Shown here piece after piece: positions 1 through 57,568 of a DNA stretch of 57,568 nucleotides. The notes under the pieces are model-generated. The model saw only the letters and a program-made list of their open reading frames with translations, made no database searches and had not been told where the DNA came from. The position numbers and the translations under genes were made by a program. The stretch covers positions 64,846 to 122,413 of the forward strand of contig JAJEFE010000011.1 of NCBI GenBank assembly GCA_022820625.1, written 5' to 3'. The stretch's first letter is position 1. Each line of letters opens with the position of its first letter. The DNA is from Gammaproteobacteria bacterium. GTDB lineage: Bacteria; Pseudomonadota; Gammaproteobacteria; Steroidobacterales; Rariloculaceae.

Positions 1-214
1 TAGTACGGAAAATTCCGCCATATCCGCACTCTTCCGGGAATCAGGGCTCCATGGGCTTGATAAGATTAAGTCATTCATGGTTCACGGCGTGTGCTGGCCA
101 GAGAGAGATTATCGGCCGATGGAGCGGGTAACAGGGGTCTCGCTAACACACGGAGCGGAGCGCCCTTCGTAAATAGCGGAAAACGGTGTGCCGATCCACA
201 ATGGAGGTGAAGAT

Positions 215-1594
215 ATGATCAGACGACTCGCGCCCGTTGTATTGGTTTCTGTCCTGACGTTCTTCGGCCTGCCCGCACTCGCGCAGAAGAATGCGCCGAA
301 TCAGCCCAATATTCTCGTGATCATCTCCGACGATCAGGGTGTCGTGGACTCACCCGAGTATCACTACGATCCCAGCCCTCCCCACACACCGAACCTGTCG
401 GCACTCGCGAACGAGGGCGTGATCTTCGAGAACGCCTGGGCGACGCCCATGTGCTTTACGACGCGTGCCGCTTATCTGACCGGCCTGCACGGAACGCGCA
501 ACGGCGTCCTCACGGGAGGCGTTTCCATCCAGCTTGAGGATCAGACGCTCTATGAATTCCTGAGCGACAACGAGGAAACCAGCAATTACGCTTCAGCCTT
601 CATCGGCAAATGGCACGTCGGGGAAGACGAAGTAGGCGGCGAGTCCTATCCGGTTGCCAATGGCGTACCGTATTTCGCGGGCATAATCGAAGGGAATTTC
701 GGTAGCGAGGGCAATTACGACCGCTGGAATCTGACGATCGATTCGCCGGAGACGGAAACCGTCAGGGTAGTCAGCACGGAGTACAACACCAGCAAGCTCA
801 CGCGGCTGGCCGAGGAATGGATCGAAAAGCAGGATTCGCCCTGGTTCGTCACCCTGGCATACAACGCCCCGCATGGCCCCAGGCACTGGCCGGACGAGAG
901 CCTCCACGGCATGCAGCAGCGGACCGAAAAGCACTTCACCAGTGACATGTGCGGTGGCGGCGCCATGGGCGCCATGGGCGCCGGGGGCGCGGCCGGCAGC
1001 GTCGACGACGAAGAGTGCTACAACGCAATGGTCGAGGCGATGGATACCGAAGTCGGCAAGCTGCTCTCGAGACTGGAGGAACTGGGGCAACGCGACGATA
1101 CGCTGATCATTTTCTCGGGGGACAACGGCAGTAGCGAGCCCACCGTCATTCAGGACCGTCAGGCCAAGTCGACTCTGTACGCGGGCGGCCTGCATGTGCC
1201 TTTCTTCGCCTCGGGCGCGGGCGTCACCCGCAAGGGCGTGCGCGAGGATCGACTGGTCACGATTACCGACATTTTCGCGACCGTCGGCGAAATCGCCGGT
1301 GCGGACTTCGGCGGAACCATTCACGACAGCCTTAGCTTCGCAGGTTACCTGTCTTCGGAGGAGGGGATCGACCGTCCCTATGCGTTTTCGGACATCGACC
1401 GGACGACCGATGCCGGCACAACGTCCGGCTGGTCCGTTCGCGACCACGAACACATGCTCATGCGGCTGAACGGCGAGGACACCCTGTTCGAGATCAATCC
1501 CGACAACTTCATGTACAAGGACGTTACGGCGTCCGAGCCCGAGATCCTTCGAACGCTTCAGCAGGCAGGCGAGCGTATCAACAGGGGAGATTGA
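215..1594 (+). CDS. Secreted sulfatase (alkaline-phosphatase superfamily)
   Basis: The 459-residue product starts at the ATG preceded by GGAGGTGAAG; a GTG nine codons upstream has no ribosome-binding site. Residues 1-24 form a signal peptide ending ALA-Q, so the enzyme should be periplasmic. The metal-binding ISDDQG lies at about residues 37-42. The sulfatase nucleophile region reads MCFTTRAAYLTG with Cys80, then GKWHVG and FSGDNGS, the usual order in type I sulfatases. Such enzymes hydrolyse sulfate esters after the Cys is converted to formylglycine. The consensus is C-x-P/A-x-R, but here the third position is Thr (C-F-T-T-R), so maturation may differ. A low-complexity Gly/Ala/Met insert (about 954-1000) sits before the C-terminal half. 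The substrate is unknown. A DUF6152 gene follows on the same strand. Confidence 0.88.
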   Translation: MIRRLAPVVLVSVLTFFGLPALAQKNAPNQPNILVIISDDQGVVDSPEYHYDPSPPHTPNLSALANEGVIFENAWATPMCFTTRAAYLTGLHGTRNGVLTGGVSIQLEDQTLYEFLSDNEETSNYASAFIGKWHVGEDEVGGESYPVANGVPYFAGIIEGNFGSEGNYDRWNLTIDSPETETVRVVSTEYNTSKLTRLAEEWIEKQDSPWFVTLAYNAPHGPRHWPDESLHGMQQRTEKHFTSDMCGGGAMGAMGAGGAAGSVDDEECYNAMVEAMDTEVGKLLSRLEELGQRDDTLIIFSGDNGSSEPTVIQDRQAKSTLYAGGLHVPFFASGAGVTRKGVREDRLVTITDIFATVGEIAGADFGGTIHDSLSFAGYLSSEEGIDRPYAFSDIDRTTDAGTTSGWSVRDHEHMLMRLNGEDTLFEINPDNFMYKDVTASEPEILRTLQQAGERINRGD

Positions 1595-1652
1595 AACGAG
1601 CGTTTCCAGTTCGATGAATACGTGGAGCGAATCAATCTTCGTCCAGAAATGA

Positions 1653-1865
1653 ATGAGTCGCGACCCGCATTTTTTACTTTGCATGGCTGCGGTCGCGCTG
1701 GCCGGGTGCGAGCGGGGCGCAGTTCGCTTACGTTACAGGTCCGCACGGAGCCGTCATGGAGTTGCTTCAGGCGCGGTCCGAATAGCTTCGCCCGAGGGTG
1801 CCGCCCGTGCGTTTGGCAAGGTACGAAGTCTGCCTATTTGCAAGAGGAATCGTCGAAATGTCTGA
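1653..1865 (+). CDS. Possible small lipoprotein or lipoprotein remnant
   Basis: This 70-residue frame lies between the sulfatase and the next gene and overlaps the latter's start by 8 bases. Its first 19 residues look like a lipoprotein signal: a charged start, a hydrophobic core and LAGC as a lipobox. The remainder is Arg/Ala-rich with no family I recognise and may be out-of-frame coding remains. There is no convincing ribosome-binding site. It could be the decayed 5' end of a lost lipoprotein gene, or chance. Confidence 0.2.
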   Translation: MSRDPHFLLCMAAVALAGCERGAVRLRYRSARSRHGVASGAVRIASPEGAARAFGKVRSLPICKRNRRNV

Positions 1866-3036
1866 CCCAACAGCCATCATGAAGTGGTTGCCGATGCTCA
1901 TGGCTTCAATAGCGGTCTGGCAGTCCGCTTCGGCACACCATTCCCGCGCGGGCTTCGATTTGGGCAATGAGACCCGCTTGAGCGGTACGGTCACCGAATT
2001 GAACTGGGCCAATCCCCACATTTACATGAGAGTGGATCTCGACAATGGTGAAAACTGGCTGTTTGAAGGTCACTCGGTTCCCGGCGCCCAGGGTTTGGGC
2101 TGGACTCGCGACACAGTGCGGGCTGGAGACGAGATCACCATAGGCGCGAATGTCGCCCTCGACCCGGACCAGAAGTTCGCGCTCATGAACTGGATCATCA
2201 CCCGCGACGGCGTCGCCCAGCGGGCCATGCCGGGAGGGCAGATCCCGGAGGATGTCCTGCAGGATCGGGTCGCTTCAGCGGGTCAGGGCGGCCCCGGCGC
2301 TGCGCAGGGTCCGGGTGCCCCGGGCGGGCTTGCGGGGATGGGTGGCCAAGGGGGAATGGGCGCTCCGGGCGGCGGTCGTCCAGGGGCGGATCGCACGCCC
2401 GGAAACCCCAACGCGCAGCCATCGACGGACATGAGCGGCAATTGGGCGGCGGACCTCAGAGGGCGAAACCTCGCGACGGGCGTGTTCGATCCGGCTCGCA
2501 ATCTGCCGTTGACCGTGGCCGGCCAGGCTGTTCTGGATGCTTATCGAGACGAGGACAACCCGGCCTATCAGTGTCTGCCCGGCAGCAACTTTGCCGGCGC
2601 CATGAACGGACCATATGACAATCGCATCGAGCGCTTCGACAATCGAATGGAAATCACCAAGGAAAGCCATACGAACGTCTATACCATCTGGCTGGGGGAG
2701 GAGAACGCGCCGGGGGATCATGTACCCGATCGCACTGGCCTGACCATCGGCCATTTTGACGATGAGCGAACGCTGGTATGGCAAACGACGGGCTTCGCGC
2801 CGTCCAGGTGGGGGATCAGTCGTGGCGTCGATTCCAGCGATCAGAAAGTGGTCGATGGGCGCTTCGAACTGGCGGAAGATGGTATGAGGCTGAACGTAAC
2901 CATCGTTACGACCGACCCCGTCTACCTGACCGAGCCACTGAGCCGGTCATTTACGGTGCACAAGAACACCGACCGGGAATTCGATCCCGTGCCATGCGAT
3001 CCGGCGGCCAGCTCGAGGCATATCACCCTGGAGTGA
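1858..3036 (+). CDS. Secreted DUF6152 protein with C-terminal partner domain (fused form)
   Basis: The ATG at 1858 follows AGAGGA and gives a signal peptide ending ASA before HHS. A 392-residue exported protein results. Residues about 22-110 carry the DUF6152 signature: AHHS at the mature N terminus, then NWANPHIYM. A Gly/Pro/Ala-rich linker follows (about 2280-2400). The C-terminal domain has GNWAADL, a YQCLPG segment and a final Cys. The same C-terminal type occurs in the gene at 3133-4122 and as a separate gene at 19134-19820. The function is unknown. The His pair next to the cleavage site suggests metal binding (inference). It follows the sulfatase on the same strand with a 263-base gap. 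Confidence 0.75.
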   Translation: MSDPTAIMKWLPMLMASIAVWQSASAHHSRAGFDLGNETRLSGTVTELNWANPHIYMRVDLDNGENWLFEGHSVPGAQGLGWTRDTVRAGDEITIGANVALDPDQKFALMNWIITRDGVAQRAMPGGQIPEDVLQDRVASAGQGGPGAAQGPGAPGGLAGMGGQGGMGAPGGGRPGADRTPGNPNAQPSTDMSGNWAADLRGRNLATGVFDPARNLPLTVAGQAVLDAYRDEDNPAYQCLPGSNFAGAMNGPYDNRIERFDNRMEITKESHTNVYTIWLGEENAPGDHVPDRTGLTIGHFDDERTLVWQTTGFAPSRWGISRGVDSSDQKVVDGRFELAEDGMRLNVTIVTTDPVYLTEPLSRSFTVHKNTDREFDPVPCDPAASSRHITLE

Positions 3037-3132
3037 CTCGGGCGCCCGCCATCGAGTGTCAGCATCAGCGAGGCGTTCGTGAACAGCTACTCGTAGTCGC
3101 TTTCGCCCTGAACATGGCGCCTGAGAGCACAC

Positions 3133-4122
3133 TCAGAACCAGGGCGTGCACTGGTAAGTCTTGACCTCCTCGCCCGGAACCCAGGTCCAGTAACCGTCCA
3201 GCGAGATGGTCTCCGTGAAGGTTGCCGGATCGGTGACCGTGATCTCGTAGTCAAGGCGGCTTGCGTCCGGGCTCAGCGCGAAGCGCTCGACGATGTCCAC
3301 GGCCATGCTCTGCGGTGTTCCGACATCGTCGAAGAACGGCCAGTCGATCTTCGAGGTCTGCACAACGAGCGTGTCCCCCTCCCAACGGCCGACCGAATAG
3401 CCCTGGCGGGTAAACACCTGACTCTCGGGATCGTCGTAACCGGCCATGTGGATCGTGCGCACCACGGACCACTCTTCCACCCGCAGTTCGATATCGTCGC
3501 CGGCTGCAACGAACTCGATGGGGTAGGGGTTGTCCATGATGCCGGGCATGCCCTGCTGAATGCACCTCAGGGCGGTATCGTCGGTGACCGGATCGTAACT
3601 TTCCCGGGCTGACTGGGCCGCCGGTGTATAAGGGAGCTCGAAGCCGGTGGCCGAGTCATTGACATGATCGCCATAGGCCCGCCCGCGGGACCAGACGCGG
3701 AAAATGCCTTCAGGCTCCGGTCCCGCCGACGCCTGAAGCAGGTCGGGACGCGAGCCAACCCCCCGCAAGGCAACGCTTTCGCCGTCCGCGCGGCGCACGG
3801 CTGAAGCGTACAACGCCATCTGGCCGCGACTCGAGGGCCGTCCGACGACGGTGACGTCCGTTCCCACCTCGAGCACATCCCGGGTGATCCCGTTTCTGGT
3901 CATGCCGTTTGCGGCGCCGGATTCGATCGTCCAGGTTTCCACCTCATTGTTGTCGTTTAGCGATTCCACCGTGAAACTGATATGCGGATTCACCCAGTTG
4001 ACTTCGGTGATGATCCCTGCGACCTCGCCGGAGGCATCCGGTTCGTAGAATGCGGCTATCGAATGATGAGCGTTAGCAGCCAGGGGAATTGACAGGAAGA
4101 AGAACGCGCTGATTCGGATCAT
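3133..4122 (-). CDS. Secreted DUF6152 protein with C-terminal partner domain (fused form)
   Basis: I chose the ATG at 4122 because AAGGGAGAT precedes it and it gives a short signal peptide ending ANA before HHS; an upstream in-frame extension lacks signal character. The 329-residue product has an N-terminal DUF6152 domain (HHSIAAFY, NWVNPHISF, a WTIESG segment) and a C-terminal domain with RCIQQGMPG, IHMAGYDDPE and a terminal Cys-Thr-Pro-Trp. It is paralogous to the protein at 1858-3036 and convergent with it, the ends 96 bases apart. It lies 167 bases downstream of the kinase gene and may read through from the cobalamin operon, but its own ribosome-binding site suggests independence. Function unknown. 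Confidence 0.75.
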   Translation of the reverse strand: MIRISAFFFLSIPLAANAHHSIAAFYEPDASGEVAGIITEVNWVNPHISFTVESLNDNNEVETWTIESGAANGMTRNGITRDVLEVGTDVTVVGRPSSRGQMALYASAVRRADGESVALRGVGSRPDLLQASAGPEPEGIFRVWSRGRAYGDHVNDSATGFELPYTPAAQSARESYDPVTDDTALRCIQQGMPGIMDNPYPIEFVAAGDDIELRVEEWSVVRTIHMAGYDDPESQVFTRQGYSVGRWEGDTLVVQTSKIDWPFFDDVGTPQSMAVDIVERFALSPDASRLDYEITVTDPATFTETISLDGYWTWVPGEEVKTYQCTPWF

Positions 4123-4289
4123 GGGAATATCTCCCTTCTGGTGCTCTGGTACCCTGCCAAGTGTAATACACCCCAAACTCAGCAGGCATTTATCACGGTT
4201 CGAATTGTCAAAGCCTGCAACATACGTTCTCCAGGCAAGACGCAAACCCATGCGTATTTCTTCGATCGAAGGTAATCGCCCCCCGCAGA

Positions 4290-5369
4290 CTACCTTGGCT
4301 CGCCCCTCGTATCGCGTGTGTCGCTGACCGCGCATTGCAGGACCTCCCACTCGACGCGGATTTTCTCCGCCAGGCACAGTTGGCCCGCTGCCCGAATCTG
4401 GTTGTGTCGCGAGGCGTTGTCGAAGCGGGCTTTATTCCAGCCGAAGTAACTTTCCTGCAGGGCATCGGCCGCGAACCGCGCGGCCAGTTCGAGGGCGATG
4501 GTGAGCGTCGCGTCCGGCAGGGCCTGCCACTCATCCGCCGACAGCAAATCGGGCGCTCCGCGCGCATAGCCACCGATGGCAGCACAGAAAAACGGCACGG
4601 AGAACGTCGTCTCTGTCGTGTCTTCGCCCAGGGGGTTGCACCAGGAGCGGAACGCGTCGCCCAGTTCAAGGACGATCGGCATCGATGCCACCGTATCCAG
4701 GTCAACCAGGCCGATGGCCTCGTCGGTGTCCGATTCGAAGATGAAATTGGAAATCTTCGGGTCTCCGTGCACGATCCGCTCGCGGGCCAGCGGTAATTCC
4801 GGAAGACGGCGGGCCATCTCGAGGATCCGTTCGGCAATCGGCTCGACCATGTCGAATTGCGGGTGGTCCCCGTGAGCATTGAGTGCGCTCTGGAGATTCG
4901 CGAGGTGTGCAGCGGTGTCATGAACACCCAGGCGCGGATTGGAGAACGTGTGATCGAGATCGCTCACGGCCCTGTGAAATCGCCCCAGCAGGGCGCCGGC
5001 TTCGCTCGCTTGGCGGGCGTTCTTCAGGGTGTCTCTCGATACGCCCGGCAAGTACGTCAACACGCGCCAGACCTCGCACGCTGCCTGCAGAGCCGGTGCG
5101 CCCTCCGTGGTCGGCACGATGAGGGGAGTGGGCATGCCCTTGTCCCGCAGATGCCTGGTGACCGCGTCGATGTCGCTGTTGATTGTCGCGGGGAACATGG
5201 GATTGACACGCTGCAGGACGAAGCTCTTCCCTGACGGCGTGTCAACGCGCCAGCTTGCGTTGATCAGTCCGGATTCGAGGCGCGTCAGTTGGCCGTCGCC
5301 GAGCCCGAATGCCGTCAACACTTTGAGATCAACCTGCATGTCAACGTCGAAGCTTAGAGCAACGGACAC
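4290..5369 (-). CDS. APH-fold small-molecule kinase, substrate unknown, at the end of the cobalamin operon
   Basis: The 359-residue product has the aminoglycoside phosphotransferase/choline kinase fold. An N-terminal lobe has GLINASWRV and VLQRVNP, the catalytic loop is HGDPKISNF (201-209, Asp203), and the metal site is LVDLDT (221-226). The N-lobe resembles N-acetylhexosamine 1-kinase-like proteins. A GTG at 5369 is the longest start; an ATG ten codons later (5339) is equally possible because neither has a strong ribosome-binding site. The gene begins 17 bases after cobQ and is probably co-transcribed under the riboswitch. In that context an amino-alcohol or nucleotide-loop kinase role is conceivable, but a sugar or amino-sugar kinase is the family-based expectation. 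Confidence 0.8.
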   Translation of the reverse strand: MSVALSFDVDMQVDLKVLTAFGLGDGQLTRLESGLINASWRVDTPSGKSFVLQRVNPMFPATINSDIDAVTRHLRDKGMPTPLIVPTTEGAPALQAACEVWRVLTYLPGVSRDTLKNARQASEAGALLGRFHRAVSDLDHTFSNPRLGVHDTAAHLANLQSALNAHGDHPQFDMVEPIAERILEMARRLPELPLARERIVHGDPKISNFIFESDTDEAIGLVDLDTVASMPIVLELGDAFRSWCNPLGEDTTETTFSVPFFCAAIGGYARGAPDLLSADEWQALPDATLTIALELAARFAADALQESYFGWNKARFDNASRHNQIRAAGQLCLAEKIRVEWEVLQCAVSDTRDTRGEPR

Positions 5370-5386
5370 ACATCAGCGAGGGCAAC

Positions 5387-6967
5387 TCAAGGTGCAGCGT
5401 TCGGCAAACCCGATGGCGGAGCCGCGCAATCCAGCAGGGCTTCGATGTCGACAGCCCGGCCGACACCGTCAGCCACGCTGTCGATGGCCTGCTCCACGGC
5501 GGCCGTATAGTCGAGATTCGAACCGCCGCCGCCGGCGCGCCGCAGCCAGGCGCGGCGAAATTCGTCATTGCCGAATACGCCGTGTACATAGCTGCCTTCG
5601 ATCAGGCCGTCGATGGAGCGTGCGCCGTCAGCCCGCCCATCCAGATCGAACAACGGACGCGCGCAATCATCGCCGGTCGTAAGACCCACGTGAATCTCGT
5701 ACCCCGTCACGGGCAATTCGGTGGCGAGGCAGCGTCCCTGAACGGGGCACACGGTCTTCGGACCGGTCATCTCGGTGCGTACGTCGAGCAGGCCGAGGCC
5801 GGGCGCCTCTCCGGGCGGGCCGTCGGCCCCGTCCGGGTCGACGATGCCGGCGCCGAGCATCTGGTAGCCCCCGCACAGCCCCAGCACGCGGCCACCGCCG
5901 CGGGCGTGCGCAAGGATATCGTGGTCCCAGCCCTGGTCGCGCAGGAAAGCCAGATCGCCCAGCGTCGACTTGGTGCCGAACAGGATGACGATGTCGGCGT
6001 CGCGCGGCAGCGGCTGCCCCGGCGGTACCCAGCGAAAATCGACGCCGGGCTCCAGCCGCAGCGGATCGGCATCGTCGAAATTGGCCAACCGGGACAACAT
6101 GGGCGCAACGATTTTGAGCCTGGCGCCGGTACTGCGCCCTCCGGCACCCGCGGCATTGGAATAGTCATTCTCGCTGTCGCCAACGCCGGCCGGCACCGAT
6201 CCGCCTGACGGACCGGACCCATCAGACGGTCCGGACCCGTCGGCCAGTACCACTGCATCCTCCGCCGGCAGGCTCGCGGCGCCGGCCAACCAGGGAATCA
6301 CGCCGAAGCAGGGCCATCCGGTGCGCGATTCGATGGCGGCGACGCCGGCGTCGAACAGCCGTGGGTCGCCGCGAAACTTGTTGACCAGAAAGCCCCGTAT
6401 CAACGCCGCATCTTCGGGCGCCAACACGGCCTGGGTACCGACCAGGCTGGCGATGACCCCGCCCTTGTCGATATCCCCGATCAAACAGACGGGAATGTGA
6501 ACTTGACGGGCGAAACCCATGTTGGCGATGTCGCCCGCCCGCAAATTGATCTCCGCCGGGCTGCCGGCACCTTCCACAACGATCAGTTCGTACGCGTTAA
6601 CGAGCCTTTCGAAGCTCTCCACAACCGCTTGCATGCGCGCGCCGCGGCGAGCCATGTAGTCCGCGGCATCCATGCTGTTCACGGCTGTTCCATGTACCAC
6701 CACCTGGGCACGGCGGTCCGTCTCCGGCTTGAGCAGCACGGGGTTGAAGTCCACCTCCGGCGCGAGCCCGGCCGCCTGGGCCTGGACCGCCTGTGCACGT
6801 CCAATCTCGCCACCGGCGCAGGCAGCGGCGTTGTTGGACATGTTCTGGGGTTTGAACGGCGCGACCCTTATCCCACGCCCGCGCGCGATGCGGCACAGCG
6901 CCGTGACGATCAGTGACTTGCCGACATCGGAGCCGGTCCCCTGCAACATGAGAACCCTGGCCGGCAT
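5387..6967 (-). CDS. cobQ: Cobyric acid synthase
   Basis: CobQ amidates adenosyl-cobyrinic acid a,c-diamide at b, d, e and g using glutamine and ATP. The 526-residue protein shows the N-terminal dethiobiotin-synthetase-like domain with GTGSDVGKS (10-18) and FKPQNMSNN, then the class I glutamine amidotransferase domain with LGLCGGYQMLG (nucleophile Cys365) and HGVFG (His462). Both halves look complete. An unusual Gly/Ser/Asp-rich linker (roughly residues 243-281) separates them and accounts for the slightly long protein. It sits 110 bases behind btuD and 17 bases before the kinase, within the B12-riboswitch operon. CobQ in an uptake operon suggests the cell also remodels or salvages incomplete corrinoids. 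Confidence 0.95.
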   Translation of the reverse strand: MPARVLMLQGTGSDVGKSLIVTALCRIARGRGIRVAPFKPQNMSNNAAACAGGEIGRAQAVQAQAAGLAPEVDFNPVLLKPETDRRAQVVVHGTAVNSMDAADYMARRGARMQAVVESFERLVNAYELIVVEGAGSPAEINLRAGDIANMGFARQVHIPVCLIGDIDKGGVIASLVGTQAVLAPEDAALIRGFLVNKFRGDPRLFDAGVAAIESRTGWPCFGVIPWLAGAASLPAEDAVVLADGSGPSDGSGPSGGSVPAGVGDSENDYSNAAGAGGRSTGARLKIVAPMLSRLANFDDADPLRLEPGVDFRWVPPGQPLPRDADIVILFGTKSTLGDLAFLRDQGWDHDILAHARGGGRVLGLCGGYQMLGAGIVDPDGADGPPGEAPGLGLLDVRTEMTGPKTVCPVQGRCLATELPVTGYEIHVGLTTGDDCARPLFDLDGRADGARSIDGLIEGSYVHGVFGNDEFRRAWLRRAGGGGSNLDYTAAVEQAIDSVADGVGRAVDIEALLDCAAPPSGLPNAAP

Positions 6968-7077
6968 CGGTCACCGCCAGAGGTCGCGCGGGCCGGCAGC
7001 CGAATTCACAGCGGTCCATTGGCGGCGCAACCGTTCCAATCGGTGGCCGTGCCGGTCGCGCGATTCGGCAGCCGCAC

Positions 7078-7890
7078 TCATAGCGGACCCTCTATTTCAA
7101 CCCGCGCGCCCTCGACCCGGCCACGCACGCCGTAGACTTCCGCAAGCCGGGCTGCGCTCAACGTCGCCGCCGGTGTCCCATCGGCGACGATGCGCCCGCC
7201 CTTCATCCACAGGAACCGGTCGGCGTAGCGTCTGGCGAGCACCACGTCATGGAGCACGACCAGGGCGCCGCCGCCCCGATCCACGAAGCTCCTGATCAAC
7301 TCCATGACGCGGAACTGGTGGTACGGATCGAGTTCGGCAGTGGGCTCGTCCGCGATCAGCAGGGGGGCTTCGGCGGCAAAGGCGCGTGCGCAGTGAACCC
7401 GCGCCAACTCGCCTCCCGACAGCGTCGCCGTTGACCGCCGCGCCAACCGATCGAGATCGCACGCGGCCAGGGCTCGCTCGACGGCCCGGCGGTCGGCGCC
7501 CCTCAGCCGCCCCAGCGCCGCGCCGTGGGAAAAGCGTCCCAGCGCGACCACGTCACGAACCGGATTGGGCCAGGCCAACGGCCGGTTCTGCGGCAGATAG
7601 GCCAGCCGCCGCGCGCGCCGCCGAGGGGTCATGCCGACGGTGTCCTCGCCGTCTATTCGCGCCCAACCCTCGGCGGGCGGAGTCAGCCCGATGGCGCCCC
7701 GCAGCAGGCTCGTCTTGCCGGCGCCGTTGGGACCCAGCAAGGCAACCAGTTCCCCGGCCTGCAGCGAGAAAGAAGCTGCTTCGATCAGCGTCGCTTCACC
7801 TGCCGCGACGGTCAGGTTCCGGGCCTCCAGTCCGATGACTCCAGTCGAGGGGCCGGTTTGCGATGCCGTCATGGAGCTCTGCTCAGTCAT
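7078..7890 (-). CDS. btuD: Cobalamin ABC transporter ATP-binding protein
   Basis: The 270-residue product has a Walker A motif GPNGAGKTS (53-61), a Q-loop at YLPQN, the ABC signature LSGGE (157-161), Walker B LLIADEP (177-183) and a switch His in VVLHD. It powers corrinoid import with the BtuC permease encoded just upstream. The ATG at 7890 was chosen because it overlaps the end of btuC by 8 bases, typical translational coupling. FecE/HmuV-type iron-chelate ATPases share these motifs. The cobalamin riboswitch at the head of the operon decides the assignment. Confidence 0.9.
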   Translation of the reverse strand: MTEQSSMTASQTGPSTGVIGLEARNLTVAAGEATLIEAASFSLQAGELVALLGPNGAGKTSLLRGAIGLTPPAEGWARIDGEDTVGMTPRRRARRLAYLPQNRPLAWPNPVRDVVALGRFSHGAALGRLRGADRRAVERALAACDLDRLARRSTATLSGGELARVHCARAFAAEAPLLIADEPTAELDPYHQFRVMELIRSFVDRGGGALVVLHDVVLARRYADRFLWMKGGRIVADGTPAATLSAARLAEVYGVRGRVEGARVEIEGPL

Positions 7891-8869
7891 GCACGCTGCG
7901 CCTCTGCATGGCGATCCAGATGAAGGCCGGCGCACCGATCAACGCGGCCACGATGCCGAGCTTGAGTTCATTGACCGTGGGCGCCAGCCGTACGCCGATG
8001 TCCGCCAGGACCAGGATCAGGCCGGCCAGCAAGGCCGACGGCAACAGGGAACGGGCCGGGTCATGGTCCACCATGGGGCGGACGATATGCGGCGCTACGA
8101 TGCCTACGAAGCCGATGACGCCTGCGAGGGCGACCGCCCCGCCCGTCGCAAGGCCCGCGCCCAGCACGATCAGCAGCCGCTGGCGCCGCAGGTTCAGGCC
8201 GACGCCGCTGGCCGCCTCCTCGCCCAACGTCAGCGCCGAGAGGCCGCGCCGGGCGGCGAACAGCACCCCGAGACCTGCCGCCAGGAAGGGTGCGGAGAAG
8301 GCCAGATCCAGGAAACTGCGGTTGGCCACGGTGCCGAGCATCCAGTTGACCATGTCGACCAGGGAAAACGGGTTCGGCGCCAGGTTCATCATCAGGTTCA
8401 TGGCGGCGCCGGCGAAACTCGACAGCCCCACGCCGATCAGGATCAGCGTCACGGTCGATGCGGTTCGCAGCGCGGCGAGCGCGATCAGCGACGTCCCCGC
8501 GAGGGCGCCCAGGATCGCGGCCGCCGGCATGGCCCATGCGCTGAGCGCCGCATAGCCGTAGTACAACGCGCCGGTCGCTCCCAGGGACGAGACTGCGGAG
8601 ACGCCGAGTACGCCCGGTTCCGCGAGGGGGTTGCGGAGCAGTCCCTGCAGTGCCGCACCGCTGGCGCCCAGAGCCGCGCCGACGGCAAACGCGGTCATCG
8701 CCCTGGGCAGCCGGATTTGAACCACGACCAGTTGATCGCCGGGCGGGCCGACGCCGAACAGCGCCGCGGCAACCCGGTCGATTCCCAGCGGTGTGGAGCC
8801 GAGGAGACAGGCGGCGAACAGCGCGGCCACGCAGGCCAGGATCAGTCCGGTCAGCCTGAGTGCGCTCAT
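7883..8869 (-). CDS. btuC: Cobalamin ABC transporter permease (FecCD family)
   Basis: This is a 328-residue integral inner-membrane protein of the FecCD/BtuC family with about ten hydrophobic segments. It has the conserved RLPRAM stretch, the LQGLLRNPLAEPGVLGVS motif after the second helix and GFVGIVAPH near the coupling region. It forms the transmembrane channel for corrinoid import. The ATG at 8869 overlaps the btuF stop as ATGA, fixing the start; an in-frame extension upstream is unrelated to the family. It is translationally coupled on both sides. Confidence 0.92.
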   Translation of the reverse strand: MSALRLTGLILACVAALFAACLLGSTPLGIDRVAAALFGVGPPGDQLVVVQIRLPRAMTAFAVGAALGASGAALQGLLRNPLAEPGVLGVSAVSSLGATGALYYGYAALSAWAMPAAAILGALAGTSLIALAALRTASTVTLILIGVGLSSFAGAAMNLMMNLAPNPFSLVDMVNWMLGTVANRSFLDLAFSAPFLAAGLGVLFAARRGLSALTLGEEAASGVGLNLRRQRLLIVLGAGLATGGAVALAGVIGFVGIVAPHIVRPMVDHDPARSLLPSALLAGLILVLADIGVRLAPTVNELKLGIVAALIGAPAFIWIAMQRRSVHD

Positions 8870-9873
8870 CGCGCTGAGGAAGGATCCCGAGTGCCGTGGC
8901 CGAGAGCTGCCGGCCCCCTTCCCCGAGAGTCTCCCCGGGCCAGCGATTCCACGGCATCCATCAGGAACCAGGCCCCGCAGGCCGTCCACGCGCCCTCGAT
9001 CGGAATAACGGTTTCCCGGTCCAGCAGAGCCCGGGCGACCGGGTGCCGGATCGCGCTCCAGGCGTGGGGGTGGTCGGCCAGACTTTCGTGGAACGCGACC
9101 GCCAGCAGGTCGGGTTTTTCGTAGGCGAGCCGCTCCAGCGGAATGGGCCACCAGCCCGGCCGGGTCTGAAAGTTTTCGAGTCCCGCGGCGGTGAGCATTT
9201 CGTGGATCAGCGAGCCGGGCCCCGAAGTCACGCCGGTCGGGGTCATGTAGAGAACGTCCGCGAGGCCGGCGCTCGTGTTCGCATTGCCGTTGCCGCTGGC
9301 GCCATTGCTGTCGCTCGTGTGGGTGTCGCCACTGGCGCTGCCGCTGGCGTTACTACTGCCGCGCAACGACGCCAGACGGGTTCGCATCTCCATGGCAACG
9401 GTGAGACCCTGCTCAGGCGAACCGAGCGCCCGGGCCGCCTCCCCGATGACCTGCTCAATCTCGTCGATGTCCTGGGCCCAGCGGACGTTGTATACGGGAA
9501 GGCCGGCCCTTTCGAACAGCAGGGACGCCCTGGGGCCCCCGCCATAGGATCGCACGACGAGATCGGGTTTGAGCGAGATCACGTCCTCTGCAACCGGACG
9601 GACGGTGGGCAGCCCCGCCGCCGCATCCCGCATGTATGAAAACTCCCGGCCCGCATCGGGCGACACGGCCAGTATCCGGTGCCGCTCCACGAATTTCAGC
9701 ACATATTGATCGGCACAGAAGTCCAGGCTGACGATGCGTTGGGCCCGGGCGGGGGCAGGGGCAGGGTCCGGTTCCGGTTCCGGAAACTCCATCCCGCAGC
9801 CGGCGAGCGTTACGGCCAGTGCAAGCATCATCCACAGCAGTTTCCGGAACGGATTCGGGATTGTCGGCAGCAC
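8866..9873 (-). CDS. btuF: Cobalamin-binding periplasmic lipoprotein
   Basis: A GTG start at 9873 follows AAAGGTGA. The 335-residue product begins with a lipoprotein signal (hydrophobic core, LAGC lipobox at about residues 23-26) and a Pro/Glu/Ala-rich tether, so it is probably membrane-anchored rather than free like E. coli BtuF. The periplasmic-binding domain starts at RIVSLDFCADQYVL, typical of the BtuF/FhuD-type helical-backbone family. A long Gly/Ser/Asn/Thr-rich insert lies in the middle (about 9274-9370), probably a disordered loop between lobes. It delivers corrinoid from BtuB to BtuCD. Confidence 0.88.
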   Translation of the reverse strand: MLPTIPNPFRKLLWMMLALAVTLAGCGMEFPEPEPDPAPAPARAQRIVSLDFCADQYVLKFVERHRILAVSPDAGREFSYMRDAAAGLPTVRPVAEDVISLKPDLVVRSYGGGPRASLLFERAGLPVYNVRWAQDIDEIEQVIGEAARALGSPEQGLTVAMEMRTRLASLRGSSNASGSASGDTHTSDSNGASGNGNANTSAGLADVLYMTPTGVTSGPGSLIHEMLTAAGLENFQTRPGWWPIPLERLAYEKPDLLAVAFHESLADHPHAWSAIRHPVARALLDRETVIPIEGAWTACGAWFLMDAVESLARGDSRGRGPAALGHGTRDPSSAR

Positions 9874-9951
9874 GTCAAATCACCTTTGCCGCGGTGCCGA
9901 TGCTAGCGGATGGCATTTGGTCTGCCACACGCATACGGTCCGTCATGCCAG

Positions 9952-11871
9952 TCAGAACCGCCAACGCGCGCCCAGCGAGCCGGACCGGCCCGGTGTCCCA
10001 TAGCCGAGAACTTGCTGATAGTGCGTATCGAAAAGATTTTCGATGCGGCCGAACACTTCAACGCTACCAGACGGGTCGTACCGGGCGTTGATGTCGACTC
10101 GCGTCCATTCGTCGAGTTCGCCTCCACCCTGAATGCTCTCCCGGCCATTGAAGCGAATCAGGGCGGTACCGGAAAACCCACCGGGCGGATCGAAGCCGAG
10201 CACCAGGTCACCGGAATGCCTGGGCACGCGCAGCCGTGGCGAACCGTCGCCTTCCAGCGCCTTGATGTAAGCGTAGTCCGCCGACAGGGCAAGCGATCCG
10301 GTCAGATTCCATGTGGCCGTGACCTCCACGCCCCTGGATTCGACCGCGGCGATGTTCTCATAGCTCCCCACGGCAAACGAGAAGTCGATCAGGTCCATGG
10401 TGTCCTGCTGGAAAATAGCGATGCCCGCCTGGCCGCGGCCTCCGGCAGAGCGCCACTCGGCGCCGATGTCGACGCCTTCGGACCGCTCCGGCTTTAACTC
10501 TTCGTTGGGTGCGGCGGCCCCGCAGCAGAAAAACGTGGTCTGAAATATCGTCGGCGCCTTGAAACCCTGTCCCCAACTGCCGCGAAGGGTGACGCTGGAC
10601 GACGCTTGCCAGGCGGCGGCAAGGCGGGCGGTGGTTTCGGATCCGAATTGGTCGTGATCATCGGACCGCAAACCGGCAGTCAGGGTCAGCGCGTCGAATG
10701 GCCGAAGCTCGTACAGCGCAAAAAGTCCGTCGAGCGTACTCCGGGATTGTCTGGCTGTGGATTCCTCCCGCTCCGCTCCCACGGCCAGCGTGTTGCGGGC
10801 ATCGACGGTCAGCGTTCCCTGGTAACGGAACAGCGTGCGCTCGCCTTCCGCTGCATGACTTGGCTCTCCGTCACTGAAACTTCGCCGGTCGATCCCGGAG
10901 CGGCCGATCAGCAGCAGGTTGTCGAACTTTCCGTCGAGCAGGGGTGCAGTCAGAGAGAGATTCGCTGATCGCTCTTCCGTCTCGTTGAGTTCGTCTCCGT
11001 CGGCGACGTTGCCCTGCGCGCCGAAAGCGAAACTGTCGAACTCGGTTCGCGAGTCGTTCCAGAGCACGCTGCCGTCGATACGCGCGCCCGCGGGCAGGTT
11101 GAGGCCGCCCTGGACGGACAGCGTGCGCGAATCGAATCCGTCGTCCTCTGTATTCCCGTTACGCGCGTCGGCTCTGGAGATGCCGTCCGTGCCCAGTCGG
11201 GTGACCGCGAGACGAAGGTCCCCCGCGGCGCCGGCGTTGCTGATCGATGCACCGCCCCGAAACGTGCCGTACGAGCCGGCCTGAGCAAACGCATCTCCCG
11301 TCAAGCCCTCACCGGGCTGCTTTGTGATGATCGAAACAACCCCGCCAATGGCGTCTGTACCCCAGAGCGTCGACTGCGGGCCGCTCAGGATCTCGATCCG
11401 CTCGATATTCTCGGTGTCCAGCCGGGCGAAGTTGAAACCGCCTCCCGGCGACGATGCATCGTTGACGGAGACGCCATCGACGAGCACCAGCGTATGATCG
11501 CTGGAGGCGCCGCGGACGCGCACGGTGGCGGCGCCGCCGAAAGCGCCGTTCTGGTTGATGGTCACCCCGGGCGCTCCGGCGATGGCGTCCAGGGCGTGAC
11601 TGAAGCCCCGAGCTTCGATTTCCTCGGCATCGATGACCCGGACAGTCGAACCCGCTTCCGCCGCGGTCTGCTCGATCCGCGTTCCGGTGACGACGATGGT
11701 GTCGATGGCTGTTTCCACTTCGAGGGTGGACTCGGAATCGATGAATGTTTCCGAATCCAGGGTTGTTTCGGAAGCGATTGTTGTTTCTTCGTCTTCGCTC
11801 GCCGTCTGGGCGACAGCGGTCGCTCCCAGCGCAGAAGACATCAGCAGGATGGTCAGGTGAAGACGCGCCAT
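9952..11871 (-). CDS. btuB: TonB-dependent vitamin B12 receptor
   Basis: The 639-residue product begins at the ATG at 11871, preceded by GGGAGGAG. A signal peptide ends AVAQ, followed by an Asp/Glu/Thr-rich stretch with repeated SETTLDSET-like units and the TonB box DTIVVTGTR. The plug domain has ITINQNG/VRVRGASSDHTLVLVDGVSVND and LSGPQSTLWGTDAIGGVVSI. The beta-barrel ends with a C-terminal aromatic (WRF). Length and plug resemble BtuB. As first gene behind the cobalamin riboswitch it is the outer-membrane entry for B12. The acidic repeat before the TonB box is unusual. Confidence 0.93.
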   Translation of the reverse strand: MARLHLTILLMSSALGATAVAQTASEDEETTIASETTLDSETFIDSESTLEVETAIDTIVVTGTRIEQTAAEAGSTVRVIDAEEIEARGFSHALDAIAGAPGVTINQNGAFGGAATVRVRGASSDHTLVLVDGVSVNDASSPGGGFNFARLDTENIERIEILSGPQSTLWGTDAIGGVVSIITKQPGEGLTGDAFAQAGSYGTFRGGASISNAGAAGDLRLAVTRLGTDGISRADARNGNTEDDGFDSRTLSVQGGLNLPAGARIDGSVLWNDSRTEFDSFAFGAQGNVADGDELNETEERSANLSLTAPLLDGKFDNLLLIGRSGIDRRSFSDGEPSHAAEGERTLFRYQGTLTVDARNTLAVGAEREESTARQSRSTLDGLFALYELRPFDALTLTAGLRSDDHDQFGSETTARLAAAWQASSSVTLRGSWGQGFKAPTIFQTTFFCCGAAAPNEELKPERSEGVDIGAEWRSAGGRGQAGIAIFQQDTMDLIDFSFAVGSYENIAAVESRGVEVTATWNLTGSLALSADYAYIKALEGDGSPRLRVPRHSGDLVLGFDPPGGFSGTALIRFNGRESIQGGGELDEWTRVDINARYDPSGSVEVFGRIENLFDTHYQQVLGYGTPGRSGSLGARWRF

Positions 11872-11875
11872 TGAA

Positions 11876-11900
11876 CTCCTCCCGCACCCCATCGGGGCGC
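11876..11900 (-). promoter_or_regulatory. Hairpin adjoining the btuB Shine-Dalgarno sequence
   Basis: On the transcribed strand a GCGCCCC arm pairs with GGGGTGC across a three-base loop (11884-11900). It ends directly at the GGGAGGAG ribosome-binding site (11876-11883). It is a plausible part of the riboswitch expression platform, acting on translation initiation rather than by a U-rich terminator, of which I see none between the aptamer and the gene. Pairing is seen; function is inferred. Confidence 0.45.
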
Positions 11901-12035
11901 ACCGTAATGACAATTCCGGTTCCGCCGACCACGAGTGGAGGGGAACCTCGACTCATGTCGTTACAGGGAGAAGGGGCACCGAGGTGCTCGCTCCCGTTCG
12001 CGGGCAATGTGCCCGACCCACGAACGAACGACGCG

Positions 12036-12192
12036 ATGGCAGGTCTCCTGGCTCGCCGATCGTCGCTTTTTGGCCGCCTTCCCGGAGATGTCTCCAGTGG
12101 CCTGTGGGCCGCAAGCTCCCGGCTTACAGTTGCGGGTACAGCCTCGGAATCACACCGAGTTCCCTCTTGGCCGCCCTGCCGGGCAGCACCAT
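12036..12192 (-). promoter_or_regulatory. Cobalamin (AdoCbl) riboswitch
   Basis: Read on the minus strand, the leader has the standard cobalamin aptamer landmarks in order: GGTGCTGCCCGG, AAGAGGGAACTCGGTG followed by GATTCCGAGGCTG, CCCGCAACTGTAA, GCCACTGG, GGGAAGGCGG, and the B12 box AGCCAGGAGACCTGCC at 12038-12053. The aptamer lies 165-320 bases upstream of btuB. It should repress the btuB-btuF-btuC-btuD-cobQ operon when adenosylcobalamin is abundant. The exact 5' and 3' edges are approximate. Confidence 0.95.
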
Positions 12193-12200
12193 CTGCATTC

Positions 12201-12230
12201 ATTGTCGGAAAATGATCAGGCGCGTGTCAA
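12201..12230 (-). promoter_or_regulatory. Sigma70-type promoter of the cobalamin operon
   Basis: On the minus strand a perfect TTGACA (12230-12225) is followed after 18 bases by GACAAT (12206-12201). Transcription would start just before the riboswitch aptamer. Position relative to the aptamer is the main support; no other candidate this good lies nearby. Confidence 0.6.
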
Positions 12231-12396
12231 CTCGTTGCTCGCCATATCACCTGAGTGGTCACGTACACGCAGACTGTCAGGCTCTGAGGTACCGGGTTGT
12301 CCTTCCCCCTGGAATGACACCACGTGGTAAGGGATACTTTGCATCGGGATGGAGCGGAGTGGACGCCTCCGCTTCCCGGGCAAATCCGGAGATAGG

Positions 12397-15021
12397 GTGA
12401 TCGGGTTGGATTCCACACGTCGAACCGATTCCCTTGCAGGCGGGTTCGGCCCGGGACGGTTTGTCCCGGCTGCCGCGGCCGTTGTGCTAACGGCCTGCAG
12501 CGCGCCTGAACCGGAAATCGTTCCGGGCGTTTCAAGGGAACTCGCCCGGCAACGCGCCGCGACGGTATCGGGGCTCCACTACGCGCTCGATTTCATCGTT
12601 CCCGCGCAGCCGGACTCGGATATAGAAGGGCATGTCGTCATCGCGTTCGACCTGCTCAACGACACGATGCCGTTGACGCTGGACTTCACCGGCGGCGCCG
12701 ACCGGATTCGCGGCGTGTCGAGCAACGGCGAGCCCGCCGACTGGCGCTTCGAGCGCGAACACATCGTCATCCCGGTAGCGGCCCTGGCGCGGGGGCGCAA
12801 CGAAGTCGAAATCGAGTTCGTCGCGGGATCCGCGGCGCTGAACCGCAACCCGGACTATCTCTACAGCCTGTTCGTCCCCGATCGGGCCCGCATGGCGTTC
12901 CCGCTCTTCGATCAGCCCGACCTCAAGGCCACGTTCGAGCTGACGCTGACCGTGCCTTCCGGATGGCGCGCGCTGTCGAACGCGGCCGTCGAGTCCGTTT
13001 CGCCGAACGGTTCGGGCACGACTCATCGCTTCCGGCGGTCCGCCCTGATCAGCCCCTATGTCTTTGCCTTCGTTGCAGGGGAATTCGAGTCGGTCACGCG
13101 CGAGAGAAACGGCCGCTCGATGACGATGCTGCACAGGGAAACCGACGCGGCGAAGGTCGAACGCAATGTCGAAGCGATCTTCGACCTGCACGCCGCCGCC
13201 GTCGTCTGGCTCGAGGACTACACCGGCATCCAGTACCCGTTCGAGAAACTCGACTTCGCGCTGATCCCGGCGTTTCAGTACGGCGGCATGGAGCACGCAG
13301 GCGCGATCTTCTACCGTGCCCGCAGCCTACTGCTCGACGAAGCGCCGTCGGACATGGACCTGCTCGCTCGCGCGAGCCTCATCGCCCACGAGACTGCACA
13401 CATGTGGTTCGGCAATCTGGTGACGATGGAATGGTTCGACGACGTGTGGCTAAAGGAGGTGTTCGCGAACTTCATGGCCGCCAGGATCGTCAACCCGAGC
13501 TTTCCCGCGATCAATCACGACCTCAATTTCCTGATTCGGCATGCGCCGGCGGCCTACTCGGTCGACCGTACGGCCGGCGCCAACCCGATCCGCCAGCCGC
13601 TGGCGAACCTCAATGAAGCCGGCCAACTTTACGGACCCATCATCTACAACAAGGCGCCGATCATGATGCGCCAGCTCGAATCGCTCGTCGGCGAGGAACC
13701 CTTTCAGGCGGGGCTTCGCCAGTACCTGGATCGTTACGCGTTCGCGAATGCGACATGGTCGGACCTGATCGGTATCCTCGACGCGATGACCGAAGACGAT
13801 CTCGGCGCCTGGAGCGAAGTCTGGGTCAATACCCCCGGGCGCCCGGTGCTGCAGCGACAGAGCCAACAGGCGTCAGGCGGCAATACCGGCCATGCGCTGC
13901 TCCAGAACGACCCCGCCGGCAGCGGGCGGGTCTGGCCGCAACGATTCGGGATCGCGGTCATGGCCGATGAGGCGCCACGCCGAACAGCCGTTCTTTCCTC
14001 ATCACGCTCGACCCCGTTCGACGCAATAGCGGGCGACAGCGACGAGCGCCTCGTACTCAATTCCGACGGACGCGGCTACGGACTGTTTCCGGCCGACGCG
14101 GGCAATCTGCTGGCCTGGGATACGCTAGGCGAGGTCGAAAGAGCCGCCGAACTCATCAACCTGTACGAGAACATGCTCGCCGGCGGAGAACCGGCGCCCG
14201 GCGATTACTTCGCTGCCTTGCTCGGCCTCGCCGAGCGTGAAACGAACCAGTTGCTGCTCGGCCTCGTACTCGATCAGCTAAAGACGATCTACTGGAATCT
14301 GCTCCCGGCCGACGCACGGCTGGACACAGCCGCGGAGCTCGAAACCACGCTCTGGCAATCGATGCTCGAACAGACGGAGGCGAGTTCGCGAAAGGTCCGC
14401 TTCGATGCGTTCGCCAATTTTGCCACCACGCCGGAAGCATTGCGCAACCTGCACGACATCTGGTCGGGCAGCGTGACGGTCGAGAATCTGCCCCTTTCGG
14501 AAAACGACCTCATCGCACTGGCGCAGTACCTCGCCATACGCCTGCCGGCAGAGGCGGAGACCATCTTCACCGCCCAGCTCGAGCGCACGGAGAACCCGGA
14601 CAACCGGCGCAGACTCGAGTTCGTCGCGCCCTCCCTCTCAGCCGATGTATCAGTGAGGGACGCGTTCTTTGCCTCGCTCGCGGAAGCCCGCCAGCGCGAA
14701 GTCGAGCCGTGGGTACTCGAGGCGCTCGAAAACCTCCACCATCCGCTAAGAATCGCGCAGTCGGAGAACTACGTGCTCCCGAGCCTGGAACTCCTCGAGC
14801 AAATCCAGGCCACCGGCGACATCTTCTTCCCTTCGCGCTGGCTCGACGCGTCCCTCTCCAACCATCGCTCCTCCAGCGCGGTCGCGACCGTCAACGATTT
14901 TCTCGCCGCCCGCCCCGATTACAACGCGCAACTTAAGGCCAAGATCCTGCAGGCGGCCGATCCCCTGTTCCGGGCGAACGCGCTGACCGCAACCGGCAGC
15001 GCGCCCATACCAATTCGCTAA
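12397..15021 (+). CDS. M1-family zinc aminopeptidase, predicted lipoprotein
   Basis: A GTG at 12397 preceded by GGAGATAGG is favoured over the ATG at 12349, which has no ribosome-binding site. The 874-residue protein opens with a hydrophobic segment and LTAC lipobox, indicating a membrane-anchored periplasmic peptidase. The substrate-recognition motif is GGMEHAG (from residue 296), replacing the classic GAMEN. The zinc site is HETAHMWFGN (His331, His335) with Glu354 in WLKEVF, exactly the HExxH-x18-E spacing. M1 enzymes remove N-terminal residues from peptides. The C-terminal half is an ERAP1-like helical domain. The gene is divergent from the cobalamin operon. Confidence 0.9.
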   Translation: MIGLDSTRRTDSLAGGFGPGRFVPAAAAVVLTACSAPEPEIVPGVSRELARQRAATVSGLHYALDFIVPAQPDSDIEGHVVIAFDLLNDTMPLTLDFTGGADRIRGVSSNGEPADWRFEREHIVIPVAALARGRNEVEIEFVAGSAALNRNPDYLYSLFVPDRARMAFPLFDQPDLKATFELTLTVPSGWRALSNAAVESVSPNGSGTTHRFRRSALISPYVFAFVAGEFESVTRERNGRSMTMLHRETDAAKVERNVEAIFDLHAAAVVWLEDYTGIQYPFEKLDFALIPAFQYGGMEHAGAIFYRARSLLLDEAPSDMDLLARASLIAHETAHMWFGNLVTMEWFDDVWLKEVFANFMAARIVNPSFPAINHDLNFLIRHAPAAYSVDRTAGANPIRQPLANLNEAGQLYGPIIYNKAPIMMRQLESLVGEEPFQAGLRQYLDRYAFANATWSDLIGILDAMTEDDLGAWSEVWVNTPGRPVLQRQSQQASGGNTGHALLQNDPAGSGRVWPQRFGIAVMADEAPRRTAVLSSSRSTPFDAIAGDSDERLVLNSDGRGYGLFPADAGNLLAWDTLGEVERAAELINLYENMLAGGEPAPGDYFAALLGLAERETNQLLLGLVLDQLKTIYWNLLPADARLDTAAELETTLWQSMLEQTEASSRKVRFDAFANFATTPEALRNLHDIWSGSVTVENLPLSENDLIALAQYLAIRLPAEAETIFTAQLERTENPDNRRRLEFVAPSLSADVSVRDAFFASLAEARQREVEPWVLEALENLHHPLRIAQSENYVLPSLELLEQIQATGDIFFPSRWLDASLSNHRSSSAVATVNDFLAARPDYNAQLKAKILQAADPLFRANALTATGSAPIPIR

Positions 15022-15070
15022 CCACCTGATCGAGCGTCAAAGCAGCGGTGTGCGTCAGAATCGGCACAAA

Positions 15071-15211
15071 GGGTGTGTGTGCGTACAACCCGTTCAAGCG
15101 TCGTGTGCTCGGCGCGGGGCCATGGATGGCCAGGAGCGCCGAGCGCCGATTTGAGCCCGCCAGGGACGGCGGGCGAAATTAAGCTTGAACGGGTTGTACG
15201 CACACACACCC
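15071..15211. repeat. 29-bp perfect inverted repeat enclosing two inner hairpins
   Basis: The arm at 15071-15099 is the exact reverse complement of 15183-15211 (29 bases, beginning GGGTGTGTGTGCGTACAACC). Between the arms are two further stem-loops: GCTCGGCGC/GCGCCGAGC (15107-15115 and 15136-15144), whose loop contains GGCCATGGATGGCC, and GCCCGCC/GGCGGGC (15155-15174). It lies exactly between the convergent ends of the aminopeptidase and cobO genes. It may be a bidirectional terminator or a REP/MITE-like dispersed element. No coding frame is credible here. Confidence 0.9.
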
Positions 15212-15240
15212 GTCCCCCAACAACTAAAGAACCCGATGAA

Positions 15241-15843
15241 TCAGAAATCGATCCCCCGAACCGCCTTGATCCCCGCCTCAAACGGATGCTTCACCGCCCG
15301 CATCTCACTGACCAGATCGGCATATTCACAAAGGCCGGGCTTGGCGTCCCGCCCCGTGAGGATCACGCTGGTGCGCGCCGACCGTGCCTCGAGTCCCTCC
15401 TTGACCGCAGCCTCCGACAGGTACCCGTACCGCAGGGCGATGTTGATCTCGTCCAGCACCACCAGGTCGTAGTCGCCGCTCTCGAGCATTTCCCTGGCCG
15501 TGGCGAATGCGGCTTCCGCGGTGGCAGTGTCCCGCTCCAGGTCCTGGGTATCCCAGGTGAAGCCCTCGCCCATGGTTCGCCAATCGATCCGGTCTTCGAA
15601 TTTCGAGAAGAACTGACGCTCGCCGGTTTTCCATTTACCCTTGATGAACTGCACCACGCCAACCCGCTGCCCCCAACCGAGCGCACGGGCGATGACACCA
15701 AAAGCCGAACTCGACTTGCCCTTGCCGTCTCCCGTGTACACCAGCACCAGGCCCCGGCCGGGCCTCGACGCAGCTGCCACGCGCTTGCGGTGGGCGGCCT
15801 GCTGGACCTTCATTTTTTCGGCGTGGCCTTGTGCGTCAGTCAT
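15241..15843 (-). CDS. cobO: Corrinoid adenosyltransferase (CobA/CobO/BtuR type)
   Basis: This enzyme transfers the adenosyl group of ATP to cob(I)alamin or cobyrinic diamide. The 200-residue protein shows the unusual P-loop YTGDGKGKSSSAFG near residue 36, QFIKGKWKTGE, the WDTQD segment, and LVVLDEINIALRYG, all characteristic of the family and at normal length. It complements the cobalamin operon 3 kb away but is separately transcribed. A phosphatase-like gene lies 71 bases upstream on the same strand. Its product, adenosylcobalamin, is the ligand of the riboswitch. Confidence 0.95.
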   Translation of the reverse strand: MTDAQGHAEKMKVQQAAHRKRVAAASRPGRGLVLVYTGDGKGKSSSAFGVIARALGWGQRVGVVQFIKGKWKTGERQFFSKFEDRIDWRTMGEGFTWDTQDLERDTATAEAAFATAREMLESGDYDLVVLDEINIALRYGYLSEAAVKEGLEARSARTSVILTGRDAKPGLCEYADLVSEMRAVKHPFEAGIKAVRGIDF

Positions 15844-15914
15844 GGGGACGACTGTCAGGATGGGTTCGCTTCGCCACGTTCTGGGCGAATTTCACGTCCA
15901 GCGCGGCCGATTCG

Positions 15915-16451
15915 TCAGGGCGTGCGTTCGGCGACGTAATTCAATCCGAACTGGCCGGATCCACCCTCCGGGTTCATGCCCAGGTCTGTCGCTTCCGCCA
16001 GCGCGGTTTCGACGTCCCACTCATCCACCATCACGCGCTTGATGAACCACATGGTCGCGGCGCGCCCGCCGCCTCCGCAGTGAATGAATGCGGGCGAGGT
16101 ATCGGGTTCGACGATGGCTTCCAGAAAACGGTCCGCCACTGCGGGATCGAACTCCGGACCGCCGAACGGCAAATGCACGTACCTGATCCCGGCGGCCTCG
16201 GCGGCGACTGACTCTTCTTCTACATTGGCAGTTTCTTCCGTCGCCCGCTGCAGGTTGATGATGCTGCGGAAGCCCATGTCCGCGATCTGCGCCACCGAAT
16301 CGGGCACGATGGCGCCGGCACAGGCCACGACGGACTCGATCTGGGCGAAGTTGCGGATGCCCTCCACATCTTCGCGCACGACCTGGCCCTGGGCGCCGGT
16401 CAAGGCGGCCTGAGCGCCGAAAAGAACCAGAACGGCAAGCAATCGTTTCAT
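15915..16451 (-). CDS. Exported phosphatase-like protein (DUF442/PTP-like fold)
   Basis: The ATG at 16451 follows AAGGAGTATC and gives a signal peptide, so the 178-residue protein is predicted periplasmic. The sequence has FRSIINLQR and YVHLPFGGPEFD, then FIHCGGGGRAATMW: a Cys-x4-Arg loop as in the DUF442 phosphatase-like family rather than the Cys-x5-Arg of classical tyrosine phosphatases. The Gly-rich loop retains Cys and Arg, so catalysis is possible, but substrate and activity are unknown. It precedes cobO on the same strand; a functional link to B12 is not evident. Confidence 0.7.
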   Translation of the reverse strand: MKRLLAVLVLFGAQAALTGAQGQVVREDVEGIRNFAQIESVVACAGAIVPDSVAQIADMGFRSIINLQRATEETANVEEESVAAEAAGIRYVHLPFGGPEFDPAVADRFLEAIVEPDTSPAFIHCGGGGRAATMWFIKRVMVDEWDVETALAEATDLGMNPEGGSGQFGLNYVAERTP

Positions 16452-16599
16452 CGGTCGATACTCCTTGCGAAAATTGGCTATGGCGAATACTGGCCGTGGC
16501 GTCCTGCCCGGCCCATCGCCCGGATCGTTCAATATACCATCGCGCTCAGTTTCCGGCTTCGCGCAGCTGACCGGGCGGCAAGATCGCTTCCCATTTTGG

Positions 16600-16620
16600 A
16601 CCATGATCGTTGACCATGGT
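16600..16620. promoter_or_regulatory. Palindrome upstream of the antitoxin gene
   Basis: ACCATG and CATGGT form a 6-base inverted repeat separated by 9 bases, 12 bases ahead of the antitoxin ATG. Toxin-antitoxin operons are commonly autorepressed at such palindromes. Symmetry is seen; the operator role is inferred. Confidence 0.35.
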
Positions 16621-16632
16621 ACGATTCACTCC

Positions 16633-16893
16633 ATGGAAGAAATCAAAATCTCGGAGTTCAAGGCCACTTGCCTTGCCGTTCTCGCCCGGGTGGAACAGAC
16701 GGGCAACCCGGTTCTTGTGACTCGTTTCGGCAGACCGGTAGCCCAGGTCAATCCTCCACCGAAGGCATCCGGGGAAGCCTGGCTGGGGGCGATGCGCGGC
16801 CAGGGCGCCATCGTTGGGGATCTGATCGAGCCTGTTGCTGGTCCGGAAGAGTGGGAGGCGCTCCAGTCCGACTCCAGCGCATCGAGCAAGTGA
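16633..16893 (+). CDS. Phd/YefM-type antitoxin
   Basis: The 86-residue product begins MEEIKISEFKATCLAVL and contains LVTRFGRPVAQV, the standard N-terminal DNA-binding half of Phd/YefM antitoxins. The C-terminal tail is acidic and flexible, as expected for the toxin-neutralising part. The toxin gene starts 7 bases after its stop. An alternative ATG ten codons upstream would extend into the palindrome and is less likely. It is divergent from the phosphatase-like gene. Confidence 0.85.
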   Translation: MEEIKISEFKATCLAVLARVEQTGNPVLVTRFGRPVAQVNPPPKASGEAWLGAMRGQGAIVGDLIEPVAGPEEWEALQSDSSASSK

Positions 16894-16900
16894 CCGGGCG

Positions 16901-17299
16901 GTGAAGTCCCTGCTTCTGGATACGCACGTCTGGCTTTGGAGCCTGCTCGAGCCGCACAGGCTTTCGTCCAATGCGTTCGAACTGCTCGTTTCGGAGGAGG
17001 TTTCCCTGCACCTGTCCTCCATCAGCGCCTGGGAGACCCTGCTACTGGCGGAGAGGGGACGTCTCGACATCCGCGGCGACGGGCGGCGCTGGATCCGCGG
17101 CGCACTGTCGGCGAGCCCCGTCACCGAAACGCCGGTCACTTTTGAAGTGGCGCTGGCCAGCCGTTCGATCCGTCTGGCCCATGAAGACCCGGCGGATCGC
17201 TTCATCGCGGCCAGTGCCAAAGTGTTCGGCCTGACCTTGCTGACCGCAGACACGCGCCTGCTGGCCTGCCCCGACATCGACATCGTCGCCGCCCGATAG
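16901..17299 (+). CDS. vapC: PIN-domain ribonuclease toxin (VapC-like)
   Basis: A GTG at 16901 gives a 132-residue protein, the normal length for VapC; an upstream in-frame ATG would overlap the antitoxin gene heavily. The PIN fold begins LLLDTHVWLW with the first catalytic Asp, includes the SAWET helix with an acidic residue, and the ADRFIAASAKVFGLTLLTAD region with the remaining metal-binding Asp residues. VapC toxins cleave tRNA or rRNA. The Phd-type partner next door should neutralise it. Confidence 0.88.
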   Translation: MKSLLLDTHVWLWSLLEPHRLSSNAFELLVSEEVSLHLSSISAWETLLLAERGRLDIRGDGRRWIRGALSASPVTETPVTFEVALASRSIRLAHEDPADRFIAASAKVFGLTLLTADTRLLACPDIDIVAAR

Positions 17300-17327
17300 G
17301 AGTTCAAGGCGAGCCTGTCCGAAATCA

Positions 17328-18572
17328 ATGCAAAGTGCACTCAAATCACTGCTCGCTCCATTGGCGGTGGCCTTGTTTGTCGGGGCACAGGCCGGGGTTC
17401 CGGCCGCGGCGCAGTTGCCTCCGGTGCCCGTACCGGCGGAAAACCCAATCACCGAACCCAAGCGCGTATTGGGCAAGATCCTCTTCTGGGACGAACAACT
17501 CTCCAGCGACGACACCACTGCGTGCGGCACCTGCCACCGGCCCGCATCAGGCGGGGCGGATCCCCGGTTCGGCCGCCACACCGGTACAGACATGGGAACC
17601 ATCGACGACGTCTGGGGATCGCCCGGCGTGGTGTACATGAACGAGGCGGGAGAGGCGCTGGATCACCCGATATTCGGCTTCGAGCCCCAGGTGACCCGGC
17701 GCGTGGCGCCGTCGAACTTCGGCGCCCTGTGGGCCGGGGAAGTGTTCTGGGACGGCCGGGCGGGGTCGCGGTTCCTTGATCCGATGAGCGGCGAGGTGGC
17801 CATCGCCGAGGGTGGGGCGCTGGAGAATCAGGTCCTGGACTCGCTCTCCAACCCTGCGGAAATGACCCATCCCGGCCGAACCTGGGACGACCTGACCGGG
17901 AAGTTGCACCGGGTGCGCCCGCTGGCGCTGGCGCGGAATTTCCCGGCCGATGTTTCCGAGGCCCTGGCCGAGCATCCGGACTACCCGGCGCTGTTCCAGG
18001 CGGCCTTCGGTGACGACGGGATCACCGCCGTACGCATCGCCTTCGCCATTGCCACCTACCAGCGAACCCTGGCGGCGGACCGGACCCCCTGGGACCGCTA
18101 CATGGCCGGCGACGAGTCGGCGCTGACCGAGCAAGCCGAATTCGGATGGCAGGTCTTCCAACGACTGCGCTGCGTCAACTGTCACGAACCGCCGCTGTTC
18201 ACCAACAACGACTTCTTCAACATCGGGTTGCGGCTGAGCGAATTCGATACCGGCCGCCAGGGGGTGACGGACGACCCTGAAGATGCCGGCGAAGTGCGGG
18301 TACCGAGCCTGCGCAATGTGGGTTTGCGCACGCGCCTGATGCACACTGGCGAATTCGGCCGCCTGAGCGAGGCGATCACCTTCTACAACACCGCGATGGC
18401 GTTGCCCGGCGTGGATGAAGTACCCGGCGTGGGGACCTACGTGTTCGACCTCACCGGATACGACAGCTACGATCTGGACGCTTTCCTGAGGACGGCGCTT
18501 CTTGACCCCAGGGTGGCCGAAGAAACCTTTCCGTTCGACCGGCCGACGCTGGGCAGTGAGCTGGAGCCGTAG
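17328..18572 (+). CDS. Di-haem cytochrome c peroxidase family protein (MauG/CcpA-like)
   Basis: The 414-residue product has a signal peptide ending AAA-Q and two haem c motifs, CGTCH (Cys66) and CVNCH (Cys282), at the spacing of bacterial di-haem peroxidases. It would act in the periplasm, either reducing hydrogen peroxide or oxidising a protein or small molecule as MauG does. A FWDGRAGS segment and RVPSLRNVGL are typical of the family. The start is not well supported by a ribosome-binding site. It stands alone, convergent with the DUF6152 gene downstream. Confidence 0.88.
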   Translation: MQSALKSLLAPLAVALFVGAQAGVPAAAQLPPVPVPAENPITEPKRVLGKILFWDEQLSSDDTTACGTCHRPASGGADPRFGRHTGTDMGTIDDVWGSPGVVYMNEAGEALDHPIFGFEPQVTRRVAPSNFGALWAGEVFWDGRAGSRFLDPMSGEVAIAEGGALENQVLDSLSNPAEMTHPGRTWDDLTGKLHRVRPLALARNFPADVSEALAEHPDYPALFQAAFGDDGITAVRIAFAIATYQRTLAADRTPWDRYMAGDESALTEQAEFGWQVFQRLRCVNCHEPPLFTNNDFFNIGLRLSEFDTGRQGVTDDPEDAGEVRVPSLRNVGLRTRLMHTGEFGRLSEAITFYNTAMALPGVDEVPGVGTYVFDLTGYDSYDLDAFLRTALLDPRVAEETFPFDRPTLGSELEP

Positions 18573-18693
18573 GTCCGGAGCGGGTAGACGCGATCAGGCG
18601 GCGCCAGTCGCGAGCGCTACGATCAAGAACGACAACTATTCTTGCAGCGGCTGCGGCGAAAAAACGCCAAAACTCCCCGAAATCGCCGGAAAT

Positions 18694-19128
18694 CTATTGT
18701 CTTCGGAACCGTTCCTGGAGTGGGCTCCGTTCGCGCACGACGCCGCCGTCGGGGCGCACGGCTTCGACGAACCGCAGGTTGTACTCGCGATAGCCGAGGC
18801 GCCCGGTCAGTTGAATGGCCATGCCTTCGTGCAGCGAGTCGAAGTCGAATCCCTGACGCTCCAGCGCGATCCTCGCCAGCATTTCCACCAGCCACTCCTC
18901 GGTCCCGCCGGCATCGTTTTCCACCTCCAGGACGAAGGTGCAATGGGGATTCACCCACCGAAGCGACGTGATCGTGCCCTGGAGCGTGATTTCTTCGTCG
19001 GTGAAGTTCAGCGCCACGGAATGGTGCGCCTGCAGCACGGTCGGCGCGCACGACAAGAGGATCGGGAGCAGAATCCTTCGAAAAATCGGGTTGGTCCGCG
19101 TGACCCGTTTGATTTGCGCGGTCCGCAT
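18694..19128 (-). CDS. Secreted DUF6152 protein (stand-alone form)
   Basis: The ATG at 19128 follows AAGGGTAACGACC and lies 5 bases after the stop of the preceding gene, indicating an operon. The 144-residue product has a signal peptide ending LQA before HHS, then RWVNPHCTF and a C-terminal GRLGYREYNLR, the DUF6152 pattern. It lacks the C-terminal partner domain present in the paralogues at 1858-3036 and 3133-4122; here that domain is the separate upstream gene. Function unknown. Confidence 0.75.
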   Translation of the reverse strand: MRTAQIKRVTRTNPIFRRILLPILLSCAPTVLQAHHSVALNFTDEEITLQGTITSLRWVNPHCTFVLEVENDAGGTEEWLVEMLARIALERQGFDFDSLHEGMAIQLTGRLGYREYNLRFVEAVRPDGGVVRERSPLQERFRRQ

Positions 19129-19133
19129 GGTCG

Positions 19134-19820
19134 TTACCCTTCCCCGCCGGGATGATCGGGAATGCATCCGTATACCGTCATCCCGAAATCCGATCTCAGG
19201 TACCGGTTCCGGGATTCGAGTGGAGCGGCGAGAATGACCGGGTCCACGTAGCGGATGTCCACCACCAGCCGGTCCTCGTCATCCCGGTAAACTCGCTCGA
19301 TGCTTCTCAATGCTTCGGACTGGGGGATATAGCGCAGCAGGGTCGTGATGTAGCCGGGGGCGTAACCGACCGTTTCGATAACCAGTTCGTCGTCTTCGTA
19401 CCAGCCGATGGAATGGCCCATGGTCGGCATGGGTTCACCGTCGATATTGACCGTGCTGGGCTCGAATTCCAGGGGATGCCCGCTCTGGTCGAGCATGACG
19501 GTTCGCACCAGGTCGAACATCTCGTATCGGATGATCACGCGGTCTTCCATCTGGTCGATTTCGACGTTCGTGTCGGGCTCGTCCCAGGCGCGCCCGAGAC
19601 CGGAAGGGATGCACAGGTAACTCGGATCGTCGGTGGAGGGATTGTAGGCATCGACGCGGCGCTGGCCCTCATCGGTGTACTGTGCATTGGCATATTGCCG
19701 GAACAGCGACGGGTCGATACCCCAGATACCCTCGAGTTCGGGTTGCGCCAGCGCCGCGAGCCACGGACACATTGCCCCGGCGAAGAGGAGGGCGGCAATA
19801 CGGAAATCTCTAACGGTCAT
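19134..19820 (-). CDS. Secreted protein homologous to the C-terminal domain of the fused DUF6152 proteins
   Basis: The 228-residue product (ATG 19820; a TTG just before it is an alternative) has a signal peptide ending ALAQ. The sequence includes LEGIWGIDP, a PSYLCIPSG segment, FDLVRTVMLDQ, a MPTMGHSIGWYEDDELVIET stretch and a late YGC. The order and spacing parallel the C-terminal parts of the two fused DUF6152 proteins in this window (GNW..., YQCLPG, TIGHFDDERTLVW...). It is co-transcribed with the stand-alone DUF6152 gene, so the two products probably interact. No enzymatic motif is recognised. Confidence 0.7.
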   Translation of the reverse strand: MTVRDFRIAALLFAGAMCPWLAALAQPELEGIWGIDPSLFRQYANAQYTDEGQRRVDAYNPSTDDPSYLCIPSGLGRAWDEPDTNVEIDQMEDRVIIRYEMFDLVRTVMLDQSGHPLEFEPSTVNIDGEPMPTMGHSIGWYEDDELVIETVGYAPGYITTLLRYIPQSEALRSIERVYRDDEDRLVVDIRYVDPVILAAPLESRNRYLRSDFGMTVYGCIPDHPGGEG

Positions 19821-19923
19821 CAATGACGTGCTCCGGGCAGTTAGCCATTATATGCGTCGCGGGACTGACCGGCGGTTCCCCTGGCCTGCGCCTGGCACTC
19901 ACCGCTGAACGAAAGCTTCCGCG

Positions 19924-20595
19924 CTACGGCGAGGCCGGTATGTTCTCATGGATTCTGGCACTCAGGCCGGCGCCCCGGCTGCCCGGTTCGCGAACGGCCA
20001 GGACCACCGGTATCGAGAAAGGCTCGTCTTGCTGCGTCGGCAGCAGCGACGTGACCCAGATGCGGCCGATCCCCCGGGCGACTGCGGAAAGCGTCCTCTT
20101 GTCCTGCTCGAACGCCGCCATGTCCACGAATCCCTCCGGACCCTCGATCTCGAGTCTCAGCGGCGCCCGTTCTACCAGTTCGCCGTCCGCGTCCAATGCC
20201 CTGACGGTGAGATCGTCCAGCGTGAGGGATTCGCCCACCGCCAACTCAATCACCGCCGGCATCGTTTCCAGGCGGCTGACCCGCACGCCCAGCGTGCCGC
20301 CGAGGGACGTCTGGCCGCCGAAGGTGAGTTCGATGGCGCTGTTTTCGCGGCGGGATGAGAACGCGTCGGTAAGGGGCGCCCTGAACACGGGAATGGGCGG
20401 CCTCGGCGCACGGCGTTGGGGTATCACTGTGCCGTCGGCGGTGATCAGCCACGGCGCTCGCTGGTCGAGTCTGGGGTCAAGCGGGTGGACGGCGATGATG
20501 GCGTCGAGGCCCGGTGGAAATTCCGGGGTTTCCGGTGTCTGGGCGGCCGTCGCCCCGGCGATCACCAGCGCCAGCAGCGTCATTCGGGCTGTCAT
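19924..20595 (-). CDS. Secreted protein with Ig-like fold, function unknown
   Basis: The ATG at 20595 overlaps the stop of the channel gene as ATGA, which fixes the start. The 223-residue product has a signal peptide (ATAAQ). Its later half (VIELAVGESLTLDDLTVRALDADGE, then VARGIGRIWVTS) reads like a bacterial Ig-like (Big) domain, though I cannot confirm this. As third gene after mgtE and mscS it may be a periplasmic accessory of the channel, but no specific evidence exists. Confidence 0.6.
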   Translation of the reverse strand: MTARMTLLALVIAGATAAQTPETPEFPPGLDAIIAVHPLDPRLDQRAPWLITADGTVIPQRRAPRPPIPVFRAPLTDAFSSRRENSAIELTFGGQTSLGGTLGVRVSRLETMPAVIELAVGESLTLDDLTVRALDADGELVERAPLRLEIEGPEGFVDMAAFEQDKRTLSAVARGIGRIWVTSLLPTQQDEPFSIPVVLAVREPGSRGAGLSARIHENIPASP

Positions 20596-22004
20596 CCGGG
20601 GTCCTTCCCCGAACCCGCGGGGATGCCGGAACGCATGATGATCTCGCGATGCGGATAGGGTATCCGGATGCCGTTCTTCTTGAACGCATCCCATACCGCC
20701 AGCAGGACCTTGCCCCGGATGTTGGTCGTGCCTTCCTGGGGATCGTCGATCCAGAAGCGCAGCTTGAATTCCAGCGAAGACTCCCCGAATCCGGTGAGCC
20801 AGCAGACGGGGGGCCGCGGATGCTTCCTGCCGTCCGGGCGGCGTTCAACCACGCGGTCCACGCTCGCCGCCGCCTCCACGGCGATGCGCTCCACCTCGTG
20901 GGGGTCGGAGTCGTAAGCGACGCCAAACAGGACGTCGAGACGGACGAACTTGTCGGAGAACGACCAGTTGACGACTTCCGTGGTGATGAAGTCCTCGTTG
21001 GGTATGAGGAATTCGCGCCCGTCGCGGGTGATCACGGAGACGAACCGCGCGCGAAGCTCCCGGATCCAGCCGAAGGTTTCCCCGAGCGTGACCGTGTCGC
21101 CGGGTTTTATCGAATGGTCCATGAGGATGATGATCCCGGAGATGAAGTTGGAGACGACCTTCTGCAGTCCGAAACCGATGCCGACGCCGACGGCGCCTGA
21201 GAATATAGTCAACGCCGTCAGGTCGATTCCCATGCCGGACAGGGCGATCATCGCCGCGACGACGATCAGCGCGATGCGCAGGATCTTGCCGATCAGCACG
21301 CGCAGCGACGGCGTCATGTCCTCGATTTTCTGGATGCGCCGGTCGAGGAAATTGCCCACCACCGCCGACAGCCACAGCAGCCCGCCGAGAAGGAACACCA
21401 CCTGCAGCACGCTCAGCAGCGACAGGCGGAACGTGCCGATGTCGAAGCCTGCGTCGAGGATTTCCGTCGCCACGTCGGCCACGCCCAGCACCACCGCGGC
21501 GACGTAGGCCCAGGCGATCAGGGCGAACGCCAGGCCGATCGTCCGGCTTTGGCTCAGATGAGAAACGGCATGGATCACCAGCCAGGCCGCCGACAGCACC
21601 ATGGCGCTGTAGAGGAGGTAGCCGCCCTCCACCCGGCTCGCTGCTGCGACCGCCGCGTCCACGGTTGGTGTGATCGCGGGCGACACGTCCGCAGGCAGCG
21701 CTTCCGGGGGCCAGCCCAGGGCCACGGTGACGAGGTAGGCGACGGTCAGGAGCACGACGAAGAACAGCCACTCCAGCCGGCTCAGGAATTCGACCAGCAC
21801 CCGGGAGAGGAGCGGCATGCCCGTGAGATCGAAACCCTCGGCCCACTTCAGCAGCCGCGGTTCCACGCGCCAGGACGCCACCAGCGCCAGCAGGAACAGG
21901 GCGCCGATCATGCCGAGCTGGATCAGCACGGCCGGGCTGCTGAAATAGCCCCACGCAACCTGGCCGTAGCCGGAAATAATCGAAGTGATCTGCGCCCAGT
22001 CCAT
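20592..22004 (-). CDS. MscS-family mechanosensitive channel
   Basis: This is a 470-residue inner-membrane protein with about six hydrophobic segments before the MscS core. The pore helix reads LTALTIFSGAVGVGIGFGLQ, followed by VVSNFISGIIILMDHSIKPGD, the hallmark of the family, then the beta domain with IRELRARFVSVITRDGREFLIPN. The C-terminal domain ends IRIPYPHREI. It is longer than E. coli MscS (286 residues) because of extra N-terminal helices. It sits 46 bases after mgtE, linking magnesium transport and osmotic relief in one operon. Confidence 0.92.
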   Translation of the reverse strand: MDWAQITSIISGYGQVAWGYFSSPAVLIQLGMIGALFLLALVASWRVEPRLLKWAEGFDLTGMPLLSRVLVEFLSRLEWLFFVVLLTVAYLVTVALGWPPEALPADVSPAITPTVDAAVAAASRVEGGYLLYSAMVLSAAWLVIHAVSHLSQSRTIGLAFALIAWAYVAAVVLGVADVATEILDAGFDIGTFRLSLLSVLQVVFLLGGLLWLSAVVGNFLDRRIQKIEDMTPSLRVLIGKILRIALIVVAAMIALSGMGIDLTALTIFSGAVGVGIGFGLQKVVSNFISGIIILMDHSIKPGDTVTLGETFGWIRELRARFVSVITRDGREFLIPNEDFITTEVVNWSFSDKFVRLDVLFGVAYDSDPHEVERIAVEAAASVDRVVERRPDGRKHPRPPVCWLTGFGESSLEFKLRFWIDDPQEGTTNIRGKVLLAVWDAFKKNGIRIPYPHREIIMRSGIPAGSGKDPG

Positions 22005-22015
22005 GTTCTTCCCTA

Positions 22016-22068
22016 TAGAGTAACAGCGCCGCCTGGAGTAATGGTGAGCCTTAGAGTAACAGCGCCGC
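22016..22068. repeat. 17-bp direct repeat duplicating the 3' end of mgtE
   Basis: TAGAGTAACAGCGCCGC occurs at 22016-22032 and again at 22052-22068. The second copy contains the last codons and stop of mgtE, the first lies in the gap before mscS. It looks like a short local duplication of the gene end. Confidence 0.8.
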
Positions 22069-23418
22069 GGCCAGTCCCAGGAACACGTAGAACCCGACCA
22101 CGTCGGTGATGGACGTCAGCAGCGCGCTGGATGCCACGGCGGGATCGAATCCTGTCCGCTGCAGCACCACCGGCAACACGCTGCCGGTGAATCCGGCCGT
22201 CAGCAGGTTGATCGCCATGGCCAGCGCGATGACCCCGCCCAATGCGGGGCTGGCAAACCAGGCCCATGCCACGCCGCCGATGAGAATGGCGAAAAGCAGG
22301 CCGTTCAGGCCGCTCACCAGCAATTCCTTGCGGATCGCCCGCATCGCATTCATCGGCGTGAGCTCCTTCACGGCAATGGCGCGCACGGCCACGGTCAATG
22401 CCTGAATACCGGCCGTTCCGCCCATGGTGGCAACGATGGGCATGAGAATGGCCAGCGCCACCAGTTCCTGGATGGTGCCGGCGAACAGGCTGATGACTGC
22501 CGAGGCGGCGATGGCGGCGACCAGGTGGATCATCAGCCAGATGAAGCGGGACCGGGTCGTCTCCAGGATGGCCTGGAAGAAGTTGTCTTCGGCGCCGACG
22601 CCGGCAAGCGCCATGATGTCTTCCTCGTGCTCCTCGTGGATGACGTCCACGACATCGTCCACGGTAATCACGCCCAGCAGCCTGCCGTCCCCATCGACCA
22701 CCGGCGCCGAAATCAGGTCTCGCTGGCGGAACCGGAATGCCACTTCTTCCTGGTCCATGTCCGCCGGAATGATTGGCAGGTCAGGATGTGCGATGCCGGT
22801 CAGCGATGCGGAACGAGGCGTACGCAATACGCGGCTCAGCGGGATGGCGCCGATCGGCCGATGGCCCCGGTCGACCAGGAAGAGATCGAAAAAATCCTCG
22901 GGCAATCCGTCCGCCTCGCGCAGGTAGTCGATGGCCTGGCCGACGTTCCAGTCGTCGCGCAGCGCCACCACGTTGCGCTGCATGAGCCGGCCGGCGCTGT
23001 CCTCGGGCCAGGCCAGACCTTCCCGGATGCGTGTGCGCCGAATCCGGGGCAGACCGTCGAGGACGGCCTGCTGCACATCCTCGTCCAGCGCTTCCACGAC
23101 TTCGACCGCGTCGTCCGTGGCCATCGCGGCAACCGCTTCGGCTGCCTGCTCCGTTCCCAGGCGATCGACGACATGCTCGACGATGGTGTCGTCCAGTTCC
23201 ACCAGAATGTCCGGATCGAACGGCTCGCGCAGGATGTCGACCAGGCGTTCGCGCTCGGCGGCGGAGACCCGCTCCAGCAGATCGGCCGCATCCGCGGGGT
23301 GCAGCGACTCCGCCAGCCGCCGCGCGGCGCCCTTGTCGCCGGCGTCGAGCGACCGGCTGATAGCCGCAAGGACGGCGCTGGGTGGGACGCCGGCCTCGCT
23401 ATTGCGATCCGGATTCAT
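22051..23418 (-). CDS. mgtE: Magnesium transporter MgtE
   Basis: The 455-residue protein has the full MgtE layout: an N-terminal superhelical domain (LHPADAADLLERV), a CBS-domain pair (ISAPVVDGDGRLLGVITVDDVVDVI), a plug helix and five transmembrane helices with MPIVATMGGTAGIQALTVAVRA as the ion-pathway helix and a C-terminal ITDVVGFY. Cytosolic Mg2+ binding at the CBS domains gates the channel. It starts 39 bases from the divergent DUF6491 gene, so no room exists for a magnesium riboswitch. It leads the mgtE-mscS-hypothetical operon. Confidence 0.95.
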   Translation of the reverse strand: MNPDRNSEAGVPPSAVLAAISRSLDAGDKGAARRLAESLHPADAADLLERVSAAERERLVDILREPFDPDILVELDDTIVEHVVDRLGTEQAAEAVAAMATDDAVEVVEALDEDVQQAVLDGLPRIRRTRIREGLAWPEDSAGRLMQRNVVALRDDWNVGQAIDYLREADGLPEDFFDLFLVDRGHRPIGAIPLSRVLRTPRSASLTGIAHPDLPIIPADMDQEEVAFRFRQRDLISAPVVDGDGRLLGVITVDDVVDVIHEEHEEDIMALAGVGAEDNFFQAILETTRSRFIWLMIHLVAAIAASAVISLFAGTIQELVALAILMPIVATMGGTAGIQALTVAVRAIAVKELTPMNAMRAIRKELLVSGLNGLLFAILIGGVAWAWFASPALGGVIALAMAINLLTAGFTGSVLPVVLQRTGFDPAVASSALLTSITDVVGFYVFLGLAAALLL

Positions 23419-23457
23419 GCGGTGAGACTATAATGGGATTTCATCGCTGCCGATACG

Positions 23458-24015
23458 GTGAACGACGTGAACTCAAGGGTATCGATCTACGCGTTTGCGC
23501 TTGGCTGCCTGGCCACGAGCGTGGCGCTTGCCCAGGATTCCCCCGACGATACAAATCCCCCCGTTTACGACCTGGACGAAGAGGATTTTGCCATTGATCG
23601 GGAGGGGGAACGGTGTATCAGCACGCGCAATATCCGCAGCACCGACGTACTCGACGAGCGCACCATCCTGTTCAGGATGCGCGGCGGTGACTATTTCGTG
23701 AACTACCTCCGCCACGACTGTCCCGGCCTGGTTCGGGAAGAACGATTCTCCTACCGAACCACCGGCGGACGGCTGTGCCAGGTGGATACCATCCGCGTTC
23801 TCGAGCAGTTCGGGGGATTTATCCAGGAGGGCATGAGCTGCGGTCTCGGCGTCTTCTATCCCATCAGCGAGGAGGAAGCCGAATTCCTCGCCCTGGAACC
23901 GGAGGAGCGGCGCGGCGGGCCCCCGATCCGTGTCTCGAACCCTGACGCCGTTGAGGACGAGGAGGCGGCGGGCGAGGAGGCCGAAGACACGACTTCGGGC
24001 GACGGCGCCGAATAG
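23458..24015 (+). CDS. Exported DUF6491-like protein
   Basis: A GTG start at 23458 (another GTG three codons later is possible) gives 185 residues with a signal peptide ending ALAQ. Four Cys residues lie in RCISTRNIRST, LRHDCPGL, GRLCQVDTI and SCGLG, suggesting two disulfides in the periplasm. The pattern matches what I know as DUF6491. An acidic Glu/Ala-rich tail ends the protein. A TATAAT hexamer (23429-23434) lies 24 bases before the start, with no good -35. Function unknown. A hairpin terminator follows. Confidence 0.75.
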   Translation: MNDVNSRVSIYAFALGCLATSVALAQDSPDDTNPPVYDLDEEDFAIDREGERCISTRNIRSTDVLDERTILFRMRGGDYFVNYLRHDCPGLVREERFSYRTTGGRLCQVDTIRVLEQFGGFIQEGMSCGLGVFYPISEEEAEFLALEPEERRGGPPIRVSNPDAVEDEEAAGEEAEDTTSGDGAE

Positions 24016-24048
24016 ATTTCCTGGGAGTTCGTCGCTCTCGGTGCAATT

Positions 24049-24067
24049 GCGCCGGACGGCGCTTTTT
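24049..24067 (+). terminator. Rho-independent terminator after the DUF6491 gene
   Basis: GCGCC-GGAC-GGCGC forms a five-base-pair GC stem followed directly by TTTTT, 34 bases after the stop codon. Confidence 0.6.
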
Positions 24068-24178
24068 GGCAGTCACCTCGACCGTTTGGGAGCGATTCGC
24101 ACAGGGGCTGTGTCCACGCCGGAGCACATGGTTCGGTTTGTCGACTCGAATATCGGCGGAATCCAACAGGCCGTTGAT

Positions 24179-25192
24179 TCAACTATCGCTGGAGTCCAAT
24201 AACTCGGCGACCTCGACGGGTCTGCCTTCGGACGCGGACAAAATGCCGGCGCGGATCACGGCCAGGGACTCGGTGGCGCGCCGGGCGCTGACCTCCGGGG
24301 TGGCGGCGCCGCGAATGCAGGCCGCGAACTCTTCCAGTTCCTCGACCAGCGTGTCGTTCGATTCGCAAGAAACCTCGGTCGCCTGGGCATCGCCTCTGCG
24401 CAAGTGCCGCAGGCCGCCGAACAGGTCATAGTAGGCGCTGGCTTCCTTGCCGTAGACGTTCAGCATGTAGTACTCCGAAGCGGAGGCGTAACTCGCCGTG
24501 AGGTTCGAGACGGCGCCGTTCTCATGCTCCAGGATCAGGTTGGCGATATCGGGATTGTCGCCGGGCAGCACCAGTTGCGCCGCGACCGCCGAAACCCGGC
24601 GCACGGGGCCGAGCAGCATCTCCAGCACGTCGGAGTAATGGATGCCGATCTGCAGCATGACCCCCCCGGGCATGCCCGCGGCCTGGTAGCGCCAGGACGT
24701 GGTATCGATCTTGCCGAGCCGGTCGCGGCTGATGTTGGCTTCGGCCTGGACCAGCCGGCCGAACCGGCCCGCCTCGATCTCGCGCCGAATCCAGCGGAAA
24801 TGGCTCTCGCGGCGGCGCTGGTAGCCCACCGAGAGGACGATGCCGGCGGCGGAACAGATCCGGTCGATGGCCTGCCCGTCGGCGACCGTGTTGGCGATGG
24901 GCTTGTCGAGAAAGACGTGCTTGCCGGCCGCCGCGGCCTGCGCCACCGTCCCGAGATGCACGGAGTTGGGCGTCGTGTTGATGATGCCCCGGATGGAATC
25001 GTCCATCAGGATTTCTTCGTAGCTGGCCGCCGCCCTGCACCCGTATTTCTCTGCGAAGGCTTCGCGCTTGCCTTCCGAGCGGGTGTAACAGGCGGCGATT
25101 TCCAGGGCCGGCGTTCGGCCGATCGCATCGGCGAGCACGTCCGACCACCATCCCAGGCCCAGCGAGGCAACGCGGATCGGTTCTTCGTTCAC
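24179..25192 (-). CDS. Gfo/Idh/MocA-family oxidoreductase
   Basis: A GTG at 25192 gives 337 residues beginning with a Rossmann fold, IRVASLGLGWWSDVL, followed by NTTPNSVHL, GKHVFLDKPIAN (conserved Lys of EKP/DKP) and GGVMLQIGIHYSD carrying the catalytic His. These enzymes use NAD(P) to oxidise or reduce sugars, inositols or related polyols. It begins 43 bases after tctA and is probably co-transcribed with the tripartite transporter, suggesting it acts on the imported carboxylate or sugar acid. The exact substrate cannot be read from sequence. Confidence 0.88.
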   Translation of the reverse strand: MNEEPIRVASLGLGWWSDVLADAIGRTPALEIAACYTRSEGKREAFAEKYGCRAAASYEEILMDDSIRGIINTTPNSVHLGTVAQAAAAGKHVFLDKPIANTVADGQAIDRICSAAGIVLSVGYQRRRESHFRWIRREIEAGRFGRLVQAEANISRDRLGKIDTTSWRYQAAGMPGGVMLQIGIHYSDVLEMLLGPVRRVSAVAAQLVLPGDNPDIANLILEHENGAVSNLTASYASASEYYMLNVYGKEASAYYDLFGGLRHLRRGDAQATEVSCESNDTLVEELEEFAACIRGAATPEVSARRATESLAVIRAGILSASEGRPVEVAELLDSSDS

Positions 25193-25235
25193 TGCAGTCT
25201 CATATCCCTCGCCTCGCGGCGCACACTGCCTCGAC

Positions 25236-26858
25236 TCACGGTTTCCGCTGTCCTGGCGATTTCGAAGGTCTCGGCGCCCGTTGCCTGCGCGCACCGGCGA
25301 TCGACCAGATCACCGAAACCACCGACAAACCCAGGAACAGCGCGCTGAAGGGCGAAGTGAAGAACACCGTAACGTCTCCCTGGGATCCGGTCAGCGCGAT
25401 TCGCAGATTTTCCTCCAGTTGCCGCCCGAGCACCAGGGCGAGCAGCAGCGGCACCACCGGCATGTCCAGCCACTTCATGGCCAGCCCCAGCAGGCCGAAT
25501 CCGAACATCACGTAGACGTCGAAGAGCGAATTGCGCAGCGACCAGGCGCCGACGACGCACAGGATAGCCACCGCAGGCATGAGCAGCGTACGGGGCGCGG
25601 CGACAACCTTGACCAGCAGCCGCAGCCCCGCCAGGGCGATCAGCAGGTTGAAGACATTCGCCCAGAAAAACGAGAACATCAGTCCGTAGGCGAAGTCGGC
25701 CTGCTCGACGAACAGCAGCGGCCCGGGAGCGAGTCCATGCGCCAGCAGCGCGCCGATCAGGATTGCCGTCACCGGGTCGCCCGGTATGCCCAGGGTCATC
25801 ATGGGGATCAGGGCGCCCCCCGTGACCGCGTTGTTGGCGGCTTCCGGCGCAGCGACTCCTTCCACGGCGCCGCGTCCGAACCGGTCCCGGCGCCGGGTGG
25901 TCTTCTTCGCGTAGTCATAACTGATGAAGGCTGCGATGGGACCGCCCGCGCCCGGCAGAATGCCGAGAAACGTGCCGACCACCGAACCGATACCGACCGG
26001 CAGACGGATGCGGCGCAGGTCCGCAATCGCCGGCAGCAGTTGGCGGAATCCGATGCTACCGGCTCCCGGTGCGGCGCCGTCGCTGCTGCTGGAGCCGTTG
26101 CGGCCTCCCGGACTGCCCGGGCCGCCGAAGTCGACGGCGCCTCCAGGACCTCCGGGGCGCCGCGGGCCTCCGCGGTCGCCCGGACCAATGCCGCGCAGGT
26201 TCTCGATCAACTGCGGTATGGCGAAGAGTCCGATCAGCGCGGTGAGGAAATGCACGCCGGACAACAGGTTCGTGTCGCCGAAGGTAAACCGCGCGGTACC
26301 CATCACCGGGTCCTGGCCGATGGTGACAATGGCCAGTCCGATGGCCGCCGACAGCAGTCCCTTGATCCAGGACCGGGAGGCGAACGAGCAGATGATCGTG
26401 AGGCCAAGGAACACCAGGCTGAAGAGGTCCGCCGAGCGGAACTGCAGCGCCAGGTCGGCGAGCCTCGGCGCGATAAGGAACAGGCACAGTGCGCTGAAAA
26501 GCCCGCCGCAGAAACTCGCCGACACCGCCATGCCCAGCGCACGTCCAGCCTGGCCCCGCGCCACCAGCGGGTAGCCGTCCAGCGCGGTCGCCGCGGCGGA
26601 GGGCGTTCCCGGTATGTTCAGCAGGATCGCGGAGAAGCTGCCGCCCAGCATGCCCCCGGCATAGAGCCCCAGAAACAGGCCGATGGAGACGCTGGGGTCG
26701 AGTACGAACGTGAGCGGCAGGACGATGATCATCGCGGCGGAGATCGTCATGCCTGGAATCATGCCGGCGACGATGCCGAGCAGGCATCCCACGCCCGTCG
26801 CCAACAGGCTCGAGGGCTGGATCGCCTGGAGCAGGCCCTGCAGCAGGCCGCCCGTCAC
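25236..26858 (-). CDS. tctA: Tripartite tricarboxylate transporter, large permease TctA
   Basis: A GTG at 26858 overlaps the tctB stop as GTGA, fixing the start. The 540-residue protein is highly hydrophobic with TctA motifs: LGIVAGMIPGMTISAAMI, GGSFSAILLNIPGTPSAAAT, a second GILPGAGGPIAAFISY and TLGIPGDPVTAILIGAL. It forms the large inner-membrane subunit of a TTT-family solute importer. A Gly/Pro/Ser-rich insert (about 26045-26190) lies between the two halves and is absent from typical members as far as I know. Confidence 0.93.
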   Translation of the reverse strand: MTGGLLQGLLQAIQPSSLLATGVGCLLGIVAGMIPGMTISAAMIIVLPLTFVLDPSVSIGLFLGLYAGGMLGGSFSAILLNIPGTPSAAATALDGYPLVARGQAGRALGMAVSASFCGGLFSALCLFLIAPRLADLALQFRSADLFSLVFLGLTIICSFASRSWIKGLLSAAIGLAIVTIGQDPVMGTARFTFGDTNLLSGVHFLTALIGLFAIPQLIENLRGIGPGDRGGPRRPGGPGGAVDFGGPGSPGGRNGSSSSDGAAPGAGSIGFRQLLPAIADLRRIRLPVGIGSVVGTFLGILPGAGGPIAAFISYDYAKKTTRRRDRFGRGAVEGVAAPEAANNAVTGGALIPMMTLGIPGDPVTAILIGALLAHGLAPGPLLFVEQADFAYGLMFSFFWANVFNLLIALAGLRLLVKVVAAPRTLLMPAVAILCVVGAWSLRNSLFDVYVMFGFGLLGLAMKWLDMPVVPLLLALVLGRQLEENLRIALTGSQGDVTVFFTSPFSALFLGLSVVSVIWSIAGARRQRAPRPSKSPGQRKP

Positions 26859-27313
26859 TGCCACACGCCTCTGGGAAGGAGCACCTGGAATCCCGCGCTG
26901 AACAAAACGAAAAGCAAGACAGGAATCAGGATGGCGGCAGCCAGGGCGATGACCCATCTGCGCTCACCGTAGAGCGCCACCAGTCCGCCACAGAATGGTA
27001 CGCTGGCGAGCACGAATCCGGCATAGGGCAGGAGCGACAGGTAGGCGGCAAACCCGCCGAGCGCCAGCCAGCCTCGAACAGGCAGGCGGTATCCGGAAAA
27101 TACTTCGCCTCGTTGTCGAGTGGTGATCAGGCCATGGACAATCAGTGCGGCGGACAGACCGATCAGCCCGAAGGCGATCAGCCAGGGGAAAAACGCCGGT
27201 CCCGGCGTATCGGGCAGCGTTCGATCCGGTAGTTGCCCGGTTGCGAATGCGAATCCGATCCCCACTGCCAGGAGCACGAAGCCCGCTGCCAGGTTTCGAT
27301 GTCCCATGGACAT
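26855..27313 (-). CDS. tctB: Tripartite tricarboxylate transporter, small permease TctB
   Basis: The 152-residue product has four hydrophobic segments and the family's GPAFFPWLIAFGL motif after the first. It pairs with TctA in the inner membrane. Its ATG overlaps the tctC stop by one base (TGATG), and its own stop overlaps tctA. A second ATG two codons in is also possible. Confidence 0.88.
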   Translation of the reverse strand: MSMGHRNLAAGFVLLAVGIGFAFATGQLPDRTLPDTPGPAFFPWLIAFGLIGLSAALIVHGLITTRQRGEVFSGYRLPVRGWLALGGFAAYLSLLPYAGFVLASVPFCGGLVALYGERRWVIALAAAILIPVLLFVLFSAGFQVLLPRGVWQ

Positions 27314-28260
27314 CAGCGGGTCAATGTGCCGTCGCTCTGGATGATCGCCCTGACCCTGTCGTTTTCCCGTTGCAGCAGCGCCTCGAACGGGCCCATGGTC
27401 AGGGGCGCCACTGTCAGGCCCAGGTCGTCGGCAAGCCGCTGGAACGCCTCGGAGGCCGCCGCCCGGGTCATGGCGTCGGCGAGCTGCTCCTGAACGCCGG
27501 CCGGGGTACCCTCCGGCACCGAAAGTCCCCGGAACAGATCGAATTCCACGTCGATGCCCTGTTCGAGCGCGGTAGGCACGTTCGGAATGATGGCGTTGCG
27601 TTCCGCGCCCAGCGTGGCCAGCAATCTCAGCCGATCCGCGCGAAACAGGCCGAGTGCTCCGGTCAATGGAGCAACCATGGCATCCGCCTCACCGCTCAGC
27701 ACCGTCGCATTGCGTCTGCGCGTACCGATAGGCAGGTGCACGGCCTCGCAGCCGATCGCCCGCACGACCGCCAGGGCGCCCAGATGGGTGGTGCTGCCGG
27801 TGCCAGAGTTGGCAATGCGAATGGGGCGGTCGCGCTCGACGCAGTCCCCGGCCAGCGACTCGATGCCACTCCAGGGCGAGTCGGCCGCCACCGCGAAAAC
27901 CAGGGGCTGGTGCTCGACGCGCCCGATGTGATCCAGGGCATCGAAACCGAAAGGTACGTTGCCGAGATTGGTAATGGTCAGGATCGACGTCGAGGTCCAC
28001 ATGACTGTATAGCCGTCGGGATCGGCATCGTTGACATAGCTGTAGGCCAGTGCGCCGCCGGCGCCCGGGCGATTGACCGGTATTACCGTGACGCCCAGCA
28101 CAGCGCCCATTTCCTCGGCCAGCAGGCGGCCCTCGATATCGGCGCTGCCGCCGGCGTCGAAGGGAATCACGAATTCAATGGCCCGTTCCGGGTACTGTGC
28201 CGCGGCCGGCGACGCGCACAGCGCCAATCCAAGGACGAGTGCCGTGCATGAGGCCTTCAA
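27313..28260 (-). CDS. tctC: Tripartite tricarboxylate transporter substrate-binding protein TctC/Bug
   Basis: The protein has a signal peptide ending AAAQYPERAIEFVIPF, the start of Bug-type binding domains, and PFDAGGSADIEGRLLAEEM with the ligand-loop Gly-Gly. A TTG at 28260 preceded by AGAGGG gives the cleanest signal peptide (315 residues). An ATG at 28296 overlapping the previous gene is the alternative (327 residues). Bug proteins bind carboxylates, often aromatic or dicarboxylic, in the periplasm. The ligand is unknown. Confidence 0.88.
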   Translation of the reverse strand: MKASCTALVLGLALCASPAAAQYPERAIEFVIPFDAGGSADIEGRLLAEEMGAVLGVTVIPVNRPGAGGALAYSYVNDADPDGYTVMWTSTSILTITNLGNVPFGFDALDHIGRVEHQPLVFAVAADSPWSGIESLAGDCVERDRPIRIANSGTGSTTHLGALAVVRAIGCEAVHLPIGTRRRNATVLSGEADAMVAPLTGALGLFRADRLRLLATLGAERNAIIPNVPTALEQGIDVEFDLFRGLSVPEGTPAGVQEQLADAMTRAAASEAFQRLADDLGLTVAPLTMGPFEALLQRENDRVRAIIQSDGTLTR

Positions 28261-28273
28261 GCCAGGTTTCCCT

Positions 28274-28720
28274 CTAATCCGGTGGGGAGGCGCCAACAGC
28301 GTTCAATGCAACATTGGCGATGTGCTCGTCCTCTTCCCAGGTCGCGCCGGCTACACCGATGCCGCCCACGCACTCACCGTCCACCATGATCGGCAATCCT
28401 CCTTCCATGGGAGTCCACCGCTCGGGACCCGCCGCCAGGCTGAGGCCCACCGCGTGCAACAGGTCAAGTTTCTGTCCCTCGGCGCCTCGGGTTGTGGTTG
28501 GGCGCCGGTTGGATGCGGCGCAGGCTGCCTTGGTGTGTGCCGAGTGGACCGTATGGAAGCGCCCGCCGTCCATCCGCTCAAGCAGAAGCACATGGCCGCC
28601 CGCATCCACGATAGCGATTGAAACAGCAAAGCCCTTGTCCTGCGCGTCGGCCGTTGCAGCCGCCATCATCGTTTTTGCGCCTCGGGAAGTGAGGCGCTTT
28701 GTGGTGGCAAAGAATGTCAC
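28274..28720 (-). CDS. GlcG/HbpS-family haem-binding-like protein
   Basis: The 148-residue product begins at a GTG overlapping the upstream stop as GTGA. It shows FAVSIAIVDAGGHVLLLERMDG and GGLPIMVDGECVGGIGVAGATWEEDEHIA, diagnostic of the GlcG/HbpS domain. Members occur with glycolate, diol or aromatic catabolic operons and some bind haem or cobalamin; the role here is unknown. No signal peptide is seen, so it should be cytoplasmic. Confidence 0.88.
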   Translation of the reverse strand: MTFFATTKRLTSRGAKTMMAAATADAQDKGFAVSIAIVDAGGHVLLLERMDGGRFHTVHSAHTKAACAASNRRPTTTRGAEGQKLDLLHAVGLSLAAGPERWTPMEGGLPIMVDGECVGGIGVAGATWEEDEHIANVALNAVGASPPD

Positions 28721-29535
28721 GAGCGCGCCCAGATCACGCCTCGGATGATATAGCCGCCCGAGCGTTCGTCCAGTTCCAGTTCCATCTGGCCACGGTCGCG
28801 GGCCTCTTCCAGCAGGCGGCTGAAGGAGTCGAATCCGTAGTAGCTCTCGTTGAAGCCGGGCCGGCGGCGCTTGAGCGCCTGCTTGACCATGGAACCCCAG
28901 AGCTTTTCCTCGTCGCCGCGCTCGGAGTTGAGCGCGTCGGCAGTCTCCAGCGTGAGGTCGATACCCTCCTGCATGCGGTCGTCACCCTCCTGCGAAGGAT
29001 CGGCGGATTTGGAAGGTTTTTTCCGTCGTGCCGCTGCGCCCGAAGGCTTGCGCTGCTTGCGCTCGCGGATGAGATCGTCGTAGTAGATGAACTCGTCGCA
29101 GGTGCCGATCAGCAGGTCCGAGGTGGAGTTCTTCACCCCCACGCCGATCACCGTCTTGGCATTTTCGCGCAGCTTGCTGACCAGCGGTGAGAAATCCGAA
29201 TCGCCGCTGATGATGACGAACGTATTCACATGGGACTTGGTGTAGCAGAGGTCCAGCGCATCCACAACCATTCGGATGTCGGCCGAATTCTTGCCCGACT
29301 GGCGTACGTGGGGAATGTCGATAAGCTCGAAGTTGGCCTCGTGCATCACCGCCTTGAAGTCCTTGTACCGCCCCCAGTCGCAGTAGGACTTCTTGACGAT
29401 GATGCTGCCCTTGACCAGGAGGCGCTCGAGCACGCGGTTGATGTCGAACTTGGCATAGCGCGCGTCGCGAACGCCGAGCGCGATGTTTTCGAAGTCGCAG
29501 AAAAGAGCAAGGTGATTGTCGATCGGTTCGGTCAT
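28717..29535 (-). CDS. NYN-domain protein with C-terminal OST-HTH/LOTUS-like domain
   Basis: The 272-residue product has an N-terminal NYN (LabA/DUF88) domain: LALFCDFENIALG with the catalytic Asp, SADIRMVVDALDL, and TFVIISGDSDFSPLVSKLRE. A basic linker follows (about residues 155-180). The C-terminal segment LWGSMVKQALKRRRPGFNESYYGFDSFSRLLEEA matches the OST-HTH/LOTUS RNA-binding fold. Such proteins are thought to cleave or bind RNA. It is the first gene of the operon and overlaps the GlcG gene by four bases, an odd pairing with a solute transporter. Confidence 0.88.
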   Translation of the reverse strand: MTEPIDNHLALFCDFENIALGVRDARYAKFDINRVLERLLVKGSIIVKKSYCDWGRYKDFKAVMHEANFELIDIPHVRQSGKNSADIRMVVDALDLCYTKSHVNTFVIISGDSDFSPLVSKLRENAKTVIGVGVKNSTSDLLIGTCDEFIYYDDLIRERKQRKPSGAAARRKKPSKSADPSQEGDDRMQEGIDLTLETADALNSERGDEEKLWGSMVKQALKRRRPGFNESYYGFDSFSRLLEEARDRGQMELELDERSGGYIIRGVIWARS

Positions 29536-29694
29536 GGACTACCTGCGCAGGACGCCGACAGGGCGTGGAACTAACCGGATTCTACATGGGTGGCGCGAAC
29601 ATCGCGCGAAACGGCCGCGTAATTCCGGTATTCTTCGGCGAGTTTTCAACCGAGTCCCCGGCGGGCAACCCGAAGCTCGCTCAGCCACTGAACC

Positions 29695-30936
29695 ATGAAC
29701 GAAGCGCTTGACAGCCTGACGGGCTGGTTTTTCGGCCTTCCCTACGTTGTTCACACCGTCGGCGGCGTCGCCGTTCTGGTGCTTGTCGGCGTCCTCCTCA
29801 ATCTGTTCGTCAAGCGCCGGGTCATAAGCTTGCTGAGCAGCGTGGCGGGCCGCACCAGCCAGCAATGGGATGACATCGTCCTCAGGCACGGCGTGCTCGA
29901 CCGGTTGGCGCAGGCGGTGCCGGCGCTGGTGGTGTACTTCGGGATCGCCTGGGTGCCCGGTCTCGGCGAATCGCTTACCCAGATCATCGCCAACGTGGCG
30001 ATGGCATGGCTGGCTCTGGCCGTCACGCTGGCGGCCGGCGCCCTGTTGCGCGCCGGTACGGCGATTTACGAAACCTGGCCCGTTGCCAGGGACCGTCCGA
30101 TCAAGGGTTTCGTGCAGGTTGCCCAGATCGCGGTTTACATTCTGGGCGCGATATTCGTCATCTCGGCGCTGATGGCGCGATCTCCGGTTGTCCTGCTGAC
30201 CGGCTTCGGCGCCATGACGGCGATCCTGCTGCTGGTCTTCAGGGATACGATCCTGTCCCTGGTCGCTAGCGTCCAGCTCACGACCCTGGACATGGTCAGG
30301 GTCGGCGACTGGATCGAAATGCCGCAATACGATGCGGACGGCGACGTGGTGGACATCGCGCTGCACACCATCCGGGTGCAGAACTGGGACAAGACGATCA
30401 CCACCATCCCGACCCACAAGCTGATCAGCGAGTCGTTCAGGAACTGGCGCGGCATGCAGGATTCGGGCGGCCGCCGCATCAAGCGCTCCATCAACATCGA
30501 CGCCGGTTCCGTGCGGTTCCTCAAGGATGAAGAGGTGGAGAAGTTCACGCGCTTCACGCTGCTGCGCGAGTACATTCATCGCAAGCGCGACGAACTGGCT
30601 GCCTACAACGCTGCCCTGGACGGCCCCGAGACGGCCAACGTGAACCTGCGCCGGCTCACCAATCTCGGCACTTTCCGGGCCTACCTATGGAACTATCTGC
30701 AGAACCATCCGCAGATCCACCGCGGCATGACGCTGCTGGTGCGCCAGCTTCAACCCGGCGAAAAGGGCATACCCATCGAGATATACTGCTTTACCAGCAC
30801 CACCGAATGGGCCGCGTACGAGGGCATCCAGGCGGACATCTTCGACCACGTGCTCGCCCAGTGCGGGGAGTTCGGGTTGAGCGTGTTCCAGGCGCCGAGC
30901 GGGACGGATGTCGCGGCGCTTCGCAGGCCCGATTGA
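29695..30936 (+). CDS. MscS-family channel, YbdG-like
   Basis: The 413-residue protein has about five N-terminal transmembrane segments and the MscS core with TGFGAMTAILLLVFRDTILSLVASVQ, then DMVRVGDWIEMPQYDADGDV and the TTIPTHKLISESFRNW region. The large soluble insert and C-terminal IEIYCFTSTTEW resemble YbdG/MscM-type channels. It is transcribed alone, divergent from the NYN operon, and marks the GC-rich left edge of the accessory island. Confidence 0.9.
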   Translation: MNEALDSLTGWFFGLPYVVHTVGGVAVLVLVGVLLNLFVKRRVISLLSSVAGRTSQQWDDIVLRHGVLDRLAQAVPALVVYFGIAWVPGLGESLTQIIANVAMAWLALAVTLAAGALLRAGTAIYETWPVARDRPIKGFVQVAQIAVYILGAIFVISALMARSPVVLLTGFGAMTAILLLVFRDTILSLVASVQLTTLDMVRVGDWIEMPQYDADGDVVDIALHTIRVQNWDKTITTIPTHKLISESFRNWRGMQDSGGRRIKRSINIDAGSVRFLKDEEVEKFTRFTLLREYIHRKRDELAAYNAALDGPETANVNLRRLTNLGTFRAYLWNYLQNHPQIHRGMTLLVRQLQPGEKGIPIEIYCFTSTTEWAAYEGIQADIFDHVLAQCGEFGLSVFQAPSGTDVAALRRPD

Positions 30937-30999
30937 TCGGTATTCCTTGCCGAATCTACCCTCGAACTACCCACAGATTCTGCGGAGAAGCTCTGACTA

Positions 31000-31425
31000 T
31001 TACTCCGGCAACAGACGGATCATCGGATTCCGAAAGTAAACACGGCTGTCGGAGCCCACGGCCTCCAGGCCGATCGTGCCCCGGTGCAGACTGGCCGGTC
31101 CATCTGCATCTGCAGGTTCGGTGAATTCATTGACGGTCTCGCCATTCACTCTTACCGTTACGTTCTTGCCGTCAACCGTGATGTGGTAGTTGAACCATTC
31201 GTTATCGCCGTGTGGGGCAGTCTCTACCTCGCTTGCCCCAACCAGGCTGCCGGTCATGCTCTCACCGGCCCGGCTGGCGTTAATCTGGGCTTCATAACCA
31301 ACGCCAGGAGGTCCCTCCTCTTCGTAATGGGTATGAAAATAGACGCCTGAAGCCGACCCGGGATAGGTATAAACATCAACCTTGAATTCGAAATTCTTGA
31401 AATATCCGCCAGCGATCGGACCGTC
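31000..31425 (-). repeat. Left arm of a long inverted repeat (3' half of ThuA-DUF1080 copy A)
   Basis: Over this stretch the sequence is the reverse complement of about 49235-49660 with only scattered mismatches, including long identical runs around the INASRAGESMTGSLVG and DGKNVTVRVN coding segments. The 5' parts of the two genes are far more diverged. The arms enclose about 18 kb. Identity was judged by eye. Confidence 0.8.
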
Positions 31426-32490
31426 ATAGAACAGATTTCTTTGATCTCCCTCGACAATCAGGGTGTCGCCGTCAAGTCGGAACGATTCTCCGGCCGAGGT
31501 ATTGTCGACGGTCGGCCAGGCCATCTCTGTATCAAGCCTCCCATACCAGGAAGCAGACGTCCAGTTCACGACACCGCCGCTTTCAATCCAACCATTGAGT
31601 GTATCGTCCAGGAGGGATATCCAACCAAGCCCGCGTTCTCCTTCATATCCCGGGGCCGGCGAACCATCTTCTTCAAGTTTTCCTGCCGCCCAGAGCACGC
31701 TCGCTGCAACAAGATTCAAATTCGTATCCGAGCCCATCGAAGGATTATGGTGCCCCAGTGAACTGGCGAATACCCGAACGCCTTCGTATTCGTGTATCCA
31801 GGCTGTTTCAGTATAGGAGTGTGTCTCCACCGAATAGGCGTGAGTTAACGGAGTGGCGTTGTCATGTAAATCAACGATCAGATATAACTCGCCTGAAGGC
31901 GTCCGCCAGGAAGGAGGTTGGTATTTCATGATCGGGTGCTGCGGCTCCAGAACTTCGATCGTGTAGGGAGAGGTATTGGGATGATCTTCTTTCTCGTGGA
32001 CGTATGAAACAGCACCGGTAAAATCCCACCAGTCATCCGCTGCACCGTCCATTGCATATTGATAGAGATGGATGGGGCAGTGAAGCATGACGGCAGGTAA
32101 TTGATGCTCGACGTGCTCGGCGATGATTCCTCTTACATAGGCTCCATCTTTTACTTGAAGATTGCAGTGATTGTAGATTACAACGTCGAACTCTGCCGCC
32201 CAGTCATCCTCCAAATGACGGGAGAAATGGAAATCAGTTGATTCCATGGTAAGCGTATCTGCACCTTCATAGTCAGTCGTAATTTCGATGTTCGAAAGAC
32301 GTTCCAACAGTCCCTGTTCAATCTGGTCCTTTTGCGTTGCATAATCGTGCCAGGGACCCCCGCCGGTAATCATCAAGATTCTCAATGGATCTGTGTTCTG
32401 AGCTCCGGCGTATTGAAGCAGGCTGCCAGAAAAAACCAGCGTTAAAATAGAAAGGAGTATTTTCTTAAATACATACTTGGTCGTATTCAT
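31000..32490 (-). CDS. Secreted ThuA-DUF1080 (3-keto-disaccharide hydrolase-like) protein, copy A
   Basis: The 496-residue product starts at an ATG preceded by GAGGG and has a signal peptide ending AGAQ. The N-terminal ThuA domain has ILMITGGGPWHDYATQ and VMLHCPIHLYQY, with WIHEYEGVRVFASSLGHH. The C-terminal DUF1080 jelly roll begins LGWISLLDDTLNGW and ends YFRNPMIRLLPE. DUF1080 proteins hydrolyse or eliminate 3-keto-glycosides; ThuA is associated with trehalose and keto-sugar metabolism. It is a paralogue of 48182-49660 in the opposite orientation, most alike over the last ~420 bases. Base composition is lower in GC than the left flank. Confidence 0.85.
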   Translation of the reverse strand: MNTTKYVFKKILLSILTLVFSGSLLQYAGAQNTDPLRILMITGGGPWHDYATQKDQIEQGLLERLSNIEITTDYEGADTLTMESTDFHFSRHLEDDWAAEFDVVIYNHCNLQVKDGAYVRGIIAEHVEHQLPAVMLHCPIHLYQYAMDGAADDWWDFTGAVSYVHEKEDHPNTSPYTIEVLEPQHPIMKYQPPSWRTPSGELYLIVDLHDNATPLTHAYSVETHSYTETAWIHEYEGVRVFASSLGHHNPSMGSDTNLNLVAASVLWAAGKLEEDGSPAPGYEGERGLGWISLLDDTLNGWIESGGVVNWTSASWYGRLDTEMAWPTVDNTSAGESFRLDGDTLIVEGDQRNLFYDGPIAGGYFKNFEFKVDVYTYPGSASGVYFHTHYEEEGPPGVGYEAQINASRAGESMTGSLVGASEVETAPHGDNEWFNYHITVDGKNVTVRVNGETVNEFTEPADADGPASLHRGTIGLEAVGSDSRVYFRNPMIRLLPE

Positions 32491-32746
32491 TTATTGAGCC
32501 CTCGATTTTTATCTCTTAGGTTGAGTCACATCTTTGTGTTAGAGCAAGGTTCACAAAATACACAGCCCAGCCGTAACACGCAACCCGAAGCGGAGTAGAA
32601 ATTGCTGCCGGGCGCTTGGAGCTGGCACTGCCGGCCCGGCCGCCACCGAAAACCTCCTCGGCACAAGCTGCCCAGGCCACCGCCGTGTAGTGCAGACCCT
32701 TGGGGCCGGCTCATCGACAGATCAACAACTTAACCCCGATCTACCC

Positions 32747-32940
32747 CCGAATTCGCCAAGTCGGGTCTAGGCACGCGCCGCCGCTGCCACCGAGTGCGCC
32801 GAGGCATCGGCCACCGATCGGCAACGGGCGGTGACCCGGGCGCAACGCTTCGAGTGGGTGTTCGCCGCCGACATCGAGACCTGCCGCCAATGCGTCGGTC
32901 GCTCGCGTGTCATCGTCAGCATCCGCCTTCTTCTATCTAG
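32747..32940 (+). pseudogene. Remnant of an IS91-family (Y2) transposase C-terminus
   Basis: In one frame the plus strand encodes AVTRAQRFEWVFAADIETC followed by RQCVGRSRVIVSI, closely matching the C-terminal zinc-ribbon end of IS91-type transposases (the W/R-AQRLKRVF-xxDIETCxxCGG-x-VR-I-ASI pattern). Upstream in the same frame, PNSPSRV then a stop at 32768 resembles the degraded preceding motif, implying internal deletion. No start or intact gene remains. The rest of the 32491-32967 gap shows nothing else I can support. It lies inside the left boundary of the duplicated island. Confidence 0.65.
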
Positions 32941-32967
32941 TTACTCGTTAACTTCGTTCAGTAACAC

Positions 32968-34452
32968 TCAGTTCTGCGCCTGGCAATACTGTTTGATAAA
33001 GTCATTGTGATAAGGCAGCTTGGCAAGACTATGGTTTACAAAAGTACTCAGCTTTTCAAGCTCTCGCTTTAATGCCTCCGGTGGCAATATACGACCTGCA
33101 CCGTGACGATGTTTCGGGAACAAACCCTGCCCTATCATCACCTGAACCCAGGAGTGCGTGCGAAACAAGTTCACCAAATCTGGCCACACATGGCCGTTTT
33201 CTTTAAAGAGCTCCATGCGGTGAGCGAGGCTCTCCGGGATATCCATGGTGCGATAATAATTCCAGAATTCACTGTCATCCCGTTGCGTCTGCTTGTAGTG
33301 CAGGATGATGAAATCGCGCACTGCCTCCCATTCAATCCGGGTTTCGCGATTAAAGTGATCGGCCAGCGGCGCCATTGCGCCTGAAAACGGGAAGAGCTTC
33401 ATCAGGCGTATCAGCGAAGTGGTAATCAAGTGTATGCTGGTCGACTCAAGTGGCTCGAGAAAGCCACTCGATAAACCTATGGCAACACAGTTCTTGCGCC
33501 ACGCATTTGTACGGAAACCGGTTTTGAATCTCAGGTGGCGGGGCTCGGTGATGGTCTTTCCTGTGATATTGCCGAGCAAGGTTGCACGGGCATCGTCGTC
33601 GGAACAAAACCGGCTGCTGTAAACAAGGCCATTGCCGGTACGGCTTTGCAGGGGGATACGCCACTGCCACCCGGAGGCATGTGCAATGGCGCGGGTATAG
33701 GGGGGAGGCGGCTCTGTACTTGTCGTCTGTACTGCCAGAGCGCGGTCGGCGGCCAGCCAATGGCTCCAGTCCTCGTATTCGACATCCAATGCGTCGCCGA
33801 TAAGCAGGCCCCTGAAGCCGGTGCAATCGATAAAGAAATCACCGGCGACCTGTCTGTCATGCTCCAACTCAAGCGATCGGATATCGCCCGTCACCGGATC
33901 AACGGTAATCTCGCTGATCTTTCCTTCGACTCGCCGGACGCCGAGTGATTCGCTTTTCTGCCGCAAAAATCCAGCGTAGGCCGTTGCGTCCAGATGATAA
34001 GCGTACGCTAGTGGTGTCTGACCTACTTTTGCCGCGAATTTGCCGGCTTTCGCCGCCTTCAATTCGAGGCAATAGTCCTCCAGGCTGCCGCCAAAACCAT
34101 TGGCATGCGCTTCCATCCAGTACTGGTGGAATCCCGCCATCCAGGTACTTTGCCCGGTATCGCCGAACGAGTGAATGTAGCTTTCGCCCGGCGCGCCCCA
34201 GTTGTCAAAGAAAATGCCGAGCTTGAACGTCGCTTGGGTTGCGCGCATGAACTCGCGCTCGTCGACTTTGAAGATATGGTGAAAATTGCAGATGGTGGGA
34301 ACGGTCGCCTCGCCCACACCCACGGTTCCGATCTGGTCGGATTCGACCAGGGTGATTTCGAGCAGGTTGCCCAGCCGCGTGACCAAGCTGTAAGCTGTCA
34401 ACCAACCAGCCGTTCCGCCGCCGGCGACGACTACGCGAATTTTCTCATCCAT
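32968..34452 (-). CDS. Flavin-dependent (tryptophan-type) halogenase, copy 1
   Basis: The 494-residue product has the FAD-binding GGGTAGW (11-17), the GVGEATVP motif (45-52), the active-site Lys77 in ATFKLGI, the halogenase fingerprint WQWRIP (262-267) and FLEPLEST (331-338), which carries the conserved Glu. All hallmarks of FADH2-dependent halogenases (PrnA/RebH type) are intact. These enzymes make HOCl or HOBr and pass it by a tunnel to the Lys for aromatic substitution; a flavin reductase must come from elsewhere. It is nearly identical to 39429-40913. Its ATG overlaps a tiny upstream frame as TGATG. Homologues are often found beside TonB receptors, and the substrate need not be tryptophan. 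Confidence 0.92.
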   Translation of the reverse strand: MDEKIRVVVAGGGTAGWLTAYSLVTRLGNLLEITLVESDQIGTVGVGEATVPTICNFHHIFKVDEREFMRATQATFKLGIFFDNWGAPGESYIHSFGDTGQSTWMAGFHQYWMEAHANGFGGSLEDYCLELKAAKAGKFAAKVGQTPLAYAYHLDATAYAGFLRQKSESLGVRRVEGKISEITVDPVTGDIRSLELEHDRQVAGDFFIDCTGFRGLLIGDALDVEYEDWSHWLAADRALAVQTTSTEPPPPYTRAIAHASGWQWRIPLQSRTGNGLVYSSRFCSDDDARATLLGNITGKTITEPRHLRFKTGFRTNAWRKNCVAIGLSSGFLEPLESTSIHLITTSLIRLMKLFPFSGAMAPLADHFNRETRIEWEAVRDFIILHYKQTQRDDSEFWNYYRTMDIPESLAHRMELFKENGHVWPDLVNLFRTHSWVQVMIGQGLFPKHRHGAGRILPPEALKRELEKLSTFVNHSLAKLPYHNDFIKQYCQAQN

Positions 34453-34568
34453 CAGTCGATATCCCCCGGCAGGGACCCAGCGGCGAGGAGCAAGAATCCG
34501 ACGAGGGGCGCAAGCAGCCCCGAGTACGCGCCGAGCAGACCGATCAGGGCCGTGGCGACCCGACTCAT
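34452..34568 (-). CDS. Possible small membrane protein coupled to halogenase 1
   Basis: A 38-residue frame begins MSRVATALIGLLGAYSGL and is almost entirely one hydrophobic helix. It ends with TGA overlapping the halogenase ATG. The overlap and hydrophobicity are suggestive, but there is no clear ribosome-binding site and no equivalent precedes halogenase 2. It may be a truncated remnant of a membrane gene. Confidence 0.3.
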   Translation of the reverse strand: MSRVATALIGLLGAYSGLLAPLVGFLLLAAGSLPGDID

Positions 34569-34958
34569 TACCGGCTCATCACAGCCAGGAATTGCACGGT
34601 CCGCCCAACGCCATCCCCCGGCGCCCTGCCAGACGCCGGGGCGTGGGTTCTCCCAGAACCCAAACTGGAAGTCTGCCAAGCAGTTTGGTGGAACAAATTC
34701 GTGAAATGCATTAGAGAGAAGAATTGCTGTGACCCGCACGCTGGTTTATGGGGTGGGATATAGTACCCTGCGTTGGATTGGCATGCCGGGGGTTGTGCGA
34801 TGCGGGTTGCGGCGGGGAAATTGCTTTGTCGAAGGAAGAGCGCGTGAAGCTTGAGAGGTGGATTTCCACACCGCCCTACGTCCGTCACTCGGAGTACACC
34901 TTAACAACCTGTCCAAAAAAACGAGACCACCTCAACGATTCAATTTCTTGACGCGATC
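34569..34958. other. Gap between halogenase 1 region and methyltransferase
   Basis: No gene, RNA or recognised element could be supported in this 390-base stretch. Open frames are short and without family resemblance. The divergent promoters of the halogenase and methyltransferase genes must lie here. A GC-rich stem (CCCCGGCGCC...GGCGCCGGGG-like pairing around 34617-34652) is visible but imperfect. Confidence 0.3.
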
Positions 34959-35633
34959 ATGGACATCAAGCAACGGCTTAAGTCGTGGAACCGCGAAAAG
35001 TGGGAAAGGAAAAACCATGCGATGTATATCGTCCATGGCGAGAATCGATGGCCGTGGTTCAATGACCGACTCGATCCCGATATCGAAGAATTCTTTCGTG
35101 AGCGGAATTTGCTCCAACTCGACATCCTCGATCTCGGCACTTGCAGCGGATCGCAGGCGATGGAACTTGCCCGCAGGGGCCACCGGCTAGTAGGCACTGA
35201 TATTTCCGAGACCGCCATCAATCAGGCCAAACTCGCGCTCGGCGGGGAACAAGGCCTGCAAATCGAGTTTTTGCTCGACGATATTTCCGCTTCAAACCTG
35301 TCTGAGAACCGATTCGACCTCGTGCTCGATCGAGGTTGTTATCATTCGATTTGCATGTTCTATCACCACGAATACGTCGCCAGCATTAAACGGATTCTGC
35401 GGCCCGGCGGCACACTTCTGCTGAAAGTCATGAGCAGCGAGGAAGAGCGGTTCGTCAATTACGACAAGTTCGGCGACAAACTCATCCGGATGCCGTACCA
35501 TTTTGAAAAGAAACAAATTCTGGACCTGATTTCCCCGCATTTCGACATTGAGGAAATCAGGGATAGCTTCTTTTACAGCACCGTATTCGATCCTCCGGCC
35601 AAAGCCCGCTTCCTGATCGTCCGCAATACCTGA
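34959..35633 (+). CDS. Class I SAM-dependent methyltransferase
   Basis: The 224-residue protein has motif I LDLGTCSGSQAMELA, an acidic motif II at VGTDIS, motif post-I/III DLVLDRGCYHSI and RPGGTLLLKV. The architecture is that of small-molecule methyltransferases (tellurite/thiopurine-like). It is inserted between the intact halogenase 1 and a halogenase 5' remnant, so it could tailor the same compound (inference) or be a passenger of the rearrangement. Confidence 0.88.
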   Translation: MDIKQRLKSWNREKWERKNHAMYIVHGENRWPWFNDRLDPDIEEFFRERNLLQLDILDLGTCSGSQAMELARRGHRLVGTDISETAINQAKLALGGEQGLQIEFLLDDISASNLSENRFDLVLDRGCYHSICMFYHHEYVASIKRILRPGGTLLLKVMSSEEERFVNYDKFGDKLIRMPYHFEKKQILDLISPHFDIEEIRDSFFYSTVFDPPAKARFLIVRNT

Positions 35634-35708
35634 GCCTCGAAACGGATCGGCTTGGCACTTCGACTCGATGTCCCGCAACTCCCGCCAAGCCCGGATCTTG
35701 TCCGGCCG

Positions 35709-35783
35709 CGTGACCAGGCTCTAAGCTGTCAACCAACCAGCCGTACCGCCACCGGCGACGATTACGCGAATATTCTCCTCCAT
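35709..35783 (-). pseudogene. 5' remnant of a third halogenase gene
   Basis: Reading the minus strand from 35783 gives MEENIRVIVAGGGTAGWLTA, then a stop, then SLVTR: the first 25 codons of the halogenase with one nonsense codon where the intact genes have Tyr. Homology stops at about 35709. The sequence on the other side (35784-36007) matches the intergenic region between halogenase 2 and receptor 2, so this is the decayed halogenase of the receptor 1 unit. Confidence 0.85.
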
Positions 35784-36007
35784 CGAAGTGAGCGTATCAC
35801 GCGGGCAGGGGGTCGCACGTGGCGCGCGAGGACGGCTCGCAGGGCGCTAATGTTGCGCATTTGCTACACACTATTTTTTTCGGGTTTCGGCGGCTCAAGG
35901 CTTTCCTGACCAAGGCGAGGTGTGTTAAGTTCGCCCGCTAGATGTCGCCTTGGTCACGCTGGCGCGTGCATCGGGCGTACTCAGACTATGGTTAGAGGTG
36001 AAGGGAA
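35784..36007 (+). promoter_or_regulatory. Upstream region of receptor 1, homologous to that of receptor 2
   Basis: This stretch matches 40914-41201. Shared blocks include GCGGGCAGGGGG, TGTTGCGCATTTGCTACA, TTCGGCGGCTCAAGGCTT then CCTGACCAAGG, and CACGCTGGCGCGTGCA. The ribosome-binding site GAAGGGA sits just before the receptor ATG. It should contain the divergent halogenase/receptor promoters. I cannot assign -35/-10 boxes securely. Confidence 0.55.
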
Positions 36008-39000
36008 ATGAAGATGGGTGAAACCAAAACAACCATGCAGAAAACCAAATTGGCGACCGCCGTATCGGCAGCTTTGTCCATCATGGCCGGCCAGGCGAGT
36101 GCGCAGCAGGCTGGTGGCGAACTCGAGGAGGTCGTGGTCACCGGTATTCGCGGCAGTCTGCTGGCGGCCATGGATGTCAAGCGTGAGTCTTCAGGCGTGG
36201 TGGACGCCATTTCCGCCGAAGATATCGGCAAGTTCCCCGACACTAACCTGGCGGAGTCGCTGCAGCGCGTTACCGGCGTGTCCATCAACCGCGTCGAGGG
36301 CGAGGGTTCCGAGGTCACGATTCGCGGCTTCAGTGGCGACTTCAACATCGTGACCCTGAACGGCCGGCAGATGCCCGCGGCCGATGCCCGGGGCGTCTTC
36401 TTCGGCATCAACGCCAACATCAGAACCGGCGATTCGCGCTCCTTCGACTTTTCGAACCTCGCGTCCGAGGGAGTATCGGGTCTACAGGTGTACAAATCGG
36501 GCCGGGCCGGGGTGCCGTCCGGCGGTCTTGGCGGCACGATCAATATCCAAACCATTCAGCCACTGGAATCGGCCAACCAGTTTTCCATTGGCGCAAAAGC
36601 CCTCTCGGACTCCGGCGGTGGCACAACGCCGGAGATAAGCGGTCTGGGCAACTGGACGAACGATGAAGGCACCTTCGGCGTGTCCGCCTTCGGTTCCGTC
36701 CAGGAGCGCGAATTCTCGAATCGCACGGCGTTGCACAACAGCGGGCGCGGAATAGTCTGGCAGTTTCCCTTCAATCCGAACATCCCCGCATTCGCCAACG
36801 CCAACCTGGTCAACCCACCCGGCCCGGATCAACTGGCCGGCTTCCCGCATTCTGCGGCCCTCGCATACAGCGAGAGCTCGCGCGAGCGCACCAACGCCGC
36901 GCTGACCCTGCAGTGGGCGCCTTCGGACCGCATGACCGTTACCGCGGATGGCCTGTTCGCACGGAACGATCAGTTTGCAAAGAGTGCTTCGGATCTACCC
37001 TTCTGGGTCCGCCAGTTCGACTTTGTCGCCTTCAATGGCAACCCTGTCCTCAGTCAGCCGGACTTTTTGTCCGAGCCGCTCGTGTCCGGCGGCGGCAGCG
37101 ACTTCAGCCAGGCGGGCAAGGAGCTCCCTTTCCGGAACAGCTTGTTCGCGATGCGGGACGAGTTGAGTTCGTTCGGCCTCAACGTCGACTATCAGCTCAA
37201 CGACTCGCTGACGTTGAACTTCGACGCGGCCCATGGCAATGCGGTCGCCAAGGGCAATCACCCGAGTGGCGCCCTCATTGAAGGAACCTCCCTCGGCGGT
37301 CAGGCTGTCGCCGCCCACATCGTGGACTACCGCACTGAGATACCCAACGTCGCCCAGGCCATTGCGGACGGCTCTGGCCCCAGCACAACCATGGTCGGCG
37401 GCCGGGAGGTTACCTTCCCCGGCGGTAATGCGAATGGAATCTTCGAAAAGTCGGATCTCGGGCTCCAGTACATCATTCAGGAATTTGGCACCCAGGATAC
37501 CGTCATCGACCAGGCCAAGATGGCAGTCGCCTTCGACAACGGCGGTCCGGTCACGGCCAATTTCGGCGCGGGCTTTGTCAGCCACGAAATGCACTCGGTC
37601 TACGAGCGCTACCGGGACGAAATCGGCGGCTGGAACACCGGCTTCATCGGCGATATCGCGACGCTGATGGGGGAAGAAGTCATTGAAGACGTATGCATAA
37701 GCTGCCAGTTTGAGGATCACAACAATCAGTTTCTGACAGCGGACGAACTGGTCCGGGATTTCACCGCCGCCGGCGGAACGGTGGCCCCGGGCGCCAGTCT
37801 GCGACTTGTGGGCCAGGAAGCGTTCTTTATCGATCCGTTGGCGGTGGCGGAGGCCTTTGACGGCTTCGTCAACGGCGGCGGGGCACAATACGACTACAAC
37901 AACCGATCCACGGTAAGCATCGCCGACAACGTCATCACCGAGGACGTAGTGTCGCTATACGGCGAGGGCGTTCTGGATGGCGAAGTCGGCGGCAGGCCGA
38001 TGCAGGTCGTGGTCGGCCTGCGCTGGGAGCAGACGGACGTCGAATCCGTAACACTGCAGTCGGTTCCCATGTTCAAGAAATGGACATCGGACAATGACCT
38101 CGCCACGGTGTTCAGCTCGGACGTGCAGGCGGTGTCGCAGACGTTCGACTATGACAACTTGCTGCCGAGCCTCGACTTCTCGGTGGATGTCAACGACAAC
38201 CTGAAAGCGCGCGCCTCGTTCAGCACCACCATCGCGCGCGCGCCGTATAACAACATGTTCGTCACCACCAATGCCGGTAATCCGAGCACGGCGACGTACC
38301 TGGGCGGCGTCGCCACCGGCAGCAGGGGCAACGCGCAACTGGAGCCGCTGGAGTCCGACAACTTCGACCTGTCGCTGGAGTGGTACTACGGCGAGGGCAG
38401 CGCCTTTACGGTCGCCTTTTTCGACAAGTCGGTGAAGAACTTTATCGGCAACGAGCAGGTAACGACAAACCTGTTCGGCCTGCGCGATGTCACCAACGGA
38501 GCCCCGGGTACCCGCCTGGGCCAGGCCATCGACGCATTGAATGCTCATACCAAAGCAGATGGTACTTCAGCTGGGCTGACCGAGACGAACCTCTTCACCA
38601 TGACCGCGCTCATCGATAATGATGCGTGCCTTGAAAATGTAGTTTTTCAGGCGGGGCCAAATGCAGGGAATACTGTCGCTGGATCCGGCTCCATGGGATT
38701 CATCGACCCCGATGATGATGGGGGCGCCGCGCTGTCGTCCGACATCGCCACCGCGTGTGATATCGAGCCCAACTCGAACGATCCATTGATGAACTTTGTC
38801 GTTCAGCAGCCCACAAACCAGGCGAGCGCCAATATCCAGGGTCTGGAATTGAACTGGGTGCACTTCTTCACCGGCAACCTCAACGGCTTCGGCTTCCAGG
38901 CCAACTCGACCTTTGTCGACGGTGACATCGGCTACGATGTGCTCGCCAACCCGCACACCGAGGACCAGTTTGCCCTGACGGGCTTGTCGGACTCGTGGAA

Positions 39001-39298
39001 TCTCATGGGCTTCTACGAGAACGAAAGGTTCAGTGTGCGTTTGCACTACAACAACCGCGGTGAATTTCTGGCCAACACCAACGTCAGCCAACGCATTCCG
39101 CGGTTTGTCGACGAGTTCTCGCAGCTTGACTTCAGCGCCAGCTATGCGCCCACCGATAATCTGACGATTTTCCTGGAGGGCATCAACCTGACGGACGAAC
39201 CGATCGTCTTCCGCGGCCGCACGGACCAACAATACCAGTCCTTCCAGGAAGGCGACATGCGCCTGTACCTGGGTGCGCGGTACGTCTTCGCGAGGTAG
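36008..39298 (+). CDS. TonB-dependent receptor 1 (large, TIGR01782-like)
   Basis: The 1096-residue outer-membrane protein has a signal peptide ending ASAQ, then the TonB box EEVVVTGIRGSLLAAMDVKR. The plug domain has FPDTNLAESLQRVTGVSINR and SEVTIRGF, and QVYKSGRAGVPSGGLGGTINI. A long barrel ends YLGARYVFAR. Length and TonB-box region match the large carbohydrate-associated receptors of Xanthomonas/Caulobacter type (TIGR01782). It is paralogous to receptor 2, with the N-terminal 200 residues and C-terminal 500 most alike and several surface-loop regions divergent, as expected if ligand specificity differs. Halogenase 2 lies convergent downstream. Confidence 0.93.
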   Translation: MKMGETKTTMQKTKLATAVSAALSIMAGQASAQQAGGELEEVVVTGIRGSLLAAMDVKRESSGVVDAISAEDIGKFPDTNLAESLQRVTGVSINRVEGEGSEVTIRGFSGDFNIVTLNGRQMPAADARGVFFGINANIRTGDSRSFDFSNLASEGVSGLQVYKSGRAGVPSGGLGGTINIQTIQPLESANQFSIGAKALSDSGGGTTPEISGLGNWTNDEGTFGVSAFGSVQEREFSNRTALHNSGRGIVWQFPFNPNIPAFANANLVNPPGPDQLAGFPHSAALAYSESSRERTNAALTLQWAPSDRMTVTADGLFARNDQFAKSASDLPFWVRQFDFVAFNGNPVLSQPDFLSEPLVSGGGSDFSQAGKELPFRNSLFAMRDELSSFGLNVDYQLNDSLTLNFDAAHGNAVAKGNHPSGALIEGTSLGGQAVAAHIVDYRTEIPNVAQAIADGSGPSTTMVGGREVTFPGGNANGIFEKSDLGLQYIIQEFGTQDTVIDQAKMAVAFDNGGPVTANFGAGFVSHEMHSVYERYRDEIGGWNTGFIGDIATLMGEEVIEDVCISCQFEDHNNQFLTADELVRDFTAAGGTVAPGASLRLVGQEAFFIDPLAVAEAFDGFVNGGGAQYDYNNRSTVSIADNVITEDVVSLYGEGVLDGEVGGRPMQVVVGLRWEQTDVESVTLQSVPMFKKWTSDNDLATVFSSDVQAVSQTFDYDNLLPSLDFSVDVNDNLKARASFSTTIARAPYNNMFVTTNAGNPSTATYLGGVATGSRGNAQLEPLESDNFDLSLEWYYGEGSAFTVAFFDKSVKNFIGNEQVTTNLFGLRDVTNGAPGTRLGQAIDALNAHTKADGTSAGLTETNLFTMTALIDNDACLENVVFQAGPNAGNTVAGSGSMGFIDPDDDGGAALSSDIATACDIEPNSNDPLMNFVVQQPTNQASANIQGLELNWVHFFTGNLNGFGFQANSTFVDGDIGYDVLANPHTEDQFALTGLSDSWNLMGFYENERFSVRLHYNNRGEFLANTNVSQRIPRFVDEFSQLDFSASYAPTDNLTIFLEGINLTDEPIVFRGRTDQQYQSFQEGDMRLYLGARYVFAR

Positions 39299-39327
39299 AC
39301 GTCGGCAAGACCGGAAGCAGGGACCTG

Positions 39328-39355
39328 AGTACCCACCGGCATGCCGGTGGGTACT
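39328..39355. terminator. Hairpin between receptor 1 and halogenase 2
   Basis: AGTACCCACCGGC and GCCGGTGGGTACT form a perfect 13-base-pair stem with a two-base loop (AT), 29 bases after the receptor stop and convergent with halogenase 2. A bidirectional transcription end is likely, although no U-tract follows. Confidence 0.6.
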
Positions 39356-39428
39356 ACTCGTGGTGACCAAGCACCTCCAAGAGAACAAAGGCGAAGATTC
39401 CGACGGGCGAATCTTCGTTCAGTGCCAC

Positions 39429-40913
39429 TCAGTTCTGCGCCGGGCAGTACTGTTTTATAAAGTCATTGTGGTCAGGCAGCCTGGCAAGATTTTGATTTAC
39501 AAAAGCACTCAGCTTTCCAAGCTCTTGCTTTAATGCCTCCGGTGGCAATATACGACCGGCGCCGTGACGATGTTTCGGGAACAAGCCCTGCCCAATCATC
39601 ACCTGAACCCAGGAGTTCGTGCGAAACAAACTTACCAAGTCCGGCCACACATGGCCGTTTTCCCCGAAGATCTCCATGCGGTGAGCGAGGCTGTCCGGGA
39701 TATCCATGGTCCGATAATAATTCCAGAATTCACTGTCTTCCCGTTGCGTCTGCTTGTAGTGCAGGATGATAAAATCGCGCACTGCCTCCCATTCAATCCG
39801 GGTTTCGCGATTAAAGTGATCGGCCAGCGGCGCCATTGCGCCTGAAAACGGGAAGAGCTTCATCAGGCGTATCAGCGAAGTGGTAATCAAGTGAATGCTG
39901 GTCGACTCAAGTGGCTCGAGAAAGCCGCTCGATAACCCTATGGCAACACAGTTCTTGCGCCACGCATTTTTACGGAATCCGGTTTTGAATCTCAGGGGGC
40001 GGGGCTCGGTGATGGTCTTTCCCGTGATATTGCCGAGCAAAGTTGCACGGGCATCGTCGTCGGAACAAAACCGGCTGCTGTAAACAAGGCCATTGCCGGT
40101 GCGGCTTTGCAGGGGGATACGCCACTGCCACCCGGAGGCATGTGCAATGGCGCGGGTATAGGGGGGAGGCGGCTCGATACTTGTCGTCTGTACTGCCAGA
40201 GCGCGGTCGGCGGCCAGCCAATGGCTCCAGTCCTCGTATTCGACACCCAGTGCACCGCCGATCAGAAGGCCTCCGAAGCCGGTGCAATCAATGAAGAAAT
40301 CACCGGCGACCCGTCTGTCATGCTCCAGCTCCAGCGATCGGATATCGCCCGTCACCGGATCAACGGTGATTTCGCTGATCTTGCCTTCGACTCGCCGGAC
40401 GCCGAGCGATTCGCTTTTTCGCCGCAGAAATCCGGCGTAGGCCGTTGCGTCCAGGTGATAGGCGTACGCCAGCGGCGTCTCACCTGCTTTAACCGCGAAT
40501 TTGCCGGCGTTCGCCGCCTTCAATTCGAGGCAATAGTCCCCCAGGCTGCCGCCAAAACCATTGGCGCGCGCTTCCATCCAGTACTGGTGGAATCCCGCCA
40601 TCCAGGTACTTTGCCCGGCGACACCGAACGTGTGAATGTAGCTATCGCCCGGCGCGCCCCAATGGTCAAAAAAAATGCCGAGCTTGAAGGTTGCCTGGGT
40701 CGCGCGCATGAACTCGCGCTCGTCGACCTTGAATATATGGTGAAATTTGCGCATGGTGGGGACGGTCGCCTCGCCCACGCCCACGGTTCCGATCTGGTCG
40801 GATTCGACCAGGGTGATTTCGAGCAGGTTACCCAGCCGCGTGACCAGGCTGTAAGCTGTCAACCAACCAGCCGTTCCGCCGCCGGCGACGACTACGCGAA
40901 TATTCTCCTCCAT
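39429..40913 (-). CDS. Flavin-dependent (tryptophan-type) halogenase, copy 2
   Basis: This 494-residue enzyme has exactly the length of copy 1 and differs at scattered residues only (for example IRNWG versus intact motifs are unchanged). FAD site GGGTAGW, GVGEATVP, Lys77, WQWRIP and FLEPLEST are all present. The ATG at 40913 was preferred over one four codons earlier because the codons between are not conserved in the remnant at 35783. Divergent from receptor 2 across a 288-base region, it forms the intact version of the halogenase-receptor unit. Both copies being motif-complete implies both are under selection or the duplication is recent. Confidence 0.92.
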   Translation of the reverse strand: MEENIRVVVAGGGTAGWLTAYSLVTRLGNLLEITLVESDQIGTVGVGEATVPTMRKFHHIFKVDEREFMRATQATFKLGIFFDHWGAPGDSYIHTFGVAGQSTWMAGFHQYWMEARANGFGGSLGDYCLELKAANAGKFAVKAGETPLAYAYHLDATAYAGFLRRKSESLGVRRVEGKISEITVDPVTGDIRSLELEHDRRVAGDFFIDCTGFGGLLIGGALGVEYEDWSHWLAADRALAVQTTSIEPPPPYTRAIAHASGWQWRIPLQSRTGNGLVYSSRFCSDDDARATLLGNITGKTITEPRPLRFKTGFRKNAWRKNCVAIGLSSGFLEPLESTSIHLITTSLIRLMKLFPFSGAMAPLADHFNRETRIEWEAVRDFIILHYKQTQREDSEFWNYYRTMDIPDSLAHRMEIFGENGHVWPDLVSLFRTNSWVQVMIGQGLFPKHRHGAGRILPPEALKQELGKLSAFVNQNLARLPDHNDFIKQYCPAQN

Positions 40914-41201
40914 TGAAGCGAGCATATCATGCGGGCAGGGGGGCGCACGTTGCGCGGGTGGCGCGCGGGGCCGTTGCGCGGGGCCGCTATGTTGCGCATT
41001 TGCTACAAGATTTGGGCTGGACTTGTGGCAGGAAAGGTGCGGCCTATATTTTTTGCGGGTTTCGGCGGCTCAAGGCTTCCTGACCAAGGGGAAGTGTGCT
41101 AAGTTCGCTCGAATAACTTGATGTCGATGTTGCCTTGATCACGCTGGCGCGTGCAACGGGCGTATCGCTGACCATCGCTAAAGACAAAAAGGGGAATAAA
41201 G
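40914..41201 (+). promoter_or_regulatory. Divergent intergenic region between halogenase 2 and receptor 2
   Basis: It aligns with 35784-36007 but carries an extra GC-rich stretch of about 60 bases (GTTGCGCGGGTGGCGCGCGG region) and an inserted AGATTTGGGCTGGACTTGTGG segment. The ribosome-binding site AAGGGG precedes the receptor ATG. Conserved blocks CGGCTCAAGGCTT and CCTGACCAAGG are candidates for regulator or RNA polymerase contacts. Confidence 0.55.
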
Positions 41202-44200
41202 ATGGCTGAGACCAAAGCAACCATGCAAAAAACCAAATTGGCTACCGCCGTATCGGCGGCTTTGTCCATCATGGCCGGCCAGGCGAATGCGCAGCAGGCC
41301 GGTGGCCAACTCGAGGAGATCGTGGTTACCGGCATTCGCGGCAGTTTGACGGCGGCCCTGGATGTCAAGCGTGAGTCTTCAGGCGTTATGGACGCCATTT
41401 CCGCGGAAGACATCGGTAAGTTTCCCGACACCAACTTGGCGGAATCGCTGCAGCGCGTTACCGGGGTGTCCATCAACCGCGTCGAGGGCGAGGGTTCCGA
41501 GGTCACGATTCGCGGCTTCGGTGGCGCCTTCAACATCGTGACCCTGAACGGCCGCCAGATGCCTGCGGCCAACTCCACGCCTGGCTTCTTCGGCCTCAAC
41601 AACAACCGTGGCGGCAGCGGCCAGTCGCGCTCCTTCGACTTCTCGAACCTCGCATCCGAGGGGGTATCGGGCCTGCAGGTGTACAAATCGGGCCGGGTCG
41701 GGGTGCCGTCCGGCGGTCTTGGCGGCACGATCAATATCCAAACCATCCAGCCCCTGGAATCGGCTAACCAGTTTTCCGTTGGCGCAAAAGCCCTCTCGGA
41801 CTCCGGCGGTGGCACGACGCCGGAGATAAGCGGTCTGGGCAGCTGGACGAACGATGCGGGCACCTTCGGCGTGTCCGCCTTCGGTTCCGTCCAGGAGCGC
41901 GAATACTCGAATCGCACGGCGATTACCGGCGGCTCGGGCGGGCTCCAATGGAGGTTTCCCTTCGCTCACGACGGCCCTTATCAGAACGCCACCGTGATCA
42001 ATCCACCCGGCCCCGATCAACTGACCGGGTTCCCGAATTCTGCGACCTACACGTACGCCGAGGGCACGCGCGAGCGCACCAATGCCATGGTGACCCTGCA
42101 GTGGGCGCCCTCGGAGCGCATGACCATTACTGCGGATGGGGTGTTCGCGCAGAATGACCAGAGTTCAAAGAATATTGGCGATCTGCCCTTCTGGCTCCGC
42201 CAGTTCGATTTTGTCGCATTCGATGACCACCCTGCCCTCAGCCTCCCGGACTGGTTGTCCGAGCCGGGGGTGGCCGACGCCAGCGACTTCAGCCTGTCGG
42301 GCAAGGAACTCCCTTTCCGGAATGGCTTGTTCGCGTTGCGAGACGAGTTGTCTTCGTTCGGCCTCAATTTCGACTATCAGATCAATGACTCGTTGACGTT
42401 GAACGTCGATGCGTCCAATGCCGGTACGTCCGCCGGCGGCAATCACCCGAGTGGCTCTGTCTATGAAGCAGTCTCCCTCGGCGGTCAGGCTGTCGCTGCC
42501 CACATCGTGGACTACCGCACCGAGATACCCAACGTCATCCAGGCCATCGCCGATGGCTCGGGCCCCACCACCGCCATGGTCGGCGACAGGATGGTTACCT
42601 TCCCCGGCGGCAATGCGAATGGCATCTTTGAAAAGTCGGATCTCGGCGCCCAGTGGATCCTGCGACAATTTGGTGAACAGGATACCACCATCGACCAGGC
42701 CCAGATTAAACTCGAACTCGACAACGGCGGCCCGGTCAGGGCTAATTTCGGCGCGGGCTTTTTCAACCACGAAATGCACAGGGTCGAAGAGAATTACCGG
42801 GACGCAATCGGTGATTGGAACACTTTCTACATTGGCGATGTCGTGGCGCTGATGGGAGAAGATGCCATCGAAACCATATGCATCAGCTGCCAGTTTGACG
42901 ACCACGACAATCTGATCCTGTCGACGGACGAAATCGTCCGGGATTTCACCGCCGCCGGAGGAACCGTAACCCCGGGCGCCAGTCTGCGGCTCGTGGGCCA
43001 GGAAGCGTTCTATGTCGACCCGTTAGAGTTAGCGGACGCCTATGACGGCTTCGTCGAAGTCCGCGGGAGAAGATTCGACAAAGACAGCCGAGGCTTCAGA
43101 AGCAGAAATGATCGCGTCATCAGCGAAGACATCGTGTCGCTTTACGGCGAGGGGATCCTGGATGGCGAAGTCGCCGGCAGGCCGATGCAGGTCGTGGCCG
43201 GGCTGCGCTGGGAGCAGACGGACGTCGAATCCATAGCGGTGCAGTCGATCCCCCTGGCCAAAGTATGGACATCGGACAACGACCACGACACGGTATTCAG
43301 CCCGGAACCAGAGGCGGTGGTGCAGACGTTCAGCTATGACAACTTGCTGCCGAGCCTCGACTTCTCGGTGGATGCCACCGATAACCTGAAAGCACGCGCC
43401 TCGTTCAGCAAGACCCTCGCGCGCGCGCCGTATAACAGCATGTTCATCGATACCACAGCCGGTAGTCCGGGCGGTGTGACGTACCTGGGTGCCGTCGCCA
43501 CCGGTAGCAGGGGTAACGCGCAACTGTTGCCGCTGGAGTCCGACAACTTTGACCTGTCGCTGGAGTGGTACTACGGCGAGGGCAGTGCCGTCACGGTCGC
43601 CTTCTTCGACAAGTCGGTAAAGAACTTTGTCGGCAACGAGCAGATAACGACAAACCTGTTCGGCCTGCGCAATGTCACCAGCGGACGTCCGGGCACGCGC
43701 TCGGGTCAGGCCGTCGCGGAATTGGAGGCACGTGGTTACCCCGTGACCGAGACGAGGCTCTTCACCATGACCGCCATCCTCGATAATCCGCAGGATTTCC
43801 CAGGAGGTGCCGATGATTACATCGACCCCTCTGAGCCGGGGGGCGCCGACCAGTCATCTGACGTCGCCAGCATCTATGATATCCCACCCAATTCAGACGA
43901 TCCATTGTTGGACTTTATCGTCCAGCAGCCCACGAATCAGGCGAGCGCCAATATCAACGGCGTGGAATTGAACTGGGTGCACTTCTTTACCGGAAACCTC
44001 AACGGCTTCGGCTTCCAGGCCAACTCGACCTTTGTCGACGGAGATATCGGCTACGATGTGTATGCCAACCCGAACACCGAGGAACAGTTTGCCCTGACGG
44101 GCTTGTCGGACTCGTGGAATCTCGGACTCTTCTACGAGAACGAACGGTTCAGCGTGCGTTTGCACTACAACAACCGCGGTAGATTTCTGGCCAACACCAA

Positions 44201-44420
44201 CGTCGGCCAACGCATTCCACGGTTTGTTGACGCGTTCTCGCAGATTGACTTCAGCGCCAGCTATGCTGCCATGGATAATCTGACCATTTTCCTGGAGGGC
44301 ATCAATCTGACGGACGAACCGATCATCTTCCGCGGCCGAACGCATAAACAAGTACAGTCCTACCATGAAGGCGACATGCGCCTGTATCTGGGTGCGCGGT
44401 ACGTCTTCGCGGCGAGGTAG
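41202..44420 (+). CDS. TonB-dependent receptor 2 (large, TIGR01782-like)
   Basis: The 1072-residue protein repeats the receptor 1 layout: signal peptide ending ANAQ, TonB box EEIVVTGIRGSLTAALDVKR, plug with FPDTNLAESLQRVTGVSINR, and a barrel ending YLGARYVFAAR. It diverges from receptor 1 mainly between residues ~230 and ~290, ~570 and ~650 and ~870 and ~920, i.e. extracellular-loop candidates, while barrel strands are conserved. It is divergent from halogenase 2 and is followed by a stem-loop like that after receptor 1. Confidence 0.93.
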   Translation: MAETKATMQKTKLATAVSAALSIMAGQANAQQAGGQLEEIVVTGIRGSLTAALDVKRESSGVMDAISAEDIGKFPDTNLAESLQRVTGVSINRVEGEGSEVTIRGFGGAFNIVTLNGRQMPAANSTPGFFGLNNNRGGSGQSRSFDFSNLASEGVSGLQVYKSGRVGVPSGGLGGTINIQTIQPLESANQFSVGAKALSDSGGGTTPEISGLGSWTNDAGTFGVSAFGSVQEREYSNRTAITGGSGGLQWRFPFAHDGPYQNATVINPPGPDQLTGFPNSATYTYAEGTRERTNAMVTLQWAPSERMTITADGVFAQNDQSSKNIGDLPFWLRQFDFVAFDDHPALSLPDWLSEPGVADASDFSLSGKELPFRNGLFALRDELSSFGLNFDYQINDSLTLNVDASNAGTSAGGNHPSGSVYEAVSLGGQAVAAHIVDYRTEIPNVIQAIADGSGPTTAMVGDRMVTFPGGNANGIFEKSDLGAQWILRQFGEQDTTIDQAQIKLELDNGGPVRANFGAGFFNHEMHRVEENYRDAIGDWNTFYIGDVVALMGEDAIETICISCQFDDHDNLILSTDEIVRDFTAAGGTVTPGASLRLVGQEAFYVDPLELADAYDGFVEVRGRRFDKDSRGFRSRNDRVISEDIVSLYGEGILDGEVAGRPMQVVAGLRWEQTDVESIAVQSIPLAKVWTSDNDHDTVFSPEPEAVVQTFSYDNLLPSLDFSVDATDNLKARASFSKTLARAPYNSMFIDTTAGSPGGVTYLGAVATGSRGNAQLLPLESDNFDLSLEWYYGEGSAVTVAFFDKSVKNFVGNEQITTNLFGLRNVTSGRPGTRSGQAVAELEARGYPVTETRLFTMTAILDNPQDFPGGADDYIDPSEPGGADQSSDVASIYDIPPNSDDPLLDFIVQQPTNQASANINGVELNWVHFFTGNLNGFGFQANSTFVDGDIGYDVYANPNTEEQFALTGLSDSWNLGLFYENERFSVRLHYNNRGRFLANTNVGQRIPRFVDAFSQIDFSASYAAMDNLTIFLEGINLTDEPIIFRGRTHKQVQSYHEGDMRLYLGARYVFAAR

Positions 44421-44457
44421 AAGTCGGCAAGAACCAGAAGCAGGAGCAGGTACCTGG

Positions 44458-44488
44458 GTACCCACCGGCATGTCGTGTCGGTGGGTAC
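44458..44488. terminator. Hairpin after receptor 2
   Basis: GTACCCACCGGCA pairs with TGTCGGTGGGTAC (one G-U) around a five-base loop, the same stem as at 39328-39355, 37 bases after the stop. It is the duplicated end of the receptor unit. Beyond it (to 44697) base composition drops and no gene is seen. Confidence 0.6.
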
Positions 44489-44697
44489 TGCGCGTTTCTG
44501 GAACGAGCGCTCGATTTGAAAAAATGGAACCGGCCGATTCGCGGATGGAAGGCAGCGCTCAATCAATTCCTCATTTTATTCGAAGATCGGGCGCCAGTCT
44601 GATTTGATGCTTCCTCTCCTGTTTCCCGCAAGATCAAAAGGATAGAGTCTATGCACGCGGAATCTACAACGAATTTGGAAAAAAGGCAGAACGTAAA

Positions 44698-45822
44698 GTG
44701 AATATTGCAATTGTAGGTTTAGGATTTGGAGCAGAGTTCATTCCGATATATCAAAAGCACCCTCATGCGAATATGTATGCAATCTGCCAGCGTTCGGAAT
44801 CGGACCTTAATAAAGTAGGGGATGCATTCAACATCGATCCAGGTAATCGTTATCGCTCGTACGAAAAGCTTCTGGAAGATCCAGAGATTGATGCCGTACA
44901 TATAAATACACCCATTCAGCTCCATGCGGAACACACGCTGATGGCTCTGCGTGCGGGCAAGCATGTTGCATGTACCGTGCCGATGGCTACAAGTATTGAG
45001 GATTGCAGGGAAATTGTAGAAACGGTCGCGGAGACGGGACTAAAATACACGATGGCGGAGACGGTTGTGTACAGTCGCGAGTATCTGTTTGTTAAAGAGC
45101 TTTACGAAAAAGGGGAATTGGGGAAAATTCAATTTTTGCAAGCCAGTCACCCCCAGGATATGGAGGGGTGGCCCGACTATTGGCAGTACATGAAACCCAT
45201 GCACTACGCGACTCACGTTGTCAGCCCCGTTCTTGGACTTACTGACAAAGAAGCGGAATATGTATCTTGTTTCGGTTCGGGAACAATCAGCGATGATCTT
45301 ATCGAAAAATCGGGCTCTCCCTTCGCGGTTGAAACCTGCCATATCAAGTTGAGGAACTCCGACTTGACCGCTCACATTTATCGTTCATTGTTTGATACGG
45401 CACGTCAATATCGAGAAAGCTTTGATGTTTACGGGTCCAAGAAGTCCTTTGAATGGCCGCTTGTTGAAGGGGAGGATCCAGTTCTTCATACGGCAAAGAA
45501 ACCTGAACCGGAGATACCCGAACGTATCAAGGTACCAGATTATGGACACCTGCTACCGGAAGAGATTCGCGAGTTTACCCTGGAAGGCGTGTATGATGCG
45601 GATGAACATGCTCACCTGTCCTTTATCCAGGGAGCTGGCCACGGAGGTTCTCACCCACACTTGGTACATGAGTTTGTAGACTCTGTTGTTAACGATCGCG
45701 ATCCCTACCCCGATGCGGTCCAATCTGCAAACTGGACGTGTGTTGGCTTGCTCGCCCATGAGTCAGCTATGGAAGGTGGAGTCATTAAAAGACTACCCGA
45801 CTTCACATTATCAGAAACATAG
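44698..45822 (+). CDS. Gfo/Idh/MocA-family dehydrogenase
   Basis: A GTG start gives 374 residues beginning MNIAIVGLGFGAEFI (Rossmann fold), then HINTPIQLHAEHTLMALRAGKHVACTVPMA, where the usual EKP/DKP Lys region reads TVP: the catalytic Lys is not at its standard place. A substrate-domain segment includes PMHYATHVVSPVLGL with a candidate catalytic His, and there is a late GHGGSHPHLVHEF motif rich in His. That C-terminal motif is typical of members acting on glycosides. The codon use is AT-rich, unlike the flanks, suggesting transfer. It leads a three-gene block with the PQQ dehydrogenase and ThuA-DUF1080 copy B. Confidence 0.85.
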   Translation: MNIAIVGLGFGAEFIPIYQKHPHANMYAICQRSESDLNKVGDAFNIDPGNRYRSYEKLLEDPEIDAVHINTPIQLHAEHTLMALRAGKHVACTVPMATSIEDCREIVETVAETGLKYTMAETVVYSREYLFVKELYEKGELGKIQFLQASHPQDMEGWPDYWQYMKPMHYATHVVSPVLGLTDKEAEYVSCFGSGTISDDLIEKSGSPFAVETCHIKLRNSDLTAHIYRSLFDTARQYRESFDVYGSKKSFEWPLVEGEDPVLHTAKKPEPEIPERIKVPDYGHLLPEEIREFTLEGVYDADEHAHLSFIQGAGHGGSHPHLVHEFVDSVVNDRDPYPDAVQSANWTCVGLLAHESAMEGGVIKRLPDFTLSET

Positions 45823-45874
45823 GCAAATAAATTTACCTGTTATTCGAGTATAAACGGAACGAGGCCACGAACTG

Positions 45875-48136
45875 ATGCAAAAGCAACTCTATTTATTCTC
45901 TCCCCTGACCTTCTTTTCAGTCCTGATAGCATTCGGCTGGGTGGGTAATGATACATCGGCCCAAACAAGTACCGCGGGTCAAAAAAGCAGGCTGAATAAT
46001 TTTGTTGACTGGGCTACTTATCGCGGTGATCAGGAAGGAACTGGATACTCTTCTCTAAGCCAGATTACAGTCGAAAATGTTCAGTTATTGGAAGAAGTGT
46101 GGACCTACGATACAAGGGATCTTCTCCGGCCGGGGATGTCATCCAACCCGATTATTATTGAAGGTGTGATGTATTTTGCTGATTCTGAATTGAATCTTGT
46201 TGCCCTGGATGCAGCAACCGGAGAAGAACTCTGGCTGTTTGATCTGTCGGAACATCATTCAAGAGGAGATTATCTCGACAGTGGAATCATGAGAGGGTCG
46301 GTGTATTGGGAAGATGAGAATGGAAACAACTCAAGACTCTTCCATCTTACGAAAGATCTTGTCTGGGCAATTAACCCGGACGACGGCACACTTATAGAGT
46401 CGTTTGGTGACGGCGGGTATATTGATTTAAAGGAAAATCATGTTTGGCCTGCTCACCTGCTGGAAAATAAAATAACGAACACCTCGCCTCCCGTAATCTA
46501 TGATGACCATTTGATTTTGGATTCAAATGTATTCGAAGGAAGAGAAGATCCCCCTGGTAACATCAGGTCCTTTAACGTGTTAACCGGGGAGTTCGAATGG
46601 AGATTTCACACTATTCCCCTGGAAGGTCAGCCCGGGTATGAGACTTGGGAGTGGGAAGATGACATGATTTACGGGGGCGCCAACTCATGGGGTGGTTTTA
46701 CCGTTGATGAAGAAAGAGGCTGGGTATTTGCCGCTACGGGTTCAGCCACCGGTGGAATCCATGGAGGTGGCGGTGCGAGACCTGGCATGAACCTCTTCTC
46801 GAATTCCGTTTTGGCCATTGATGCAGAGACTGGGGAATTGCAATGGTATTTTCAAACGATGCACCACGATATTTGGGATTATGATATCGCTCCTGCACCG
46901 ATGCTGGCTACCATTACGCAAGATGGTGAAGAACGAGATGTGGTCGTTCAAACAGGGAAACAGGGTAAGGTATTTGTATTTGACCGGGATACCGGAGAAT
47001 CTCTATTTCCCATTGTAGAAAAACCGGTACCGACAGACGCGGCACTCGGTGAAGTTCCTTATCCAACTCAACCATGGCCCTTGAAACCTGACCCACTTGT
47101 AAGAACGGCAGTTTATGAGTCCGATTTGACCACCATCACACCCGAGTCTCACGCATCTGCACTGGAGCAATTCAAAAGACTGAGAGCCGGACCGATGTAT
47201 ACACCTCCAAGTGTAGAAGGGACTATCGTACAGCCCGGAATTCACGGAGGGAACGAATGGGGCGGTCCGGCTTTTGATCCGGAGACAAATATTGCCTACG
47301 TAAACGTAAATGACTTCCCATTCATACTAACGCTGGACATCATACATCCTGATCAATTCGCAGATTTGACGGAGACGGCCCAAGGGAGAACAATTTATCT
47401 TGCAGCATGTGCGGTTTGTCATGGCGCTGATCGAGAAGGAGGGATAGCTGTTGCTCTCGATAGTACAACGCTCAGTGCTGGCGAACTGAGAACTGTCATT
47501 TCACAAGGCGTAAATGCGATGCCAGCCTTCCCGGCCTTTGACGAAGATGAATTGGATAATGTTGTAGCCTTTCTTCAAAGTGAACCTGGTACAGAAACAT
47601 CCACATCCGATATCGATTTAAGTGACGAAAATCTGACGTGGAGTGGAGGAGAGGGCGAATTGAGTTGGTCCACATCAACACCACAGTATGTACCTCAGTT
47701 GGAATACTTCACAGACCATATGGGCTATCATGCAATTCAACCACCATGGGGGAAACTCGTTGCGGTAGATGTTGCAAGAGGTGACATTTTATGGTCGGTT
47801 CCACTCGGAGAATATCCCGGATTGGTAGAAATGGGGATTCGAAATACCGGTGCTGAAAACTTCGGCGGAATGGCTGTTACACAAGGAGGTTTGATTTTTA
47901 TAGCAGCAACGGAAGATAACCGGTTCAGGGCATTTGATAAGACCAGCGGCGTGCTCTTGTGGGAATTCGAGATGGATTCACCTGGCTTTTCGACGCCCTC
48001 CACCTACGAAATTGATGGAAGACAATATGTTGTGATAGTAGCAGGCGGCGGCGGCGGCCGATATCGTTCGCCTGTAACACAGGATATTGGACGGAGGGTC
48101 CATGCATTTGCTCTACCGGAATCGGAAATTCAATAA
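45875..48136 (+). CDS. PQQ-dependent dehydrogenase with internal haem c site
   Basis: The 753-residue product has a signal peptide ending SAQ and the eight-bladed quinoprotein pattern with repeated ALDAATGEELW-type tryptophan-docking motifs (AIDAETGELQWYFQ, VDVARGDILWSVPLG, AFDKTSGVLLWEF). HHDIWDYDIAPAPML is typical of membrane glucose/quinate dehydrogenase-like enzymes. A CAVCHG haem c motif (Cys512) sits in a domain inserted before the last blades, followed by VNAMPAFPAFDEDELDNVVAFLQ with an axial Met. It would oxidise a sugar or alcohol in the periplasm and pass electrons to its own haem. It has an AT-rich composition. Confidence 0.9.
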   Translation: MQKQLYLFSPLTFFSVLIAFGWVGNDTSAQTSTAGQKSRLNNFVDWATYRGDQEGTGYSSLSQITVENVQLLEEVWTYDTRDLLRPGMSSNPIIIEGVMYFADSELNLVALDAATGEELWLFDLSEHHSRGDYLDSGIMRGSVYWEDENGNNSRLFHLTKDLVWAINPDDGTLIESFGDGGYIDLKENHVWPAHLLENKITNTSPPVIYDDHLILDSNVFEGREDPPGNIRSFNVLTGEFEWRFHTIPLEGQPGYETWEWEDDMIYGGANSWGGFTVDEERGWVFAATGSATGGIHGGGGARPGMNLFSNSVLAIDAETGELQWYFQTMHHDIWDYDIAPAPMLATITQDGEERDVVVQTGKQGKVFVFDRDTGESLFPIVEKPVPTDAALGEVPYPTQPWPLKPDPLVRTAVYESDLTTITPESHASALEQFKRLRAGPMYTPPSVEGTIVQPGIHGGNEWGGPAFDPETNIAYVNVNDFPFILTLDIIHPDQFADLTETAQGRTIYLAACAVCHGADREGGIAVALDSTTLSAGELRTVISQGVNAMPAFPAFDEDELDNVVAFLQSEPGTETSTSDIDLSDENLTWSGGEGELSWSTSTPQYVPQLEYFTDHMGYHAIQPPWGKLVAVDVARGDILWSVPLGEYPGLVEMGIRNTGAENFGGMAVTQGGLIFIAATEDNRFRAFDKTSGVLLWEFEMDSPGFSTPSTYEIDGRQYVVIVAGGGGGRYRSPVTQDIGRRVHAFALPESEIQ

Positions 48137-48181
48137 AGTATTGGAGGTGGAGATCGAGCAATAATTGGAGGAGGTTCTGTA

Positions 48182-49660
48182 ATGAACAAGTTCGCGCATA
48201 CAGGTAAAAGGACAACTCGTGCGAGTTTAGTGGCACTGTTTTCGGTTGGGTTTTTAACCCATCATGGTATAGCTGCTTCGCAGGATACCGATCCGCTGGA
48301 AGTGCTGATGATTACCGGTGGGGGGCCTTTTCACGACTACTACACCCAGAAGAGACAGCTTGAAGAGGGGCTCACCGATCGCATCGGCAATATCGTGTTT
48401 ACCATTGACCATAACGAGGGTGAAAGTAAACAGGATATGACCTTCAAACATGAAACCCTGTTGAACGATGAGTGGGCACAGCAGTTCGATCTGGTGTTAT
48501 ACAACAACTGTAATCTCGATATGGGCGATGCTGACCATGTTGAACAGATCATGAATGCCCATGCCGAGCACCAGGTGCCTGCCGTATTGCTGCACTGCCC
48601 GATGCACCTGCATCGGACCACTACCACGGCATGGTACGACTTTACCGGAGCCGTCTCCTATCATCATGAAGTTGTTCGTGTCCCTTTTACGATAGAAGTG
48701 CTCGAACCGAATCATCCGATCATGGTCAATTTCCCCGGGACCTGGCGGACTCCGGAGGGAGAGTTGTACATGCCTTTCGAGTTGAAGGACACTGCCATCC
48801 CGCTGGCGCGTGCCTACAGCGTGGAAGCCGCTGAATTCTTTCCCATAGCCTGGACCCACGAATACAAAGGGGTTCGGGTGTTCGCCAGCACGCTGGGTCA
48901 CCACACGCCGACCATGGGCGCGGATGTGAACTTGAATATGGTAGCGGCCGGCCTGCTGTGGGCAGCCGGCAAGCTTGACGACAATGGGCAACCGTTGGAA
49001 GGATATTCAGGCGAGCGGGGACTGGGATGGGTCTCCCTGCGGGACGGGGCGACCCTCAACGGCTGGCGCGACACTCTGACGACGAACTACGCTGAAATGG
49101 AATGGTTCGAACAAGTGGATGTCTGGCCAACGAAACAGAACATGGGTACCGTGGCCTTTCAACTTGTCCCCCATGAAGTGGATCCGAATGACATTGTTGT
49201 CGAGGGTCCGCCGAGCTCCCTGTTCTATGCGGGGCCCATTGACGGCGGTGATTTCAGAAATTTCGAATTCAAGGTGGATGTGTACACCTATCCCGGGTCG
49301 GCTTCAGGGATCTATTTTCATACCCGTTACAAGGCGGAGGGAGCTCCCAACTTTGGTTATGAAGCCCAGATCAACGCCAGCCGGGCCGGTGAGAGCATGA
49401 CCGGCAGCCTGGTTGGGGTTAGCGAGGTGGAGACGGCCCCACACGGCGATAACGAATGGTTCAACTACTACATCAGGGTTGACGGCAAGAACGTAACGGT
49501 AAGAGTGAATGACGAGACCGTCAACGAATTCACCGAACCTGCGGATGCGGATGGACCGGCCAGACTCAACCGGGGCACGATCGGCCTGGAGTCCGTGGGC
49601 TCCGACAGCCGTGTTTACTTCCGGAATCCGATGATTCGTCTGTTGCCGGATAATAATTAG
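48182..49660 (+). CDS. Secreted ThuA-DUF1080 (3-keto-disaccharide hydrolase-like) protein, copy B
   Basis: The 492-residue product starts after a strong GGAGGAGG and has a signal peptide. ThuA domain: VLMITGGGPFHDYYTQ, VLLHCPMHLHR, WTHEYKGVRVFASTLGHH. The DUF1080 domain starts GLGWVSLRDGATLNGW and ends YFRNPMIRLLPD. It follows the PQQ dehydrogenase by 45 bases. Composition shifts from AT-rich at the 5' end to GC-rich in the 3' half, where it also closely matches copy A in inverted orientation, suggesting recombination or conversion between the two genes. Confidence 0.87.
   Translation: MNKFAHTGKRTTRASLVALFSVGFLTHHGIAASQDTDPLEVLMITGGGPFHDYYTQKRQLEEGLTDRIGNIVFTIDHNEGESKQDMTFKHETLLNDEWAQQFDLVLYNNCNLDMGDADHVEQIMNAHAEHQVPAVLLHCPMHLHRTTTTAWYDFTGAVSYHHEVVRVPFTIEVLEPNHPIMVNFPGTWRTPEGELYMPFELKDTAIPLARAYSVEAAEFFPIAWTHEYKGVRVFASTLGHHTPTMGADVNLNMVAAGLLWAAGKLDDNGQPLEGYSGERGLGWVSLRDGATLNGWRDTLTTNYAEMEWFEQVDVWPTKQNMGTVAFQLVPHEVDPNDIVVEGPPSSLFYAGPIDGGDFRNFEFKVDVYTYPGSASGIYFHTRYKAEGAPNFGYEAQINASRAGESMTGSLVGVSEVETAPHGDNEWFNYYIRVDGKNVTVRVNDETVNEFTEPADADGPARLNRGTIGLESVGSDSRVYFRNPMIRLLPDNN
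49235..49660 (+). repeat. Right arm of the long inverted repeat (3' half of ThuA-DUF1080 copy B)
   Basis: This is the counterpart of 31000-31425 on the opposite strand, with long identical blocks such as GACGGCAAGAACGTAACGGT. Together the arms could support inversion of the intervening segment. Confidence 0.8.
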
Positions 49661-49741
49661 AGAAGGTTATATTTCGACAGGTCGAATCCGTGCCGGCTGT
49701 CACGGCGCGGCCGGCCTGTCGCCCATATCCCTCGCGACACG

Positions 49742-51253
49742 ATGGACACGACACTCGGCATAGATCTAGGCACGCAAGGCCTGAAAGTCGTTTTCTATGA
49801 CTACGAGGCTCGCGAAGTCGTCGCCTCGGCATCCGCGCCGCTCGAAGTCATGCGCGATACGACCGGCCGGGCCGAACAGGAAGCGAGCTGGTGGCTGGCG
49901 GCATTGAAACAGGCACTGCAGCAGGTCGGCGAAAGCGTTCGCACGTCGGCGCGCGCGGTTGCGGTTTCCGGGCAGCAGCATGGTTTCGTGCCGATGGATG
50001 GCAACGGCGAGGTCCTGCACGCGGTAAAACTGTGGTGCGATACGTCGACGCAGCAGGAAGCGGACGAGATCATGGAGGATTGCGGTGGCCGCGAGCGCTG
50101 CATCGAGTTCGCCGGAAACCCGGTGCTGACCGGTTACACCGCCCCGAAGATTCGCTGGCTGCACAAGCATCATCCGCGCAAGTACCGAAACATGGCGCAG
50201 GTGCTGCTGCCGCACGACTACCTGAATTTCGTCATGACGGGCCGCGCGACGATGGAGTACGGCGACGCATCAGGTACCGCGTTACTCGACGTGCGGAATC
50301 GCCGCTGGAGTCGTGAGCTGCTGCGAGCCGTCGAGCCGTCGCGGGACCTGGCCGACTGCCTGCCGGAGCTGGTCGAACCCGGGGAAGTCATCGGGCATAC
50401 CGCGGCTCCGTTCTCGCAGGAGTACGGCCTGCCGGCCGGTATCCCGGTGGCGCCGGGCGGCGGCGACAACATGATGGCAGCGATCGGCACCGGCAACGTC
50501 GTGCCGGGCCGGCTGACGATGAGCCTCGGCACGTCAGGCACGCTGTTTGCTTACGCAGATCGGCCGATTGTCGACCCGCAAGGCAATATCGCGGCGTTTT
50601 GCAGCTCGACCGGCGGATGGCTGCCGCTGCTTTGCACAATGAACTGCACGCTCGCCACCGAGTTGATGAAGCAGCCGCTGGCCATCGACAACGCCGGCTT
50701 CGACGCCGCCATCGACGCCGTACCGGCCGCTTCCGGCGGTCTGATCGTCCTGCCGTTCTTCACCGGCGAACGTACGCCGAACCTGCCGCGCGCCAGCGGG
50801 AGCGTGCTGGGGCTTAACCCGCAAAACTGCGAGAAAGGGCACCTGTTGCGGGCGACGGTCGAAGGCGCCACCTACGGGCTGCGCTTCGGACTCGACGAAC
50901 TGCGCCGGCTGGGCATCGAGTCATCGGAAATCGTGCTGACCGGGGGCGGCGCCAACAGCCGAGCCTGGCGCCAGATCGTGGCCGATATCTGCCGGCTGCC
51001 GGTCGTGCGGCTCGCGCAGGACGAAGGCGCCTCGTTCGGCGCTGCGCTGCAGGCACTGTGGGTACTGGAACGCCAGTACGATTCCGGGCGCGGCATAGGC
51101 GACGTCACCCGCGAGCACATCGTGCAGCGGCCGGATCTCGCCTGCGCGCCCGACGAAACCACATCCGATCGCTACGCTGACGGCTACGCGGCCTACCGGC
51201 GCGCGGTAGCGCGCGTGGCGTTACTATTCGAAACAGACGGAGCAAGACCATGA
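49742..51253 (+). CDS. xylB: Xylulokinase
   Basis: The 503-residue FGGY-family kinase begins [17 protein letters not shown] (phosphate 1 motif) and has [14 protein letters not shown], where the xylulose-specific GQQHG matches XylB, then [12 protein letters not shown] and [18 protein letters not shown] (adenosine motif). It phosphorylates D-xylulose to xylulose 5-phosphate. Its stop overlaps xylA as ATGA. Composition returns to high GC, so the operon appears native rather than part of the AT-rich block. Confidence 0.94.
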
Positions 51254-52599
51254 GTGCGCGACCCTGGATTGGCAACCGCGAGTACTTTCCCGGCATTTCA
51301 CGTATCGAGTACGAAGGTCCGGAGTCCGATAACCACCTGGCATTCAAGGCCTACGATGCTGATCGCGTGGTCGGCAACAAGACCATGCGCGAGCATCTGC
51401 GTTTTGCCGTCTGCTACTGGCACACGTTTTGCGCCAACGGCGGCGATCCCTTCGGTCCCGGCACGCGCCCCAACCTCTGGAACGAGAGTACCGACCGGCT
51501 CAAGGCGGCGGAAGAAAGGCTTGACGCTGCGTTCGAGTTTTTCAGCAAGATGACGGTGCCCTACTTCTGCTTTCACGATCGCGACCTGGCTCCCGAAGGC
51601 GCAAGCGTGTCCGAAAGCGAGAAAAACCTGCAGCACATGGTCGGGCGCGCCAGGGAACGGCAACAGGAAACCGGAATCCGGTTGCTGTGGGGCACCGCGA
51701 ACCTGTTCTCGCACCCGCGTTACATGAACGGCGCATCGACCAACCCGGATTTCGATGTCGTCGCGCACGCGGGGGCCCAGGTCAAGGCGGCGCTGGATGC
51801 GACGGTCGAACTCGGCGGCGAGAACTATGTGTTCTGGGGTGGTCGCGAGGGGTATTCCACACTGTTCAACACCGATACCGGCCGCGAGCTGGAACACATG
51901 GCGAGGTTTCTTGGCATGGCCCGCGACTACGGCCGCTCGATCGGCTTTGACGGCACGTTCCTGATCGAGCCCAAGCCGATGGAACCCATGTACCACCAGT
52001 ACGACGTCGACGCCCAGACCGTCATCGGCTTTCTCCGGCAATACGGACTTGACGACGATTTCAAGCTGAACATTGAAGCCAATCACGCCACGCTGGCGGG
52101 CCACTCATCCGCCCACGAGCTCAGAATGTGTGCGGATGCCGGATTGCTTGGCTCGATCGACGCCAATCGCGGCAATCCCCAGAACGGCTGGGATACGGAC
52201 CAGTTCCCGGCCGACCTTTACGACACGGTGCAGGCGATGCTCATCGTACTCGAAGACGGTGGCTTCAAGACCGGCGGACTGAACTTTGACGCGAAAGTCC
52301 GGCGTGAATCGACCGACCTGGAAGACCTGTTTATCGCGCATATCGGCGGCATGGACTCATATGCGCGCGGCCTGCTCATCGCCCACGAGATCCTCGAGAA
52401 GTCCTCGCTGGCTGATACTCGCCGCGAGCGCTATGCCAGTTTCGACCACGGACAGGGCCAGGCATTTGCCAAGGGCCGGTTATCCCTCGAGGATCTCCGC
52501 GACCATGCAGAGAAACAGGGTGAGCCGCACAAGCGAAGCGGCCGGCAGGAATGGACCGAGAACGTCATCAATGACTTCATGTTTCGGGTGAAGCCCTGA
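51250..52599 (+). CDS. xylA: Xylose isomerase (class II)
   Basis: The 449-residue TIM-barrel enzyme interconverts D-xylose and D-xylulose using two divalent metals. Visible are CFHDRD (107-112) with the catalytic His, [25 protein letters not shown], the metal-binding IEPKP (Glu240) and [12 protein letters not shown] (274-285), and GSIDANRG. Length fits class II. It overlaps xylB by four bases and precedes galM by 7 bases. Confidence 0.95.
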
Positions 52600-52606
52600 G
52601 CATCTC

Positions 52607-53632
52607 GTGAGCGGGCATCGTAAACCGCACAGGCGCCAGGCAAGCGAAGCTACAGCGGCGGACAGCCTGGTAGAGCGTGTACTGCGAAATGCCCGCGGCG
52701 ACCGTGTCACGCTGCTGAATTACGGCGCTCGCCTGACGCGCATCGAACTGCGGTTGCCGGACGGCATCCGTAACGTGATTGTCGGTTATGAAGATTCCAC
52801 GGGTTACCTGACCGACCCTTACTTCATGGGCGCGACCGTCGGGCGTTACTGCAACCGCATTGCCGGTGCGCGCTTCAACCTCGGTGGTGTTGATTATCCG
52901 CTCGATGCCAACGAGGGGGAAAACCACCTGCACGGCGGTGCGGGCGGCTTTCACAACAGGTACTGGTCGATCGATGCGGCGGTCCCGGACGATACAGGGC
53001 GGTTTCGGCTGCGGTCAGCGGACGGCGACCAGGGCTACCCCGGAACGCTCGAGGCGAGCGTCACGTACCGCTGGACGGATGAACGCGAGCTCGTGATCCG
53101 GCTGGAAGCTGTAACCGACCGGCCGACACATGTAAACATGACCAACCACGCCTATTTCAATCTCGCGGCCGGCGGCGCCGACGTGCTCGGGCATCGCTTG
53201 CATGTTGCCAGCCGCCAGATCCTCAAGGTCAGCGACGACCTGCTGCCGACCGGCGATTTCCTCGATGTCACCGGTTCCGGACTGGACCTGCGCCAGCCAG
53301 CGGCGCTGCGTGATGTCATCGGGTCGGGGCATCCGCTTGTCGCGCGCATCGGCGGTATGGATTTCAACTATATTCTGGGTGAATCCGGCGGCCGTGCCGA
53401 GCTTGAGAGCCCGAACGGCGACCTTTGCCTGCTGATATCGACAACGTGCCCCGGGCTTCAGGTATACGGCGGGCAGAAACTTGGACCGCCGTTCGCGCCG
53501 CACCGCGGCATGTGCCTCGAGCCGCAGCACTTTCCCGATACCCCCAATCAACCCGCCTTCCCCGGCACGCTGCTTGCGCCGGGCGAGCACTATTCGCAGA
53601 CGACGCGCTACCGCTTTATAGCGGCCGGCTGA
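52607..53632 (+). CDS. galM: Aldose 1-epimerase (mutarotase)
   Basis: A GTG 7 bases after xylA gives 341 residues. Motifs are GRYCNRIAGARF, NHLHGGAGGFHNRYW (catalytic His), VNMTNHAYFNLAA (second His) and CLEPQHFPDTPNQP (Glu as base). It equilibrates sugar anomers so that XylA receives the usable form. The extended N terminus before VLRNARGD may reflect an earlier-than-real start. The following gene is convergent 35 bases away, with a small CCTGCT/AGCAGG stem (53644-53659) between them. Confidence 0.92.
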   Translation: MSGHRKPHRRQASEATAADSLVERVLRNARGDRVTLLNYGARLTRIELRLPDGIRNVIVGYEDSTGYLTDPYFMGATVGRYCNRIAGARFNLGGVDYPLDANEGENHLHGGAGGFHNRYWSIDAAVPDDTGRFRLRSADGDQGYPGTLEASVTYRWTDERELVIRLEAVTDRPTHVNMTNHAYFNLAAGGADVLGHRLHVASRQILKVSDDLLPTGDFLDVTGSGLDLRQPAALRDVIGSGHPLVARIGGMDFNYILGESGGRAELESPNGDLCLLISTTCPGLQVYGGQKLGPPFAPHRGMCLEPQHFPDTPNQPAFPGTLLAPGEHYSQTTRYRFIAAG

Positions 53633-53667
53633 GCGTCAAGGGGCCTGCTCAATAGCAGGTACCGGTG

Positions 53668-55005
53668 TCAAAAGTCCTGGATGCGGACAGGCTGGGCCTC
53701 TTCCCATTCCTCCTGGTCGACGGTTCGAACCGTTTGGGTAAAGACAAACGTCCCGAATTTATTGCCGACCACCAGGTCGATCAGCCCATCTCCATTGAGG
53801 TCTCCGCTTACCAGCCGCCGTCCGATGCCCGCCTGGTCGTCGATCAGATGAGGAACGAATTCTGCCTGGCCACCCTCGCGCGTGAGCCGGAAATAGTAGA
53901 TCACCGGGGCCTGTCGAGCCCCGGGGTCGCCGAAGTCGTGAGCCCGGTAGGTCTTTCCGGTCACGATGTCCATAAGGCCGTCGTCATCGATGTCGGCAAG
54001 CTCCAGTGCGTGGAGCTGGGAGAATTGAACACCATAAGGGTTGTCGGTATTCGTCTCCTCCTTGCTCATGATAATATGCTCCTGAAAGGTAATCTCCTCT
54101 CCGGTACGGCTCTGTTCATACCAGCTCAGGCCCCAACCGTGAGCGTCCTGGCTCGTGATGACGTCGTTGAGCCCGTCGCCATTCACGTCATAGGCGAACA
54201 TCTGGGCTCCCCCCTTCAAACCATCGAACAACCCGGGTCCCCCCCGTTCGGCGAATGGGTAGGGGTGAAAAGCCCAATCCGGATTGCCTTGCAGGGAAGA
54301 GGGTTGTTGCAACCATCCATCCCCGTGCAGAACGTCGGTGCGTCCGTCGCCGTCGACATCCCCGTAGCCCAGGCCGTGGGTGTAGTGATGAACCACCTCT
54401 TCGCTGGTCGATATCGGGTGAAAGACCCAGGGAAGCGTCGGAGCTACCGGGCTCGGCGAAGCATAGCCGTAGTGTCTGTAGTAGGCCATCAACAGTTCAG
54501 GCACCCCATCGCCGGTTATGTCCACAAAATTAGGTGCTTCGTTCTTGACACGATCTATGACCAGGTGGCGCGCCCAGTGGTCCGGCCGGTCCGGGGCCGG
54601 ACCGCTGAAAGAGTTGCCCGGGTTCTGGTACCAGTAAGCCTCGGTATTGGGAAGCCCCACCGTCAGGACATCAGGCCAGCCGTCCGCATTGAAATCGTAG
54701 ACCCACGAAAAGAAATTGTCATTGGAGTAAATCGAATGATCATTCGGCTGCCGCTTGGTCGGCGCCACCGCCGGATAGTATTCGTAACGGTGGCTGAAGT
54801 CGGGTCCCAGGAATATGTGCGGTCCACTGACCACATCCTGGTGACCATCCTGATTGAAGTCGCCGAAATCGGCGCCTTCCGACCAATAGGCGGGGGTCAG
54901 TTCCTGTTTTTCGAATTCACGAATAACGAAGTCGTTGGCGTGAGCGGCGACCGTCAAGAATAAGTAAGCAAATATCAATGCTGCGACGCGCTGAATTCTG
55001 TTCAT
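53668..55005 (-). CDS. Secreted FG-GAP/VCBS repeat protein
   Basis: The 445-residue product has a signal peptide ending AHA and at least six D-x-N/D-x-D-G calcium-binding repeats: DFNQDGHQD, DFNADGWPD, DITGDGVPE, DVDGDGRTD, DVNGDGLND, DIDDDGLMD and DLNGDGLID. They form an integrin-like beta-propeller. Such proteins bind carbohydrates or proteins outside the cell; no catalytic motif is evident. It lies on the opposite strand to the xylose operon, 35 bases from galM. Confidence 0.85.
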   Translation of the reverse strand: MNRIQRVAALIFAYLFLTVAAHANDFVIREFEKQELTPAYWSEGADFGDFNQDGHQDVVSGPHIFLGPDFSHRYEYYPAVAPTKRQPNDHSIYSNDNFFSWVYDFNADGWPDVLTVGLPNTEAYWYQNPGNSFSGPAPDRPDHWARHLVIDRVKNEAPNFVDITGDGVPELLMAYYRHYGYASPSPVAPTLPWVFHPISTSEEVVHHYTHGLGYGDVDGDGRTDVLHGDGWLQQPSSLQGNPDWAFHPYPFAERGGPGLFDGLKGGAQMFAYDVNGDGLNDVITSQDAHGWGLSWYEQSRTGEEITFQEHIIMSKEETNTDNPYGVQFSQLHALELADIDDDGLMDIVTGKTYRAHDFGDPGARQAPVIYYFRLTREGGQAEFVPHLIDDQAGIGRRLVSGDLNGDGLIDLVVGNKFGTFVFTQTVRTVDQEEWEEAQPVRIQDF

Positions 55006-55140
55006 CTCAGTACCTCATACCGGTCCATCCCGGCCTTGTCCTTTGGTGTCATTACGTTCAACTGCTGCTGAACTTCGGTAAAAAGGGAGTTTACTCTTCT
55101 TGTACTTCGCCGTGGAAATTGCCGCTCATCGCGTGAATCA

Positions 55141-57342
55141 TCAGTTACTGAGCGGATTCGGCCGCATTTGGAAGTGGAACACCTGGCCGGTGGTGCCTTC
55201 CCCGGTTTCCATGTGGAAGGGCGTGCGGCTGCTGAAGGAGGCCCAGATGCCCCGGCCTTTCCAGCCGGCGTCGGGATCGTCGATGCGGCCGTCCATCCAC
55301 TTGGTGTAGAAGCCCAGGGGGTAGGGCACGCGCATTCTCACCCACTCTCCGTCATTGAGCACCAGCAAGGCCTCGCTCTGGTTGCCGGTGTTGATGGGGA
55401 TATTTTCCCCAAGACCCAGGGTGTTGAACTGGTCTACCCAGGTATAGTAGCTGCCTTCGGAGCTGCCGGACAGGTCCAGGTTCTTGAACTGAGGCAGGGG
55501 CTCCGTGTAGAAGCTCCAGCCCTCGGGGCAGTGCTGGCCGGTGGCCTGGGGGCCGTTCAGGGGGCCCTCGCACTTGCGGCGGTCGAAGCTGCCCATGTGG
55601 CCGCTGGCCAGGGCCACCCAGGCCACGCCGTCGCGGTCGATGTCCCCGCCGCGGGGGGTGAAACCCTCGATGGGATCGCCGTTTTCATCCACCGGCAGTT
55701 CGTAGTACTCGACCAGGGCGGTCTCGCTGGGGTTGTCGCCCGGCGCCAGCCGGACCACGGCGCCGGGGTAGCCGAGCATCGTCCCCCACACGGAACCGTC
55801 CGGCGCGGGAGCCACGGCGTAGTAGCTGCCGGGATCGATGCGCTTGTCCCTGGTGGGGTCCACGGCGTCGCCGGGTTCCACGTAGTCCGCGTCGCGCACG
55901 CCGTTGCCGTTGGTGTCCAGGATGAGCGGCGTCCATCCCTGGGAGGCCGCGGCGTCACCGGTTTCCAGGAATTCATTCGCGTCCAGCCAACCGATCACCT
56001 CGCCGCCGCCGCTGGTCCACAGGGTGTTGTTTGCATCCTCGGCGAACATCAGGTGGTGGGTGCCAAAGCAGGTATCGATATGAGTGTATTCCCCGCTGGC
56101 CGGATCGTACACGCCCAACTGGCGTCCCGAGCTCTCCAGGGGGAAGACCTGGGCGGAGGGATGATCCGAGCCCTCCCGGCACCAGTCGGGGTTGTCCCTG
56201 CCGCGCACCCGGGCGGTGATCCACACCCGGCCCTCTTCGTCCAGCATGGGGTTGTGCACGTTGGCCCTGGAATCCCAGATGGCTTCATCGCCCCAGAAAG
56301 GGGATTCCGCCAGGGGAGGACCGGAGACGGGGCCCGCCTCGGGGTCCATCATCGTCAATGGAATCCGGTCCAGGGTGTGATTGACGGGGTCGAGCACCGG
56401 CAGGTAGTCGGCGCTTGCTTCCAGGGCGCCGTAGAGTTTGCCATAGGCGTTGACGGTGGGGTCGCGCCGGTCGGAGGAGACCAGGTCATGGAGATAGGCG
56501 GTGGGATCGGCCCAGTCCCATTGGGTGATGACCACGTTGCGCTCCAATCCCTGGGGCCGGGTCGGCGCCGGCGGCAGTTCGCCGGCGCCGATGCGGTCGG
56601 TCCAGTCGGCGAACATGCGGATGGTGCCTTCCATTCCCAGGCCGGCCAGGGTGCGGACCATGGATTCTCCGGCTTGACCGGACAGGATGCGGCGCGCCCA
56701 GGCATCGGCGGAGGAATCATAACCGCTGAACAGGGCCGGGAATTCCCGTGTCGCTTCATTGCCCATCTGATGACAGCTCAGGCAGCTGCCGGAGGTGACG
56801 AGGCGGATAAAGTCCGCCTGGTGCTCGACGTCGGGGCTGAAGCCGTTGCCCGCCGGACCGGTGCCGGGGAATTCGCTCCTGGCCGGCATTTCCATCAGGG
56901 AGAACCAGAAGCCGGCCGGGTAGTAGTGCGCTGCCGCCGCTTCATTGGGGGCGGGCACCGCCGTGAGGTCCAGATTGCCACCCGGCGAGGCCTGAATTTT
57001 CTCGGAATCCACCAGGCCGTAACCGCGCACCCAGACGTCGTAATCGGCCTGGGGCAGGTCGGGGATGAGGTAGTGGCCCTGGTCGTCGGTGACCACGATC
57101 CTGGCGTAGCGCGTCCCGAGATCGTGGGTCTCGGCGATGACCCAGACACCGGCTTCGGGACCGCCCGGGCCGGTCACCGTGCCGCCGATATCGTCACTTT
57201 CTACCTGGACACCGCCGCCGGCCGGTGCCTGAAGACCGGCATCCGGCTGGGATGGCTCCTGCCCGTCCTCGGAGCCGCAGGCAATGAACGTGAGTGGAAG
57301 GAGTCCCGTAAAAATCAGAGAGAGGATTTTTCTTATAGTCAT
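55141..57342 (-). CDS. Lipoprotein with regulatory-like domain, haem c motif and lyase-like propeller
   Basis: The 733-residue product begins with a lipoprotein signal (LTFIACGS lipobox). Residues ~50-135 resemble a carboxypeptidase regulatory-like (CarboxypepD_reg) domain: GGTVTGPGGPEAGVWVIAET, DDQGHYLIPDLP. A CLSCHQ haem c motif (Cys187) follows, then a long repetitive region with WITARVRG, WTSGGGEVIGWLD, SVWGTMLGYPGAVVRL and VAWVALASGHMGSFDRR, the pattern of streptogramin-lyase (Vgb)-like beta-propellers. It is probably periplasmic and redox-active. The combination is seen in secreted proteins of soil and marine bacteria; substrate unknown. Confidence 0.78.
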   Translation of the reverse strand: MTIRKILSLIFTGLLPLTFIACGSEDGQEPSQPDAGLQAPAGGGVQVESDDIGGTVTGPGGPEAGVWVIAETHDLGTRYARIVVTDDQGHYLIPDLPQADYDVWVRGYGLVDSEKIQASPGGNLDLTAVPAPNEAAAAHYYPAGFWFSLMEMPARSEFPGTGPAGNGFSPDVEHQADFIRLVTSGSCLSCHQMGNEATREFPALFSGYDSSADAWARRILSGQAGESMVRTLAGLGMEGTIRMFADWTDRIGAGELPPAPTRPQGLERNVVITQWDWADPTAYLHDLVSSDRRDPTVNAYGKLYGALEASADYLPVLDPVNHTLDRIPLTMMDPEAGPVSGPPLAESPFWGDEAIWDSRANVHNPMLDEEGRVWITARVRGRDNPDWCREGSDHPSAQVFPLESSGRQLGVYDPASGEYTHIDTCFGTHHLMFAEDANNTLWTSGGGEVIGWLDANEFLETGDAAASQGWTPLILDTNGNGVRDADYVEPGDAVDPTRDKRIDPGSYYAVAPAPDGSVWGTMLGYPGAVVRLAPGDNPSETALVEYYELPVDENGDPIEGFTPRGGDIDRDGVAWVALASGHMGSFDRRKCEGPLNGPQATGQHCPEGWSFYTEPLPQFKNLDLSGSSEGSYYTWVDQFNTLGLGENIPINTGNQSEALLVLNDGEWVRMRVPYPLGFYTKWMDGRIDDPDAGWKGRGIWASFSSRTPFHMETGEGTTGQVFHFQMRPNPLSN

Positions 57343-57568
57343 GGGTTACCTTCCCTTCGCGTGCGGCGTGAAAGGTCTTTTACTGAAGATAAAGGCGATT
57401 TCATGGACGTGTCAAGCAAACTGTATAACGAGGCACTTGCGTTGTGGCGTTTTTTGGCCGCCGCCGATGTCTTGGATGGAGCCGCGATTCGTTCTTCGAG
57501 GGCATGATGAGGCGCCAAGTCGGCTCGTTCGGTTGAAAAGGCCCCTGGGTTCCGCTCAAATGGGAACG
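57343..57568. other. Window end, no supported gene
   Basis: A plus-strand frame of 34 codons (57404-57507, MDVSSKLYNEALALWRFLAA) is open but without a ribosome-binding site or family. It is more likely the upstream region of the lipoprotein gene. Confidence 0.3.

What the first reader, a model, noticed from the sequence alone, without database searches (positions are those of the whole stretch)
31000..49660. Candidate halogenase-TonB receptor-keto-sugar island
Two motif-complete flavin-dependent halogenases, two ~1,080-residue TonB-dependent receptors, a methyltransferase, a Gfo/Idh/MocA dehydrogenase, a PQQ-haem dehydrogenase and two ThuA-DUF1080 proteins lie together, followed by a xylose operon. 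Families (established): DUF1080 acts on 3-keto-glycosides, Gfo/Idh/MocA makes keto-sugars, halogenases act on aromatics. Inference: uptake and oxidative deglycosylation of a phenolic glycoside whose aglycone is halogenated. I do not know of a described pathway with this set.
Basis: partly seen in the sequence, partly recalled or inferred. Interest (0 to 1): 0.75.

Follow-up and report, generated by a model that had tools for sequence, protein, structure and literature searches.

The report
Halogenase-linked xyloside uptake island
This bacterial gene island joins two near-identical halogenase genes and two outer-membrane receptor genes to a conserved operon that is predicted to import and oxidatively cut xylose-bearing compounds, and it offers a testable lead on what this group of halogenases, whose natural substrates are unknown, likely act on.

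Summary
In detail: every gene family named is present. The two halogenases (92% identical) and two TonB receptors (77%) are copies of one divergent unit. The neighbourhood is conserved: in 396 sampled genomes of the order this halogenase clade occurs in 11, the Gfo/Idh/MocA orthologue in 12, both in 9. A relative without this clade (G155) keeps receptor-Gfo-MFS-PQQ-three ThuA-DUF1080-XylB-XylA-epimerase on one strand, so the core is a glycoside operon feeding xylose catabolism and the halogenase is an accessory. The ThuA-DUF1080 model matches solved 3-keto-glycoside eliminase/hydratases. The halogenase belongs to the BrvH/Xcc4156 group (native substrate unknown); its clade nests among receptor-SapC-cupin-halogenase genes, lacks SapC and cupin, and in other genomes lies beside ThuA-DUF1080 or nucleoside-hydrolase genes. 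Aglycone halogenation stays unproven: related halogenases accompany unrelated glycan loci with the same catalytic and sandwich residues. New variant of a known kind.

The parts
31000..32490 (-). ThuA-DUF1080 fusion 1 (3-keto-glycoside enzyme by homology, leader peptide), downstream of FDH1 on the same strand
   Evidence: PF06439 98.9 bits, PF06283 50.3 bits; model of this protein matches ThuA-like and 3-keto-glycoside eliminase/hydratase structures; FDH followed by ThuA-DUF1080 also in L157, L159, L234
32968..34452 (-). flavin-dependent halogenase FDH1 (BrvH/Xcc4156 group)
   Evidence: PF04820 605 bits; best solved relative 6y1w (Xcc4156), 556 bits; K77, E336 present
34453..35697 (.). segment with class I SAM methyltransferase (34959-35633 +) lying between FDH1 and the halogenase relic; genus-level insertion, probably not core
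   Evidence: MT seen only in G000, G001, G005 loci among those fetched
35698..35784 (-). truncated third halogenase start (relic)
   Evidence: 34367-34453 repeated at 35698-35784, 89.7%; longer relic in G005
36008..39298 (+). TonB-dependent receptor 1
   Evidence: TIGR01782 601.8 bits (cut-off 310)
39429..40925 (-). flavin-dependent halogenase FDH2
   Evidence: PF04820 594.6 bits; 92% identical to FDH1
40926..41201 (.). 276-bp divergent intergenic region FDH2|TBDR2, part of the duplicated unit
41202..44420 (+). TonB-dependent receptor 2
   Evidence: TIGR01782 577.3 bits
44698..45822 (+). Gfo/Idh/MocA dehydrogenase, no leader
   Evidence: PF01408 86.6 bits; AF2 pLDDT 87.9 and Foldseek matches to glucose-fructose oxidoreductase, a phthalate dihydrodiol dehydrogenase, GH109 and others
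45875..48136 (+). PQQ dehydrogenase with haem-c domain
   Evidence: PF01011 567.7 bits, PF13442 50.1 bits; CAVCH at residue 512
48182..49660 (+). ThuA-DUF1080 fusion 2
   Evidence: PF06439 100.5 bits, PF06283 64.1 bits
49742..51253 (+). FGGY kinase (xylulokinase by context)
51250..52599 (+). xylose isomerase
   Evidence: TIGR02630 680.6 bits (cut-off 533)
52607..53632 (+). aldose 1-epimerase
   Evidence: PF01263 245.7 bits
53668..55005 (-). FG-GAP repeat protein, leader peptide; lies near the module in several relatives
55141..57342 (-). haem-c lipoprotein with CarboxypepD_reg domain (below Pfam cut-off); its relative is directly downstream of the halogenase in G111

Best explanation
The core of this region is a conserved operon that is predicted to import a xylose-bearing glycoside through TonB-dependent receptors and to cut it by oxidative 3-keto chemistry, and the two near-identical halogenases are an accessory pair that would halogenate an indole-like aromatic group of that imported compound. 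Shown here: gene content, co-occurrence, gene order in relatives, the nesting of the halogenase clade among receptor-SapC-cupin-halogenase genes, intact catalytic residues and purifying selection. Inferred: (1) the receptors bind the glycoside; (2) the periplasmic PQQ-haem dehydrogenase (or, in the relative G143, a GMC plus gluconate-2-dehydrogenase-subunit-3 pair) makes the 3-keto sugar; (3) the exported ThuA-DUF1080 proteins release the aglycone and a keto-sugar; (4) MFS or ABC carriers bring products in, the cytoplasmic Gfo enzyme reduces or oxidises the keto-sugar, and xylose isomerase and xylulokinase take pentose into central metabolism; (5) the cytoplasmic FADH2-dependent halogenase acts on the imported aromatic part, with bromide or chloride from the medium. 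Step 5 is the least certain (about one in three); steps 1-4 together about three in five.
For: Order sample of 396 genomes (own included): halogenase clade (76% identity or more) in 11, Gfo orthologue (63% or more) in 12, both in 9, Fisher p 2e-14, not corrected for kinship. Among 117 genomes (own included) the Gfo orthologue was found in 4, and these 4 are the only ones with a PQQ orthologue of 75% or more; they also hold receptors of 60% or more. G155 carries TBDR-Gfo-MFS-PQQ-ThuA-ThuA-ThuA-XylB-XylA-epimerase on one strand. Xylose isomerase is in 12 of 14 genomes with any part of the module and in 13 of 112 relatives without it, p 2e-8, kinship ignored, and on the Gfo contig in 6 of 12 Gfo genomes. 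A XylR-type regulator cluster neighbours Gfo in 5 planctomycete or Gimesia loci, one member Pfam-checked. Halogenase directly upstream of ThuA-DUF1080, 39-42 bp, in L157, L159, L234. Of 44 public halogenase clusters of 74% or more with a longest contig of 9 kb or more, 9 share that exact length with a ThuA-DUF1080 cluster; 0 of 29 more distant ones do; chance mean 0.05. The ThuA-DUF1080 model matches 3-keto-glycoside eliminase/hydratases.
Against: G155 (99% complete) has the core and no member of the halogenase clade, only a 48% halogenase on another contig (its core contig ends inside the receptor); G272 and G300 also lack it but are 85 and 82% complete. G001 and G208 have the halogenase and no Gfo hit. 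The same-genus G005 has no XylA/XylB at the locus (only the epimerase) and its xylose isomerase is 72% identical elsewhere; only 7 of the 14 module genomes have a xylose isomerase of 85% or more. Catalytic residues and the sandwich residues H94, F96, W435 are shared with halogenases in SapC/cupin receptor operons; by my cut-offs 13 positions separate the two sets and none is catalytic, which speaks for one common substrate rather than a cargo-specific aglycone. I saw no aromatic-degradation family among the 79 proteins scanned with Pfam. The sugar identity rests on gene neighbours only. Gfo is common in Bacteroidota and Planctomycetota without detectable halogenase, receptor or ThuA-DUF1080 homologues nearby.
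Confidence: 0.37

Rival explanations
1. The halogenase is a receptor-locus enzyme whose substrate is the same throughout the BrvH/Xcc4156-like family (a small indole-like molecule, or a Trp residue of a peptide or protein) and has nothing to do with the glycoside's aglycone; it rides with whichever sugar locus the receptor serves.
For: Of 79 loci given to the script, 70 had a halogenase ORF in my ORF set; of these 70 (module loci included) 54 have a receptor found by an HMM seeded with TBDR2 in the stretch and 50 within 3 kb, often 44-160 bp away on the same strand. The host's own other halogenases sit with GH3/GH2 and with GH97/GH43/sulfatase genes; three named isolates opened of 23 plasmid records show receptor-SapC-cupin-halogenase (Sphingomonas), GH3-receptor-halogenase (Catenovulum) and receptor-halogenase-GH95 (Asticcacaulis). 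Shared catalytic and sandwich residues. A peptide substrate was suggested for BrvH and Xcc4156 (PMC7336383, passages).
Against: This clade has 0 of 12 genes with SapC or Cupin_8 within 6 kb, 4 of 12 with a ThuA-DUF1080 homologue and 4 of 12 with a nucleoside hydrolase homologue, against 0 of 99 for the last two among the other halogenases; in G117 and G119 it lies 21 and 16 kb from the receptor but directly beside ThuA-DUF1080.
Confidence: 0.33
2. The halogenase modifies a heteroaromatic N-glycoside (nucleoside-like compound): in several relatives its immediate neighbours are nucleoside hydrolase, ribose/nucleoside-type ABC transporters and PfkB kinases.
For: Nucleoside hydrolase 64-96 bp from the halogenase in L043, L233, L158 and 3.6 kb away in L044; Bmp-type binding protein, two permeases and a second nucleoside hydrolase downstream in L159; MFS-PfkB-ADP-ribosylglycohydrolase next to it in L158.
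Against: No nucleoside hydrolase among the 29 window ORFs scanned; these genes may be a second pathway sharing the island.
Confidence: 0.13
3. Two unrelated gene sets, a sugar operon and a halogenase-receptor unit, lie together by chance or by shared mobility and are not functionally linked.
For: Patchy distribution across families; duplications, a relic and an inserted methyltransferase show a fluid locus.
Against: Repeated linkage in different gene orders and strong co-occurrence.
Confidence: 0.1

Closest known systems
BrvH (6frl) and Xcc4156 (6y1w) flavin-dependent halogenases
   Same: Among the closest solved relatives (446 and 556 bits); same catalytic Lys/Glu and GWxW motif; native substrate unknown (PMC7336383, passages; PMC5945002, passages, says indole may not be BrvH's natural substrate)
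   Different: The window clade sits in a 3-keto-glycoside/xylose island and lacks the SapC and cupin partners of its sister genes L235 and L236
Caulobacter LacABC plus DUF1080 periplasmic 3'-ketolactose route (PMC9007349, passages)
   Same: Leader-bearing DUF1080 protein beside an oxidising sugar dehydrogenase; genetic evidence there that lacABC also matters on salicin, a phenolic glucoside
   Different: Here the oxidant beside DUF1080 is a PQQ-haem protein (a GMC plus subunit-3 pair was seen in L072), DUF1080 is fused to ThuA, and xylose genes follow
Bacteroides BT2157-type 3-keto-glycoside eliminase/hydratase (3osd, 8tda, 9fbe)
   Same: Fold match
   Different: Fused to an N-terminal ThuA domain; 17-18% sequence identity in these three matches
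TonB receptor glycan loci with an FDH in Sphingomonas, Asticcacaulis and Catenovulum plasmids
   Same: TonB-dependent receptor with PF04820-type halogenase
   Different: FDH here is divergent to the receptor, duplicated, and tied to a 3-keto route

Membership tests
Flavin-dependent halogenase, BrvH/Xcc4156 group | PF04820 domain over the curated cut-off with catalytic Lys and Glu-Ser | tested here: met
Flavin-dependent halogenase, BrvH/Xcc4156 group | closer to BrvH/Xcc4156 than to tryptophan halogenases | tested here: met
   556, 487 and 446 bits against 283 or less
Flavin-dependent halogenase, BrvH/Xcc4156 group | halogenates indoles, prefers bromide | not testable with these tools
   needs purified enzyme
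TonB-SapC-Cupin_8-FDH operon | SapC and Cupin_8 genes within 6 kb of the FDH | tested here: not met
   0 of 12 genes of the clade; sisters L235 and L236 have both; so the island works in a receptor setting but is not this operon type
3-keto-glycoside (DUF1080) pathway | DUF1080 protein with the 3-keto-glycoside eliminase/hydratase fold | tested here: met
3-keto-glycoside (DUF1080) pathway | glycoside 3-dehydrogenase encoded with it | tested here: inconclusive
   Gfo and PQQ genes present but specificity unknown; GMC plus Gluconate_2-dh3 pair seen in L072, not looked for elsewhere
Xylose catabolism | xylose isomerase equivalog plus FGGY kinase in the operon | tested here: met
   same run in G155
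TonB-Xanth-Caul receptor (TIGR01782) | score over the NCBIfam cut-off 310 | tested here: met
   601.8 and 577.3 bits

The most novel reading that the evidence does not exclude
A catabolic halogenase: the enzyme halogenates the heteroaromatic part of an imported N- or O-glycoside so that halide serves as an activating or leaving group, making halogenation a step of nutrient scavenging rather than of natural-product synthesis.
Probability: 0.1. Interest if true: 0.88.

Novelty: new variant of a known kind. Interest (0 to 1): 0.56.

Why it matters
The native substrates of BrvH and of three Xanthomonas halogenases are stated to be unknown (PMC7336383, passages). This clade has different partners from its sisters, 3-keto-glycoside and xylose genes instead of SapC and cupin, so a comparison of one enzyme from each side, in the presence of defined glycosides, can decide whether the substrate follows the sugar cargo or is common to the whole family. 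It also extends the 3-keto route to what is probably a xylose-bearing substrate.

Tried and rejected
Rejected: two independently acquired halogenases (they are 92% identical copies). Rejected: methyltransferase as a pathway enzyme (seen in same-genus genomes only among the loci fetched). Rejected: Gfo as the certain maker of the 3-keto-glycoside (no leader; its AF2 model matches many sugar dehydrogenases and a phthalate dihydrodiol dehydrogenase about equally). Tried without result: shared operator palindromes in the island's intergenic stretches (a perfect 20-bp palindrome between TBDR1 and FDH2 and imperfect ones elsewhere, no shared operator seen); PDB sequence relatives of the receptor or of ThuA-DUF1080 at E 0.001 (none) and of the haem lipoprotein at E 0.1 (two weak hits); a class-wide sample of 369 genomes (at E 1e-190 or better only the host genome); plasmid records (23 records, all under 60% identity). 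Paper searches found no description of this gene set: 0 papers in 19, 20, 29, 82 and 105; two each in 18 and 83, three different papers, of which PMC11337851 was looked at in passages (halogenase transcripts and a receptor in separate contexts) and the other two only as listings. PMC8269204 (passages) holds no mention of TonB. Most subscription papers are not in that library. A recalled notion that TonB receptor sugar loci with FDH, SapC and cupin genes were described by others could not be checked here.
Full report
Setting. The window is G000:C115:64846-122413, ending at the contig end, of a 4.56-Mb draft genome. The five titled relatives of this locus are MAGs labelled Woeseiaceae (two), Gammaproteobacteria (two) and Proteobacteria (one).

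Observation. Domain scans confirm the listed genes and coordinates. Self-comparison shows that the halogenases and receptors are two copies of one unit: 40832-44495 (start of FDH2, 276-bp divergent spacer, TBDR2) is repeated at 35702-39361 with 81.6% identity, and FDH1 and FDH2 match over 1501 bp at 93.2%. In copy 1 the halogenase start next to TBDR1 is only a relic (35698-35784); a 1.2-kb segment with the methyltransferase lies between it and the complete FDH1. FDH1-FDH2 dN/dS is 0.18, TBDR1-TBDR2 0.60, Gfo against G111 0.06. In 60-residue blocks the receptor copies are 80-95% identical over the first 240 residues and 47-53% in blocks 241-300 and 841-900, a pattern expected if loops that meet the ligand have diverged (inference).

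Halogenase family. Nearest solved relatives are Xcc4156 (6y1w, 556 bits), 9luq (487) and BrvH (6frl, 446); tryptophan halogenases score 283 or less. K77, E336, W262 and W264 are present in 122 of 122 sequences (2 window + 120 public). H94, F96 and W435, which I equate from memory of PrnA with the residues that sandwich the indole ring, are shared by the clade and its SapC- or cupin-linked relatives (89 against 16 sequences; 114 columns nearly invariant in both, 13 separating). PMC5945002 (passages) says that indole may not be BrvH's natural substrate; PMC7336383 (passages) says that native substrates of BrvH and three Xanthomonas enzymes are unknown and mentions a peptide hypothesis.

Neighbourhood conservation. 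Among 117 genomes (host and relatives) the Gfo orthologue was found in 4 (G000, G005, G086, G111); the same 4 have PQQ orthologues of 75% or more, the next best being 44%, receptors of 60% or more (G001 too) and halogenases of 84% or more (G001 too). In an even sample of 396 genomes of the order, halogenases of 76% or more occur in 11 and Gfo of 63% or more in 12, with 9 shared (Fisher p 2e-14, which ignores kinship). Misses: G001 and G208 have the halogenase only; G155, G272 and G300 have Gfo only. Layouts differ: window type (FDH2 divergent to receptor, FDH1 upstream of ThuA-DUF1080); L043 and L233 (FDH, nucleoside hydrolase, ABC transporter, receptor, Gfo); L044 (FDH, ABC transporter, nucleoside hydrolase, receptor; Gfo on another contig of G086); L158 (nucleoside hydrolase-FDH); L157, L159 and L234 (ABC-PTE-M20-BtpA-PfkB-FDH-ThuA/DUF1080-MBL, names from the Pfam scan of L159); L232 (FDH divergent to a UPF0261 operon). 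In G117 a single 62-kb contig holds XylB-XylA-epimerase, FDH-ThuA, nucleoside hydrolase, receptor, MFS, Gfo and the start of PQQ; the halogenase lies 21 kb from the receptor and 27 kb from Gfo there, 16 and 21 kb in G119. G117, G118 and G119 are the genomes G179, G143 and G149 of the order sample (same places) and were counted once.

The core without the halogenase. G155 shows receptor-Gfo-MFS-PQQ-three ThuA-DUF1080-XylB-XylA-epimerase on one strand, then a LacI-like gene on the other strand and FG-GAP; the contig ends inside the receptor. Its only halogenase found is 48% identical and on another contig. So the xylose genes continue this gene run and the halogenase is not needed for it. Xylose isomerase is found in 12 of 14 genomes with any part of the module and in 13 of 112 relatives without it, and on the Gfo contig, 4 to 45 kb away, in 6 of 12 Gfo genomes. 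Against this: only 7 of the 14 have a xylose isomerase of 85% or more, the others 68-72% or none, which is no closer than in relatives without the module; and G005 has only the epimerase at the locus.

Gfo outside the order. One scan of genome contigs gave 80 kept loci of 570 confirmed: 5 proteobacterial with receptor and PQQ, 4 of them with ThuA-DUF1080; in the other 75, mostly Bacteroidota and Planctomycetota, tblastn at 1e-8 found no halogenase, receptor or ThuA-DUF1080 homologue, and a PQQ homologue in 3. There the commonest neighbour clusters are a ThuA-DUF7133-cupredoxin protein (57 loci), an AP_endonuc_2 protein (53 loci) and an AraC-type regulator (39 loci), and in 5 loci an AraC-type regulator with a XylR N-terminal domain; each cluster was named from one scanned member. 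A neighbour in a Gimesia MAG fuses FG-GAP, DUF7133, cytochrome c and DUF1080 domains.

Context of the halogenase. For 111 halogenase genes with local context (tblastn with one to three query proteins per family): the clade (12 genes) has a receptor within 6 kb in 7, ThuA-DUF1080 in 4, nucleoside hydrolase in 4, SapC 0, Cupin_8 0; the other 99 have a receptor in 71, SapC in 35, Cupin_8 in 35, ThuA-DUF1080 0, nucleoside hydrolase 0. Some stretches are cut by contig ends, so absences can be false. A maximum-likelihood tree of 71 rows (63 of the 111: those at 40% identity or more plus three outgroup rows; and 8 public proteins) puts the 12 on one side of a branch in all of 200 bootstrap trees when the ungrouped public rows are set aside (100/98); the fork that splits off the nearest public row (P0074, 79%) has 82/94. 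The next rows with known layout outside are L235 and L236 (receptor-SapC-Cupin_8-FDH; 100/100 for the whole group). The layout around the public rows in between (66-72%) is unknown, so the change of partners cannot be placed more closely. Public clusters: 9 of 44 halogenase clusters of 74% or more (longest contig 9 kb or more) share an exact longest-contig length with one of the listed ThuA-DUF1080 clusters, against 0 of 29 more distant clusters and 0.05 on average by shifted lengths; a contig length of 34,054 with the name Halieaceae occurs for halogenase, ThuA-DUF1080 and Gfo. Only the best 120 of each search were listed.

Biochemistry. AF2 of ThuA-DUF1080 (pLDDT 77.7) matches ThuA-like proteins and solved 3-keto-glycoside eliminase/hydratases (further down the list are jelly-roll matches without functional meaning). 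AF2 of Gfo (pLDDT 87.9) matches glucose-fructose oxidoreductase, a phthalate dihydrodiol dehydrogenase, GH109, aldose-aldose oxidoreductase, DgpA and others at similar scores, so its reaction is not resolved. By eye, ThuA1, ThuA2, PQQ, FG-GAP and the haem lipoprotein have leader peptides and Gfo and FDH have none (no predictor was run). In Caulobacter, LacABC with a DUF1080 protein is proposed to oxidise lactose in the periplasm and cut 3'-ketolactose there (PMC9007349, passages); by analogy the PQQ-haem protein is the likelier periplasmic oxidant here. L072 has a GMC oxidoreductase and a gluconate-2-dehydrogenase subunit 3 homologue upstream of the receptor.

Verdict. The halogenase is tied to the island in 9 of 12 genomes with Gfo but is dispensable in at least one nearly complete genome, and its catalytic and sandwich residues are those of halogenases in other receptor loci. 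I put aglycone halogenation and a family-wide common substrate about level.

Noticed in passing
window 35698-35784; L040 12297-12560: Truncated halogenase start upstream of TBDR1; a longer relic in the same-genus genome G005.
   Followed up: partly
window 34959-35633: Methyltransferase segment inserted at the duplication junction; related copies in G001 and G005.
   Followed up: partly
window 32500-32960: Stretch between FDH1 and ThuA1 with odd GC-rich sequence that looks by eye like remnants of a mobile or deleted gene.
   Followed up: no
window 39332-39351: Perfect 20-bp palindrome between the converging TBDR1 and FDH2 genes, likely a terminator.
   Followed up: no
L006 (G000:C115:12000-31900), L007 (G000:C122:20500-40400): Three more halogenases of the host: two in a receptor-FDH-SapC-Cupin_8-FDH-LacI-GH3 locus, one beside GH97, GH43 and sulfatases.
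   Followed up: partly
G081:C51:101675-102964 and G093:C45:56427-57716: Other, distant halogenases also lie next to or within a few kb of xylose isomerase genes, in genomes without the Gfo orthologue.
   Followed up: no
L232 10698-19316; L157; L159; L234: UPF0261 gene (with PEP_hydrolase, FAD_binding_2, SBP, permeases, PfkB and SDR genes in L232) beside this halogenase clade; function unknown.
   Followed up: partly
window 55141-57342; L043 87-2273: Haem-c lipoprotein with CarboxypepD_reg domain, directly downstream of the halogenase in G111.
   Followed up: partly
L082 11182-16410: 1742-aa fusion of FG-GAP, DUF7133, cytochrome c and DUF1080 next to a Gfo orthologue and a XylR-type regulator in a Gimesia MAG.
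   Followed up: no
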